Below, one piece after another: positions 1-45,991 of a stretch of DNA of 45,991 nt. This DNA comes from a virus. How positions within the stretch are numbered: position 1 is the stretch's first letter; every line of letters starts with the position of its first letter. The notes under the pieces were generated by a model. The model had not been told where the DNA came from. It did not search any database and saw only the letters and a list, made by a program, of their open reading frames with translations. The stretch lies in the IMG/VR virus record IMGVR_UViG_3300021364_000042, positions 1 through 45,991 of that record. One strand, written 5' to 3'. The translations under genes were made by a program, and so were the position numbers.

Positions 1-3000
1 GCTACCGTCTACGTCAGCGTTGTCTGTGATGTTGACAGTGCCAGCAGCGGAGTCAAGGATGAGGTTACCAGACAGAGTGCCAATCTCGTTAGCAGCATCT
101 GTGCCGATTTTCAAGTCACGAATGTTTGCTCGTGCAGCACCAGTCAGTGCATGATTAAACTGAACTGTGCCATTTACAGTATGAGCATCAGATCCAGCGT
201 TGCCAATAGTTGCATTACCGTTAACCTGCAGGGTGCCACCGATATAGGTGTTACCAGATCCTGCAGTAACAGCAAATACTGTCTGGACTTGGAAGTTAGA
301 CTGAGTTGTGATTGCACCAGTTGCTGCAATGTTACCACCAACAGTTACATCGTCAGTAACGTTGAGGTCATCGCCCACATACAGATCAAGACCGATACCA
401 ACACCACCACCAACGATCAAGGTGCCTGTGGTTGGAGAAGTTGCGTTTGTAGTGTCAAAGAGTTTGATGCTACCCGCATCCAGACCAGATCTGGTGCCGT
501 TAAATACTTCACTGCTATTTGTAGCGTTGTGATAGAGAGCATAACGTGATGCTGAGTTATCCCAACCAAAGAAACCAACACGAGCAGTTGAATCGTAGTA
601 TCTGAATTCAACACCACGGTCCTTACCATCGTCAGATCCAGGAGCAGTGTCGCCACCCAGAGTAACGATAGGATCGTCCAGAGTAACCACCGTGGAGTTA
701 ACGGTAGTAGTTGTGCCGTGGACTGTAAGATTCTGGTTGATGATCACATTCTGATCAACTTCCAGGTTGCCTTCGATGGTTACATCATCGGTGTAGGTAG
801 TGACTGCATTAACAGTCAGCACATCAGTATTAGAGTTACCAATGGTGGTCAGAGATCCAGTGATATTCAACTCACGGTTGAATGTTGCATCACCGTGGAC
901 AACCAGAGCACCGTCAGTAGCGTTACCCTGACCCACACGACCGATGGTTGTGAAACCAGACTCACCCAGGACACTGAATTCAACAGTGTCGTTAGTGTTG
1001 AGTTTACCGATGTAGAGGTCATCACCAATATGGAGATCCTGTCCGATACCCACACCACCAGTGACTCTCAGTTGAGCACCTGTGTCGCTAGCGAAGGTTG
1101 CGTTGTGTGTTGCACTACCACCGATGACCTGACGATACAGGACATCGAGGTTATTCATCAGGGAAGGACGGGTGCGGGCAGTGCCAGCATCCTTGACGAC
1201 AATACGGTCGTCCATGTAGAGGTCACCACCGATCCTCACATCCTTCTCAATGTTGACACCACCAGCGACAGTGATAGCACCATCAGTTGCCAAGGTAATG
1301 TCAGATTCTGAGGTGGTCGCATCAACTGCGATGTTGTTGGTGCGCTCGAAGGTATTGAAACCACCAACATTCAGACTACCTTCAATGTCGGTGTTACCGT
1401 TAGTGGTCGAAACTTGGAATTTCTGAGCACCACCATTAGAGATCTTAAACTCCTTCGAACCAGTATCCATATGGATAGTGTCATGGAAGGTCGCTTGACC
1501 ATCCAGATCGAAGTTGGAGTTGAAGGTAACGTTGCCATCTACATTGAGGGTATCGTCGATGTCAGTTGCACCAATGATATTAACAGTGCCACTGATGACG
1601 CTGTTACCATTGTCAGTGTCAACAACAAACTTAGTTACACCAGCATCAGTCTGGATCTTAAACTCTTTGTTGTCTGCACGGACAGTCAGGTTGTCAGTGA
1701 TCTCGGTGTCCAGTTGGACATCCAGGGTGCCTTCAATAACAGTGTTACCTGTAGCACTTTCGATAGTAACTTTGTCTACATGACCAGCAGTCCTGACCGC
1801 AAAGTTGGCATCGATGTCAACAGTGCCGTCGATCTCAGTATTGCCTTGGATGTAGGTAGTGCCACCAACGTTGAGGTTGGCAGAGATACCTGCACCACCA
1901 GTCACCACCAGGGTGCCTGTTGTGGGTGTCTTCCAAGTGGAATCTGTATTGGTGGTCAGTCGGAGGTTACCAGCAATGACAGCAGCGTCAGTGCCAGAAT
2001 AAACTTCGCTTGAGTTAGTCGCGTTGTAGAGGAAGCGATACCCGCCAGTGCCATTCCATATGTTAGCGTCCGCATAATCTTCGTCCCAACCATAGAAACC
2101 AAATCTCTCTTGAGTATCATAATACCTAAATTCGATACCGCGATCTTTGTTATCATCTGCAACAAGAGTATCCTCACCACCCAGGGTGATGATCGGGTCT
2201 TGGACAGTCATGACCACTGAGTTAACAGTGGTTGTGGTGCCATCTACCTGCAGGTCACCACGGATCTGTACAAGACCCGTCGCTGCATCATCGTCCCCTG
2301 GATCGAGCACCATGGTAGCGTCACGGGTGCTCAGAACGTTGTATTGGAATCTGTAGTCCTCTACGTTAACAAAGTATGCAGCGTCAGTGCTGGAGATCGT
2401 GATCTCATTGTCAGCAGTGATATTGATATTTGCAGTGCCGCCAGCATCAGCATTGTTGGCGGTGATATTCATGTTGCGATCTGCCGCCTCGTTTACTTCG
2501 AGATGGAAATCTACATTACCCGACGTTCGTTTAATAAACTGATTGGTTTTTGTAACGTCAAGAGTAATGTTACCACTAATGGTAGCATCGAGGTTAAGGT
2601 CAACAAGACCAGTGTAAATCGATCCCCAGTTTGCATCACCGTTACCATTAGGGTCGTCAGCAGCAACAGCAGGGTAGGAATTGCCCTGATCCAAAATGCC
2701 AGGTTGGAAAGGATACTCAGCAGTATCGTAACCAACGACACGGAATACGCTATCCCCTGTCCTGTTATTAACATTAACGTGGTTAATGGTGGTAATGCCA
2801 TGATAAGCATTATCAGTTGTGCGCTCGCGGTCGAGCTCAAATGTTTCTGTTGCATTTTGGTCAGTAAACATCAACAGACCACGAGATTGCATCTGAGAAT
2901 TCTCAATTGCATTCTCGCTAATAGTGACGTGACCGTTTGCGTCTACGTCAAAGTCTTCTTGGTCGAAACTCGCAATACCCTTTTGCTCGACTCCATCAGT

Positions 3001-4044
3001 ACCCAGGTCTCTCCATCCACCCTGATCGTCTTGATCGCCCTGTTGGGTGTTGTGTGAAGGTTCGCCGAGTCCTGCGGGGATTGCCCGAATAGCAGCCTGA
3101 TACGTTCTGCCATTAGATGCAATAACCTTGCTGAATCTAGGATACGCAACAGCGTTATCGTAAGTGGTGAAAGATGTTCCAGACTTTGCCCCCTGCGTCG
3201 CAGTCGCGATAGGTGAGGTGTTAGCATAGATGAGACGACCGTATCTGTCAACTTGGAAGTTGACAGTGTTAACAGTCTCTTCGCCAGTTGTTGCACTGAT
3301 CAGAGGATCGACCAGTGGGTCCATCGCACTGATGGGGTTATATTTACCCACCACAACTGTGGTATCTGCCAGGTCCAAGAAGGGGTTGGATGCCTGTGCA
3401 TTACCATTCTGGACAATAATACGACCACTACCACCAGTAATAGTCCTAGAAACAATAGATCCTTCTGCCTGACGTGACAAGAAACCAAAGGTGGTCATCC
3501 CTGCGAGAGATGTCAGATCGCTATCCAAAGGTTGTGCGTCAGCAATACCAAAGTCTGACAGAGTTGATGGGTTATCAGCGTTAACAATACGACCACGAGA
3601 GTCAACCGTGATACGAGTATATGTGCCTGTTGCGTCTAGATCTGTGGGGTCATAGTGTGGCAGATTAACCACATAATTCAACTCAGCAGTGATAGTGAGA
3701 TTTGAGGATCCATCAAATGTGCCACTACCAGACATGTCACCACCCAACTGAATCTGACGAGCGTTTGCCAGACGGGTAGCAGTTGCAGCATTACCAATCA
3801 GTGAAGCAGTAATAGCACCCGCTTCAAAGTTACCATCAGCATCCCTCTTGACCAGGGTGTTGGCGGTATTAGATTCTGTCTCCAGCGGTCTCTCATACTT
3901 AAGAGAGTTCCACGCTGTAACACCATCACCGATCTTAATACGCGACGTATCAATCTCGATCCCCAATTCACCTTGGGCGAGGATAGGGTTGACGTTTGCC
4001 CACTGCTGAGCACCGTCACGTCTAAGTTGGATTCTATTTGCCAT
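1..4044 (-). CDS. Tail-fibre-like structural protein, C-terminus cut by the window
   Basis: The reading frame is open from the ATG at 4044 to base 1, giving 1348 codons without a stop; the 3' end lies outside the window. The N-terminus (MANRIQLRRDGAQQWANVNP, then LAQGELGIEIDT and KIGDGVTAWNSL) matches the Mtd-type N-terminal domain found on phage receptor-binding proteins and fibres. Around residues 75-95 it has a tail-fibre-like segment (ATATRLANARQIQLGGDMSG). The rest is beta-rich repeats of the form GGxGIxxxLxVGGxxxI, with a module of about 130 residues present twice (near 600 and 1108). It is probably a host-contact fibre or a similar exposed virion part. It follows a terminator and has its own ATAAATA motif, so it may be a separate transcription unit. 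An AGGA about 12 bases upstream is only a weak ribosome site. The adhesin role is inferred. Confidence 0.88.
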   Translation of the reverse strand, partial: MANRIQLRRDGAQQWANVNPILAQGELGIEIDTSRIKIGDGVTAWNSLKYERPLETESNTANTLVKRDADGNFEAGAITASLIGNAATATRLANARQIQLGGDMSGSGTFDGSSNLTITAELNYVVNLPHYDPTDLDATGTYTRITVDSRGRIVNADNPSTLSDFGIADAQPLDSDLTSLAGMTTFGFLSRQAEGSIVSRTITGGSGRIIVQNGNAQASNPFLDLADTTVVVGKYNPISAMDPLVDPLISATTGEETVNTVNFQVDRYGRLIYANTSPIATATQGAKSGTSFTTYDNAVAYPRFSKVIASNGRTYQAAIRAIPAGLGEPSHNTQQGDQDDQGGWRDLGTDGVEQKGIASFDQEDFDVDANGHVTISENAIENSQMQSRGLLMFTDQNATETFELDRERTTDNAYHGITTINHVNVNNRTGDSVFRVVGYDTAEYPFQPGILDQGNSYPAVAADDPNGNGDANWGSIYTGLVDLNLDATISGNITLDVTKTNQFIKRTSGNVDFHLEVNEAADRNMNITANNADAGGTANINITADNEITISSTDAAYFVNVEDYRFQYNVLSTRDATMVLDPGDDDAATGLVQIRGDLQVDGTTTTVNSVVMTVQDPIITLGGEDTLVADDNKDRGIEFRYYDTQERFGFYGWDEDYADANIWNGTGGYRFLYNATNSSEVYSGTDAAVIAGNLRLTTNTDSTWKTPTTGTLVVTGGAGISANLNVGGTTYIQGNTEIDGTVDIDANFAVRTAGHVDKVTIESATGNTVIEGTLDVQLDTEITDNLTVRADNKEFKIQTDAGVTKFVVDTDNGNSVISGTVNIIGATDIDDTLNVDGNVTFNSNFDLDGQATFHDTIHMDTGSKEFKISNGGAQKFQVSTTNGNTDIEGSLNVGGFNTFERTNNIAVDATTSESDITLATDGAITVAGGVNIEKDVRIGGDLYMDDRIVVKDAGTARTRPSLMNNLDVLYRQVIGGSATHNATFASDTGAQLRVTGGVGIGQDLHIGDDLYIGKLNTNDTVEFSVLGESGFTTIGRVGQGNATDGALVVHGDATFNRELNITGSLTTIGNSNTDVLTVNAVTTYTDDVTIEGNLEVDQNVIINQNLTVHGTTTTVNSTVVTLDDPIVTLGGDTAPGSDDGKDRGVEFRYYDSTARVGFFGWDNSASRYALYHNATNSSEVFNGTRSGLDAGSIKLFDTTNATSPTTGTLIVGGGVGIGLDLYVGDDLNVTDDVTVGGNIAATGAITTQSNFQVQTVFAVTAGSGNTYIGGTLQVNGNATIGNAGSDAHTVNGTVQFNHALTGAARANIRDLKIGTDAANEIGTLSGNLILDSAAGTVNITDNADVDGS
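557..723 (-). repeat. Intragenic repeat, copy 2 (TTTTVNS...GFFGWD)
   Basis: Second copy of a module within the fibre-like gene, around residues 1108-1163. It carries GTTTTVNSTVVTLDDPI, then KDRGVEFRYYD and GFFGWD, and is followed by HNATNSSEVFNG and SPTTGTLIVGGGVGI. It matches the copy at 2083-2247 nearly residue for residue at these anchors. Confidence 0.85.
2083..2247 (-). repeat. Intragenic repeat, copy 1 (TTTTVNS...GFYGWD)
   Basis: First copy of the module, around residues 600-655: GTTTTVNSVVMTVQDPI, then KDRGIEFRYYD and GFYGWD, followed by YNATNSSEVYSG and TPTTGTLVVTGGAGI. The starts of the two copies are about 508 residues apart. Confidence 0.85.
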
Positions 4045-4086
4045 TGTTTATAAGGATCCTAGCAACAGACAAAGGTCTTTCTTGTT

Positions 4087-4093
4087 TATTTAT
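4087..4093 (-). promoter_or_regulatory. Candidate late promoter (ATAAATA)
   Basis: The minus strand reads CATAAATAAAC here, close to the T4 late-promoter octamer TATAAATA. It lies 42 bases before the ATG at 4044 and just after the terminator of the upstream unit, a sensible place for a new transcript start. The motif is short and AT-rich, so chance occurrence is possible. Confidence 0.42.
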
Positions 4094-4099
4094 GCCATT

Positions 4100-4120
4100 A
4101 AAAAACCCCCTTGCGGGGGT
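4100..4120 (-). terminator. Rho-independent terminator
   Basis: On the minus strand the sequence is ACCCCC, loop GCAA, GGGGG, then six T. This is a perfect GC stem with a tetraloop and a T-tract. It begins ten bases after the stop of the 70-residue gene (4130-4342) and ends the upstream transcription unit before the fibre-like gene. Confidence 0.9.
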
Positions 4121-4129
4121 GCTGCATCT

Positions 4130-4342
4130 TTACTCCGCAGCAGGAGTTTCTTCTTCTGCTTCTTCTTTGGGTGCAAGATACTCTAGAGTTTCGATAGCAC
4201 CAAGAAGTTTCAGGGCAGTTGCTTCATTGTCCTTGATTTTCTTGGAAAGCTCTTGGTTTTCACGAAGCAGATTTTGATAACGGGTTTGGAATTGCTCAAG
4301 CAGCTCCTCTTGAGAAGCAGTCTCGGTCACGTCAGCAGGCAT
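4130..4342 (-). CDS. Small coiled-coil protein (70 aa)
   Basis: I do not recognise a named family. The protein is mostly a charged amphipathic helix (residues about 10-56, QEELLEQFQTRYQNLLRENQ onward) with heptad-like leucines, followed by an acidic alanine-rich tail (EEAEEETPAAE). A strong ribosome site (AAAGGAG) sits 7 bases before the ATG, formed by the last codons of the upstream gene, so the two are probably translated together. It is the last gene before the terminator. A small virion accessory or assembly factor for the neighbouring large tail proteins is possible by position, but this is inference. Confidence 0.8.
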   Translation of the reverse strand: MPADVTETASQEELLEQFQTRYQNLLRENQELSKKIKDNEATALKLLGAIETLEYLAPKEEAEEETPAAE

Positions 4343-4344
4343 GT

Positions 4345-4611
4345 TTAATCTCCTTTAACTAATGATTTCAGTAACGATTTGATTTCTGACAAGTCAGATT
4401 TTAGACTATCTACATCAGTTTGTAAAGCCTCAAACTTCTGATCCTTCTTCTGGCGCTTGCGATAAGCAGCCATGTATTCATCATACTGTGTTTTATTACA
4501 GTTGACAATAGCGTTTGAATCGGGATCCCTAAACCACCCATCCCGTCCCTCAACGGGGATCAGGTCTGGGCGGTAAGGTTCGATGTGATCAATCTTATTT
4601 GGGCTTGACAT
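4345..4611 (-). CDS. Small protein with C-terminal coiled coil (88 aa)
   Basis: No family name can be assigned. The N-terminal half has an aromatic and proline-containing segment (EPYRPDLIPVEGRDGWFRDP) and a single cysteine (IVNCNK). The C-terminal half, from about residue 48, is a lysine-rich helix ending in a leucine-heptad stretch (DVDSLKSDLSEIKSLLKSLV), a probable coiled coil. The stop is two bases before the next ATG, and its last codons supply that gene's ribosome site. No clear Shine-Dalgarno precedes its own start. Its place between the DUF4815 protein and a fibre-like gene suggests a role in tail assembly or a minor virion part, not demonstrated by the sequence. Confidence 0.8.
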   Translation of the reverse strand: MSSPNKIDHIEPYRPDLIPVEGRDGWFRDPDSNAIVNCNKTQYDEYMAAYRKRQKKDQKFEALQTDVDSLKSDLSEIKSLLKSLVKGD

Positions 4612-4625
4612 AGTATCTAATAATA

Positions 4626-4654
4626 ATTATAATCAACCATGTAAGGGTTGAGAA
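4626..4654 (-). promoter_or_regulatory. Weak sigma70-like promoter candidate
   Basis: The 52-base gap before the 88-residue gene holds TATAAT (4626-4631), with TTCTCA (4649-4654, four of six matches to TTGACA) 17 bases upstream. The gap is very AT-rich, the implied leader is short and no ribosome site follows, so this is a weak call. Confidence 0.2.
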
Positions 4655-4663
4655 ACAGAGGCT

Positions 4664-7600
4664 TTAAGTAGCCAATGCAATTGCTCTAAGATCAGCAATA
4701 AGTGGGACTCTCGCTTGATTTTTAGATCTCATGACGATCTTCAGTTGGAATGCGTTGAAAGTCAAACCTTTTTTCTCATATGCATAATCTTTCCACAGAT
4801 ATTCATCTGTAGGAGTTGAGTCATATTGTTGATTTTGAGTAGAAAGAGGTTCGCCAATCAAGTCCCAACCAAGGGTATTAGGATCAGCAGTGTCACCTGC
4901 CTTGAATGCACGATAATAAACTCGGACTTCGGTGGAGGGGTGACGTGTGATTTGGAAGTCAACCTTCAGAGATCTTGCTTCACTACCCAGACGTGCAAGA
5001 CGTGTGATATACACAGCATCATTTTGATCACCATTGGGCAGAGTAGAAACATCCTGGGTGCGGTCGATAGCAGACTGCTGACCATAAGGAGCAGGACCAC
5101 CAGGCCACCAGTTGACTCTGTTAGTTGTAGTAATCAAGGACAGTCTGTCAAGGTCAATACAGGGAGACAGAGTGGATTTCTCAGTCGTCAACTGCAATGC
5201 CATTGTCAGTGACTTGTTACCATCCAGTTTGTTTTGCTCATTGATCTTAGATGCAACCATCTGAGGAGATGTAAATGCATTTTCTTCATTGAGCACAACG
5301 TCAAGGAATTGACCACTGTTGATAAAGGATGCTTGGTCGCGAGGTGCAGATCCACCTTCACCACCACCTTCACCAACTGACGTTGCTGTAGTAGTATTTA
5401 CACGAGCAGTAATCTCGGTTTCTGGAAGCACCATCGTGGAGATGGTAGGAGTCAGAGTTTCAAACTGGACATTCTGCGAAGCAAACACACCTGTGCCACC
5501 ACCTCTGATACCATTGGTTGCAACAAAATCAGTAGAAATCATATAAGAGTCAATCCAAGGACACTCAATTCTCTCGTGGACTTTGTTAATTTGTGTCAGA
5601 GGAATACCATCCAGGTTGTAGCATTCAACTATAGATCCAGATTCATGGGTTACATCAGAAGTGCCATCAGCACCTCTACCACCAGTTGCGACAGTGATCA
5701 CCTGACCATTTGCCGAGATTGAAGAGTATTGAATAATCTCATCGTTGATCTTAAGATAACCAGGGTTGAGGTTACCAATAGATGTGCCACCCACGATAGT
5801 GTGGAATTGAGATGCGTCTTGCACTTGAATTGAAGTTGTGCCAGCCGCCAATGAAGAAGTCAATGTTGTAGGAGGCACTTCAGAAATAACTCCTTCAATT
5901 TCAACGTTGTTAGTGCGTTGGTGCATACCATGGTTTCTATGGAAAACTGCAACCTCTTGATCATCAGCAGCAAAACTAGGTGCCTGAGTGGGATATGCAT
6001 TATAAGAATCACCCGAATAAGTAATCGAAGTGATAGTTGCAGAGGTGCCCGCAGCGTTTGTCAACGTGTCTGATGCATCAAATTCATATGACAGATAGTT
6101 GAGGATTAGGGTGTTAGTGCCGCCATCGTATGATGTAACTACACCTGTAGATCCAGAAGTAGATCCACTCACGGTATCACCAACTTCAAATGTGCCGTTA
6201 AAGATTGCCGACAACACAAATGTGCCTACAGATTGAGACGATGCAAGACCTTGGAAAGGCACTCCGTTGGCATCAAGGAAACCAGCAGAGAATTGACCAT
6301 CAATATCAGTAATAGTGATTCTTTCAGGATCAGAAACTGCATCAAACTCAGTGATTGTGCCACTTGCACCTGAAGGCGACTGAAGAATTCTTGCACCGAT
6401 TGTGAAGTTATAATTCTCTCCGACAGGCAGTAACAGAGTTTGCTTAGGTTTGATAGTGAGAATAGGATTCTCAATCAGATTGTGGATACCACCGTTACCT
6501 TTACCCAACTCGGCGTTGTTGAGGATGGCAGTGCCCAATGATGCAGTAAACTCTGCACGATAGATTGTAAACTTACAATCTTCATACTGGTCAGCAGTCC
6601 AAGTAGATGCGTTTTGTGACTTAAAGAGCACACCAGCATAGGGTTGCTCAGAGATCGTCCTAGTGCCAGAGACATCGATATCACCCATTCTGGAGATCCA
6701 AACGTTATATTCGTTGGAGTCGGACAGAAGCACAAAGCAGTATTCTGTAGACTGCTTGATATAAACAGGTGATCTGAAAGTAAATCTGGTAGGCACTGCT
6801 GCATTATCAGACAACTCTACCTGATCAGGATCGATAGTAGTATCAGAGAAGGGAAGGATGTCCTTGGTAGGATATCCATTCTCCATGGTCCTGATCTGCA
6901 TTGAGATGGGAATGTTGGCATCCTTGGTCTTGAAGAAGATATCAATACCAGTCAGGAATACACCACCTTCTTCGTCAATAATAAAGGATTGTGCCAGGGG
7001 GTCATACCAACCAATCTGACGTGTTTCAGTCCTGGTGGTGATAACTGTGCGAGCATCATTAACAGTGTCTCTCACAATCTCAGCATTACGGACTGCCAGA
7101 ATATTTTCTCTAACGGTCCTCAAAGTGCCAGTTGCACTGTAAGTAGTATCTGCAGATGAAGTAACTTCATCATTTGCTCTACTATTAGTGGGTGATGTAG
7201 TGAATCTAAAGGTCCTGGTGCCAGTTGCCCAACGAGGGTTGGAATCATTACCAGGGTTAGGAATAAAGAAGGATCCACGGAAATTACCGATGTTGTCAGT
7301 CAGGAGACGGCGATCCTTCACAACTGCACGACCCCCAGAAGTCTGACCAATCAACACTTCACCAGTCTGCATATTGCCGAAGAAGTTGGGATTGACAGTT
7401 TCTGCCAGACCTTGGGTATCAATATTCAGGAAGGGGGTTGTAGATGCATATGATTCTGCAAGAGTTGCTTCACCAGTGCCATATGGGTCAGTCTTATATG
7501 CATCATTTGCGGGTGCTACCTTAAAGCGGCAACCTGAGTTTTGACCGATAACAGTCTCACCAACCACAAAAGGTGTTTCGTTGGAGCGAGGATCCGCAGT

Positions 7601-10600
7601 CGAAGACTTAACCAACTCAATAACTTTAGGTGTAATATAGTTGGTAACGTTAACACCATCGAAGAATGCATAGATTCTTGTGCGAGGTTTCATACGGTCC
7701 ACGTTGAAGGACACGTTACGGGATCTGATCCAGGGGATTGCTGTTTGTGACAGCTCGGTATCACCCAGTGACTTACGCTCAATCTTGGGCACCACGCGAG
7801 TCCTGACACCTTGACGTGCCTGGTTGTTAACAACACGCCATGTGCGTCTCTCGTGGACGAAGATGGGTTGACGACCCTGACCGTGACCCAGGCGACCTAG
7901 GCGACGACCACCAGCAGCGAAACTACCAGATCTGTTTCTGAATCTTGTGCGAGAAACCAAGGACTCACCAGTCCAGTTGGTGCGCCATGATCCCCACTGG
8001 ATAGGAGCAAAACCATTCTGGTCAATCTGAAGGTCTCTAGCAACAGAAGAGAAGTCACCTTCAACGTTTTCAACACGAGCAGGCAAACGCTTGATGTCAA
8101 CCCAGTCATCAGATGCAGGAGTCAAGTCAATACGACCAATGAAGGTAAACACGTTGAATGGGTTTACATTCTCTGTCCTAGATGCATAAGGTTGGGTGAC
8201 GATTGCCAAATCTTCATAAGGCAACAACACCATGTTGCCCGTGGTTTTCACTACGTTGGAAGAATCGGCAAGGTTGAGTTGCAGAGGGACGTTAGATGTA
8301 TAGTGTGAAGGACGGAGGAAACCTTCCTTGAAGTCCATCGAGCACTTATAGTCAACGTTTAGCACATCACCGATTGTGTGATCGGTAAAATCATCTACAA
8401 CGTAACCATTCTTCAGACGATCAAAACCATTGTCGTCGTATGTCTTAGTATTTTCTGCTTGTGTTTCCAGCAGAGACAGTGAAGTGTAATACTCAACGTG
8501 TGACAGTCTGGTCTCCAGATCGCCAATATCCTTCATGGTATAGCGACGGATGATCTCAGGATATACTAGGATGTCACGCTCAACATCATACACATATGCA
8601 CGACACTCAAGTTGTGCCAGAAGCATTGCGTTTTGAATGTTATCTGGGGGTGGCTGATCCTCAGAAGATACGCCTTTTGCGATTCTCAACTCATTTTCAT
8701 GAGTCAGGAAGATCTTATCTGCACGAGGCAGATAGTAGGTGTAGTCCATGCGAATCTCAGTTGCCACCTTAGGAATATCAAAGATGGTAGATCCGCCAGC
8801 ACCACCGCCAGTATCAAACTGACGAGCAGCAAAGTCGAGTGAAGCACAATTCACATAGTATTCGTTAGTGATAGTGCCAGCACCAGATGCCAACTCACCA
8901 ACGCCAGGACGGAAGTCGATCTGGTCCTTCAGGAAGTTAATAGATCCATCAAGTTTATACTTAGGAATATCTTTGTAACCAATACCCGTATAGGATTGTG
9001 ATGCAAAGTAGTCACCTGATGATTCATGGACAAAGTAATCAAAGATTACCAGCAGTTTACGGATTGGAGGTGTAAACTGAGGTAGTCTCAGCATCTTACA
9101 CACATCATAGTAGTGTGCCTTTTGACCAGCCTCCAACTCATATTGAGTTGTGACAACCTTACTACCCTTAGACACGGATCCTTCAGCGTCATCGATGATA
9201 GCAGTCAGAGGAGTATTATCATCATCAACACCATCGATAGTCTCACCAGGGAGGAAGGGGACTTCGTTGAGTTGGACAACATATAGACGGAGAGTGCTGT
9301 TGATAAACTGGATTACACGTCCCCTAGCACCTGAGGTGCGACCCACAACAACAGAGCCGTTGTCGAAGAAGGTAGATTCAGTAAGAGTGAGATAAGGAGG
9401 CTCTGCATCGTTGTCGTTTTCAGACTCGTATACAGCGTGGATTTTGTAGACATCATTCAAAGCAAATGAAATCTCTTCGTCTTCGATTCTGGTGCCATAC
9501 AGGTTACCGTAAGCAAGACCATACTTCTGTTGGTCGTTATTGTTACGGGTCCTGATGACCTTCATCGCACGCATCTTAGATGCTGTCTTAATCTTCTTAG
9601 AGACGATATTTTTAGAGATCAGTGCTGTCAGTTTGACGGTATTGACACCAGTCAATCCATCAATAGTTACAGACTGACGATCAGCACCAAAAGTAACTGT
9701 TAGTGTGCCTGCATCATTCAGAGCATCGATGTTGAGGTTTTGACCCACACTATATGCAGATCCAGACTCACCAAGAATAGTGAGCACATAGTTTTCATCA
9801 TCGAGTGATGCAAACTGCTCTGATTCAGGCAGTGAAACGGTAACACCACCAGACACCACTGTTTTATTATTAAAGGTGCGATAGACAAAGAATGATTCGT
9901 CAGAGATTGATCTCATTGAGATACGAGGAGTATCAATCGTGAGCTCACCATTCTGGTAGTCCTTCTGGAATACGAAAGGACGCATTCTCACCAGAGTGCT
10001 ATATTCACCATCAGCAACAGTGCCCTTAGCAAGAGCATTATCAATTTTAACAACCTGATTTAGGTCATCAAAAATTGCATCTGTGGCACCAGTATACTGA
10101 TTTCCTTCAATAGTCTTAATATACTGAGGATCTACTCTTTCAATTCTGATAGTATTTTCACCTTCGGCAGTAGAATTGGTTGAAGTTACTACATCACCAG
10201 GACGAAGATCCTGCACAAACTTAGTACGGAAACCAGAAATCTCTTCACCAGTAGAATCAATAGTTACTGTAGATGCTTCAATTTCTGCTTGGTCATTCAG
10301 CAACCAGTTGGCACCAAAGATAATTTGATTAGTGCTATTTCTACCATAGCAGGATCTAGTATCTGTCAGGTTAAATGTGTGTGCTGCATCCAGAGTGCCA
10401 ATAACACGACCGTCTCTTTCAATAACCTCACCATTCACAAAGGTGCCAGAGACTTGCTCCAGTTGACACCAGTTACCACTACCACCATCAGCAACGAAAC
10501 CGCGAGCATTGGAGGTGCGACCTCTGAGCACATCACCAACAGTTACTGAATTATTACCTGCTGCAAAATTAAGAGCAGTAAACATCTGAGCATCAAAAAT

Positions 10601-11980
10601 CCACAGATCATAGGTAGTGTCTGTGTCTTTTTGCATTTGCACCGTGCGGCACCGACCAATCATTCTACCTGATGTTGTATTGGTAGAATTCAAGGTCCAG
10701 TCATCATATAATTCCAACACATGATATGCTGAAGTTACACCTTCACCAGTTAGATTAGGCCATCCGTATACATCATATACTTTAACAAAGTTACCCAAAC
10801 GGAATGAGATAATACCGTTTTGGACACCCTCAAAATCGCGAGGTTTGGGAGCATCAATATATTGGGGCACCAGGAATTCAGTCCTATATCCTCTCACATA
10901 TGCTCTACCAGGAGAGATCTCATAGGTGATCAGATCATCTGATGCAATGTTACCTTGAGCGGTGGTTTCACCAGGACGATACACACCATTGTTGAAACCA
11001 TCATCCAGACACTCTCTTGCCTTAATGGTGAAGGTATCTACAACATAGTCACCAGATTCTTCATAAGTGCGGCGTGCTAGAGATCTTTCAAGCTCAGAGT
11101 ATGCTGTTGAAGTAACGAATTGCTCAACCTTGCTGTTGTTGATACGCAGCAATTCGATGAAGTTTTTATCAGTCTCATCGTTGATTGGTTTCTTAACCAG
11201 TTGAGTCCTGATTCTAAATCTGTGAGATCCAGGTGCAGCGTAGTTAGATGTGCCTGCTGCGTTGTCATTCAGTGAAGGATCGTCTTCTGGAGTAACAATA
11301 GATTCGCTAACTTCCAGACCCACACGATATGAAGGGTTGTTAGTATACTGCTCCAGGATCAGATACATGGAGGGGACATCAACAAAATGTCCTCTAATAA
11401 AGTAAACACCGTTGTTAATGTATGCAGTAGATGCAACGGAGGTTGCATCAACAGGTAGCAACTGAGCGAAAGGTGATCCAACCTCAATCAGTGTGGTGCC
11501 GAAAGTAATTTCATTCTCGGCAATCAACTGCTCATTTGCCTGGAAAGTAGTAATACCTGCTTCCGAAATAGTATCACCAGACTCAATATACTTAACGTAT
11601 AGAGTAACGTAACCACGCTCTGATTCTGTAGAGGGGATAGAATACAGGACCTTTGCCTTAATACCAGTGGTAAGACCTTCAATAATTTGACCTTCTAGTT
11701 GTGTCCTGTAAGTTTCAACATCGACACCCAAGAAAGATTGTTGCAGAATAATCGCCTGGACATTTAGGTCATAACCGACCTGACCAGGGATGACCATCGC
11801 ACCTTCTTTGAAGAAGTGCTGACCGATGGACTCGATCTGATTCTGTAGAATCGACTGTAAAGTCGTAATCTCACGCGCCTGGATAGGATACCCAGGTCTG
11901 AAGAGCACTCGGTAGAAATTCTTGTCCTTATCGAAGTCGTCAAAATAAGGAGCAATATTCAGGTTAGTATTCTGGGGCAT
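4664..11980 (-). CDS. Large DUF4815 virion structural protein (2438 aa)
   Basis: The N-terminus (NIAPYFDDFDKDKNFYRVLF, RPGYPIQAREITTLQSILQN, FFKEGAMVIPGQ) is the hallmark of the DUF4815 family found in large tail proteins of T4-like marine phages. The middle is beta-rich with many short units of the form GExVxGxTSGAxG. Near residues 1664-1775 comes a segment (DPLAQSFIIDEEGGVFLTGI, then VWISRMGD) that I associate with cyanophage tail structural proteins. A basic Gly/Arg stretch (GGRRLGRLGHGQGRQP) lies near residues 1352-1370. The ATG is three bases after the gp8 stop, so it is probably co-transcribed with gp8. Its place after gp8 corresponds to the T4 gp9/gp10 region, suggesting a peripheral baseplate or fibre-connector part; this is inference, as no gp9 or gp10 similarity is visible. 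Confidence 0.87.
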   Translation of the reverse strand: MPQNTNLNIAPYFDDFDKDKNFYRVLFRPGYPIQAREITTLQSILQNQIESIGQHFFKEGAMVIPGQVGYDLNVQAIILQQSFLGVDVETYRTQLEGQIIEGLTTGIKAKVLYSIPSTESERGYVTLYVKYIESGDTISEAGITTFQANEQLIAENEITFGTTLIEVGSPFAQLLPVDATSVASTAYINNGVYFIRGHFVDVPSMYLILEQYTNNPSYRVGLEVSESIVTPEDDPSLNDNAAGTSNYAAPGSHRFRIRTQLVKKPINDETDKNFIELLRINNSKVEQFVTSTAYSELERSLARRTYEESGDYVVDTFTIKARECLDDGFNNGVYRPGETTAQGNIASDDLITYEISPGRAYVRGYRTEFLVPQYIDAPKPRDFEGVQNGIISFRLGNFVKVYDVYGWPNLTGEGVTSAYHVLELYDDWTLNSTNTTSGRMIGRCRTVQMQKDTDTTYDLWIFDAQMFTALNFAAGNNSVTVGDVLRGRTSNARGFVADGGSGNWCQLEQVSGTFVNGEVIERDGRVIGTLDAAHTFNLTDTRSCYGRNSTNQIIFGANWLLNDQAEIEASTVTIDSTGEEISGFRTKFVQDLRPGDVVTSTNSTAEGENTIRIERVDPQYIKTIEGNQYTGATDAIFDDLNQVVKIDNALAKGTVADGEYSTLVRMRPFVFQKDYQNGELTIDTPRISMRSISDESFFVYRTFNNKTVVSGGVTVSLPESEQFASLDDENYVLTILGESGSAYSVGQNLNIDALNDAGTLTVTFGADRQSVTIDGLTGVNTVKLTALISKNIVSKKIKTASKMRAMKVIRTRNNNDQQKYGLAYGNLYGTRIEDEEISFALNDVYKIHAVYESENDNDAEPPYLTLTESTFFDNGSVVVGRTSGARGRVIQFINSTLRLYVVQLNEVPFLPGETIDGVDDDNTPLTAIIDDAEGSVSKGSKVVTTQYELEAGQKAHYYDVCKMLRLPQFTPPIRKLLVIFDYFVHESSGDYFASQSYTGIGYKDIPKYKLDGSINFLKDQIDFRPGVGELASGAGTITNEYYVNCASLDFAARQFDTGGGAGGSTIFDIPKVATEIRMDYTYYLPRADKIFLTHENELRIAKGVSSEDQPPPDNIQNAMLLAQLECRAYVYDVERDILVYPEIIRRYTMKDIGDLETRLSHVEYYTSLSLLETQAENTKTYDDNGFDRLKNGYVVDDFTDHTIGDVLNVDYKCSMDFKEGFLRPSHYTSNVPLQLNLADSSNVVKTTGNMVLLPYEDLAIVTQPYASRTENVNPFNVFTFIGRIDLTPASDDWVDIKRLPARVENVEGDFSSVARDLQIDQNGFAPIQWGSWRTNWTGESLVSRTRFRNRSGSFAAGGRRLGRLGHGQGRQPIFVHERRTWRVVNNQARQGVRTRVVPKIERKSLGDTELSQTAIPWIRSRNVSFNVDRMKPRTRIYAFFDGVNVTNYITPKVIELVKSSTADPRSNETPFVVGETVIGQNSGCRFKVAPANDAYKTDPYGTGEATLAESYASTTPFLNIDTQGLAETVNPNFFGNMQTGEVLIGQTSGGRAVVKDRRLLTDNIGNFRGSFFIPNPGNDSNPRWATGTRTFRFTTSPTNSRANDEVTSSADTTYSATGTLRTVRENILAVRNAEIVRDTVNDARTVITTRTETRQIGWYDPLAQSFIIDEEGGVFLTGIDIFFKTKDANIPISMQIRTMENGYPTKDILPFSDTTIDPDQVELSDNAAVPTRFTFRSPVYIKQSTEYCFVLLSDSNEYNVWISRMGDIDVSGTRTISEQPYAGVLFKSQNASTWTADQYEDCKFTIYRAEFTASLGTAILNNAELGKGNGGIHNLIENPILTIKPKQTLLLPVGENYNFTIGARILQSPSGASGTITEFDAVSDPERITITDIDGQFSAGFLDANGVPFQGLASSQSVGTFVLSAIFNGTFEVGDTVSGSTSGSTGVVTSYDGGTNTLILNYLSYEFDASDTLTNAAGTSATITSITYSGDSYNAYPTQAPSFAADDQEVAVFHRNHGMHQRTNNVEIEGVISEVPPTTLTSSLAAGTTSIQVQDASQFHTIVGGTSIGNLNPGYLKINDEIIQYSSISANGQVITVATGGRGADGTSDVTHESGSIVECYNLDGIPLTQINKVHERIECPWIDSYMISTDFVATNGIRGGGTGVFASQNVQFETLTPTISTMVLPETEITARVNTTTATSVGEGGGEGGSAPRDQASFINSGQFLDVVLNEENAFTSPQMVASKINEQNKLDGNKSLTMALQLTTEKSTLSPCIDLDRLSLITTTNRVNWWPGGPAPYGQQSAIDRTQDVSTLPNGDQNDAVYITRLARLGSEARSLKVDFQITRHPSTEVRVYYRAFKAGDTADPNTLGWDLIGEPLSTQNQQYDSTPTDEYLWKDYAYEKKGLTFNAFQLKIVMRSKNQARVPLIADLRAIALAT

Positions 11981-11983
11981 CTC

Positions 11984-13519
11984 TTAGAACTCGATTACGA
12001 TTTTGATGTCTTCGATTTGGTCTCCAGCGCGAGTAATCGCGCCTCTGTTATCTATGTAGATAACTTCTCCACTGTTAGGTTGGACCTCTGGTTTTGCATA
12101 ACCGTTGGTAAACGCCATACCAAGGTCATATTCAGTATTGTTAATGACACGAGTTGACGCACCAGAAACAATGGGGAAGTTGATATCAGGGTCAGCAGAT
12201 GCACCTGATGTGCTACCAACTACAGGGTTACCACCTTCAAACTCAATCAAGTTACCAGTGAATTCGGGGAAAATACCGTCAATTCTATTCTGGTAATACT
12301 TAAGGACCTTTGTGGTGCTATTCCAGGAGATCACACGACCCCTAGCAGTCACTTGCTGACCACCAATTGTGCGGGACTGAGTAATAATTTCGTCAGTCTG
12401 GAAGTTACCAGTGAAAGAAGGTGAGAAGATAACTGCTTTTGTCGCAGACAACGTAAGATCAGCAGTCAATTCTTGTGTGCCATACTTATTGGGGTTGATG
12501 ACAAGACCGATACGACGATAATCGTTATCAGTTGGGAAGTCACCACTACCTTCAGCATAGGTAAACTTGGTGTTGATCATCACTCGGAAACCACCGAGCT
12601 CGGTGGCAGGATCAGCACCATGACCCTTTGTAGGAGGCACGACCACTTCGACGTTACCACCTGTGCCTGTGCCAGCGCCGATACCGTTGACCTCATCAAT
12701 CACCACCTTACCGAAGGTGTAACCGCTACCACCCGAAGTCACTGTTGCCGAAACAATTCGACCACCGTCAACAACCAGAGAAACACGACCACCAACGCCA
12801 TCGCCTTTGATGGGCACGTTTTCATAAGTGCCGTTGTTATAACCAGCACCAGAGGATGCGATAATAACAGTATCGATTTCACCACCGATTGCGTCAGACA
12901 CCACAGCAGTGTCACTCAGCACGGGCATGTATTCGTTGGAGAAGAATTTCAGCACCTGACCCACAGGGATCGTATACATATACTTCCAACGATAACCGTC
13001 AGCAGTGGTAATAATAGAAGTTGAAGTACCCGTAGGCTCAACAGTAGAAGGCTTACCGTTAGGATCACTAGGGGATGTCCCGTTATAGATGCACTTATAG
13101 ACCTGATACGATGAGTTAACAACGTAAAAGTCTGCGTCATAAAGTTTGGTAGCACCAGAAGACGCGGTTTTAGTTGAGCTATAGTCATGACGATACATGT
13201 CATAAACATAACCCAAGCCACCAGTGGTCTGCTCAGGAGGAATCCAGTCGGTGCGTCTAATAACCTGAATAGTATCATTCGCCAGAACTCTCTTCATAGA
13301 GATCATATCGGAATAGTCATCCGCAAACTCTTGGAATGAATCCACAGGGTCTGGGGGAGCATTCTCATTGTCCCATGGTTGAGGGCGACCGATGAAAACA
13401 TACAGTCGATCTCTATCACTACCAGCATCGAGGTCAGACTGAGTAGGGTCAGGACCCTCCAAAGATTTTCTAAACCTCTCGGCAGTAAAGATTCTAAACT
13501 GGTCGGTAAGTAGCGCCAT
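11984..13519 (-). CDS. gp8: Baseplate wedge protein gp8
   Basis: This is a baseplate wedge subunit of the T4 gp8 family. The N-terminal part has the expected order of motifs: FRIFTAERFRKSL, LYVFIGRPQPWDNENAPPDP and RRTDWIPP, followed by YVVNSSYQVYKCIYN and DGYRWKYMYTIP. The C-terminus (SGEVIYIDNRGAITRAGDQI) aligns with the T4 ending SGEMIYMENRPPIIMAMDQT. At 511 residues it is much longer than T4 gp8 (334). Part of the excess is a GGxGY insertion near residues 215-300 (IIASSGAGYNNGTYENVPIK and TVTSGGSGYTFGKVVIDEV), a unit shared with neighbouring structural genes. An ATAAATA motif lies in the 34-base gap before the start. The gp8 identity is secure; the role of the insertion is unknown. Confidence 0.93.
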   Translation of the reverse strand: MALLTDQFRIFTAERFRKSLEGPDPTQSDLDAGSDRDRLYVFIGRPQPWDNENAPPDPVDSFQEFADDYSDMISMKRVLANDTIQVIRRTDWIPPEQTTGGLGYVYDMYRHDYSSTKTASSGATKLYDADFYVVNSSYQVYKCIYNGTSPSDPNGKPSTVEPTGTSTSIITTADGYRWKYMYTIPVGQVLKFFSNEYMPVLSDTAVVSDAIGGEIDTVIIASSGAGYNNGTYENVPIKGDGVGGRVSLVVDGGRIVSATVTSGGSGYTFGKVVIDEVNGIGAGTGTGGNVEVVVPPTKGHGADPATELGGFRVMINTKFTYAEGSGDFPTDNDYRRIGLVINPNKYGTQELTADLTLSATKAVIFSPSFTGNFQTDEIITQSRTIGGQQVTARGRVISWNSTTKVLKYYQNRIDGIFPEFTGNLIEFEGGNPVVGSTSGASADPDINFPIVSGASTRVINNTEYDLGMAFTNGYAKPEVQPNSGEVIYIDNRGAITRAGDQIEDIKIVIEF

Positions 13520-13541
13520 TTTAAGGAAATTGCCTTCTTTT

Positions 13542-13548
13542 TATTTAT
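13542..13548 (-). promoter_or_regulatory. Candidate late promoter before gp8 (ATAAATA)
   Basis: The minus strand reads CCCATAAATAAAAAG in the 34-base gap between the 624-residue gene and gp8. The motif ends 22 bases before the ATG, enough for a short leader. AAGAAGG lies between it and the start as a somewhat distant ribosome site. It resembles the T4 late-promoter octamer. Confidence 0.4.
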
Positions 13549-13553
13549 GGGAC

Positions 13554-15428
13554 TTATTCGTCCTCGTTTCTAACAAACTTTGTATATTCAACAGATTTAA
13601 TTGTTGCCGTTGCAGCACTAAGATTGCCCTGCAAGGTTTCTTCAAGCTCCCACTTATATGTAGGATCGTTATCAACGATATCTGAAATTGACAGAGTATA
13701 TTGTCCTGTCTTTGGTCCTGCAGTAACAGTATTGATAGTTGCAGAAACACCACTATTTAATCCCTGACAAGTTTCTCCTGGTTGGAAACTAATCAGATTG
13801 TTGATGTATTCAATAACAATAGTGCCTGTAGATTGATGTGCATCACCATCTCCAAGTTGACCTGCAGATTGAATAGTTGCAACCAGTTGATTTGGACTAC
13901 CGTCATACACCTGATCACCAACCTGGAAGAGTGTGGTGTTTTGTCCACCAATAGTTTCTTCGATACCATATTTAGATGATGCAATACCACCATCCAAATT
14001 AACTGCATTCTCAAATTCAGTATCAGTATTGATCAGGTCGGGTATATTATCGCCAAATTGCTCAACACCATCTTCATCAAGAAATGACTCATCATCGTCT
14101 TCAAACCTACGATTGAGAATTAAAGACAGGGGATTTGTAAATGCAACAATATCATCACCTTCAGATTCTACTAATGTATGTGGTTCTTGACCTGTCCCTG
14201 ATGATGCAGCAGATCCAGCAACGAATGCAACAATCTTTGCCTTTTCACCTGATCTACCAGCATCAATAAATGCCAACTCGTCAATTTCAAAGGTTACATA
14301 TAGTGCTCTCTCATCTCGAATCCAATCATAAACAATTGCAACTCGGTTGTTGGAGTTTTCTACAACACGTCTAACTTTGTCTGTTACCTGGAATTGATAG
14401 CTTGTAAGACCTGTATTGGGATCATCTTGCAATTGGTCAAGGATAACTTTTTGATCAAATCTAAAGTTGGTGCCTCTATCTACTCCAGTAAATGATGTTG
14501 CAGTCTTACCTGTATATCTGACTACTTCTCTACCAATAAGAAGTTTTCCTGACCCTGGGAATGCATTAGTAGTCTCAACGTTAATTGTTGTTGCGTTGGG
14601 AGAAAGATTGTTCAGCAGTCCTGTCAAATTATAAATGACAGAGTTTAGAGACTGTCTATTTCTTGCCTCTCTAATTAAATCTGTGTCTCTTGTAAAAATT
14701 ACTTGAGGTTCATTAACGTATCCACCACCGCCAGACAGTAGATCAATATTTGTGATAACACCAAGATCAATAAATGCTTCTGCAGTAGCACCAGATCCAC
14801 CACCACCGATAATTTGAATTAGGGGAGGTGTCTCAAAAAATTCACCTTGATTTGTTAACTGGACACTGGTAACACGACCGAATCTATTTACTGCTGCAAC
14901 ACCAGTAGCACCTTGACCACCGCCACCAGAAATAACGATATTGACATCTTCTTCTGTATAATTCTGACCTTGGTTTTCAATAGTCAGACCAGTGATCAAA
15001 CCAGTGACTGGGACCAATTCAGATCCAGATCCACCACCGCCTTTAATCTCTGCAGTTGAATTGAAATAACCATCACCAGGGACAGTCATTTGAATAAAAT
15101 CAATTGCTCCAGATCCATCCTCTTTTAGGAAGATATTGCCTGTAGCAAAACCATTGGAATCTTCGTCGGTGATCTCTAATCTCAGGGGATCATATCCTTC
15201 ACCTGGATCTAGAATCTCTACAGCAGTAATTGATCCTTCTTCACCCTCAATAACTGCTCTAAGGACAGCCTCACGAATGGGTGTGCCAGAATTGGCAATA
15301 CGAAGTCTGGGGGGATCGTTTGGATCGTATCCTGATCCTCCATCAACAACATAAACTTCCCTGACTCCAAATATACTATTGAAGACAGGGGTAATTACTG
15401 CACCAGATCCAGGGACTGTTCTTGCCAT
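13554..15428 (-). CDS. GGxGY-repeat virion structural protein (624 aa)
   Basis: I recognise no named family over the full length. Residues about 20-260 are tandem glycine-rich beta units of the form GGSGYxxxPxxxxxGGGGSGAxAxA (for example VYVVDGGSGYDPNDPPRLRI and QIIGGGGSGATAEAFIDLGV). A central segment (LLIGREVVRYTGKTATSFTG) resembles a short motif seen in other phage tail proteins here. The C-terminal part contains an acidic stretch (RRFEDDDESFLDEDGVEQFG) and two GExxxGxxSGxxA-type units. The ATG is three bases after the preceding stop, so it is co-transcribed with the gp10-like gene. A peripheral baseplate or fibre protein is the likely role by context. No enzymatic motif is visible. Confidence 0.85.
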   Translation of the reverse strand: MARTVPGSGAVITPVFNSIFGVREVYVVDGGSGYDPNDPPRLRIANSGTPIREAVLRAVIEGEEGSITAVEILDPGEGYDPLRLEITDEDSNGFATGNIFLKEDGSGAIDFIQMTVPGDGYFNSTAEIKGGGGSGSELVPVTGLITGLTIENQGQNYTEEDVNIVISGGGGQGATGVAAVNRFGRVTSVQLTNQGEFFETPPLIQIIGGGGSGATAEAFIDLGVITNIDLLSGGGGYVNEPQVIFTRDTDLIREARNRQSLNSVIYNLTGLLNNLSPNATTINVETTNAFPGSGKLLIGREVVRYTGKTATSFTGVDRGTNFRFDQKVILDQLQDDPNTGLTSYQFQVTDKVRRVVENSNNRVAIVYDWIRDERALYVTFEIDELAFIDAGRSGEKAKIVAFVAGSAASSGTGQEPHTLVESEGDDIVAFTNPLSLILNRRFEDDDESFLDEDGVEQFGDNIPDLINTDTEFENAVNLDGGIASSKYGIEETIGGQNTTLFQVGDQVYDGSPNQLVATIQSAGQLGDGDAHQSTGTIVIEYINNLISFQPGETCQGLNSGVSATINTVTAGPKTGQYTLSISDIVDNDPTYKWELEETLQGNLSAATATIKSVEYTKFVRNEDE

Positions 15429-15431
15429 CTA

Positions 15432-16916
15432 TTAGACCACTACAATGTTACCAACCATTCCAGAGTGAATTGTGCATTGATACACATATGTCGTGCCAGC
15501 ACTCAATGTCATTGGCACTGTCCAATACTGCACACCAGTTTGCGATCCTGTTACACCTTGGGTTACTGCAGCTCCACCATTTGTTTGTCTCAATGCAAAT
15601 GGGTGACTAGATCCAGTGAGGTTGTTGAATCTATATGTAAATCCACGATACACATAGATCGTTGGATTGTTACTGGTGTTGTTATATCCACCTCCAGTGA
15701 ATGAATATCCATCAACTGTGGTGCCATCAACTTCAAAACCAACACCAGAAGATACTTGTGTTGTCCATGCCTCTGCCCCACCATCATAAATCAACACCTC
15801 ATTGGCGTTTGCTGAGGGAAGAAGACCTTGAGCAGCAATAGTTACGGTATTTGATGTAACTGATGTAGATACGCCGCCAGTGCCAACAATATTCAATGTT
15901 GATGTTGCCAAAGCAGCAGTAGTGCTACCAGTGTCACCAGCAACAGTCCTGTAAACCTCTTGGACTACGTTAGGGGAGTCGTTTGTGATAGTGAGGTTAT
16001 CGCCGTTAATAGCAGTGCTAATTCCAGTGCCACCAACGAAGTTAATAGTAGTAGAAGTGCTATTCGCAGATTTACTTCCACTGTCCGATCCAATAGTTGC
16101 AAAGATATTTTGGTCTGGATCTCCCAGAGTGCCAGTCATGTTGATGGTGACTGTATCTCCAGTGATCGATGTCTGAATATTTGTGCCGCCAGCAATAGTC
16201 AGGATATCAGTTGCTGCCGATGCTGTAGTCTGACCACTGTCTGCTTGGACAGTTTCAAACAGGTTTTGAGTGGTGCCACCACCGCTACCATCGCCAACTA
16301 TGTCGTTAGCAGGCTCCCACTTGCTATTGGTATTATTCCACTTCAGCACTTGACCATCAGAAGGACCACCGCCAACTGTAAGATCAACGTCATCTAGATC
16401 ACCAACGGATGATCCAGTATCTAGGAGTTGTGTCCATGCACCAGAGTGTGCAAAGTAACCATGTGCTTCATTATGGACATGTGCAAACATGCCATGGTGA
16501 GTAGAAGCATCAGGCAGATCTGCCAGGTCATCAAAGAAGTTGGAATACTTCAGTTTACCATCAGCACCATCAATGTAAGTCAGAGCATCACCAGTGCCTC
16601 CACCCCACAACTTAATCTTACCTGTGCCGTTGGGTTGGATTACTACGTCACCATTTGACTCTGAAGTGATCTGAAATGTCTTGACATTCAGGTTTGCACT
16701 CAGTGAATCAAGGTGTGCTTCCGAAAAAACAGATCCCGTCCATCGCAAGACCTGCCCCGTAGCAGGAGTGCCGATACTGACCTGAAGATTAGTCTCGTTA
16801 CCGAGTGTCGAGTAAATCTCATCAATAACGTTATTGAGTTTGATAGCACCATCTCTGAGACTATCACCCAATCCGTCATTAGCAGATGAGCCGATATTTA
16901 GGTTTTGCTTTGCCAT
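15432..16916 (-). CDS. Baseplate-associated protein: gp9/gp10-like N-terminus and C-terminal cupredoxin-like domain
   Basis: The N-terminus (KQNLNIGSSANDGLGDSLRD, then GAIKLNNVIDEIYSTLGN) matches the start shared by T4 baseplate proteins gp10 and gp9 (IG, DG-GD-L, GG-KIN, EIY), suggesting attachment to the wedge. The middle holds phage-structural repeats (for example SDGQVLKWNNTNSKWEPAND) and three related beta units, each with an F/Y-x-T-V/I-x-x-D-S/T-G motif. The last 90 residues look like a cupredoxin: a strand GFTYRFNNLTGSSHPFALR with His438, then YVYQCTIHSGMVGNIVVV with Cys481, His484 and Met487. The C-x2-H-x2-M spacing is that of amicyanin. This gives a complete set of apparent type-1 copper ligands. 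Metal binding is not proven; the fold may serve only as a structural module. No good ribosome site is visible. Confidence 0.85.
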   Translation of the reverse strand: MAKQNLNIGSSANDGLGDSLRDGAIKLNNVIDEIYSTLGNETNLQVSIGTPATGQVLRWTGSVFSEAHLDSLSANLNVKTFQITSESNGDVVIQPNGTGKIKLWGGGTGDALTYIDGADGKLKYSNFFDDLADLPDASTHHGMFAHVHNEAHGYFAHSGAWTQLLDTGSSVGDLDDVDLTVGGGPSDGQVLKWNNTNSKWEPANDIVGDGSGGGTTQNLFETVQADSGQTTASAATDILTIAGGTNIQTSITGDTVTINMTGTLGDPDQNIFATIGSDSGSKSANSTSTTINFVGGTGISTAINGDNLTITNDSPNVVQEVYRTVAGDTGSTTAALATSTLNIVGTGGVSTSVTSNTVTIAAQGLLPSANANEVLIYDGGAEAWTTQVSSGVGFEVDGTTVDGYSFTGGGYNNTSNNPTIYVYRGFTYRFNNLTGSSHPFALRQTNGGAAVTQGVTGSQTGVQYWTVPMTLSAGTTYVYQCTIHSGMVGNIVVV

Positions 16917-16937
16917 GGTAGGGATTTTCTACAATTT

Positions 16938-16944
16938 TATTTAG
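16938..16944 (-). promoter_or_regulatory. CTAAATA motif overlapping a stop codon
   Basis: CTAAATA on the minus strand contains the TAA stop of the 529-residue gene and ends 21 bases before the next ATG (16916). It resembles a late-promoter core, but its overlap with an obligatory TAA raises the chance of coincidence. Confidence 0.3.
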
Positions 16945-18530
16945 GTGCCATCAAAGGTTTGACTTGTGGAGTCAAACGTGCTACTTGTGCTATCGAAACG
17001 ATTAGCAGTATCTCCACCACCACCAGATCCAGCAACTGTCAAAGTAACAGAGTTGGAATCGAGAGGTGAGTTTTCTGCATTATTTTGTGGGATTGGTCCT
17101 CTAATACGACAGCGGTATTTGTAACCAGTCATATATGCAAGAGCAGTCACTGAATACGAGGTGTCAGTTGCACCTGTAATCGCAGCGAAGGCAAATCCAC
17201 CATCAGTAGATCTGTACCATTGATATGATATGGGTCCGTTTTCTGGGAGGATCTGAGCATTAACTGTAAACGTTGCAGTCTCACCAACATTGACAGTCGC
17301 ATTTTGGGGTTGCAGAGTAAATTGCAACGTAGGAGGTGCGGGAGGAGTCCCTCCATCACCGCCACCCTGATCAGGAATAACAGTCTCGATAGTGAAGGTT
17401 GCGTCTAGATTTTCTCTAGATGTAAATCCCATAATGTATGGGAATGTTGCAACATCTACATCAGATGCATCTGTAGAAAGGAAATATGCAAATGTGCCAT
17501 TTTGGAATTCTGGTGTAACGCAAAATCTTCCATTATGGTAATCAAGTGATCCAGTGCCCTCTACATACTCCCAGTCTTCAATGAGAGCGCCTGCAGGGGG
17601 GTTGTCAGAGTTATCACCATATTCAGGTCTCCCTGGTGCCTCATTATCTTTAATTCCATAAGATGAGGTCATGTTAGTGACACCACTCAAGTTGTCCCAT
17701 GGATCGTTATACCCATAGGGACCATAGATTGGGAATCCATCAAAAGCGATACCTATAATCTTAGAATGTCCGTCAGGATGTCTAATATTATTGCCGTTAT
17801 ACTGAGTGCTTCCGTAGTAGTCGTTATAACCCGCCATTGCTGAATTTGCTTTCCAGCAATCCAAGAAATGGGAATCGTGATAGTGATATTGACCCGATTG
17901 CTCAGGGTGACCACCACAATTATCAGGACCAAAATTTACTATATTTGGATCAAAGTGTGCATTCCAACTAAACCCAAGAGGAGGCTGACCTCCAGCGCCA
18001 GCACTAGGATTGAAAATAGCAACGCCATTAGCAGCGATACCAATCATACCCAGAGGTGTTTCTAAACGAGCATTTCTCTGGTCATAATATTCATATGTGC
18101 CAGTAGTGCCTGATTCTTGAGTCCTCATGATGAGGTCAAGACGGTTATCAGTCGCTAACCAACACTCATCTTCTATTGATGTAAAGGTTGTGCCTTTATA
18201 TAAAAATTTTCTCTTAATGCCATCACTAAACACAAAAAGAATGTGGTCACCAGGACGAATTTCATTATCTGATCCAAACAAACCATTGTCATTTACTGAC
18301 AAGTCAATGGATCTGATGAAACCATCTTGAATCCATGCATCACTATCAAAAGTGCGACTGATACCAAACGTGCCGCCACGATAGAAGAAGTCATGATCAA
18401 AATCCTGCTCAGTTACTGAGTTAGGATTATTGTCATTTGGGAACGTGCCATACCCCACGGGGTCGGGCAGTCCATCTGCCGCCACCGTGAGGATGTTTGT
18501 GGCTTGGTCATAACTGGCGGTTGCAGTCAT
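16941..18530 (-). CDS. YHYH-domain and Ig-like virion protein (529 aa)
   Basis: Residues about 160-370 form a YHYH domain: the literal YHYH (GQYHYHDSHFLDCW) near residue 216, then GHSKIIGIAFDGFPIYGPYG near 255-275, and DYHNGRFCVTPEFQNGTFAY toward the end. Residues about 400-500 form an Ig-like domain (TVNVGETATFTVNA, ISYQWYRSTDGG, GYKYRCRI). The C-terminus is a short FDSTSxTFD repeat. YHYH domains are known in bacterial surface proteins and phage structural proteins, but their biochemical role is unclear. Both modules recur in the giant gene just upstream, suggesting module exchange between neighbours. An exposed virion protein that contacts the host or decorates the baseplate is likely. No catalytic role is claimed. 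Confidence 0.87.
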   Translation of the reverse strand: MTATASYDQATNILTVAADGLPDPVGYGTFPNDNNPNSVTEQDFDHDFFYRGGTFGISRTFDSDAWIQDGFIRSIDLSVNDNGLFGSDNEIRPGDHILFVFSDGIKRKFLYKGTTFTSIEDECWLATDNRLDLIMRTQESGTTGTYEYYDQRNARLETPLGMIGIAANGVAIFNPSAGAGGQPPLGFSWNAHFDPNIVNFGPDNCGGHPEQSGQYHYHDSHFLDCWKANSAMAGYNDYYGSTQYNGNNIRHPDGHSKIIGIAFDGFPIYGPYGYNDPWDNLSGVTNMTSSYGIKDNEAPGRPEYGDNSDNPPAGALIEDWEYVEGTGSLDYHNGRFCVTPEFQNGTFAYFLSTDASDVDVATFPYIMGFTSRENLDATFTIETVIPDQGGGDGGTPPAPPTLQFTLQPQNATVNVGETATFTVNAQILPENGPISYQWYRSTDGGFAFAAITGATDTSYSVTALAYMTGYKYRCRIRGPIPQNNAENSPLDSNSVTLTVAGSGGGGDTANRFDSTSSTFDSTSQTFDGT

Positions 18531-18543
18531 CGCTTTTTACTTT

Positions 18544-18550
18544 TATTTAG
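18544..18550 (-). promoter_or_regulatory. CTAAATA motif overlapping the giant gene's stop
   Basis: CTAAATA on the minus strand includes the TAA stop of the giant gene and ends only 13 bases before the ATG at 18530. That leaves almost no leader for a transcript starting here, so a promoter role for this gene is doubtful despite the motif match. Confidence 0.22.
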
Positions 18551-21500
18551 TTGTCATCGAAGATCTGGACGGGACTGAAGTTACTGATTAAAGTAGCACC
18601 AGTCTGGACGCTCAGGATAGCAGACAGTGAGTAGACAGGTGTTGCTCCCGTTGCTGTGATAGCAACGCGATATTCATCACCATCATCAGACTGGACAGTA
18701 TTGCCAGTATTGTATGTTGCCTGGTTAGCACCAATGATGTTATTCCAGGTTTGAGTGCCATACTCCTTCTTCTGCCACTGATAGTTGAGGGTCTCGTTAT
18801 TGGAAACGGTAGCAACCACAGTGAAGGATGCTGTAGTGCCCTGGTTAACGGTCACGTTGACAGGATCCTGATTGATTGCGATTGCGCCAGGCGTGACAGT
18901 TGTGCCACCATTATATTCGCTACCTTCTCCCGCGAGGATATCGAAACCGCCGTTGACAGGTGTGCCTTCGGGTGGTGTGAAGTCATCGGGGACCTCAGTA
19001 TCAACCGCAACTACGGCTGCGGTATAATCAACACCTGCTTGCTTAACATCAATTCGAGCAACACCCATTTGTGCCCTAATACGAGCGTCAAATCCAGTAG
19101 AGGAAATAACGTCCACATTTGGTTGTGAGGTATAACCATCACCAGGCGAGGTGAGAGAAGCACCTGTGATTTCACCAGAGGTGATATTTGCAAGGGCTTG
19201 TGCATTACGACCCTTGACAGATCCTGTGTATTCAAATGTGATCAGCGAGTTGGAAGACTCAATCAGAGCAACCTCACGATTAAATTCTTCACCTTCGATA
19301 AACAGTTTGTCTCCAGATTCAATTGGGGGCACAACAGTTGCAGCGATCACGTCAGCGTCACTACCAATGTAGGAGAATCCAACAAAGGTGCTTCCTGCGC
19401 GAGGCACTTCAGCAAAGATGATTCTAGAACCAACGATCTCGTATGCGACACCAGGCTCTTGAATAATACCGTTGAGCGAAACAATAATGTTGTTTTCTGG
19501 TCTAATCACGTTAGAGGAAACACCCTCAGTCAATGTCAGTGAGTAGAAGAGACCGTCACGCTTCAGGTTGAAGCTTGATCTCAAGGAGTCAAACTCGAAA
19601 CTAATATCATCCAGTTGACGGAGTTTACCAACGTAGTAACCGATAAATTCGGATCCAATTTCAGGAGCCTCAGAGAAACTGATCTTATCTGAGAATGCAA
19701 CATAGGAGTTGTTACCACCAGGAGGTTGCAGCACACCATTGACCCAGACGAGCAGGTGACCTGCGGGATCGGGGAAGTATGCTTCACCATTAGCAATTGT
19801 GAGATCAAACTGTGTTTGCTCTCCATCAAATCCACGGAAGTAACGCTCAACACGACCCTCCAGAGTGCGTGCTTCAGAAACAGCACCGCCCCATCCATAG
19901 TCGGACTTGATGGTCATGTTATCGACAAACTCACCAACAACATTTTCAATCCAGATTGTCGCTGTAATTCCTTGTTGCTCGATTGAAGCCACACGCCCGT
20001 AGGAAGAATATCCAGTGTCCGTATATGAGTTAACTCCTGCATAAATTGTTGGGAAGTTAGATCCAATATCAATCTTACCAATATTATTGGTAGAATTTGT
20101 CAATTCACTAATGTCGGCACCCGTGCCAACAGGAATCAGATTAGCAATAAACAGACGATGGATACCATAGTTGGGATCCTGAGGATCTGCGTCCAGTCCG
20201 TTGATGTATTTGGTTACAGTTGCACGGAATCCAGGATTTTTCTCTGTTGTGCCTTGCAGTAAGGATACTTCATCACCAACACGGAAGGTATCGGAAATAC
20301 CTGTGTCGATAATTGCAGCACCCAATTCCAACTGATAAACATTAGTGCCATGGACATACTGATTAAGTTGCAGTTGTGTGCCAGAAATGCCCTTGACTTC
20401 CAAGATGTAGTCAGTGACGTTACCATAGATAACATCGCCAGCATCCCAGGAGTTTTGAATAGTCTCAACATCAATCGTGATACGACCGCCAGTGTTACCT
20501 GTAAGAGATCCAGACTTATTGATGTAGTTAGACATATATGCTTCTGCTGTGGAGTTGGTGCCAAAGAACCACTCACCCGTAGCAAAATCACCCAGAGTTA
20601 CATCAAGCAGGAATCTATCTTCAATAGCAGCGCCGATAGTTGCAGTCGCACCACTGTCAACACCTTCAATAACATCACCAGCGTTAATTGTGCCAGCAAC
20701 AGTCATGAGTTTTACAAATGAGTCCCCATCTTCATTTGCTGGAGTTGTTTGCAGCACATAACCATTGTTTGCAGTAGCACCTTGGACAACTACTTGCTCA
20801 CCATTAGTAAATTGATCGTATACACCCAGGACAGATGAAACATTTGTCAGAGGATAATACTTATAAACCTTGAAGATTTCTGCTTCATTGTTTTGGACTC
20901 TAGAAACTTCAGCAGTTGCCTCTGAAGTAGATCCAACCAGCACATCTGCAGGATTGAAACCACCTTGGATTGGTGTATCCGAGGGATCTTCTGGGAAAAC
21001 GGTGGTTGCTCTATTGATGCCACTACGACGGACTACAGCAAAGAGTTGAGCACCAGTATTCAATGTATCTGCTTCTAAGAGTTTGAAGCGACCATCGTGG
21101 ATATAGTGAGCACCAATTTCAAACCATGTAGGTGTAGCTGTAATGCAATAGAAGTAAGTTTGACCGTCCAGACCAGCAACAGAAGTTTCTGAAGCAGGAA
21201 TATACTGTAGAATATCACCACGACGGAATTGGTTTCCACGGTTAATTCTGATGCGATACTCAGCACGATCGAAACCAACATCAACGACGGGTGTCAGAGA
21301 CACCAGAGAAGGATCGGTATTGTAATCAACACCCATCTCATAGGTGGTGCTCAGATTTTGGAGATCGCTAGATGCAATAAAGGTTACACTTGCTTCTGTT
21401 GGGAATTCGGATCTTTCCAGAGCAAACTCTAGTGGGTTGAGAGAAGAGTCGATAATAAACTCTGCTGCCTCTTGGAACCAAGGGAATCTTTCACCATCAC

Positions 21501-24500
21501 CAACATATGTGGTATATGCATCCCAACCTGGATCTTCCTCAATTTGATACATTGCACTCTTGATGAATTCTCTGCAGCGAGTGAGAGCAAAGATCAAGTG
21601 CGATCTTATTACATCTTGGAATGCAATGAAGTTACCTTCACCATCAAACCATGTTTGTGCAAGGCGGAATGCACCAGCGTTACCACCAGTGATCATGTCA
21701 TATCTGACCGCTTTCAGCACATCATAGGCAAAAGAAATATCAACATCGGTTGTGCCGTAATTAGCAGTAGTTGCATCAAGGACTCTGGTGGCAATAGCAT
21801 CACTATTGAAGAGAATGCGATTAGCAACAATCTTCTCATTGTGCGTACCACCACCAAGAGTGTTGATCATGATTTCAAACAGAGTATCAATAGCAGATTG
21901 CTCATCATGGCAAGTGCCAAACTGATACTCGGTATTGTTGTTGTCTGCAAAGGTTTTAGTGACAGTATCTAAGTAATTGACATTATTAACTGCAGCCTCA
22001 GTAATAGTATCAATGATGATGCCCATCAAAGTGTCAATAGAAGAAGCGACAGTTGCACATGCTTGATTCCAAGAGGGACCTGCAGCATTATCATAAAGGA
22101 TTGTAAGATCTCTATTTGTTGAATCGGGGGTATACTTAACAGGCCAGATCATTGGCAACTCATAAGCATTGGTTTGACCAACGTTTGCTGGATTCTGAAT
22201 ACCATCAGTAACAATCTGCATCAGACTATCAATTCTAGCCTCAATATCTGCAGTTTCCAATCCAGTGTAGTCTGGATCAACCAAGCGAGCACGATAGTAA
22301 TCAAGATCACTCAGAGTATTCGCTCCGTAAACCTGCGTCCAATTATCGTTAAATCCGTTAGGTTCACCCGATACAGTGTTACCTGCAGAGGCACCCCAAC
22401 CACCTGTGTAGTTGGCAGAAGCGATCCAAGTGAAGGACCAGCGTCCATCCAGACCACCAAGACCAGTAAACTGATTTCCAGGAGTTGTTGCTTCACCAAC
22501 AATATCGCCATCAATAAAGAGTCTTACACGACCAGCACCAGCAGCAGCAGTGCCACCAATACGAATTTCCCAGGCCAACTCGTGTTGATTACCATCGAAG
22601 TATTGTGCAAGATCAGTAATGGGAATATCGAGCAGAGCAAGACCTGTATCTGTATTAGTTGCACCACCAGCAACTGCAATGTTGCTACCAGCACGAAGTC
22701 TCAGATAGGTGCCATTATCTCGGATACCAAGGAATGCGCCATAGGGCTCATCTGCTCTAACCGTGCCACCTGCTTCCCACAAGAGTGCGTCTTGAGGAGT
22801 TGTTGTATTAGGCAATTCGACAACTGCACGGAAAACAGCATCATCTGTAGGATCAACACCCGTTGCAGAATTAACATTATTTTCAATGTTAGTAGTGCCA
22901 GGAGTAAAGGATCTGGTAACAAGATTCTGGAATGATGTGATGTCAATACCATTGTCAAGATCAGACAAACGCAACTGATTGGTTGGTTTCTTAGTTGCAT
23001 CAAAGAATCTCTGAGCAACACCATAACCAGCATTATTAGTAATTACCTGATCCTTCATTGCACGTTTTGCAAGATCTCGTGCCCTTTCAAGAATCCAAAC
23101 AGTTTCGGTTGCTTGAGAGGTAATATGCTCAAGATTGCCGCTGTAATTCACATAGAATTCGGCACAATAGTGCATCCAGTTATCACCACCATACTTCAGG
23201 TTGAAGATCAATGCTCTCAGGATATCTGTGACATCATGGATGCAGTTGATCGATCCACCAGGGATAACCAGTGAGGGATATTGTTGCTGACCATCATAAA
23301 CTGCCTGCTCAGCAATATAACGAATGTTGCCATCAATTGCATCTCCAGTATCTCTATAGTCAATGGTGTATGGGTTTGATTCATAAGTTTCAACTGGGGT
23401 GGTGTCGGGATCATTACCTTCAATATAATCTCTACCAAAACCATTACGCATTGTTACTGTAAGAAGATCTCTTACAATCTTGTAGACAGTTACAGATGCT
23501 TCCCACTCATTTTCAATATGTCTTAGTGAATTGTTTTCTGGCTCAATGTAGAGTTCTGCAGCATCCCATGTCCTTTCATTGCAATTATGCAGCATGTCGT
23601 GCAGCAAGACATCAATGATATCTTTGACATCATCCTCGCAATTAACAGACCCGCCAGGAATCTCAAATGTGGCATACTTGGAGAGGTCATTCATGATAGC
23701 GACTGCTTCCTTAGCAATCAGATCTTTATTTGCCTTGATTGATGTGGCAGCATCATAGAAGTGATTCCAATCTTGTGCGGTATTCTGAGGCCATGCTTTA
23801 GTATCAATGGTAATAGTATCATCGCGATATGCTGCTCTACTGGTATAGAGAGGCTCATAGTAATCACCATTCTGCACCCAAGCAGGCACGCCCAACTCAG
23901 CAATTGCAGTATTTGGAGAAATCAGCATATTATTTGCTGCTTTCTGACACAAGAATTTGGTAAATTCAAATGCATCTAGCATTGGATTCAACTCATGCTC
24001 AACATGCAGGATATTATCCTGAGAGTCAAGATAGAAGTCGATTACATTCTTAACGTTATATGTGCCTCCTGTAACAAGGTCTGCAATTACACCAGGAATA
24101 ATATATTGCTTGATGTCTCTTTCGCAGACAGACTCACCACCACCAGGGATGTTAAGGAAGTTGGTTTCTGTGCCGCCAAGATCAATGGTGTATTTGTTGG
24201 TAATATAACCAACGACTTCTTCAGCAATGTAATCGCGGTTTTTCCAGATGAGGACACCAGAATCCTTAAATCCTTGACCTGTAGGTGCAATGACTTGAAG
24301 AAGATCATCAATAAGACCACGGATCTCATCCAGCACACCCTGTGTGGCAGGAGATGCAAAATTGTTAGGAATCCTCAGTCTCTCTGTATAAACACCAGTA
24401 AGATCTGTGCTGGTAGTAGTCAATACATCGTTAATGATGTCGCCAACTTTATCCCAGGTGTAGAGAGTTTGCAGCACCTCATTACCAATGTAATTCAACT

Positions 24501-27500
24501 CGCCGCCCTTAGTCAGGTATGTGCGAGCGGTGTAGAGAGTATGGTAGTTACCACCTTCTCTAAGGTCTTTAATGATTGCACCAATAATATAGTCCTTAGT
24601 ATCACGCAAACAGTAATTAGTGCCACCATAAGAATTATTAGCAGGATCATCTCCAGGCATAATGAAGTCTGGGAATTCTGCCTTCATCAAACCGACTGCT
24701 TCTTCAGCAATCCATGCATCATTCAATTCAATGATGTTTGCACATTCTCTTTGCTCAAATCTACCAAGATCAACATCTTTGATAATTAGAGACTTGGTTT
24801 CATAATCAATAACCTTAGTGGTTGCTGCAGAAGTCCTAGATCCTGTAAATGTAGCATATGTTTCAGTAGTGGACAGGATAAAGGGTGCTTCACCATCAAG
24901 ACCCAAGACAATGTTGGCATTGGTATAGTCAACTTGTGTAGGTGGAGTAAATGCCTCAGTATGCTCTGCTTCAAGGTTATTGATGTAGAAATTGTCTACG
25001 AATCCATCAAAACCATTAGTGCCGTTAAAATCAGCACCAATAGTAACCTTCGTATACAGATAATCATTAGTATCAGTATAGTTGCTACCAACTTGGACAC
25101 CATCAACATACAACTGCAGGACGTTTGTGCCCCTAACCAGTGAAATATGATGCCAAGTAGTTGCACTTAAAGTGCCACCAGAGATCAGTTGGGTAGTCCC
25201 GTTGTAAACTCTCAGAGTGGTTCCATCCAACACCAGACGCAATCCAACATTTGCATCGAGACGACGCAAATCAACTAAGTTTTGAGTGCCACTTACTGCA
25301 TTTGGATACCACCAACCTTCAATAGTGAAATCATTAGCAGTGCCAAACGCATAATCATAAGAGTCTGCAGCAACAAGATATCCAGCAGAAGGAATCTTGA
25401 TTGACTTGGTGCCAGACAATTCTGCTTTCTTGGTAATAACACTCTGACTGCAATTGCCCTGGTTTGCCAGGGTAGAGTTAGTCAACAACTCTCCATATTG
25501 CAGAGTGCCTGTGATGGGACCAGCAAAGATCCACTTCAGACCAGAATTAACACCTTCCGCTGCAAATATCGCTCCAGAAGTAACGCCTTTAATTTGATTG
25601 CCTGTGACAAACAGACCAGAAGACTTATCCTGATAACCAATCTTAATTGTACGGACAGTCTCACCATCAACAAAGGTGCCATCGCTGATAGATGCGAGAG
25701 CATTCACGTTGTTGAGATTACCTGCAGTAATTGCAGTAGTTGCAATATCTGTCAGGGTTGCAATGTAAGACTGGACATCAGCACAGTTGTTGATATCTTG
25801 GTTATTGCCATTTGCATAGTTTGCATCATACAGTTGACCAGGAGCAGTGCCACCATAGGTCACAGGATCGTTGAGAATTGCCAGATCCTTGTCATACAGC
25901 AGGTTGTTGATTGCCTGATATGAAAGATCACGGACTTTCTCAAATGCAGTTACAGAAGGACCTTCTTCACCGAGGAGACCATCACTGATGGGATTACCTG
26001 ACGCATCAAAGTAGAATCTAGTGAATTCAACAATGTTGTAGTTGCCACCCTGAGAAACATCGTTTGCCAGAGCATCAACGAAGTAACCAATGTCACGACG
26101 ACACTTCTCTTCGTTGGGGGAGTATGTGCCGACAGACTCATCGGGCAACTCGGAAAGAGTGCCGCTAGTCATTGCCTCATCAATAATCTCCCACAGAGTT
26201 GTAATAGCATCTTGGACATCAGAGCATCCTGCAGGATCAGTGTTGTCGGTGTTAGTGCCAGCAGTAGGATAATCGTCATTAGGTGACTGGTCGGCAGTGA
26301 CAGTCAGATCTTGATATGCATCGTATGAGGTGCCTGCATCGGGACCATTGACCTGAGTGTAAGATCCGCTCAGATTGTTGGTGATTGCAAGAAGCATGTA
26401 ATCCTTGACTTTCTCGTATGCAAAACGAGTTTCTGCTGCTTGCAGATTCACATAGATCAGAGCACCATTCTCATCAAAATAGTATGAGATAAACTTACGG
26501 GTGTATCTGTTACCACCACGATAAGTATCAATTGCCAGAGCATCCATGAAGTGACCCAGGTCACGCTTACACTTAGCAGGATCGGGGACCACCAAAGTAG
26601 GATACTGGGTGATCATATCATCATATGCCTTAGCAGCGATATAGTCCTTATTAAGGACAACGAAACGATATGCGTCAGAATATCTGCTCCATTCGTTAGT
26701 TTGGATATCACCAGGGAAGTAGAAGTCGGGATGCTCAACAGCAATCTGTGCTTCAGCAAAATCAATCAACTCTTGCTTGTTTTCTCTGATGCGAGTTGCA
26801 GCATCATAGAATCTGTTTCCAGCAGTGCCGTGGTATGCAGAAGTTGGGTTACCGTAGTAAACTCTTCTATTTTGAATCTTATCACCTTCAGAGAAGTTGC
26901 CACCTGTCAGATCAGTGTATGTTACTTCAGTGCTTCTAACTTCTTCAAAATCGAGGAAGTCTGCATTGATACGCTGGTCATCATTATACAATTCTGTAGG
27001 AGTGATAGATGATTGAGAAATATTATCCAGAATAATGTTGGGATTGGTAATGCTAACCAAACGCTCAAACAGCAGACCATAGAATGTGGATCCAGGGTTG
27101 ATCTCCAACTCTGTCACAACATCTCCAGTCACAGGATCAACATATGGTGAGATGAATGTAATCTGACCAGCGATCTTAGAAGATGCTGAGTAGATAAACT
27201 CATTCAGTTTCAGGTCAAAAATACCAGTTTCATACTTAGCGGTGCCAGAAGTCTTACTGACTACCAGACGATCAGTGATCACACCATCGACAAGGTTAGT
27301 CTCTTCAATAATTGCAGTATCGCCTTCCATATTGGTGATAGATTCACCAAATTCAAAGATGGTATCGGTATTGATCAAATCAACAGACTGGACCAATGCA
27401 GAGAAGAGAGTTCCACGAGTAATTTCTTCATTCAATTCAAATGTGCCACCAGAGACGTTAATAACGTCAAGATGGTTTGTGCCAGAATCAATAACAGTTG

Positions 27501-30500
27501 CAAATGCATCCGAGTTTGCACCTTGGACCTGCTGACCCAGGGTGGGGAAGATACCATAATTGGGGATACCTGCCTGACCAGAATATAGATTGATTCTGTA
27601 GATAGGAGTAGGAGTGACTTCAAGGATTCTGTAGGTCACCTTAGAGGAAGGTCTAGGTGCTTCAGAGAATACAAGGTTGCCACCAACCACTTGATAAGAG
27701 TCGCCAGGTGCCTGAATCACACCGTTAAGTGTGATCATCAACTGATTCTGTTGGACAATAACTTGCTCGCCTTCAACAGTAATTGGGAATTGTTTTTCGA
27801 TACCGTTGAAACTACCCGAGATATCATCCAGTTTCTTAACGATAGAAGTTAGAATTTCCTCAGAAGAGGTCAGACGCTTCTTACGGAAGAGCACCTCGGT
27901 GTTGTTGAAGTCAGTGTAGATAGGTTGTGCTGCACCGAAGGAGGTGATCTGGTTGACGTTGCTGTAGTTGTTGATATTCACCTGCTTGGTAAATTCGGTG
28001 CCGATCTTACGACCAGACACGTCCTTACCACCAGTCAGTTGGAGTTGACCGAAGAGAGCGAAACCAGCAGCGTGATTATTCTCCAGGACTTGAGTCTTCC
28101 AGTTAGAAATAGGAGTCTCAGACTTAATAACGTAAGAGAAGTTTTGATAGAAGAAGGAGTCTTGAATCTTCTGGACAATCTCAGAAGGTTTACCAACGTC
28201 ATCAATAAATCTACCAGGGGTCCTGGTCAGAGATCCAATATTCAACACACCACGAGCGATGCTCAGATTATCAATCAGACCAGATGCCTTGGAGATGGTG
28301 CCAGTGACCTTTTCACCCTCCAACCAGTCTCCATCATAGTCAACGATTTTAAGGATCTTGGGACCAATCTGCCAACCAGTGTTAGTTGACACCGTGCCTG
28401 TTGCAGTTGCTTGCTCAATGTTGGGACCTTGGAATACAGTCTCACCTTCCAGGAAGCGAGAGGTCTCAACAATTGCTTCTGCTTTACCACCGAAGACTTC
28501 AGTCAGAAGGACCTGACGACCAGCACCTTGAGTCAGGAAGGTGATGTAATCACCTGCTGCAGCGGATTGTGGGGTCAGAGCAAATCTGATCTGGTCATTT
28601 TCCAGTGAGTTTTCGTTACCAGCAATTGCATAGTAGATCTGACCTGCAACCAGAGTTGTCAGACCTGCACTACTGGGTTTGGGCAGCTCACCTACAGTGC
28701 TACCAACATCGTCTGCACGGAATTGGATAGCAGCACCAGTTGTGATGCCATGAGGGAAGTTAAACTGCAGATAGTTGAGGTCAAGGTTGACAACGTAGTT
28801 AAACTCAGACTTCAGGGTAACTGTAGGCTCAGATGAGTAACCAGCACCAGGATTTTTGATCAGAATCTCACTCAGACGGTTGTTTCTAACCAAAGCAACT
28901 GCTTCAGCACCTGTGCCACCACCACCTTCGATAACGACAGCAGGAGTTGAGGTATAACCACTACCAGGATCTGTAATCTTGATCTCAGAAAGGATAGAGG
29001 TATTGAAGAGTTGTAAGTTAACGGGGAATGTGATTTCAGGTCTCAGGGTATAGTCATGAGAGTAACCGAAACCAAATTCATTATTTTTCAGTCTCTTAAT
29101 CTTACCGATATTCTTACCAGTCAGGAAGACTGATGCACCAGTGCCTTCTGCAGGGATCACAACAGATGCTGATGCACCAGATCCAGCAAGAGTTGCACCA
29201 AGGATACCTGGGATAGCATCAATATCAATTACAGCGGTGGTATATCCTTTGCCAGGATCAGTTACCGTGATCTCAGTAATGGTGCCAGATCCAACTTCAT
29301 CATCCAACTCAACGGTAACGGTTGCTTTAGCACCCTCGCCGTCACCTGCAATGGGCACATCGTAGTAGACGCCAGGTGCATATTCCGTGCCACCATCGTT
29401 GATGATGATCTTTTCAATTTGACGGAAAGATGCAATATCAGAGATGATAGGCAGTTTTTGATAGAATCCACCTGCAGATACCAGTTTAATGGTATTGATA
29501 GGACCAATTGCTCTGGTAGAAGTCGTTGAGTAGAATGAATATGGTTGATCAAATTCATCGGTAATGACCTCAGCAGAATTCTTCTCAGGCTCTTTTTCCA
29601 GGGGGAATTTGAAACTAAAATCATCAACAATCTCAGAGATGGTAAATCTACCATCATAAGGTGTCTTGATAACGTCAATGAAGGAATTGCTACCCACAGG
29701 GGAATCATCACCAGTGCGTGAAGGATCGAAGTAATAGGAGATGTTTGTCACATCACCCAACACGGAGAATTTCACAAAGGGTGCATTTGATCCTGCTGCA
29801 TTGATACCAGGAGTGCCTTCTCTAACAATGTTGTTGAAAGAGTATTCCAGTTTATATTGATTATCCTGAGAGAATGACAGGTAATATCCAAAGTTAGAAG
29901 TATCCGAAAGATCAAAGATATACTGGTGATCTCTAGTGAATATCAAAGTTGGGTGCTTAGCGTAGATATTAACGCTGGCAATTGCATTTGCGTTAAATGC
30001 AGGATCATCAGTTGCAGTATCTCTAATTGCAAAAGTAAACTCTCTGGTGCCAAGGACTTGATCAATAAAGAAAGATCCATTGAATTGTGTACCTTGGAAA
30101 CCTTCGGTAAAGATAATATCGCCTACATTAAAGAAGTGAGGTGAGTTTGATGTGCAATATACATGATCTGTCCGTGCTTCACCACCAGTGCGGATAATGT
30201 CCTTTTCAAGTTGAGCAGTAACACGAATCTTCTTAACCGAGGGGAATCCAACGATTCTGACACTCTTCTCATCGTCTGCTAACTCTATGTTGTTTTCTCT
30301 GAGAGAAACAACGTCACCGACAATATACTGAGATCCAGGATGGATTTCTTCAATTCTGACCTGATAGTGGTTGCCCAGATCATATTCCATGAATCGAGCA
30401 TAATCACTGATAGGCTCGCGAGTTTCTACGAAGGTCCAGGTTACAGTGCCGTCAGAAACGTCACCACTGGTGTGGACAGGGGGTGTAGTGGTAGTAACGC

Positions 30501-33500
30501 CACCAACAGATACCTCATATACATTCAAGCGATACCAAACTTTCTGTCCGACAGCATACAAACGATGAGGCAGCCATTCAGGCATGTCATTACCGATGTA
30601 TTGAGGACGTGGGTAAGGATGTTGCAGTAGATCGATATCAAACTTACCTGCTTCACTAATATAGGACCAGTTGATAACACCATCGCTAGCAGCCCCAGCA
30701 GTATGTGTAGGAGCAATTGTGCCTGATGTGCCAGCACCTTGCGCTTCATAAATGTTTCCTGAGTAATAAACTCGGTCTTGTGCATTATATGCTGTTGCTG
30801 CTTCCCAAGGAGATTCTGGCTCTTCGCTATCGAAGTATTCACCAGCAATTTCATTGACATCTCCCGCAGTTGTGCGGAATCTATCAGTATTGTTGAATGT
30901 ACCAAATACCTTACCAACTTCATAGGTTGTGCCAACACCAGGATTCTGCAAAGTCCCTTCGGGGACATTTACAATTGTGCCGAATGCAGTTGTCGTGCCA
31001 GCAGCATTAAATTGTTGCAGAATAGACCCTTTGGTGAGTTTTACATCTTGATTGAAAGTAAACTCCTTGACATTATCAATTTTTTGATACAGTGCATCAC
31101 GCATGTAGAATTTGTTGATGACATCTGCTTCAATAATGAATTTCTTACCCAAAGGTGATGGGACAGTAGATGTCTTCGATGCGAAAGAATCCCTCTCACT
31201 GCTAAATGCATATGTGCCAGGATTCATCGTAGAGAAGGTCTGAGACATATCCAAGATCTGCAGACCACCAGGACCCACTTCCCAAACACTCAGAGCGGGC
31301 ATATTGAGAGTATACCAAGATGTCAGGGTTGAAGCATCAGTAAATGAGATGCTTCCATGATTTCTGACATTTGTCAGTGTGTAAGTGTTTCCTTGGTTGG
31401 AATGTAGTCTATCAAACTTAATTAGAGTGATATCGGAAATATCAGTTGTGATTTCAATCTCTTCAGTAGGCAGCGTGTAGTTACCTGTAGTGAAAGGTGC
31501 ATCATCATCAATAACAAGGTCATCAATGTGACCAATGAAGCAATTTGTAGCACCAGGGGCAGATTGTGGTCCTGCCAGTGACAAATCATCAAGGAAAATG
31601 TCATCAGTGCTCTGGAAAGAGATCTGCAGATTGCCATTGATGAATACTTCATAACGATACAGACCCAGAGACTCTTCACGCTTTTGGAAGGTTACATGGA
31701 CCCAAACACCACCTGCAAAGGAAGTCCAGTTAGTAGTAGTTGTCGAAGTTGCTACTTGGACATCATTCACATATAGAAGGACACGCTCATAGTTGGGTGA
31801 CGTTGCATCACCATCAATTGACATTCTGATGGGGACACCAGTAGTAGGACTGATGTCAAAGAAAACAGGTTCGTGATTTGTAGAATGGGCAGTGCCATTC
31901 ATTGCAAACCATGCTCTAACACTCCATTCTGTACTCTCTAATCCAATATCAGTATATGCAACAGGTGCAACGGCATCCAAACGCATTGATCCAGTGCCAA
32001 AGCGATAGATCGATGTATCATGTGCAGTATTTGCAGGATCTGAGTAGACAATAGTTGCCAGATCTTGCTTAGTGAAGTCAAGACCTAAATTAGCATCATT
32101 GAAACGATAAGATGCGAGTTGATCGCTCTGACGACGGTCAGCAGCGATAATGCAGTCGCCAGAGTTGTCAACAACGTGTTTCTTTGCTTGGAAACCGATA
32201 TTATCATTATCTGCAACCTTTGTTTCACTAATGATACTGCCATCATACTTGAGATACTCAATGAGAGCATATCTTTCGTCTTGAGCAGCATCAACGTCAC
32301 ATACTAAGGTGTAGTTGCCAAATAGATCGACAGAAATACCAGCGTGCTTGATAGCACGGAAATCGCCAGATACTGTTATAGTTTTTGTCCATTCCCAACC
32401 ACTATTTGCAGATGCATATGGGAATTTGCTGATCTGGACCTTATCAAACTTGGCTGCGGCATTATTAAAGACATTCCAGACAATAACAGCATCACCATAC
32501 TCATCAAATGCCATTTCTGGGTCTCTGACAAATCCACCAACCACAGGGATCTGACGGATATAGTCAATCTCGATATTTGCACCATCGTAGAAGAATACAC
32601 CGAAGATGCAGTCATTATTTTCTTCGTTTTCGCCAATAAACAGGAAACGATCGTCTGCAATCCACTTAATCTGTGAAAGTTTCTCAGATCCGTCTTCAGA
32701 CGCAATTTTACGCTTCTCTACAAGGTCACCTTCAACATTACACTGAATGACCCACATATCATAAGGATCTGGTGAGTTAGAATCAGTATAACCTGCCAGA
32801 TAAATCTTTTTCTCTTGGTCTAGGGCAATAGAGGTAATATAATCACGTCTAGTGCTACCAGAGATACCACCAATTGCTCTTTGCCACTTCAGAATACCTT
32901 CAGGAGCAGCAGCATTGTTAAATCCAGATTCATACAGACCCATCCAGATGTCTGGGTTGTAGACATCATTATCAGGACTATATGTTTGGCCTGCTACATA
33001 AATGAGGTCGTTTTCTTGTGACTCATCAAGAGTCATTCTCATGAATTCAGCACGCTTTTGGTTGGCATTCTGAGGAATCAGAGTCCGCTCCCAGATCAGT
33101 TGACCCAGGTCATCAAACTTAGCAAGGATTGCTGCTTGATCTCCATCAGTCTCAGTAACACTACCGCAAATATAGGTATAGCGTTTAGCAGACTGGACCA
33201 TATCGTTGATGGTCAGTTTACCTGCTGCTTCCAGATAATCTGCAATCCAGTAACGAGTTTTCTTAAATTGCTGAGGGTGAGAAACACGAATCTGAGGAGG
33301 ATTCTCAGGATCATATCCATTACCAGAGTTAATGATATCTGCACTCTGGACTTGTCCAGTATTTTGCAGATTCAAACGCAATGCAGCATCTTGACCTTGA
33401 GTTGTAATGACTTCAAAGGTAGGAGGAATATCAGCGTTATATCCAATACCTTCTTGTAGGACACGAATACGCTCGATACCAGCAACAACTTTTACTTTGT

Positions 33501-36500
33501 AGAGTTTGTTGGTGTTATCGGTAATAGGACGTGAGTTGACAATAATAACATCCTGTTGACGCAACTCGTGCTCAACATCGGTAGTGATAACACCGTAAGG
33601 ACGATCACCAATCATCTCCTTGGTGTAACCAAGGATAGTCTGACCCTTAACAGATTCGATAATTGCAGATGCACCAAATCCACCAGTGCCTTCGTTGTCG
33701 AAGAAAACAGTATCATTAACCTGATAAGACTCACCAGGGTTTTCAATCACGAAACCATCAATCTGAGCATTTTCAAACTGAGTGGTTGTTTCAACTTCGA
33801 TGTCAACTCTAGATTCTTCAGAAACCTGAGGGAAGTAATCATAAATCTGCAGAGTTGCCTCTTCAGACATCTCAAGGATTTCTTGCTGCTCCAAAGCATC
33901 AATCAGACCATCATTGTTGCTATCTTGGATCTCAAAGATGATGGGATATCCTTCGATCTCAGTCGTCAGGACATCTGCTTCTTGGTTGGGTTGACGATCA
34001 ATGTCAATATCAACGTCAACATAAGGATCTCTATATCTTACAACGTCAGAAGGAATGTTTTCCTGTGTTGCTGTCTGGCTGAAATTCCATTCATCTGGAA
34101 GTGAATTAAACTGAGGTCCAACAATGTATGGGAATTCTGCAATACCAGCATCTGATGCATCAATAGTAATGAAGTATGCATAGGTGCCATCTGGGAATTC
34201 TGGTGTCTTACAGAATCGTCCGTTATAATTGTCCAGGTCACCAGATTGGAAATCATAGGTATAATCGTCAACAAATGATCCTGCAGGGTATTCATTGATG
34301 GATGGACCATCTACACGAGCAGGGTTTGGATTGGTCGCTTCATCATAAACAACGTTATCTTTCAGTTTATAGGAAGTACGCAGTCTTCTAATGCCGCTGT
34401 TTTGGTCAGTGGGATCGATATAACCATATGGACCATAAATGGGGTTACCATCAAACGCCCAACCGATGATTGGGGAGTGCTTGTAGTTTGACTCAAGCTC
34501 TTGGAATTGTTGAGTTACAGGATTAAGGAATACGTTATCACCAACAACATAACGCAACTCTTTAGGATCGCTAAGGTGAGCAAACTCACCACCAAACTGG
34601 TTGTTATATCCAGTAAAGACATATCCTCTAGAGAAGTCATACTTATTGACAAGATCATACTGTAGGTTTCTATTCCACTTGAAGACATCGGGGGTGAATG
34701 TTGCCAATTCACCAATTGATTGGAGTCTGACTGTGGTATTGCCTTGGGTATAACCAACACCTCTGTTGGTGATGGTCACAGACAGCACACGACCCTTATC
34801 TTCACCAGTTGTGCCAATAGTTGCAATACCAATAGCACCAAAACCATCACCATTGATGATTACGTTAGGTGCAGTAGTATAACCACTACCTGAGTTAATA
34901 ATAGCGATAGACACAATACGCCCATTGATCACAATGGGTTGTGCCAGAGCACCTTCACCAGAGTTGACTCTAACTTCTGGGTCTGAAGTATATCCAGATC
35001 CAAAGTTGGTGATGTTAACACCAGAGATAGGACCACGGACGTTTGCAATTGCAGTTGCACCACTACCGCCACCACCAGTAATAGCAACGCTAGGTTGTGA
35101 AGTATATCCACTACCTTGCTGCTCAACCAGAATTCTAGTAACACGACCACCAGTGATAACTGCTTGTGCAGTTGCACCACTACCACCGCCACCAACAATA
35201 GAAACCAGAGGGGACTCGGTATATCCACTACCCTGATTAGTAACAGTAAACGATGTCAGACTACCATTAACAACAACTTCACCAGCAGCACCTGTGCCAC
35301 CACCACCTGTGATTTCAAGGTTTGGTTTATTACCAGCATCATAATTTACACCAGGATTTGTTACTTCGACTTTAGTCAAAGGTCCAAACTGGACATATTC
35401 TGAAGACTTATATGACCAAATTGATACCCCATTGATCCAAGATCCAATGGGTGTATTTTCCTTAACGTCTTTACGCTCAGAGATAGTCTGGACGTTTCTG
35501 GGGAATCTCAGCAATTTACGCTGGTTGCCAGGAATTAGTGCTGATCCAATGAAAGGACCAATTCTGTAGTTGGGCAGACCAGATGCTGCCACATACACAT
35601 AATCATCATTAAAGAAGGAGTTTTGGATGTTGGTTGTAAACTCACTTACAACTTTATTGATAGATGCTTGATCAGACTTACCTCTATTAAGGTCAACCGA
35701 CAACAGAATATTACCCTGAGGGATAATATCAGTAGGTGTATTCAGTTGATATGAGAAAGTAAGAGGGTCAATACGAGATGTGACTGTAAAGGTGCCGTTA
35801 TATACAACAGGGTTTGCACCATAAATTGTCACCTGATCGGAAACCAACAAACCATGAGGATTATCACAATAAACAGTTGCGGTCTGATTATTAACACCAC
35901 CAGACTCAATGCGATCAACTTGAATTAGTTTTTTGACATTATACAACCAAGAAGACAGTTTTTCATCGATTGCTGTCGATCCAAGGTTAGCAACTTTCAG
36001 TTTGTCACCTTGAATATAATAAGATCCAGTGTCATTCAGGACGGTAGTGCCTGCCTCAGCAATACCAAGGACACGCAGTTTACATTCTTGTGCTGTGCCT
36101 CTATTGACATATACAAAAATGTCAGATTGGACTACAGTGCCAGGATCCCAGTCCTCAACAACACCATTTCTGCTTCTGGTGCATTCAATAAACTGGTTGA
36201 GTGATTTTTCTTTATATTGGACCTCTTCTTCGTCGTTAATCCGAATTGTGCCGTTTCTAGCAGGCCAACCAATGGTGGAGTCAACAGTAATGATTTGACC
36301 ATCAGTAGTCAGAGGCTCTACAAGAGTAGTTTTGTAAGGAATCTTAAATTCACCAGTCAGAGTTTCCTCTGAGATTGCCAATTCGTAAATTGTGTCAGTA
36401 CCTTCAATAATAGTAATGACATTTTCAATTAGAGCATTTGCTGCCTTGATATTCAGGTCAACAGGATCGGCATACTGATTCAACTCAGAGTCGATCAGGT

Positions 36501-38775
36501 TATTTGGGTCACCTTCGATCAATTCAGCACGCAACACTGTGTCAACCACCCAGGTTGCTGCAGAAGGACTAATAACCTCATCTTTGGGGTAGAAGATAGA
36601 AATATCTTCGCCAAATAGGATCTTAAACAGATATTGAGTAGCAAGCTCGGTGCCTTTAGAGATATAGAAGTCCTTAATGGTCTTAATGACCTGGACAGGG
36701 TTGACTTTACTGAAGTCAACGTCAATAGTGGGAAGATACTGTCTTCTAAACTTATCAAAGACTTCTTTGAGGAACAGTGAGTCTAAATTGGTGACAATTG
36801 CTCCTGCAGGGTGTGTAGACTGCCTCAGAGCAGACTCACCAGCATAGATTTCGTTGTGGAGTTGATCATATCCAACAGGACCAGATACACCACGAGAAAT
36901 ACCCAAGAATGCTGAAGGTGAGTAACCCTGACCACGCTGAATGATATCAAAACCTGTAACTTCGTCAAAACCAACGTCTACAGATGCTCTAGCAGCACGG
37001 GGCTCGGCAATGTAAACTTTAGGGGGGAATTCGGATGAATATCCCTCACCAAAATTAACGACATTGATATCAGTGATCTCACCATTGAAGATAGTTGCAA
37101 CTGCTTCTGCTCCAGTGCCCCCAATAGGTTCGCCATAAGCATCCTTGCGATCATCAACGATATAAACTGAAGGTGCATCGGTATAACCTCTTCCACCAGT
37201 CAACATTTCGATATTAGTGACAGATCCTGATGCAACGGTCACATCAAGCACCTGTGCGCCCACAGGTTGGATAATACGAGCCCTGGGAGGTGTTGTATAC
37301 CCTCTACCTCTATTTGTGATCAGGATTTCGTAGACCTGACCATCTTGATTGATTCTAGAAACTGCTGCAGCGTTGATACCTCCTTCTGGAGCGGGATCAA
37401 TGTAAACAATAGGAGGATTGGAGTATCCTTGACCAAATTCAGTTACAGCAATACTATTGGCGACCAATCTACCTTCAGAGTCGATCTGAGGTTGAGAGAT
37501 TTGAGCGCCTGAGGGGTTTCTGAATGTAATGGCAGGAATAAAGTCATATCCACTACCAGAATTCTCGATAGTAATGGAGTCAACTTGTCCTGTAGTGTCA
37601 TCAACAGTCAGAGACAGTTTAGCAAAACTACCACTTGCATTTGAAGGCTCTGCAATAACAGGAATGGGTGGGTTGTATGAAGAGTAACCCTGACCACCAT
37701 CAATAAGTTGGATATTCTTAATACCACCAATCAAAGACTTGGCAGTTGCACCTTCGCCACTCTTTGAAATAACAGTAACTTTTGGATTGAAGTCCAAACG
37801 ATATCCACTACCACCAGACTTGGCAATCAAGCGGTTAATGGATCCACTGGGGTTAACTTGGACAACTGCACTTGCACCAGATCCATAAGAAGGTGCAATA
37901 TACTCTACAGAGCGGATGTTAATTACATCTGATGCACCAAGTTGCACATCAAAGATCAGTTTGTCTTCAAATACTGAATAATCTTCATAAGGTGTGAGAA
38001 GTTTTCCGTTTCTATTGACAATCAGACCAATATCTGATGTAGGACGGTATGCCTGAGTATTAAGACGCATAGGATACTCATAGCCACCTTGCCATTCTTG
38101 GTAGGGGGCTTGATCCAAGGTCAGAATATCCTGGTTTGCATAACCAACCAGATAAATGATCTGAGTGAAGTCTGAGTTGTCAACACCAGTCCTTTGACGG
38201 GGTGGAGTGGTGAAACGAATCTCATCACCCTCAAGGTAATAGTCAACCCCAGGGATATTGAAGTAATTGTAAGTGATTACAATGAGGTGCTCAGCACTTG
38301 GAGGTGAAGTAGGAGTGCCGAGGAAACTTAAAGGGAAAGATGTCCTTACACCATCAAACAGTGTAAAAGGATTTTCTAGTTGTTGTTTCTTCTTATCAAA
38401 CTGAGCGATAGATACGCCAGGAGTGATGATAGCGTCAGGACCACGAGTTACAGACTCATAATACATGACCTCATTATCAATCATGATGGAGCCATTCTGC
38501 TCCAAGAAACCATCGATCGATTCTACTTCCAGTTTATCTTCGTAGATACCTACATCAGAAAGTAGTTGTGTTACGCTAGAAAGCTGCCTTGTATTATACT
38601 CGTCTAAGTCGAGATAATTGAGAAGGTTGTTGAGAATATCATACGGTCTGCCTGTTTTCTCTTGAGATTTGTAATACTCGAAGAGAAAGTTGACAAACTG
38701 ACGATCTTCTTCCCTGATAAACTCAGGTAGTTGACCTTCGACACGATCAGATACGTTAATGTTTTTGTTTTGCAT
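18547..38775 (-). CDS. Giant mosaic virion protein (6742 aa) in the gene 7 position
   Basis: A single 20.2 kb frame directly after gp6. Approximate order of parts: N-terminal region (EFIREEDRQFVNFLFEYYKS); GGxGY repeats 297-620; helical segment 665-730 (VIKTIKDFYISKGTELATQY); GGxGY 1128-1345; YHYH-like domain without the YHYH tetrad 1432-1556; propeller-like repeats 1865-2225; LamG-like 2261-2425; two WxxxxxYxxGxxVxYxxxxYE modules 2657-2784; GGxGY 3119-3325; NGVIQAPG unit 3674-3719; a helical C-x2-D repeat family 4056-5747 interrupted by LamG-like domains near 4454-4616 and 5309-5502; two LVWVNGVLQ/IVSLNGIIQ units 6322-6475; Ig-like C-terminus 6625-6738. T4 order makes a gp7-like wedge role plausible for the N-terminal part, with the rest projecting as adhesive or spacer modules. 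No clear similarity to T4 gp7 is visible, so no gene name is given. Confidence 0.9.
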   Translation of the reverse strand: MQNKNINVSDRVEGQLPEFIREEDRQFVNFLFEYYKSQEKTGRPYDILNNLLNYLDLDEYNTRQLSSVTQLLSDVGIYEDKLEVESIDGFLEQNGSIMIDNEVMYYESVTRGPDAIITPGVSIAQFDKKKQQLENPFTLFDGVRTSFPLSFLGTPTSPPSAEHLIVITYNYFNIPGVDYYLEGDEIRFTTPPRQRTGVDNSDFTQIIYLVGYANQDILTLDQAPYQEWQGGYEYPMRLNTQAYRPTSDIGLIVNRNGKLLTPYEDYSVFEDKLIFDVQLGASDVINIRSVEYIAPSYGSGASAVVQVNPSGSINRLIAKSGGSGYRLDFNPKVTVISKSGEGATAKSLIGGIKNIQLIDGGQGYSSYNPPIPVIAEPSNASGSFAKLSLTVDDTTGQVDSITIENSGSGYDFIPAITFRNPSGAQISQPQIDSEGRLVANSIAVTEFGQGYSNPPIVYIDPAPEGGINAAAVSRINQDGQVYEILITNRGRGYTTPPRARIIQPVGAQVLDVTVASGSVTNIEMLTGGRGYTDAPSVYIVDDRKDAYGEPIGGTGAEAVATIFNGEITDINVVNFGEGYSSEFPPKVYIAEPRAARASVDVGFDEVTGFDIIQRGQGYSPSAFLGISRGVSGPVGYDQLHNEIYAGESALRQSTHPAGAIVTNLDSLFLKEVFDKFRRQYLPTIDVDFSKVNPVQVIKTIKDFYISKGTELATQYLFKILFGEDISIFYPKDEVISPSAATWVVDTVLRAELIEGDPNNLIDSELNQYADPVDLNIKAANALIENVITIIEGTDTIYELAISEETLTGEFKIPYKTTLVEPLTTDGQIITVDSTIGWPARNGTIRINDEEEVQYKEKSLNQFIECTRSRNGVVEDWDPGTVVQSDIFVYVNRGTAQECKLRVLGIAEAGTTVLNDTGSYYIQGDKLKVANLGSTAIDEKLSSWLYNVKKLIQVDRIESGGVNNQTATVYCDNPHGLLVSDQVTIYGANPVVYNGTFTVTSRIDPLTFSYQLNTPTDIIPQGNILLSVDLNRGKSDQASINKVVSEFTTNIQNSFFNDDYVYVAASGLPNYRIGPFIGSALIPGNQRKLLRFPRNVQTISERKDVKENTPIGSWINGVSIWSYKSSEYVQFGPLTKVEVTNPGVNYDAGNKPNLEITGGGGTGAAGEVVVNGSLTSFTVTNQGSGYTESPLVSIVGGGGSGATAQAVITGGRVTRILVEQQGSGYTSQPSVAITGGGGSGATAIANVRGPISGVNITNFGSGYTSDPEVRVNSGEGALAQPIVINGRIVSIAIINSGSGYTTAPNVIINGDGFGAIGIATIGTTGEDKGRVLSVTITNRGVGYTQGNTTVRLQSIGELATFTPDVFKWNRNLQYDLVNKYDFSRGYVFTGYNNQFGGEFAHLSDPKELRYVVGDNVFLNPVTQQFQELESNYKHSPIIGWAFDGNPIYGPYGYIDPTDQNSGIRRLRTSYKLKDNVVYDEATNPNPARVDGPSINEYPAGSFVDDYTYDFQSGDLDNYNGRFCKTPEFPDGTYAYFITIDASDAGIAEFPYIVGPQFNSLPDEWNFSQTATQENIPSDVVRYRDPYVDVDIDIDRQPNQEADVLTTEIEGYPIIFEIQDSNNDGLIDALEQQEILEMSEEATLQIYDYFPQVSEESRVDIEVETTTQFENAQIDGFVIENPGESYQVNDTVFFDNEGTGGFGASAIIESVKGQTILGYTKEMIGDRPYGVITTDVEHELRQQDVIIVNSRPITDNTNKLYKVKVVAGIERIRVLQEGIGYNADIPPTFEVITTQGQDAALRLNLQNTGQVQSADIINSGNGYDPENPPQIRVSHPQQFKKTRYWIADYLEAAGKLTINDMVQSAKRYTYICGSVTETDGDQAAILAKFDDLGQLIWERTLIPQNANQKRAEFMRMTLDESQENDLIYVAGQTYSPDNDVYNPDIWMGLYESGFNNAAAPEGILKWQRAIGGISGSTRRDYITSIALDQEKKIYLAGYTDSNSPDPYDMWVIQCNVEGDLVEKRKIASEDGSEKLSQIKWIADDRFLFIGENEENNDCIFGVFFYDGANIEIDYIRQIPVVGGFVRDPEMAFDEYGDAVIVWNVFNNAAAKFDKVQISKFPYASANSGWEWTKTITVSGDFRAIKHAGISVDLFGNYTLVCDVDAAQDERYALIEYLKYDGSIISETKVADNDNIGFQAKKHVVDNSGDCIIAADRRQSDQLASYRFNDANLGLDFTKQDLATIVYSDPANTAHDTSIYRFGTGSMRLDAVAPVAYTDIGLESTEWSVRAWFAMNGTAHSTNHEPVFFDISPTTGVPIRMSIDGDATSPNYERVLLYVNDVQVATSTTTTNWTSFAGGVWVHVTFQKREESLGLYRYEVFINGNLQISFQSTDDIFLDDLSLAGPQSAPGATNCFIGHIDDLVIDDDAPFTTGNYTLPTEEIEITTDISDITLIKFDRLHSNQGNTYTLTNVRNHGSISFTDASTLTSWYTLNMPALSVWEVGPGGLQILDMSQTFSTMNPGTYAFSSERDSFASKTSTVPSPLGKKFIIEADVINKFYMRDALYQKIDNVKEFTFNQDVKLTKGSILQQFNAAGTTTAFGTIVNVPEGTLQNPGVGTTYEVGKVFGTFNNTDRFRTTAGDVNEIAGEYFDSEEPESPWEAATAYNAQDRVYYSGNIYEAQGAGTSGTIAPTHTAGAASDGVINWSYISEAGKFDIDLLQHPYPRPQYIGNDMPEWLPHRLYAVGQKVWYRLNVYEVSVGGVTTTTPPVHTSGDVSDGTVTWTFVETREPISDYARFMEYDLGNHYQVRIEEIHPGSQYIVGDVVSLRENNIELADDEKSVRIVGFPSVKKIRVTAQLEKDIIRTGGEARTDHVYCTSNSPHFFNVGDIIFTEGFQGTQFNGSFFIDQVLGTREFTFAIRDTATDDPAFNANAIASVNIYAKHPTLIFTRDHQYIFDLSDTSNFGYYLSFSQDNQYKLEYSFNNIVREGTPGINAAGSNAPFVKFSVLGDVTNISYYFDPSRTGDDSPVGSNSFIDVIKTPYDGRFTISEIVDDFSFKFPLEKEPEKNSAEVITDEFDQPYSFYSTTSTRAIGPINTIKLVSAGGFYQKLPIISDIASFRQIEKIIINDGGTEYAPGVYYDVPIAGDGEGAKATVTVELDDEVGSGTITEITVTDPGKGYTTAVIDIDAIPGILGATLAGSGASASVVIPAEGTGASVFLTGKNIGKIKRLKNNEFGFGYSHDYTLRPEITFPVNLQLFNTSILSEIKITDPGSGYTSTPAVVIEGGGGTGAEAVALVRNNRLSEILIKNPGAGYSSEPTVTLKSEFNYVVNLDLNYLQFNFPHGITTGAAIQFRADDVGSTVGELPKPSSAGLTTLVAGQIYYAIAGNENSLENDQIRFALTPQSAAAGDYITFLTQGAGRQVLLTEVFGGKAEAIVETSRFLEGETVFQGPNIEQATATGTVSTNTGWQIGPKILKIVDYDGDWLEGEKVTGTISKASGLIDNLSIARGVLNIGSLTRTPGRFIDDVGKPSEIVQKIQDSFFYQNFSYVIKSETPISNWKTQVLENNHAAGFALFGQLQLTGGKDVSGRKIGTEFTKQVNINNYSNVNQITSFGAAQPIYTDFNNTEVLFRKKRLTSSEEILTSIVKKLDDISGSFNGIEKQFPITVEGEQVIVQQNQLMITLNGVIQAPGDSYQVVGGNLVFSEAPRPSSKVTYRILEVTPTPIYRINLYSGQAGIPNYGIFPTLGQQVQGANSDAFATVIDSGTNHLDVINVSGGTFELNEEITRGTLFSALVQSVDLINTDTIFEFGESITNMEGDTAIIEETNLVDGVITDRLVVSKTSGTAKYETGIFDLKLNEFIYSASSKIAGQITFISPYVDPVTGDVVTELEINPGSTFYGLLFERLVSITNPNIILDNISQSSITPTELYNDDQRINADFLDFEEVRSTEVTYTDLTGGNFSEGDKIQNRRVYYGNPTSAYHGTAGNRFYDAATRIRENKQELIDFAEAQIAVEHPDFYFPGDIQTNEWSRYSDAYRFVVLNKDYIAAKAYDDMITQYPTLVVPDPAKCKRDLGHFMDALAIDTYRGGNRYTRKFISYYFDENGALIYVNLQAAETRFAYEKVKDYMLLAITNNLSGSYTQVNGPDAGTSYDAYQDLTVTADQSPNDDYPTAGTNTDNTDPAGCSDVQDAITTLWEIIDEAMTSGTLSELPDESVGTYSPNEEKCRRDIGYFVDALANDVSQGGNYNIVEFTRFYFDASGNPISDGLLGEEGPSVTAFEKVRDLSYQAINNLLYDKDLAILNDPVTYGGTAPGQLYDANYANGNNQDINNCADVQSYIATLTDIATTAITAGNLNNVNALASISDGTFVDGETVRTIKIGYQDKSSGLFVTGNQIKGVTSGAIFAAEGVNSGLKWIFAGPITGTLQYGELLTNSTLANQGNCSQSVITKKAELSGTKSIKIPSAGYLVAADSYDYAFGTANDFTIEGWWYPNAVSGTQNLVDLRRLDANVGLRLVLDGTTLRVYNGTTQLISGGTLSATTWHHISLVRGTNVLQLYVDGVQVGSNYTDTNDYLYTKVTIGADFNGTNGFDGFVDNFYINNLEAEHTEAFTPPTQVDYTNANIVLGLDGEAPFILSTTETYATFTGSRTSAATTKVIDYETKSLIIKDVDLGRFEQRECANIIELNDAWIAEEAVGLMKAEFPDFIMPGDDPANNSYGGTNYCLRDTKDYIIGAIIKDLREGGNYHTLYTARTYLTKGGELNYIGNEVLQTLYTWDKVGDIINDVLTTTSTDLTGVYTERLRIPNNFASPATQGVLDEIRGLIDDLLQVIAPTGQGFKDSGVLIWKNRDYIAEEVVGYITNKYTIDLGGTETNFLNIPGGGESVCERDIKQYIIPGVIADLVTGGTYNVKNVIDFYLDSQDNILHVEHELNPMLDAFEFTKFLCQKAANNMLISPNTAIAELGVPAWVQNGDYYEPLYTSRAAYRDDTITIDTKAWPQNTAQDWNHFYDAATSIKANKDLIAKEAVAIMNDLSKYATFEIPGGSVNCEDDVKDIIDVLLHDMLHNCNERTWDAAELYIEPENNSLRHIENEWEASVTVYKIVRDLLTVTMRNGFGRDYIEGNDPDTTPVETYESNPYTIDYRDTGDAIDGNIRYIAEQAVYDGQQQYPSLVIPGGSINCIHDVTDILRALIFNLKYGGDNWMHYCAEFYVNYSGNLEHITSQATETVWILERARDLAKRAMKDQVITNNAGYGVAQRFFDATKKPTNQLRLSDLDNGIDITSFQNLVTRSFTPGTTNIENNVNSATGVDPTDDAVFRAVVELPNTTTPQDALLWEAGGTVRADEPYGAFLGIRDNGTYLRLRAGSNIAVAGGATNTDTGLALLDIPITDLAQYFDGNQHELAWEIRIGGTAAAGAGRVRLFIDGDIVGEATTPGNQFTGLGGLDGRWSFTWIASANYTGGWGASAGNTVSGEPNGFNDNWTQVYGANTLSDLDYYRARLVDPDYTGLETADIEARIDSLMQIVTDGIQNPANVGQTNAYELPMIWPVKYTPDSTNRDLTILYDNAAGPSWNQACATVASSIDTLMGIIIDTITEAAVNNVNYLDTVTKTFADNNNTEYQFGTCHDEQSAIDTLFEIMINTLGGGTHNEKIVANRILFNSDAIATRVLDATTANYGTTDVDISFAYDVLKAVRYDMITGGNAGAFRLAQTWFDGEGNFIAFQDVIRSHLIFALTRCREFIKSAMYQIEEDPGWDAYTTYVGDGERFPWFQEAAEFIIDSSLNPLEFALERSEFPTEASVTFIASSDLQNLSTTYEMGVDYNTDPSLVSLTPVVDVGFDRAEYRIRINRGNQFRRGDILQYIPASETSVAGLDGQTYFYCITATPTWFEIGAHYIHDGRFKLLEADTLNTGAQLFAVVRRSGINRATTVFPEDPSDTPIQGGFNPADVLVGSTSEATAEVSRVQNNEAEIFKVYKYYPLTNVSSVLGVYDQFTNGEQVVVQGATANNGYVLQTTPANEDGDSFVKLMTVAGTINAGDVIEGVDSGATATIGAAIEDRFLLDVTLGDFATGEWFFGTNSTAEAYMSNYINKSGSLTGNTGGRITIDVETIQNSWDAGDVIYGNVTDYILEVKGISGTQLQLNQYVHGTNVYQLELGAAIIDTGISDTFRVGDEVSLLQGTTEKNPGFRATVTKYINGLDADPQDPNYGIHRLFIANLIPVGTGADISELTNSTNNIGKIDIGSNFPTIYAGVNSYTDTGYSSYGRVASIEQQGITATIWIENVVGEFVDNMTIKSDYGWGGAVSEARTLEGRVERYFRGFDGEQTQFDLTIANGEAYFPDPAGHLLVWVNGVLQPPGGNNSYVAFSDKISFSEAPEIGSEFIGYYVGKLRQLDDISFEFDSLRSSFNLKRDGLFYSLTLTEGVSSNVIRPENNIIVSLNGIIQEPGVAYEIVGSRIIFAEVPRAGSTFVGFSYIGSDADVIAATVVPPIESGDKLFIEGEEFNREVALIESSNSLITFEYTGSVKGRNAQALANITSGEITGASLTSPGDGYTSQPNVDVISSTGFDARIRAQMGVARIDVKQAGVDYTAAVVAVDTEVPDDFTPPEGTPVNGGFDILAGEGSEYNGGTTVTPGAIAINQDPVNVTVNQGTTASFTVVATVSNNETLNYQWQKKEYGTQTWNNIIGANQATYNTGNTVQSDDGDEYRVAITATGATPVYSLSAILSVQTGATLISNFSPVQIFDDN
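21535..26620 (-). repeat. Helical C-x2-D / GGN repeat family inside the giant gene (7 units)
   Basis: Seven diverged units of about 70 residues share C-x2-D, then D-x3-GG[NT], an aromatic pair with x-x-G, and a helix ending in A-x-x-N. Examples: KCKRDLGHFMDALAIDTYRG (Cys near 4069), KCRRDIGYFVDALANDVSQG, YCLRDTKDYIIGAIIKDLRE, VCERDIKQYIIPGVIADLVT, NCEDDVKDIIDVLLHDMLHN, NCIHDVTDILRALIFNLKYG, and a last unit (AYDVLKAVRYDMITGGNAGA) lacking the C-x2-D. Most are preceded by a P-GG or PGD turn and a helix with NKxxIAxEAV. Confidence 0.8.
28800..29425 (-). repeat. GGxGY repeats, third block of the giant gene
   Basis: Residues about 3119-3325 carry four units such as IIINDGGTEYAPGVYYDVPI, ITVTDPGKGYTTAVIDI, EIKITDPGSGYTSTPAVVIE and EILIKNPGAGYSSEPTVTLK. 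These are separated by glycine/alanine-rich turns (GGGGTGAEAVALV). Confidence 0.8.
34735..35395 (-). repeat. GGxGY repeats, second block of the giant gene
   Basis: Residues about 1128-1345 hold the most regular units: VTNQGSGYTESPLVSIVGGG, VEQQGSGYTSQPSVAITGGG, ITNFGSGYTSDPEVRVNSGE, IINSGSGYTTAPNVIINGDG and ITNRGVGYTQGNTTVRL. The period is about 40-45 residues. Confidence 0.88.
36910..37890 (-). repeat. GGxGY repeats, first block of the giant gene
   Basis: Residues about 297-620 carry roughly eight units with the core G-x-GY, for example IAKSGGSGYRLDFNPKVTVI, LIDGGQGYSSYNPPIPVI, VTEFGQGYSNPPIVYI, LITNRGRGYTTPPRARII and EMLTGGRGYTDAPSVYIVDD. They are more diverged than the second block. Confidence 0.82.
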
Positions 38776-38780
38776 CTATC

Positions 38781-40904
38781 TCAGAAACAACCGTCTGGCA
38801 CTGGATACTCGAAAGAATCCATTGGGTAATCAATGATATTTATACCCCCTGTAGGACCGAAGTTGTATCCCGAGAAGTTGTTGGGATCGAAGGAGGGGAC
38901 AGGGATTGTGTTAATCGTAAAGTCAATTGGATTGACCGTTGGATTAAAGATTGTGGGGTCAACGCCAGGTGGAATGTCAATAGATCCACTATAAGGCACA
39001 ACCTGAATGGGTAGTCTTTCTGTATTATCGGGAGTATCAGAAATTGCCAGAGGTCCAACACAGACTTTACCTGTGCCATAATCAACAGTGCCCACTGTTG
39101 GGTTGAGAATCAATTCTGTCTCATCACGCTTAGTGACTAGCATCAGATTTCCCTTGCCATCATCTCTAATGTTGACAGGGACCAAGACTTCGGTGGAAAT
39201 GTTGGAATTAAAGCCAGGGGTAATGATTTGAGCACCAGTTGATTCGTCAAGTGCAAGGTTTACCAAGTCTTCGGTATAACCAGTTGCATAGAAGGTGCCA
39301 GACTTGACCACAGAGAATGAAGGGTCGCATTTTGTGCCACCGACGTTACCATCGGGATCTGTACCGTCTCCACCATTTCCTTTTCCATCAGAATTACCTG
39401 AATAATCCGATGGATCATAAATTCTGTTACCAAAGTCAAGACATTGAGTAAATACTTGTCCCCAAGTAAATTGATCCAGATTTTGACCCAAAGTAATCTG
39501 AGTTACGCTACCAGAAATGGATGTATCGCTGTTATCAATCACAGCACCAAATTTAGATCCGTCAATACGGTTATTAAAGCGGTTTGTTTGGCCTGCTTTG
39601 TTAAATTGGTCAATTGACTGCAACACTTTGGTGCCAAGTTGCGCTCCAGTGTTGGAAGTTGCGTTTCCGTCGTAGTAAACGTAAGATTTGGGAATAATGT
39701 AGTAAGAAGTGGGATCAACGATGACAGGCTCGATTGATGCAACTGCAAACTTCTTCAAATCATTCTTAATTTTCGCTTTTGTGCTCGCATTGAGTTTTGT
39801 GCCCGTCTTAGGGCGAATAGCGATAAAGACTTTACCGTAAATTGGAGGAGAAAGTCTCTCACCACCATATGCGGTGACTGCAGCCGCCTGTGGATATACC
39901 TCAGAGACGATGTGCTCATAATCATTCTCTGTCACAGCACGGTTTTGCGTTGCATACGCTCTAGGTGCTCTAAATTTGACGCTCAGACCCGTTTCGCGTT
40001 CTTCACCTTGCTGTGCTGCTTCCATGACAGTCAGTTTCATGCCTGAAGTAGGCAGCACGCGCCCATCAGAGTCAACAATGTTGCCAATGAAGCTAAATGA
40101 CTTGGATCCGTTTGCTGCTACGCCGTCAGTTTGCACATATTCCAGTCTAATGTACTCACCATCGATCAATTTGCGCCCCAAAACGCCATCACCGAAGATT
40201 AAACGGTATCTAAGGTCGTCAGTTTCCTCCAAATAGTAAATTCTGGAGTTTTCCGTTAACGCAGTAGCGTTATTTACCAAACTATAAGAGTCAGTTTCTG
40301 ACGATTGTGCATTTGGAGAGATATTAACGAAAAGAAGATCAGTGTCTACGTTTTCTGCGGGGATCAGAAACTCTTGTTCTTTCGTATAATCGACTGTATA
40401 GTTGTATGAGAGCAGATTTCCTTGATAAATGATGACATTATCAAAGACTGCCAGTCCAGTTGCGGAATCTACGGAGACTGTGATGTCTCTTGTGAGTGTA
40501 AATGCAAAAGAATCGAGTGCATTCTCCGCAACAAACACATCTCCCTTCTTCAAAGTTGCAAATTCTGGAAATGTGATGCCATTCAACGATATTTGCGTCT
40601 GTGCTTCGATCTTGACACACGCTTTAGGCGCTTTAATTGACCTAGGAGTGTAATTTAACTGCTTTGCAATGCGGACAATGTTGTCTCTGACGGTTGCAGT
40701 CTCAAGAAATGACTCATTCAGCGCCATATTAGCGTTGAATGCTGTATAATATGTGTTATAAGCGAGGATATCGATCAGGTACGATGCGCTACTTCCCTCA
40801 AAATCGTAATCCGAAAACTCTTTCCGAGTCCTGAGGTAAGATCTTATGGATTCTTTGATCTCAAAGAAGTCCAGAGACGTAAGTTGTGAGGGAATTGCTG
40901 ACAT
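38781..40904 (-). CDS. gp6: Baseplate wedge protein gp6
   Basis: A T4 gp6-family wedge subunit, 707 residues against 660 in T4. The N-terminal region is characteristic (LTSLDFFEIKESIRSYLRTR, ASYLIDILAYNTYYTAFNAN, MALNESFLETATVRDNIVRI). The mid-part carries YYLEETDDLRYRLIFGDGVLG and RAPRAYATQNRAVTENDYEH, followed by KVFIAIRPKTGTKLNASTKA, as in phage baseplate gpJ/gp6-type proteins. Near residues 497-525 there is a glycine/aspartate-rich linker (SGNSDGKGNGGDGTDPDGNV), and the C-terminal extension after it (about 180 residues) is proline- and asparagine-rich. The start is one base after the gp25 stop, with GAAGG as ribosome site. In T4, gp6 dimers with gp7 form the core of the wedge. Confidence 0.95.
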   Translation of the reverse strand: MSAIPSQLTSLDFFEIKESIRSYLRTRKEFSDYDFEGSSASYLIDILAYNTYYTAFNANMALNESFLETATVRDNIVRIAKQLNYTPRSIKAPKACVKIEAQTQISLNGITFPEFATLKKGDVFVAENALDSFAFTLTRDITVSVDSATGLAVFDNVIIYQGNLLSYNYTVDYTKEQEFLIPAENVDTDLLFVNISPNAQSSETDSYSLVNNATALTENSRIYYLEETDDLRYRLIFGDGVLGRKLIDGEYIRLEYVQTDGVAANGSKSFSFIGNIVDSDGRVLPTSGMKLTVMEAAQQGEERETGLSVKFRAPRAYATQNRAVTENDYEHIVSEVYPQAAAVTAYGGERLSPPIYGKVFIAIRPKTGTKLNASTKAKIKNDLKKFAVASIEPVIVDPTSYYIIPKSYVYYDGNATSNTGAQLGTKVLQSIDQFNKAGQTNRFNNRIDGSKFGAVIDNSDTSISGSVTQITLGQNLDQFTWGQVFTQCLDFGNRIYDPSDYSGNSDGKGNGGDGTDPDGNVGGTKCDPSFSVVKSGTFYATGYTEDLVNLALDESTGAQIITPGFNSNISTEVLVPVNIRDDGKGNLMLVTKRDETELILNPTVGTVDYGTGKVCVGPLAISDTPDNTERLPIQVVPYSGSIDIPPGVDPTIFNPTVNPIDFTINTIPVPSFDPNNFSGYNFGPTGGINIIDYPMDSFEYPVPDGCF

Positions 40905-40905
40905 T

Positions 40906-41319
40906 TTATGCCTTCTCTAAGAGAAACTCGATAGTTTGGACAACAGTTTCACCAACAATGGTATAATCAAGCTCAACTGCAATAGCATTTATATCAGAAT
41001 CATCGGTGAGAGTCACTTTTGTGACTTGTATTCTAGGTTCTAAGCGTTTTAAGCAGTTTCTAATTTCCCCTTCTATTTCGTCTGCACTAAAAACATCCCA
41101 AGGCTCAAACAAAAGACCCTTAATTCTAGATCCAATCGCAGGTTGGAAAGGTCTTTCACCAAGATCAGTCAATAAAAGGTTTCTAACAGCTTGCTTAATC
41201 GCATTTTCATTTTTAACTATGCCAAAATCGCCAGTAGATGGATTAGACTTGAAAGAAACTGACAAGTCTTTATATCCTCTACTGACGTATTTTTCAGATC
41301 TGAATCTGTAAGATGCCAT
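40906..41319 (-). CDS. gp25: Baseplate wedge protein gp25
   Basis: A gp25/GPW-family baseplate wedge protein of 137 residues, close to T4 gp25 (132). Typical motifs are present: AIKQAVRNLLLTDLGERPFQ, IGSRIKGLLFEPWD, and the EPR motif (CLKRLEPRIQVTKV). In T4, gp25 sits at the inner baseplate and its EPR motif contacts sheath and wedge partners. The start overlaps the upstream stop by one base (TAATG), with AAAGG six bases before it, so translation is probably coupled to the 62-residue gene. Confidence 0.96.
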   Translation of the reverse strand: MASYRFRSEKYVSRGYKDLSVSFKSNPSTGDFGIVKNENAIKQAVRNLLLTDLGERPFQPAIGSRIKGLLFEPWDVFSADEIEGEIRNCLKRLEPRIQVTKVTLTDDSDINAIAVELDYTIVGETVVQTIEFLLEKA

Positions 41320-41507
41320 TACATCCTTTCTACATAGTCGTCAAACCCATTTTTACCACCACACCATTTAGAAATACGATCACTGGGCGGATCGTTAGGG
41401 TGCTTACGCACTCTGTTGAGATATTTATCACTTCTGGGATCAGTTATAAGCGTCATCCCAGATTTAATGAATTCTTTTCCCTGATCGGGGATCGGATTGT
41501 TAGCCAT
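41319..41507 (-). CDS. Small conserved-looking protein (62 aa) before gp25
   Basis: I do not recognise the family. It is a basic small protein (MANNPIPDQGKEFIKSGMTL) with a proline-rich middle (RKHPNDPPSDRISKWC) and one cysteine. It has no membrane segment and no signal peptide. Its stop overlaps the gp25 start by one base, and a 68-base leader with a CTAAATA motif precedes it, which makes it the first gene of the gp25-gp6-giant unit. Tight coupling to gp25 supports it as a real gene and suggests a baseplate-related role, which the sequence alone does not show. Confidence 0.8.
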   Translation of the reverse strand: MANNPIPDQGKEFIKSGMTLITDPRSDKYLNRVRKHPNDPPSDRISKWCGGKNGFDDYVERM

Positions 41508-41540
41508 CTGTTTCTTGTTGGTAGTTGAAACAGAACTTTT

Positions 41541-41554
41541 ATAGCGGTTGCTAT
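41541..41554 (-). other. Short hairpin in the leader of the gp25 unit
   Basis: ATAGC, loop AACC, GCTAT forms a perfect 5-bp stem on either strand within the 68-base leader. No T-tract follows on the minus strand, so it is not a terminator. It would be in the 5' leader if the CTAAATA just upstream is used. The stem is short and may be chance. Confidence 0.25.
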
Positions 41555-41566
41555 CGCTTACTTATG

Positions 41567-41573
41567 TATTTAG
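41567..41573 (-). promoter_or_regulatory. Candidate late promoter of the gp25-gp6 unit (CTAAATA)
   Basis: CTAAATA on the minus strand lies just after the TGA of the 167-residue gene and 59 bases before the ATG at 41507. This is the longest leader among the candidate late promoters here. The position, at the head of the baseplate wedge genes, fits a late promoter. Confidence 0.45.
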
Positions 41574-41575
41574 TG

Positions 41576-42079
41576 TCACTCCCAGTGGTTATTGGGGCGC
41601 TCCCACCAATAATGTAGGTCTTCTTTACTGTCGTCATAATACATTCCGACGATATCAGAGGAAAACTTGCTTCCAATATTCTCGGCAAGTGCTACTGTAT
41701 AGTAATTTTTGGGTGTAAAATCATCCATTATCTTGGTAATCCAGGTGTAAGTGCCACCTCGGATGACTCCTGCCTCTATAAGGACAAAGTTTTCCCAATC
41801 TAAGACCCATTCTGCAAAGTTAAGACTAAAGTCAACCTGATATTTTTTGGGACTTTCGTCTGGAAAGTTGACATTTACTGCTTCAATATGAAAAATCTCC
41901 CCATCCATCGACAAAGCATGACTCAAATGCTGAGTGACAATGCTTGAATAGTCAGGGGAAACGCACAAGAAGCACGTTTTTGAAGGATGAATGTCAAGAT
42001 TTGCTTTTTTGATCTTGAAAATTAACTCTTGAATGAGAGCCATTTCCTTATCCTGACTGATGAAGAGGAGATCTCGCAT
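41576..42079 (-). CDS. Uncharacterised 167-aa protein, possibly phosphoribosyltransferase-like
   Basis: The N-terminal part alternates strands and helices (MRDLLFISQDKEMALIQELI, then KTCFLCVSPDYSSIVTQHLS). Residues about 107-121 read FVLIEAGVIRGGTYT, recalling the phosphoribosyltransferase PRPP loop (four hydrophobics, acidic pair, GGT). However, the second acidic residue is alanine, so the match is degenerate. The C-terminus is acidic and tryptophan-rich (DLHYWWERPNNHWE). It is unusual for an alpha/beta, enzyme-like protein to sit among baseplate genes. AGGAG about 10 bases upstream supports the start. It could equally be a non-enzymatic, Rossmann-like protein. The fold guess is weak; the gene itself is secure. 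Confidence 0.78.
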   Translation of the reverse strand: MRDLLFISQDKEMALIQELIFKIKKANLDIHPSKTCFLCVSPDYSSIVTQHLSHALSMDGEIFHIEAVNVNFPDESPKKYQVDFSLNFAEWVLDWENFVLIEAGVIRGGTYTWITKIMDDFTPKNYYTVALAENIGSKFSSDIVGMYYDDSKEDLHYWWERPNNHWE

Positions 42080-42082
42080 AAT

Positions 42083-42289
42083 TTACTGCTCCTGATACTT
42101 GAGGAATTCTCTAAATGTCATTTTCATCTCCCTTTCTGTCATGCCACAGTGCTTTGCGGCATGTGGGAGATTCATTGTTGCATGATAAAGTGCGTTGTTT
42201 GCTTCGTTTACCAGCTCGGGTGTGGTCTTGACCTTATCTTCCTTGACCACGATATTTTTTCTTTGCGTTATTTCGTGAGGTCGAGGCAT
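42083..42289 (-). CDS. Small helical protein (68 aa)
   Basis: An unrecognised, lysine-rich, mainly helical protein. The C-terminal half (ANNALYHATMNLPHAAKHCG, then MTEREMKMTFREFLKYQEQ) looks like a compact helical unit, possibly helix-turn-helix-like (the AAKHCGMTEREMKMTFREFL stretch), as in small DNA-binding or regulatory proteins; this is speculative. Its start overlaps the end of the 49-residue gene by 56 bases in another frame and has no clear ribosome site, so the true start could be further in, for example at the Met near residue 39. The stop is three bases before the next start. Confidence 0.7.
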   Translation of the reverse strand: MPRPHEITQRKNIVVKEDKVKTTPELVNEANNALYHATMNLPHAAKHCGMTEREMKMTFREFLKYQEQ

Positions 42290-42383
42290 ACTTTGTATTC
42301 TTAGATGATCCTTGGCGGGTGGTTTTGGGTTTGCCAGGCATGAAATTGGTGCCTGAGATACCGACTTTGCTTCGAGTTGCCAT
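42234..42383 (-). CDS. Short basic protein (49 aa)
   Basis: A complete ATG-to-TAA frame with a good ribosome site (GGAG, 4 bases before ATG) and a perfect TATAAT further upstream. The product is strongly basic, with many serine, threonine, lysine and arginine residues (MATRSKVGISGTNFMPGKPK, ending KKKYRGQGR), and is probably disordered, perhaps nucleic-acid or capsid/tail binding. It fills what would otherwise be a 134-base gap between the PAAR-like gene and the 68-residue gene and overlaps the latter by 56 bases. It is shorter than common ORF cut-offs, so it is easily missed. Function unknown. Confidence 0.72.
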   Translation of the reverse strand: MATRSKVGISGTNFMPGKPKTTRQGSSKNTKYASTSRNNAKKKYRGQGR

Positions 42384-42406
42384 TTTTCTCCATTGGGGAC
42401 CTACTA

Positions 42407-42434
42407 ATTATAGCAGATTTACTTCATGAGGCAA
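42407..42434 (-). promoter_or_regulatory. Sigma70-like promoter candidate
   Basis: TATAAT (42407-42412) with TTGCCT (42429-42434, four of six matches to TTGACA) at a 16-base spacing. It overlaps the end of the PAAR-like gene and lies 23 bases before the ATG of the 49-residue gene, which has a good ribosome site. This would allow host-type transcription of the small genes independently of the late promoters. Confidence 0.38.
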
Positions 42435-42957
42435 GCACAGTGGGGTGTCCAAAGGCAACAACTGACGAACAAGGGTAGGAGAAACCAGGAAATCCGATTC
42501 CGAGGGGGTCTAGGATGCGTGCAACAGGCAATTTGAGCGCAAAAACCGTCAAAGTTGTTGCCATAACGACTCTTGGGTGTCCAATAACACCCATATCTTC
42601 AACAGTTAGAGGACTACATGCGATAGGAGTAGGGATTGCACAGATACCTTTGCCGCAAGGACACAGATAAATGACAATATTTGTGCAAACTGAAGGGTGA
42701 TTGATGAAAGTATCGCCCATCAACATGATCGGAATCATGTTTACCAGCACAGTTGCCCTAAATGGGTTGATCGCTGTCAACGGAATTAGGGGCATAGGGG
42801 GCCACCAGCATGTAAAATTCTTAATAACGATGCTGTAGGGGATTGGAGGCGTCCCACAGACCTGTACAGAGTGGATAGCAGATGGTAAACAAAGTCCATG
42901 CCCTGAGCATGGCAGACCATTTAGTGATGCAACAGGTTTTAGAAATCCGTATGCCAT
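42424..42957 (-). CDS. PAAR-like tail spike-tip protein (177 aa)
   Basis: The sequence has the pattern of a PAAR protein: short hydrophobic beta stretches with glycine, proline and histidine turns and repeated G-x-P or GHP motifs (LNGLPCSGHGLC, VQVCGTPPIPYSI, GDTFINHPSVC, GVIGHPRVVM, VAFGHPTVLAS). PAAR domains cap the central spike of contractile tails (in T4, gp5.4 on gp5), often holding a metal ion through histidines and cysteine. Here several His and Cys are spread along the length, suggesting two PAAR-like halves. Its place near gp25 and gp6 fits a spike-tip role. The hydrophobic stretches should not be read as membrane segments. The start is two bases after the upstream stop. Confidence 0.72.
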   Translation of the reverse strand: MAYGFLKPVASLNGLPCSGHGLCLPSAIHSVQVCGTPPIPYSIVIKNFTCWWPPMPLIPLTAINPFRATVLVNMIPIMLMGDTFINHPSVCTNIVIYLCPCGKGICAIPTPIACSPLTVEDMGVIGHPRVVMATTLTVFALKLPVARILDPLGIGFPGFSYPCSSVVAFGHPTVLAS

Positions 42958-42959
42958 AG

Positions 42960-45900
42960 TTAAATAATGTCGTCGTTGATTGCGTTACCTGCTCTCCAGG
43001 AATTGAGACCATCACATTCGTCAAAGTATGGGTTACCCATATTCCTGATGGTCCTACCTAGAGCAAGGGTGCCACCAGTCAACCAGTTTCTAACTAGCAT
43101 GGTGCCATCATATGCTCCCATCTGCATAACTTTACCTACACCATCGCCATGATCGTAGATACGTTGAGGATCGACAGCAATAGATGCATCATTCACATTA
43201 TCTAGACCTGCAGAAGGAGGACCACCACCAAAAACAATAGACCATGTTGGATATGCTGATGTGCCAACGCAAGTAGAGCAGAAGGGATTTACTGCTCCAG
43301 TAGGTGTTGTATATCCATCAGGTTGCGTGCCCGTAGAGGGTCCTGTGATCTCCCAGAAACGCTCTCCAGGCATCCCGTTACCATTTACATCATATCCACA
43401 GTAAACGTTGAGGGGAGCGTCTGAGGGCGCTCCTGTGGCACGCACATACTTATCCCAACAGTCAGCGTTAGGCACATTATTGTCAGCAGGGTCAGGATTG
43501 CAATCCACAGTGAATGCAGTATATGAAGATGCTGTAGTGCCACCATAACTTGTAGTGGTAGATGTTGTCTCTCCAGAGTCTGGATCTGTAGATGATGTTG
43601 TTTCATCATCAGTCCATGACCATGATGTGCTACCAGAAGTGAGTCCACCACCAGTTAGGTTATCTCCCAACCAGAGCCTAAACTGCTCATACTCTGAGTA
43701 TCCACTACGGTTGTAGTCAAATGTATTTTCATCCAAACCTACAGGCACAAAGATAATGTCACTAGAGTTTGTTGGGTCGCGATAGCATCTACCATCAACA
43801 CCACTCTGTCTACAACTCCATGTTTTATATCCACCCGATACTTTTCTTGAGGGTGTCAGTCGAGGTTTGGGGAAAGATTCAAGGAAATTCATAAAGTCAG
43901 ATCCCATAGATCCGATAGTCTTACCTTCGATTTCCATAGAGACACGGAATGATGCTTCTTGCTGATCCGATGCACTATACTTGTAGACCAAATAACCGTA
44001 TGCTTTCTGCTCACCTGCCGCATCACCGCCTGCAGCAAGGTATGCACAGGGCATATCAAACCATCTTCTAATGTTATACAGTTTAGGTTGCGCTGTGGTG
44101 ATACAGTTTGATCCACCAAATGCACCATAGGCACTACTCATATCATCAATATAGGCATCTCCTTTGCGGAAAGCATCTGAGATTAGTCCACTAGAATCCT
44201 TAAACCACTTAGCAACGCCAGGGTTTATGGTTGTATATGTAAATAACGACTCCCAGTTAGCAGGGATTGATGACAAAGATCCAGATACAGGAATAGAAAT
44301 ACACTTTGAGGGGATATCAAAGCAAAACTTTGTCTCTGCTCCGTCTTCACGATCAGGCACACGCAGGTAAGTGTCGGTAACTGCGGTCTTTGGTCCTGCA
44401 GTTGCGGTAACAAATGAAGTCTGCATGAAGTTGTTGAATTGATTAAACTCCGCTGCAGGCATTGCATCCTTAAACTTATAAGCAAAGTCCGTGCCCATCT
44501 GTGTGATGGTCTCTCTTGTCTTTTCTTCTCCGCCCTCTGCGATGTCTGGTGACTTGTAGTCAAAGGTTTCAGGCTCAATAATCATCACTGTTGGTGGCTC
44601 TGCTTGGTTATATCCCGCACCACCATCAACAACACGGATACTCATGATCTCACCATCCTCGGTAAGCTCTGATACCTCTAGGATTGCTTTCTTGATTTTG
44701 ACTTTTTCTGCATTTTTATCTGAAGCAAAGGGTATTTGACCGATGTCTACGCCATAGTCTGTAAACGTATCGCGCACATTGTTGTCAATCTGATTAGATG
44801 AATCGGGAGTTAGGAAGGAAGTAGAGATTTCATTCTCTGGTGCCCGCACAACTCCGTCATGCATAAACCTAGATTTGTCTCCAGGAGAGAATGAATCCAA
44901 TACTCTAGGGTTAATTGCCTCAACAGTTGGATTCCTATATCCTCTACCACCGCCATGAACGATCACTTCTATAATCGATCCATTATTATCAATCACTGCT
45001 TCCGCACTTGCTTCATCAAGTGTGCGTGAAGGAATAAGTGCTCTGGGGTTAATCTCCACTGTGTAGTAAGAGATTTGCTTAGGGAATTCATAGACACCCG
45101 CAAACGCTCCCTTATTGGGGATACCATACCCAGCAAGGACAATAGCAGTCGCACCATCTGCAGAAGTAATAGTGCCATTGTATGTAAACTTATCGCCCAC
45201 TGCACCAGCATTGAGCTCAATCATCCCTGCTCTTAACTCATCACCAAAATAAACCACGGATCCGATGATCCAACCGTTGAGAGTATCGCCTCGTTTGAAA
45301 CTACCAGTGGTGGATGTATAGCGGAAGAGAATACGACGACTATCAGTATCGATATTTTGGAATGCTTCCTTTACACCATTGGTGCTGATGTCATTGATAC
45401 TGATGCGTGTCTTTGTTGTCTCCCAGGAATCTTCACGGATTTCATAGAAGTGAGAGTAGTAGTGATCGTTAGGCTCGCAACAGGGTCTAGATCTTCCTGT
45501 ATTCTCATCAGGGCATGTAGTGTTAGGACAGCATGGCACATCATTTAACGCATACTGAATGCCAAAGATCGGACCATTCCAAGGATATGATGTATCGTAA
45601 AGATAATAGTAATACTGTGAGTCGTAACTATCTTCAAATCCTAGGAAGCGTGGCACTGATCCTTTGATCGCACCATTCAGACCATATGCCCACTCAAAGT
45701 TTGCTTCTTCACTTAGCAACTCCGCATTGTCTGGATTGCCAAATCCAATCACACCAGGAGTTGATCCAGTTTTATAATATCCCCTACGAGAAAAAATGCT
45801 AAATGGATCAGTATTAAATTGATACCAACCAGTTTTATTTATGCATTGACCAGTAGGACCGATCTTTCCTATGTCTCTATATGTCTTCTTAGGAGCATTG

Positions 45901-45991
45901 GGATCTTCTGTATTATAAACATAGCATTCGATACCCTGATACTGCCACTCACCCTTCCTGGGTTTCTTGGAGGGTATAGGACCGCCTCCTA
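42960..45991 (-). CDS. Large virion structural protein, N-terminus cut by the window
   Basis: The frame is open from base 45991 to the TAA at 42960-42962 (1009 residues visible); its start lies outside the window. A GTG at 45752 is internal, because in-frame coding continues above it (for example ECYVYNTEDPNAPKKTYRDI and GWYQFNTDPFSIFSRRGYY). Features: a cysteine-rich loop (VPCCPNTTCPDENTGRSRPC) near 45500, GGxGY units (VHGGGRGYRNPTVEAINPR, VDGGAGYNQAEPPTVMII), a Ser/Thr-rich linker (TTSSTDPDSGETTSTTTSYG) near 43580 and further cysteines near the C-terminus (FCSTCVGTSAYP). I do not recognise a family. Context, directly before the PAAR-like gene, suggests a tail or baseplate protein. The cysteine pairs could be disulfide or metal sites. 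Confidence 0.85.
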   Translation of the reverse strand, partial: GGGPIPSKKPRKGEWQYQGIECYVYNTEDPNAPKKTYRDIGKIGPTGQCINKTGWYQFNTDPFSIFSRRGYYKTGSTPGVIGFGNPDNAELLSEEANFEWAYGLNGAIKGSVPRFLGFEDSYDSQYYYYLYDTSYPWNGPIFGIQYALNDVPCCPNTTCPDENTGRSRPCCEPNDHYYSHFYEIREDSWETTKTRISINDISTNGVKEAFQNIDTDSRRILFRYTSTTGSFKRGDTLNGWIIGSVVYFGDELRAGMIELNAGAVGDKFTYNGTITSADGATAIVLAGYGIPNKGAFAGVYEFPKQISYYTVEINPRALIPSRTLDEASAEAVIDNNGSIIEVIVHGGGRGYRNPTVEAINPRVLDSFSPGDKSRFMHDGVVRAPENEISTSFLTPDSSNQIDNNVRDTFTDYGVDIGQIPFASDKNAEKVKIKKAILEVSELTEDGEIMSIRVVDGGAGYNQAEPPTVMIIEPETFDYKSPDIAEGGEEKTRETITQMGTDFAYKFKDAMPAAEFNQFNNFMQTSFVTATAGPKTAVTDTYLRVPDREDGAETKFCFDIPSKCISIPVSGSLSSIPANWESLFTYTTINPGVAKWFKDSSGLISDAFRKGDAYIDDMSSAYGAFGGSNCITTAQPKLYNIRRWFDMPCAYLAAGGDAAGEQKAYGYLVYKYSASDQQEASFRVSMEIEGKTIGSMGSDFMNFLESFPKPRLTPSRKVSGGYKTWSCRQSGVDGRCYRDPTNSSDIIFVPVGLDENTFDYNRSGYSEYEQFRLWLGDNLTGGGLTSGSTSWSWTDDETTSSTDPDSGETTSTTTSYGGTTASSYTAFTVDCNPDPADNNVPNADCWDKYVRATGAPSDAPLNVYCGYDVNGNGMPGERFWEITGPSTGTQPDGYTTPTGAVNPFCSTCVGTSAYPTWSIVFGGGPPSAGLDNVNDASIAVDPQRIYDHGDGVGKVMQMGAYDGTMLVRNWLTGGTLALGRTIRNMGNPYFDECDGLNSWRAGNAINDDII

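Follow-up and report, generated by a model that had tools for sequence, protein, structure and literature searches.

The cupredoxin superfamily is already known, as is the soluble plastocyanin of phages, which cyanophages carry as the auxiliary metabolic gene petE (PMC3037559, PMC2984593). No description of a cupredoxin or plastocyanin domain in the baseplate or tail fibres of any phage was found in the open-licence literature searched, and within that literature the novelty stands of what the preliminary description of this locus had called unusual, a copper centre on a virion baseplate protein. The domain examined here is encoded in a stretch of viral DNA of 45,991 nucleotides (IMG/VR record IMGVR_UViG_3300021364_000042, hereafter the window). 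It resembles the amicyanin of Paracoccus (1aac, 1sfd) in its C-x2-H-x2-M loop, its upstream His ligand, its cupredoxin fold and its Foldseek matches, but amicyanin is a free periplasmic electron carrier, not a virion component, and is known to have Asn after the first His where the phage domain has Pro. The four ligands of plastocyanin (2plt; petE) align one-to-one with those of the phage domain, whereas its loop is C-x2-H-x4-M, it serves as a thylakoid electron carrier and phage petE is a separate gene. The type-1 site of multicopper oxidases shares the Pro after the ligand His, as in the well-known HPxHLH motif, but the phage protein has a single domain and no trinuclear centre.

Among virion proteins, T4 gp9 and gp10 (1pdp, 5iv5) are homologous to the phage protein over the N-terminal ~40-110 residues, while neither matches its C-terminal domain, the cyanophage C-terminus being a cupredoxin. 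The 'Ferrojan Horse' phage tails offer a parallel in that a metal is held by a tail protein; there the metal is iron in His-rich fibre sites, whereas here a copper-type site lies in a baseplate connector.

The domain ends a 494-aa ORF (15432..16916, minus strand) that is a gp9/gp10-like baseplate wedge tail-fibre connector by Pfam, PHROG and T4 structure matches. The ORF matched Pfam T4_gp9_10_N (PF07880, E=7.3e-10) and PHROG 677, 'baseplate wedge tail fiber protein connector' (E=5.4e-137), and its relatives in GenBank carry the family name 'baseplate wedge tail fiber (protein) connector', which denotes gp9. Its N-terminal ~40 residues matched the structures of both T4 gp10 and T4 gp9, and with the family profile the gp9 match extended to residue ~111. 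The earlier label 'gp10-like' was thus only partly upheld, since the N-terminus matches both proteins, yet the PHROG and GenBank family is gp9. No T4-type C-terminal domain was met in the protein, the T4 matches ending by about aa 111. The full-length AlphaFold2 (AF2) model was confident only in part of the N-terminal half and in the C-terminal domain, and we draw no claims on architecture from it beyond the separateness of the latter. The N-terminal part is joined to the cupredoxin by about aa 216-392 (15741..16271, minus strand), a linker and Gly/Thr-rich repeat segment modelled as low-confidence beta structure with pLDDT mostly 40-68.

The ORF sits inside a T4-like baseplate cluster comprising a gp8-like gene (11984-13519), a 624-aa wedge protein (13554-15428), a 529-aa YHYH-domain virion protein (16941..18530, minus strand; PF14240, E=9.5e-36), a giant virion protein of 6742 aa with laminin-G-like and partial YHYH domains (18547-38775, minus strand), and gp6-like (38781-40904) and gp25-like (40906-41319) genes. 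Membership of the connector family is met by the gp9/10 N-terminal domain together with this neighbourhood of gp6-, gp25- and gp8-like genes. Cyanophage P-TIM40, the nearest isolate among the collected phages, has an identical gene order, and genes of 20-26 kb comparable to the giant ORF occur in related phages. No further cupredoxin domain was found elsewhere in the window at E<0.05.

The C-terminal portion of the protein reads ...GSSHPFALRQT...TTYVYQCTIHSGMVGNIVVV and then stops. For aa ~393-494 (15435..15740, minus strand), which we read as a genuine cupredoxin, the fold family, ligand set, conservation and genomic context are shown, although the fold is a predicted one and ligand distances remain unmeasured. 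Significant sequence homology is one line of evidence. A profile of 30 phage homologues matched plastocyanin 2plt (E=8.8e-6) and amicyanin (E=1.7e-4) in the PDB, and one of 97 sequences matched the three-domain Cu-nitrite reductase (2.9e-7), plastocyanin (7.2e-7) and amicyanin (1.4e-6); in the alignment of the latter profile to 2plt all four ligands of the domain coincide with the four copper ligands. AF2 run on the 97-sequence alignment returned a beta-rich C-terminal domain (pLDDT 94.8, pTM 0.87) in which H438 precedes a strand, C481 lies at a strand end, and H484 and M487 fall in the next loop, the Cys-His-Met group sitting at the turn of the last strand. Nearly all of the 50 listed Foldseek matches in the PDB were cupredoxins, cupredoxin-domain enzymes or multicopper oxidases, with a best probability of 1.00 and moderate TM-scores of about 0.4-0.6 to solved cupredoxins. 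Membership of the superfamily is therefore met by homology, fold and ligand topology, copper binding itself being untested.

Curated models do not call the domain above their cut-offs in either Pfam or NCBIfam. Residues 393-494 alone scored 19.2 bits against Pfam Copper-bind (E=0.0017), under the curated cut-off of 21.2 bits, and neither the amicyanin (TIGR02657, 16.1 vs 110.2 bits) nor the plastocyanin petE (TIGR02656, 13.9 vs 87.85 bits) cut-off of NCBIfam was met. The phage domain has an amicyanin-like loop, but it is not an amicyanin. The preliminary description, made from the sequence alone, had proposed a cupredoxin-like domain with four ligands and C-x2-H-x2-M spacing, and the profiles, AF2 and Foldseek confirm it; the structure prediction that it named as a check gave a cupredoxin fold at high confidence, with ligands in register with those of plastocyanin by alignment only. 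The extent it gave, the last 90 residues (15432-15720), was slightly short.

The four residues of the type-1 site are H438 in SSHPFALR (15603..15605), C481, the sole Cys of the protein (15474..15476), H484 (15465..15467) and the axial ligand M487 (15456..15458), all on the minus strand. Each is invariant among 97 homologues reaching down to 27% identity, where only five columns are invariant, these four and one Gly. The His and Cys codons vary synonymously among relatives (CAC and CAT for H438, TGC and TGT for C481), and the loop changes length from C-x2-H to C-x4-H with ligand identity kept. Retrieval by motif carries a selection bias, which we offset with two ligand-blind samples. When loci were retrieved by the N-terminal 166 residues only and complete 3' ends were counted, all four ligands (His...Cys-x2/4-His-x2-Met) were present in 54/54 distinct complete gp9-like proteins. 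An HMM with its ligand columns masked gave 244 distinct domain hits, and by our own tally 229 of the 236 full-length ones kept the four ligands. Homologues lacking the ligands, an outcome that the preliminary description had accepted as refuting, thus failed to refute it.

True ligand losses in the masked-HMM sample were limited to L288, L309 and L316, all non-gp9 proteins. As for the other exceptions, L060 is a truncated contig, L089 is an apparent circular permutation, in L094 the domain ends beyond the region that was aligned, and in L287 that region contains the His but lacks a Cys motif. Most of the losses apparent in a first tally had been register shifts (C-x4-H loops, or a His displaced by one column) or contigs cut short. 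Since a few paralogues have lost the ligands, the fold does not need them, and their universal retention in gp9-like proteins is all the more meaningful because the fold exists elsewhere without them.

A single Cys is found in 33/43 aligned full-length gp9-like proteins, including the 494-aa protein. An intramolecular disulfide is excluded for C481, as there is no second Cys with which to form it, and a metal ligand is the best account of the residue. We reject simple decay to a scaffold on the strength of ligand-blind retention and synonymous codon turnover; the earlier argument against such decay is supported by these two observations and by the solitary C481. An intact type-1-like site is under strong purifying selection in this virion connector family; that it holds copper is an inference. 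Pro follows the first His in 95/97 aligned sequences, and P439 is invariant among aligned gp9-like proteins. Small cupredoxins usually have Asn at this position, and multicopper oxidases have His-Pro.

Among annotated phages the domain occurs in 337 records, nearly all of them from Synechococcus and Prochlorococcus phages. The domain search and the N-terminal search returned equal numbers of Synechococcus (260) and Cyanophage (50) records, which is consistent with the N-terminus and the cupredoxin travelling together in these records. Related cupredoxins also occur outside gp9-like proteins, with ligands mostly intact: in tail fibres (P-SSM2, Sf-CH8), in S8-peptidase proteins (S-CAM4, S-CAM1), in YHYH proteins and in one freshwater actinobacterial phage. 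The domain belongs to a modular family of tail-appendage cupredoxins, mostly of marine T4-like cyanophages. Cellular relatives were not upheld, as four of four matches to assembled-genome contigs were phage-like contigs in MAGs or assemblies. One contig attributed to Nonlabens xiamenensis (NZ_RMVE01000006.1, 188 kb; L098) shares 99% identity with cyanophage P-TIM40 across 6.4 kb and is likely to be a contaminant in a flavobacterial assembly.

Several relatives depart from the common arrangement. Two gp9-like open frames of 645 and 641 residues (L065 and L071) have an extra cupredoxin-like domain inserted at aa ~180-303, with Cys-x2-His-x2-Gln, in which Gln takes the axial place as it does in stellacyanin. 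In the S8-peptidase-like proteins of L089 (2248-4503) and L337 (826-3081, phage S-CAM1) the strand with C-x2-H-x2-M comes before the one with the His; all four ligands are present, and these two separate records are likely to hold circularly permuted cupredoxins. A protein of phage S-SCSM2R annotated as PetE (L335, 1797-2303) has a tail-type N-terminus followed by this domain and adjoins an S8 peptidase gene, and automatic annotation of this kind may inflate counts of phage petE.

YHYH proteins are frequent companions of the connector. A YHYH-like ORF was present in 211/250 loci with a gp9-like ORF, many of these loci overlapping, and YHYH-like and cupredoxin regions shared one ORF in 24 distinct sequences, 22 of which had all four ligands. 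In the Actinomycetia phage DSL-LC01 the cupredoxin is nested within the YHYH domain, ahead of an NGRYCVTP block. Loci that tie the two families by fusion or nesting include L227 (2219-3970) and L336 (1622-2992). The window itself holds a second, partial YHYH copy (34156-34530, minus strand) inside the 6742-aa protein. It is possible that YHYH shares the task of the cupredoxin, but we regard this as no more than a lead.

In the absence of metal data, the reading we lean towards is that the C-terminus is a true cupredoxin with a type-1-like copper site and a structural role in the tail. The N-terminal part would dock in the baseplate wedge, as T4 gp9 and gp10 do, leaving the cupredoxin at the far end, where one copper ion would clamp the strand bearing the His to the loop bearing Cys, His and Met and thereby stiffen the face to which the tail fibre or adjacent appendages are held. 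The docking position, the copper occupancy and the assignment to structure or assembly rather than electron transfer are all inferred. Occupancy in the virion is on balance favoured, though copper binding is untested, and electron transfer in a baseplate is unlikely. The fibre-holding role rests on analogy with gp9, and no virion position has been demonstrated. Against the copper reading stand the Pfam score below its cut-off, the moderate TM-scores and the Pro in place of Asn after the first His. Moreover, phage proteins fold inside the host, in a cytoplasm with little free copper, and the route of copper loading is unknown. Of the roles floated in the preliminary description, copper binding and stabilisation of the protein come closest to this inferred reading, while action at the host surface is kept only as a weak rival.

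An unlikely alternative is a redox or metal-sensing switch, in which copper is acquired only once the cell has lysed, from seawater or from the dying host, and its loading or reduction alters the domain, readying the tail fibres for adsorption. In known cupredoxins a full type-1 ligand set lets Cu(I) and Cu(II) interchange quickly without much rearrangement, and in its favour, too, loop length varies with ligands constant and the domain sits in proteins of the adsorption apparatus. However, there is no partner and there are no redox data, and sequence cannot separate a switch from a static clamp. We also doubt that the domain is a structural module holding another metal such as Zn, or none, with the ligands kept for a polar cluster or for folding. 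Type-1 sites are known to bind Zn, Hg or Co, and the three ligand-less paralogues keep the domain; yet, tolerant as the fold is of ligand loss, the gp9-like proteins retain the ligands without exception, and a lone conserved Cys with Met is typical of copper and not of zinc.

Recognition of copper-loaded tail domains by a host metal-uptake receptor, in effect a copper 'Ferrojan Horse', seems very unlikely. The tail location agrees with it, and the literature on iron in phage tails discusses a comparable idea, but T4 gp9 and gp10 are known as baseplate connectors and pins and not as receptor binders, no host receptor is known, and the domain is also found on S8 peptidase and YHYH proteins with other roles. 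An enzymatic or electron-transfer function like that of host plastocyanin is all but excluded: it can appeal to plastocyanin homology, to the existence of phage petE and to the PetE label in S-SCSM2R, but the domain is fused to a baseplate protein whose gene lies in a cluster of virion genes, the S-SCSM2R protein is itself tail-type and next to a peptidase gene, and identity with phage petE is ruled out by the NCBIfam scores and genomic context.

If the structural copper site is real, it would be the first virion-borne blue-copper-type site described, as far as the literature searched shows, and phage-host pairs already in laboratories would allow the proposal to be tested directly. A bolder reading, which we offer tentatively and would not yet back, is that the particles of marine T4-like cyanophages are copper metalloparticles, with type-1 sites at gp9-type connectors, tail fibres and YHYH proteins acting in tail assembly or fibre deployment, so that infectivity would be affected by the supply of copper or by the copper that hosts set free at lysis. 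T4-like cyanophages rank with the most abundant viruses in sunlit ocean waters, and their Prochlorococcus and Synechococcus hosts are copper-sensitive. If their tail connectors do hold copper, virus particles would have a part in the chemistry of trace metals, and infection of both hosts may be influenced by copper.

Follow-up and report, generated by a model that had tools for sequence, protein, structure and literature searches.

Phycobiliprotein-like repeats in the giant gp7-type virion protein of T4-like cyanophages

A viral contig of 45,991 nucleotides (IMG/VR record IMGVR_UViG_3300021364_000042, analysed over its whole length and hereafter called the window) contains a reading frame of 20.2 kb that holds a family of cysteine-bearing repeats. 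This locus raises two questions: whether so long a frame encodes one virion protein, and what the repeats are.

The giant frame, its neighbours and its family

The frame is open from its ATG through 6742 codons without an internal stop (reading-frame check), confirming the single uninterrupted gene proposed in an earlier, sequence-only reading of the window, which did not mention that it lies on the minus strand. The minus-strand gene order is gp25, gp6, the giant ORF, a YHYH protein (529 aa) and a gp9/10-N-like protein (494 aa), and continues with a 624-aa protein, gp8, a 2438-aa protein (DUF4815) and an Mtd_N-type fibre that is cut by the window end (Table 1). The giant ORF is thus directly downstream of gp6, in the T4 gene-7 position, and falls between gp6 and the gp8/gp9 region as it does in Kyanoviridae isolates.

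Several neighbours have features of their own. The YHYH protein adjoining the giant ORF (16941-18530) combines a YHYH domain (E 9.5e-36) with a weak Ig-like stretch; both modules are shared with the giant ORF, which suggests shuffling between neighbours. The gp9/10-N-like baseplate protein (15432-16916) ends in a cupredoxin-like region at residues about 418-494 (PF00127 E 0.0014, 19.5 bits against a cut-off of 21.2), whose best PDB matches were pseudoazurin and amicyanin (E 0.5-1.6) and whose His...Cys-x2-His-x2-Met pattern resembles a type 1 copper site. A 177-aa protein (42424-42957) is placed where P-TIM40 has its PAAR protein; a Pfam scan found no PAAR domain in it.

We compared the N-terminal region with T4 gp7, a relationship raised in the sequence-only reading for residues 1-750. 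One segment, residues 699-729, aligned with T4 gp7 730-760 at 39% identity over 31 residues (hhalign P 1.3e-5, prob 81); sequence comparison found no match to T4 gp7 in the rest of residues 1-750. A sequence search of the PDB with residues 1-750 likewise returned no match. We use the label gp7 because of the 31-residue match together with the gene position.

As a whole gene, and in its size and mosaic composition, the giant belongs to a known, widespread cyanophage family (Kyanoviridae; PHROG 701). The 6136-position model of phrog_701 ('virion structural protein') was matched in order by six consecutive pieces of the protein, which run from model position 4 to 6122 with gaps between them. Intact isolate copies were found in S-WAM1 (6737 aa), P-TIM40 (7351), P-RSM6 (8573), S-SZBM1 (6619), S-RIM8 (6395 aa, annotated 'gp7'), Syn33 (6376) and ACG-2014d (6817), and these sit between gp6 and the gp9/gp8 region. 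The P-RSM6 ortholog (13908-39629), still larger than the window protein, is one 8573-residue gene annotated merely as a hypothetical protein. The protein does rank among the larger phage proteins, as had been suggested, but its size is the usual one in this virus family; since many isolates have copies of 6.4-8.6 thousand residues, we rejected giant size as a novelty.

The S-SZBM1 ortholog, annotated 'baseplate wedge initiator', was identified by mass spectrometry in CsCl-purified virions (724 kDa, 71 peptides, 13.5% coverage; PMC9146016), in agreement with the proposal of a single giant virion protein in the gene-7 position. We give next to no credence to an assembly artefact or to separate products, in which the long frame would join several genes or contigs: internal repeats might mislead assembly and the window is one metagenomic contig, but intact collinear genes occur in several isolate genomes, a mis-join is very unlikely because the complete isolate genomes of S-SZBM1 and S-WAM1 encode collinear uninterrupted proteins (96.3% and 95.3% of the window protein, ~56% identity), the repeat region is present in 76 further viral contigs (single-protein query), and the S-SZBM1 product was seen in virions as one 724 kDa entry.

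The domain list predicted from the letters of the window was borne out, with GGxGY-type repeats, a YHYH domain, a propeller repeat, LamG-like domains, cysteine repeats and an Ig-like end all found in the giant protein.

Table 1. Features of the giant protein and neighbouring baseplate genes in the window
Feature	Residues	Window position	Strand	Basis or remark
Giant gp7-type virion structural protein, 6742 aa		18547..38775	-	phrog_701; collinear with S-WAM1/S-SZBM1
Conserved N-terminal 750 residues	1-750	36526..38775	-	480 phage records contain relatives, almost all from cyanophages
Segment DFYISKGTELATQYLFKILFGEDISIFY, the sole segment alignable with T4 gp7 (730-760)	699-729	36589..36681	-	hhalign
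YHYH domain	1424-1540	34156..34506	-	PF14240 E 1.3e-29
SBBP beta-propeller repeat (one)	1972-2000	32776..32862	-	PF06739 E 1.1e-4
LamG-like domain 1	2274-2424	31504..31956	-	PF13385 E 4.9e-5, under Pfam cut-off
Repeat 1	4032-4135	26371..26682	-	motif C4069-K-R-D; structural domain to about residue 4203
Repeat 2	4184-4293	25897..26226	-	motif K-C4225-R-R-D-I-G-Y
LamG-like domain 2, between repeats 2 and 3	4479-4600	24976..25341	-	PF13385 E 1.3e-16
Repeat 3	4676-4787	24415..24750	-	motif C4722-L-R-D; structural domain residues 4673-4830
Repeat 4	4836-4951	23923..24270	-	motif C4884-E-R-D
Repeat 5	5006-5111	23443..23760	-	motif C5046-E-D-D (Arg lost)
Repeat 6	5140-5243	23047..23358	-	motif C5178-I-H-D (Arg lost)
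Repeat 7, degenerate	5650-5744	21544..21828	-	without Cys/Arg/Asp motif
Ig-like C-terminal domain	6631-6723	18607..18885	-	PHROG 613/3995/4069 (head/tail Ig proteins)
gp6 baseplate wedge protein, upstream neighbour of the giant ORF		38781..40904	-	phrog_219, PF21379
gp25 baseplate wedge protein		40906..41319	-	PF04965, phrog_261
gp8 baseplate wedge protein, downstream of the giant ORF		11984..13519	-	PF09215 E 2.6e-18

The cysteine repeats and their relation to phycobiliproteins

An iterated profile detected seven repeats of ~105 residues each, spanning residues 4032-5744. Cysteine is rare in the giant protein (28 of 6742 residues), and six of these 28 are the first residue of a C-x-[RDH]-D motif with which a long helix begins; in most repeats a GG turn comes next. 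Complete Cys-x-Arg-Asp is present in repeats 1-4 and missing from repeats 5-7. The number of repeats varies among the giants, from three in S-RIM8 and Syn33 to seven in the window protein and nine matches in P-TIM40.

We built a profile of 43 repeats (alignment A1) and searched it against all PDB sequences. Phycobiliproteins made up all of the best 60 matches listed (best E 1.8e-7), and the repeat Cys and Asp fell on phycobiliprotein Cys84 and Asp87. In a comparison of A1 with 22 phycobiliproteins, hhalign aligned 101 of 111 columns (prob 97.1, P 6.9e-11), whereas 60 column shuffles of A1 reached at best prob 1.4 and the reversed profile 0.2. Seven whole cyanobacterial genomes yielded 2-10 profile matches apiece; the loci read were phycobiliprotein genes, with a few weaker matches left unread. 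When the repeats were scanned singly against Pfam, 13 of the 43 matched PF00502 and no other family was matched by more than one. The best window repeat scored 21.8 bits, under the Pfam cut-off of 22.2, while some relatives exceed it (S-CAM1, 24.5 bits); because single repeats usually score just under the cut-off, the domains stayed hidden.

We also predicted structures with AlphaFold2 without templates, using alignments whose rows came only from the window and viral contigs. The model of residues 4673-5246 had a pLDDT of 76 (mostly 84-93 in its first repeat), and that of residues 4015-4345 a pLDDT of 77 and a pTM of 0.76. Compared with PDB phycobiliproteins, repeat 3 in the first model gave Z 17.5 (rmsd 2.0 A over 136 residues, chain 35-177) and repeat 1 in the second gave Z 16.0 (rmsd 2.0 A over 135 residues), to be read beside the VIA-align notes that helical models may reach Z 13-14 without kinship. 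For both models, the best 50 PDB entries listed were all phycobiliprotein or phycobilisome entries. Foldseek assigned a probability of 0.95-1.0 to nearly all phycobiliprotein rows, yet with E-values of 0.16 or worse. Structure prediction of giant-protein segments, already envisaged in the sequence-only reading, thus modelled repeats 1 and 3 with the phycobiliprotein fold.

Most of the structural alignments begin at phycobiliprotein chain residue about 28-35. The X/Y helices of phycobiliproteins serve alpha-beta assembly, and a start near chain residue 30-35 indicates that these N-terminal helices are missing from the repeats. We therefore class the repeats as a phycobiliprotein-like domain and not as phycobiliproteins. 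Repeat 1 takes its sixth helix from the 'CSDVQ' segment, which immediately precedes repeat 2, so the two repeats may have one helix in common.

The cysteine repeats very probably share both homology and fold with phycobiliproteins, the fold models having been matched for repeats 1 and 3. The 'new-looking' cysteine repeat family seen in the letters of the window is real; its kinship with phycobiliproteins was missed in that reading. That an unrelated four- to six-helix repeat came to resemble phycobiliproteins by convergence we judge highly improbable: helical bundles do yield spurious structural matches, and the Pfam scores lie just below threshold, but the sequence profile and the fold agree with the motif register (Cys84/Arg86/Asp87, GG) and with the cyanobacterial hosts, and the shuffle and reversal controls were clean.

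A maximum-likelihood tree separated the phage repeats, as a single group with support 100/100, from every phycobiliprotein sampled; across the closest phages the repeats grouped mostly by position. The tree, in which the bilin-binding globins sampled for comparison were those of the phycobilisome, is compatible with a single recruitment followed by old duplications; the donor subunit of the phage domain was not identifiable from these repeats and sampled phycobiliproteins.

Motif conservation, lyase genes and the question of pigment

We next consider whether the repeats might carry bilins. The CXRD motif is frequent in phycobiliproteins, where its Cys forms the covalent bond to the bilin and its Arg and Asp contribute hydrogen bonds (PMC10151467). 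Across 605 repeats from 84 phage loci, Cys was found in 91% of aligned cells, Asp in 90% and Arg in 50% (with Asp in 23% and His in 14% at the Arg position). By repeat position, CxRD occurred in 55/75 sequences of repeat 1, 76/76 of repeat 2, 80/81 of repeat 3 and 75/84 of repeat 4; repeat 5 carried CxDD (92/94), repeat 6 CxHD (76/121) and repeat 7 none. Among the repeats read, which were part of each genome's set, P-SSM4 and P-SSM3 had lost the Cys, and syn9, P-RSM4 and S-SSM5 had no CxRD. A tblastn search with four repeats retrieved 359 phage records, 358 of them Synechococcus, Prochlorococcus or 'Cyanophage' and one a marine single-cell virus; judged from these matches, the repeats appear to occur essentially only in cyanophages.

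The reading that we lean towards is that a phycobiliprotein or a related bilin-binding globin supplied the fold, which would serve solely as a helical spacer or assembly module, free of pigment; Cys and Asp would persist for packing or through slow decay. In favour of this reading, some lineages, and repeats 5-7, have lost Cys or Arg, the X/Y assembly helices are absent, and the repeats sit alongside further binding domains of a structural protein. It fits less well with the full or near invariance of CxRD in repeats 2 and 3 (76 and 81 sequences) despite a mean column identity of 55-61%, or with fibre-type phages keeping Cys in 31/31 full repeats (CxRD in 23/31). Such near-invariance and constancy are more than a pure spacer would need.

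To look for partner genes, we ran two profiles, that of the repeats and Pfam CpeT (T-type phycobiliprotein lyase), over 29 genomes of phage isolates and a viral contig of 187 kb. Of these 30, 23 had repeats; a CpeT-family match was present in 22 of these 23 and in none of the seven without repeats (T4, P-SSM2, S-SM2, S-SSM7, S-CRM01, Pelagibacter HTVC008M and Sinorhizobium phiM12). The sole repeat-bearing genome without a CpeT match was S-SKS1, which has one CxDD repeat. The association (Fisher p 3.9e-6; 2.8e-4 for cyanophages alone) is confounded by phylogeny: the scanned genomes are related, so that few truly independent events underlie it. Many of the phages whose repeats are carried by gp7 have a short, weak CpeT match, and in three phages the match passes the cut-off only by summing neighbouring pieces; P-SSM4 was given as lacking cpeT in an earlier survey (PMC2984593). 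Bilin reductase genes were considered as partners of the repeats and rejected, as they showed no association (6/15 with repeats, 2/7 without).

In S-PM2, Syn1, S-RSM4 and S-CAM1 the gene that holds the repeats is a giant fibre gene, of 3693-4017 aa in the cases with a completely read frame; 0.7-1.5 kb upstream of it, on the same strand, is a full-length cpeT. Syn1 and S-PM2 share a conserved gene order, in which a 2OG-Fe(II) oxygenase stands between cpeT and the repeat-bearing giant 'short tail fibre'. The RefSeq record of S-PM2 (NC_006820, 160000-178500) annotates many tRNAs inside its 3779-aa repeat-bearing fibre gene. ARAGORN found no tRNA inside that gene and nine at about 163.4-165.3 kb, so the RefSeq tRNA coordinates look misplaced.

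A doubtful but consequential alternative to the unpigmented module is that the CxRD repeats are functional biliproteins, a bilin being joined to the repeat Cys during infection. The bilin would come from the host or from phage ho1/pebS/pcyA, its attachment might be helped by the phage CpeT-type lyase, and on baseplates or fibres it could make the domains more stable, act in light sensing or quenching, or adjust adsorption. The conserved Cys and Asp, the presence of the covalent-attachment motif CxRD in many repeats, the distribution of CpeT-family matches and the placement of cpeT just upstream of the repeat-bearing fibre genes all speak for such a pigmented virion. In addition, Prochlorococcus lacks standard phycobilisomes, and the benefit of bilin genes to its phages has been stated to be unclear (PMC2984593). 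Against it, P-SSM4 and P-SSM3 have CpeT-family matches yet no Cys in the repeats read, and syn9, P-RSM4 and S-SSM5 lack CxRD in theirs. T-type lyases act on Cys-155 (PMC2327270), but it is Cys-84 that the repeats retain. An S-type lyase is found in Cluster C phages (PMC10665884), yet S-CRM01 is among the genomes without repeats. Finally, bilin reductases do not follow the repeats, and the lyase link has the phylogenetic confounding noted above.

Proposed role and comparison with known systems

We are fairly confident that the giant ORF is best explained as a gp7-type baseplate-wedge protein of a T4-like cyanophage with a phycobiliprotein-like repeat array. Its N-terminal part would dock in the wedge beside gp6, and the long C-terminal mosaic (GGxGY, YHYH, LamG, Ig-like) would project as a host-contact or spacer arm; a role in host contact or baseplate extension is thus a plausible inference. 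Phycobiliprotein-like domains (bilin-binding-globin fold) would have been recruited once into cyanophage tail proteins and then multiplied, and the repeats would act at least as folded structural modules. With complete Cys-x-Arg-Asp kept in 4/7 repeats, some may still bind bilin.

Phage cpeT, ho1, pebS and pcyA are usually read as boosting the host antenna. Were baseplates or tail fibres pigmented, with repeats loaded by the phage's own CpeT-type lyase, which we regard as unlikely, these long-debated bilin genes would have a target in the virion and not in the antenna. A phage-encoded acceptor with a bilin-attachment motif in the same genomes offers a concrete, testable alternative to the antenna-boost view. 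Even without pigment, hundreds of sequenced cyanophages would be building their tails in part from a host light-harvesting fold. We found no report of phycobiliprotein-like domains in phage virion proteins in the open-licence papers searched, and as far as that literature shows, the repeats as phycobiliprotein-like virion modules are new.

T4 gp7 and the cyanophage giant have in common the position after gp6 and perhaps one 31-residue motif, and the giant is 6.5 times as long. The Kyanoviridae giants, such as S-WAM1 AOV61558, S-SZBM1 UNH61325 and S-RIM8 gp7, agree with the window protein in length, gene position and domain order; the four closest share 55-57% identity with it over 88-96% of its length, and we see no essential difference between them.

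With the phycobiliproteins (PF00502: phycocyanin, phycoerythrin, allophycocyanin), the repeats share the CxRD site, the GG motif and a predicted fold that covers the chain from about residue 32 up to its C-terminus. The repeats differ in occurring as several copies in one virion protein, in having no X/Y helices, and in the loss of Arg or Cys from some copies. BBAGs and photoglobins, which are bilin-binding globins outside the phycobilisome, belong to the same superfamily and carry the same type of motif (CxRD, CxQD), but unlike the virion-borne repeats they are free-standing cellular proteins encoded near bilin synthesis genes (PMC10151467).

Follow-up and report, generated by a model that had tools for sequence, protein, structure and literature searches.

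Tandem domains of predicted phycobiliprotein fold in a giant baseplate-region protein of a T4-like cyanophage

We analysed a 45,991-nucleotide stretch of viral DNA (IMG/VR record IMGVR_UViG_3300021364_000042, hereafter the window) that encodes a giant virion protein with repeated helical units. Sequence profiles and structure models identify these units as tandem domains of the phycobiliprotein family (bilin-binding globins), relatives of the host's coloured light-harvesting proteins, built into the virion protein, and the virus particle may carry a light-absorbing pigment on its tail.

Seven unit cores of the giant protein span about positions 21547-26676 of the window (Table 1). In agreement with the original prediction, six of them contain Cys-x2-Asp, while the seventh lacks the Cys. 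Chance is excluded as the source of the repeats, because all seven units were recovered by a profile from which the window and records L005-L012 had been left out; at a fixed database size of 100000, six had E-values of 8e-22 to 7e-27 and the seventh one of 2e-6. The other motifs described earlier were retained in part: five units have D-x3-GG[NT] exactly, the remaining two showing D-MLH-NCN and N-LKY-GGD, and a helix ending in A-x-x-N is a tendency (AITN, AINN, AANN) and not a strict rule (VLTT, TMRN, AMKD). The proposal that strongly diverged units are held to one selected fold was borne out by a mean pairwise identity of 29% among 70 non-redundant units, by nearly invariant anchors and by a confidently predicted helical fold. 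A second Cys-headed helix, NC[AS]DV, had been overlooked; it occurs at residues 4184 and 4331, and in looser form at 5573 and 5622.

Table 1. Features of the window, in order of position (aa, residues of the giant protein).
Feature	Position	Strand	Remarks
gp8 baseplate wedge homologue	11984..13519	(-)	neighbourhood of giant ORF
gp9-type baseplate/tail-fibre connector	15432..16916	(-)	neighbourhood of giant ORF
Giant virion protein carrying the units	18547..38775	(-)	6742 aa; gp7 slot; phrog_701 virion structural match
Unit 7, aa 5650-5743	21547..21828	(-)	degenerate, without attachment Cys
Unit 6, aa 5142-5241	23053..23352	(-)	CIHD at aa 5178
Unit 5, aa 5008-5111	23443..23754	(-)	CEDD at aa 5046
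Unit 4, aa 4838-4949	23929..24264	(-)	CERD at aa 4884
Unit 3, aa 4678-4786	24418..24744	(-)	CLRD at aa 4722; holds PF00502 match, best stretch about aa 4677-4729; predicted fold
Laminin_G_3 jellyroll, aa 4479-4600	24976..25341	(-)	between units 2 and 3; E=1.3e-15
Cys4331 codon, helix-H Cys after unit 2	25783..25785	(-)	NCADVQ; invariant in 25 orthologues
Unit 2, aa 4186-4291	25903..26220	(-)	CRRD at aa 4225
Cys4184 codon, helix H start	26224..26226	(-)	GCSDVQ; candidate beta-Cys153/158 equivalent
Unit 1, aa 4034-4133	26377..26676	(-)	CKRD at aa 4069; sequence and predicted fold
Cys4069 codon, putative bilin-attachment Cys	26569..26571	(-)	phycobiliprotein Cys84 equivalent; profile alignment to PDB phycobiliproteins
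Truncated N-terminal half-unit (eighth), aa 3986-4022	26710..26820	(-)	before unit 1; E=0.04; predicted helices H2-11, H13-27
gp6 baseplate wedge homologue	38781..40904	(-)	three Gp6 Pfam domains; immediately upstream of giant ORF

The unit-bearing ORF fills the gp7 slot among the baseplate wedge genes of a T4-like phage of ocean cyanobacteria. The surrounding gene order (gp25-like, gp6, giant ORF, gp9, gp8) places it at the position of T4 gp7, its relatives bear the annotation gp7, and the protein strongly matches a cyanophage virion structural PHROG. The match to the Pfam family Baseplate_wedge (PF23786; E=0.032, 14.1 bits) fell below the 27-bit cut-off.

The units had at first been matched to no named domain. 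They do, however, match the phycobiliproteins (PF00502) by profile as well as by fold. On the window protein, PF00502 scored 29.6 bits, compared with a Pfam gathering score of 22.2. Single short units were mostly sub-threshold (8 of 38 at E<=1) and no single unit of the window passed the cut-off (best 14.9), while single units of S-CREM1 (25.0) and S-WAM2 (28.1) exceeded it on their own; an NCBIfam search of the units gave no match. Single-sequence phmmer against the PDB reached only E=0.3, with all three matches being allophycocyanins or phycobilisome core proteins, and a profile was therefore needed. A profile of 38 phage units, run against 177,635 PDB sequences, yielded 127 matches at E<=10 (best E=1.2e-5), the best 60 of which were all phycobiliproteins, and aligned the Cys-x2-Asp of the units on the bilin-attachment motif Cys84-x-x-Asp87. 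Records L035-L051 of the first viral scan, which match only the LamG domain between units, were left out. In the opposite direction, a CpcA/CpcB profile was searched against 3046 phage ORFs, and 18 of the 20 domains scoring above the best reversed decoy lay inside units. Alignment of units and phycobiliproteins by hhalign gave 95.8% (E=7e-9), as against less than 1% for reversed profiles; unit-2-only and beta-only profiles aligned weakly because the cyanobacterial set was shallow. It is mainly helices B and E that are strongly similar in sequence, and identity is about 15-20%. We regard homology of the units to phycobiliproteins as practically certain.

Structure prediction pointed to the phycobiliprotein fold for a single unit and for the first domain of a tandem pair. 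With the AF2 model of a unit (pLDDT 88), the best 50 matches listed by Foldseek were phycobiliproteins or proteins derived from one (best E 0.08), and this predicted model superposed on a phycobiliprotein with Z 12.7 and 2.5 Å over 110 residues. Foldseek with the 370-aa tandem was noisy, returning receptors and transporters at a probability of ~0.1 and phycobiliproteins alone at 0.66-0.97. The noise was resolved by the single-unit model and by VIA, both of which gave phycobiliproteins; in VIA the first domain of the tandem model reached Z 17.1 and 1.9 Å over 139 residues, with model residues 13-216 placed on chain residues 7-177. Whole-chain Z was 15-17, and only phycobiliprotein-family entries appeared among the 50 listed.

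Related units were found in at least 361 phage records, all but one of which are named cyanophages, the remaining one being a marine virus. Within the searches made, the units are restricted to cyanophages. In the sequenced records they stand under other names, and in other cyanophages they are located in a short tail fibre gene. Both units and CpeT were absent from T4, the Pelagibacter phage HTVC008M (same family), P-SSM2 and P-SSP7.

In phycobiliproteins the attachment Cys binds the bilin, whose pyrrole nitrogens are in contact with the Asp at +3. Conservation of these residues was evaluated in a set of 70 units less than 60% identical. The Cys is present in 65 of the 67 non-redundant units with a residue at this position, and the Asp equivalent to Asp87 in 68 of 70; of the positions that almost every unit covers, only this Asp is more conserved than the Cys. 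In the window, six of the seven units have the Cys. Arg86 of the CxRD motif occurs in 43 of 70 units and in four of the six Cys-bearing units of the window. Most units have a shorter form of the loop before the Cys, from which propionate contacts are made in phycobiliproteins. A helix-H Cys motif follows 31 of the 70 units. Cys4184 sits 19 residues before the aligned end, like beta158/177 and beta153/172, and hhalign pairs the helix-H Cys with a Cys, albeit at very low probability.

The best overall explanation, which we hold with slightly better than even confidence, is that the units are bilin-carrying virion domains; that the bilin is bound covalently in the virion is likewise somewhat probable. 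During assembly, linear tetrapyrroles (PEB or PCB), synthesised by enzymes of the host or the phage, would become joined to the unit Cys residues, either by self-attachment or through phage CpeT, and the resulting virion would be pigmented on its baseplate or tail fibres. A lesser but serious possibility is that a phycobiliprotein fold captured from a host or relative now gives the tail structure or oligomerisation only and bears no pigment, with Cys and Asp retained for packing or capping of helix E. The models make the fold evident with the chromophore left aside, LamG and other tail modules are interspersed among the units, in the manner of common fibre domains, and orthologues retain unit 7 in its Cys-less form. 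A purely structural role is nevertheless difficult to reconcile with the near-invariance of the Cys in a protein in which this residue is otherwise rare (28 of 6742 residues, 0.42%, versus 1.5% in units), and it explains neither the cyanophage restriction nor the linkage with a bilin lyase.

This linkage was apparent from 25 unit-bearing records, 22 of which contain a CpeT-type bilin lyase and 7 bilin reductases. CpeT of S-CAM1 matched CpcT (4o4o) at 1e-17 and that of P-HM2 matched 5hi8 at 6e-79; a 199-kb relative has genes for heme oxygenase and for two bilin reductases. The S-type lyase CpeS (PF09367) was found in none of the 25 records, and no bilin gene was found in the 46-kb window fragment itself. 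In 17 of 17 informative contigs and in 8 of 10 isolates, the cpeT gene is situated 0.2-1.8 kb upstream of the ORF with the units, an adjacency that could represent a single ancestral arrangement; in window-type phages (S-WAM1, G001) it is not adjacent to the unit-bearing gene. P-SSM2, annotated in the literature with pebS and ho1, has neither units nor CpeT, so that bilin synthesis can have another purpose and there is no strict tie between units and bilin reductases. CpcT, a lyase of the T type, acts on beta-Cys153 (PMC10452541), and it is to this site that the helix-H Cys points.

Two reviews treat CpeT and the bilin genes of phages as supporting light harvesting by the host (PMC10452541, PMC2984593). 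In line with these reviews, the units might mimic host phycobiliproteins, for instance to bind or titrate lyases or linkers of the infected host, with CpeT acting for the host only and placed near the tail gene by an AMG insertion hotspot, and 2OG-oxygenase, DenV, glutaredoxin and tRNA genes indeed occupy the same interval as cpeT. We consider such mimicry improbable: the protein with the units belongs to the baseplate/tail and is presumably a late product; Prochlorococcus has no phycobilisomes, yet its phages P-HM1 and P-HM2 carry units, bilin reductase and CpeT (P-HM1 also heme oxygenase); and in S-RIM2 and S-WAM1 the CpeT gene stands beside the gp5 hub gene, that is, inside the tail module. 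That Cys and Asp form a metal site or a disulfide within an uncharacterised repeat of helices, as originally suggested from their joint conservation, is very improbable, as the single near-universal Cys has no partner (no further conserved Cys or His within the unit in the 70-unit alignment, and a helix-H Cys after fewer than half of the units) and the site coincides with the CxRD bilin-attachment motif in profile and fold. Chance likeness of helical bundles, with no common ancestry with phycobiliproteins, could be argued from the modest Foldseek E-values and from the Z of ~13 that such bundles can reach in general, but is scarcely credible given that independent profiles agree in both directions, that reversed controls fail and that whole-chain Z values are higher, with phycobiliprotein-family entries only among those listed.

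If the units do carry bilin on the virion, the pigment might serve tail deployment as a sensor of light or a light-gated switch, or might alternatively act in photoprotection or ROS quenching. Light-dependent adsorption of cyanophages has been known since 1979 and is still without explanation in the literature covered; a pigment acting as a light switch would explain why some cyanophages adsorb only in the light, and the units are a physical candidate for it. P-HM2, which has six units, fails to adsorb in the dark, and P-SSP7, which has none, infects in the dark (PMC7112961), a correlation drawn from very few phages, including one podovirus. Light-gated adsorption through the pigment is a speculative and rather unlikely proposition. 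We are just as doubtful of the full scheme, in which cyanophage particles would be pigmented photoreceptors, with bilins supplied by the phage enzymes HO1, PebS/PcyA and CpeT to units of the baseplate and short tail fibres, and light absorbed by these would gate adsorption or tail deployment.

No report of a phycobiliprotein domain in a phage tail was found in the open-licence PMC literature. With phycocyanin, phycoerythrin and allophycocyanin the units share, in the predicted models, the globin-like helices Y/A-B-E-F-G-H, and in sequence Cys-x-[R]-D on helix E and the GG[TND] turn after this helix; in some units the helix-H Cys may correspond to the second bilin Cys with which this helix begins in beta subunits. 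Phycobiliproteins are, however, subunits of 160-180 aa, whereas the units are tandem domains of giant phage tail proteins, with a shorter loop before the Cys and with Arg86 in only 61%. T4 gp7, the baseplate wedge initiator, occupies the same slot in gene order as the giant ORF, but has ~1000 aa compared with 6742, and T4 is without units. Phage CpeT, a T-type bilin lyase (crystal structure 5hi8), is the candidate loader found with the units and not the domain itself. Comparable too are the bilin biosynthesis-associated globins (BBAGs), phycobiliprotein relatives outside light harvesting, whose genes accompany those of bilin-making enzymes and which need no lyase to bind bilin; BBAG-1 and BBAG-3 contain CXRD (Rockwell, Martin and Lagarias 2023, PMC10151467). 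BBAGs are small free-standing bacterial proteins and not parts of virions. The standard comparative study described the role of cyanophage pcyA and pebS as 'a mystery' and that of cpeT as 'unresolved', because Prochlorococcus hosts have no intact phycobilisomes (PMC3037559), and the puzzle is repeated elsewhere (PMC2984593). A phage-encoded, phycobiliprotein-like virion acceptor that is genetically linked to a lyase would offer a concrete and testable answer to this puzzle, in viruses that are among the most abundant in the sea.

The predicted repeat arrangement was borne out: the C-x2-D motif occurs in six units, a seventh lacks the Cys, and all of them are present in one giant ORF. All seven were also recovered (database size set to 100,000) by a profile from which the window and its nearest relatives had been left out, with E-values of 8e-22 to 7e-27 for six units and 2e-6 for the last. 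The units belong to the phycobiliprotein-like bilin-binding globins. The window protein scored 29.6 bits against PF00502 (Phycobilisome protein; Pfam cut-off 22.2). On its own, one unit from S-CREM1 (25.0 bits, profile positions 32-138 of 155) exceeded this cut-off, as did one from S-WAM2 (28.1 bits). All 177,635 distinct PDB sequences were searched with a profile made from 38 diverse phage units, giving 127 matches at E<=10 (best E=1.2e-5), the best 60 of which were all phycocyanin, phycoerythrin or allophycocyanin chains; the unit Cys was aligned onto the bilin Cys ('getkCkrDik' over 'NQAKCARDIG'), with alignments running on to the GG turn. In the reverse search, using a cyanobacterial CpcA/CpcB profile against 3046 phage ORFs with reversed-sequence decoys as control, 20 domains outscored the best decoy and 18 of them fell inside units. 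Profile-profile comparison of units and phycobiliproteins gave a probability of 95.8% (E=7e-9), compared with <1% for reversed profiles.

Foldseek with the AlphaFold2 single-unit model (pLDDT 88) returned phycobiliproteins or proteins derived from them as all 50 matches listed. In the tandem model of units 1-2 (pLDDT 81, pTM 0.84), the first domain runs from the helix preceding unit 1 through the Cys-headed helix following it; VIA aligned this domain with complete beta subunits (139 residues at 1.9 A, Z 17.1, covering chain residues 7-177). A second conserved Cys, Cys4184 ('GCSDVQ'), lies 19 residues ahead of the aligned end, which is also the spacing in beta subunits (phycoerythrin beta-Cys158 to 177, phycocyanin beta-Cys153 to 172). 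By this spacing, Cys4184 is the likely, rather than proven, equivalent of beta-Cys153/158. Among predicted viral structures, good matches were only to tail or structural proteins (cyanophage, uncultured phage and unnamed entries), none with a phycobiliprotein name.

Across 70 units that share less than 60% identity and average 29% pairwise, the attachment-site Cys was kept in 65 of the 67 having a residue there and the Asp at Cys+3 in 68/70; apart from two end positions that many units lack, no other position of the domain is as conserved as these two. Arg occupied Cys+2 in 43/70 units, and 31/70 were followed by the motif '[GDN]C[AS][DN]V', which holds the helix-H Cys (for example, S-CREM1 PGDCADV versus CpcB PGDCSAL).

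The giant ORF is flanked upstream by a gp6 homologue and downstream by a YHYH/Ig protein and gp9 and gp8 homologues, which places it in the gp7 slot of a baseplate wedge cluster like that of T4. Most of its length is covered by PHROG 701 (virion structural protein), and relatives are annotated as 'gp7', 'baseplate wedge initiator', 'virion structural protein' or 'short tail fiber'. One cluster so annotated, T4-GC969, was detected in purified S-SM1 virions by Sullivan et al. (PMC3037559); as GC assignments among records are not fully consistent, the virion location of the window protein is taken as annotated rather than proven. YHYH is a second module common to two ORFs of the cluster. The LamG jellyroll also occurs in further viral contigs (L035-L051) that yielded no unit. 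The match of the giant protein's C-terminus to Hoc-like / Ig head-decoration families is unusual for a gp7-slot protein. The four plus-strand ORFs beyond the cluster had no Pfam match, and the two tried against PHROGs had none.

Positions of features in the window and in compared phage records (L-numbers)
Feature	Position	Strand	Details
Repeat-bearing ORF	18547-38775	minus	6742 aa
YHYH domain (PF14240) in giant ORF	34156-34506		aa 1424-1540, E=4e-28
Next downstream ORF	16941-18530		YHYH (PF14240), E=1e-35; weak Ig match
LamG jellyroll	24976-25341		inserted between units 2 and 3
Giant protein C-terminus	18600-18900		Hoc-like / Ig head-decoration families phrog_613, phrog_4069
Four ORFs	151-3057	plus	132-237 aa
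Sf-FP1 gene row	L086:9001-11276		cpeT, 2OG-oxygenase, PcyA-type bilin reductase
S-RIM2 short CpeT-like gene	L191:2346-2804		adjoins gp5 hub/lysozyme gene
S-WAM1 short CpeT-like gene	L192:3010-3489		adjoins gp5 hub/lysozyme gene
S-PM2 (NC_006820), 16 annotated tRNA genes	L090:13605-18432		inside short tail fiber CDS
S-PM2, tRNAs by ARAGORN	L090:8431-10351		only upstream of short tail fiber CDS

A two-unit query matched 361 phage records; 360 carry the name Synechococcus phage, Prochlorococcus phage or cyanophage, and the remaining record is an unnamed marine virus. Profile searches found no unit, even at E<=1, in T4, HTVC008M (same virus family, Pelagibacter host), P-SSM2 or P-SSP7, and these four also had no CpeT. 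A CpeT-family bilin lyase was present in 22/25 unit-bearing records (13/16 among those not chosen via CpeT) and bilin reductases in 7/25; CpeS was found in none of the 25. G001, a 199-kb relative of the window with seven units, encodes heme oxygenase, two bilin reductases and CpeT. In all 17 CpeT-found viral contigs with >2 kb downstream, and in 8 of 10 isolates examined, the unit-bearing ORF starts 0.2-1.8 kb downstream of cpeT; since many of these contigs are closely related, this does not represent as many independent events. In the Synechococcus phage Sf-FP1, the gene row immediately precedes the tail gene that bears the units, with PcyA between cpeT and that gene. The CpeT-like genes of S-RIM2 and S-WAM1 lie inside the tail module, not with other photosynthesis genes; the start of an S-WAM1 hypothetical CDS is probably misannotated, as the CpeT match begins ahead of it. 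The annotated S-PM2 coordinates look stale, given where ARAGORN places the tRNAs.

We lean towards the domains carrying bilin, which they would hold as part of the virion; this is the simplest account of a near-invariant bilin Cys and Asp, a bilin-binding fold, bilin-making hosts and a linked bilin lyase. On the sequence evidence, a pigment-free structural role is a less likely but plausible alternative. Two points speak against bilin in the virion. The loop ahead of the Cys is shortened in most units, and bilin genes exist without units in P-SSM2 (NC_006883), to which the literature assigns ho1 and pebS; it carries neither units nor CpeT, so the bilin enzymes of this phage must have another role.

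A unit-borne bilin may make adsorption depend on light. S-PM2 (11 units) reportedly adsorbs in the light only, and the unit-less P-SSM2 adsorbs in the dark. P-HM2, in which we found six units, does not adsorb in the dark, and the unit-less P-SSP7 infects and produces virus in the dark (PMC7112961). Such light gating is attractive as a use but rather unlikely, because very few phages are compared, one of them the podovirus P-SSP7. Another plausible use is to protect the virion from light.

No published tandem phycobiliprotein-like copies inside viral baseplate or tail-fibre proteins were found in the open-licence literature; if pigment were shown, the units would represent a virion component of a new type. 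The cyanobacterial T-type lyase CpcT acts on beta-Cys153, and CpeT is thought to act on the same site in phycoerythrin (PMC10452541). The helix-H Cys of the units suggests this very site. P-HM1 CpeT reportedly binds PEB tightly but did not pass it on to the beta subunit of the host, as one would expect if its acceptor were another protein. Bilin biosynthesis-associated globins, with a CXRD motif as in the units, bind bilin without a lyase (PMC10151467), so the lack of CpeS is no obstacle to bilin binding.
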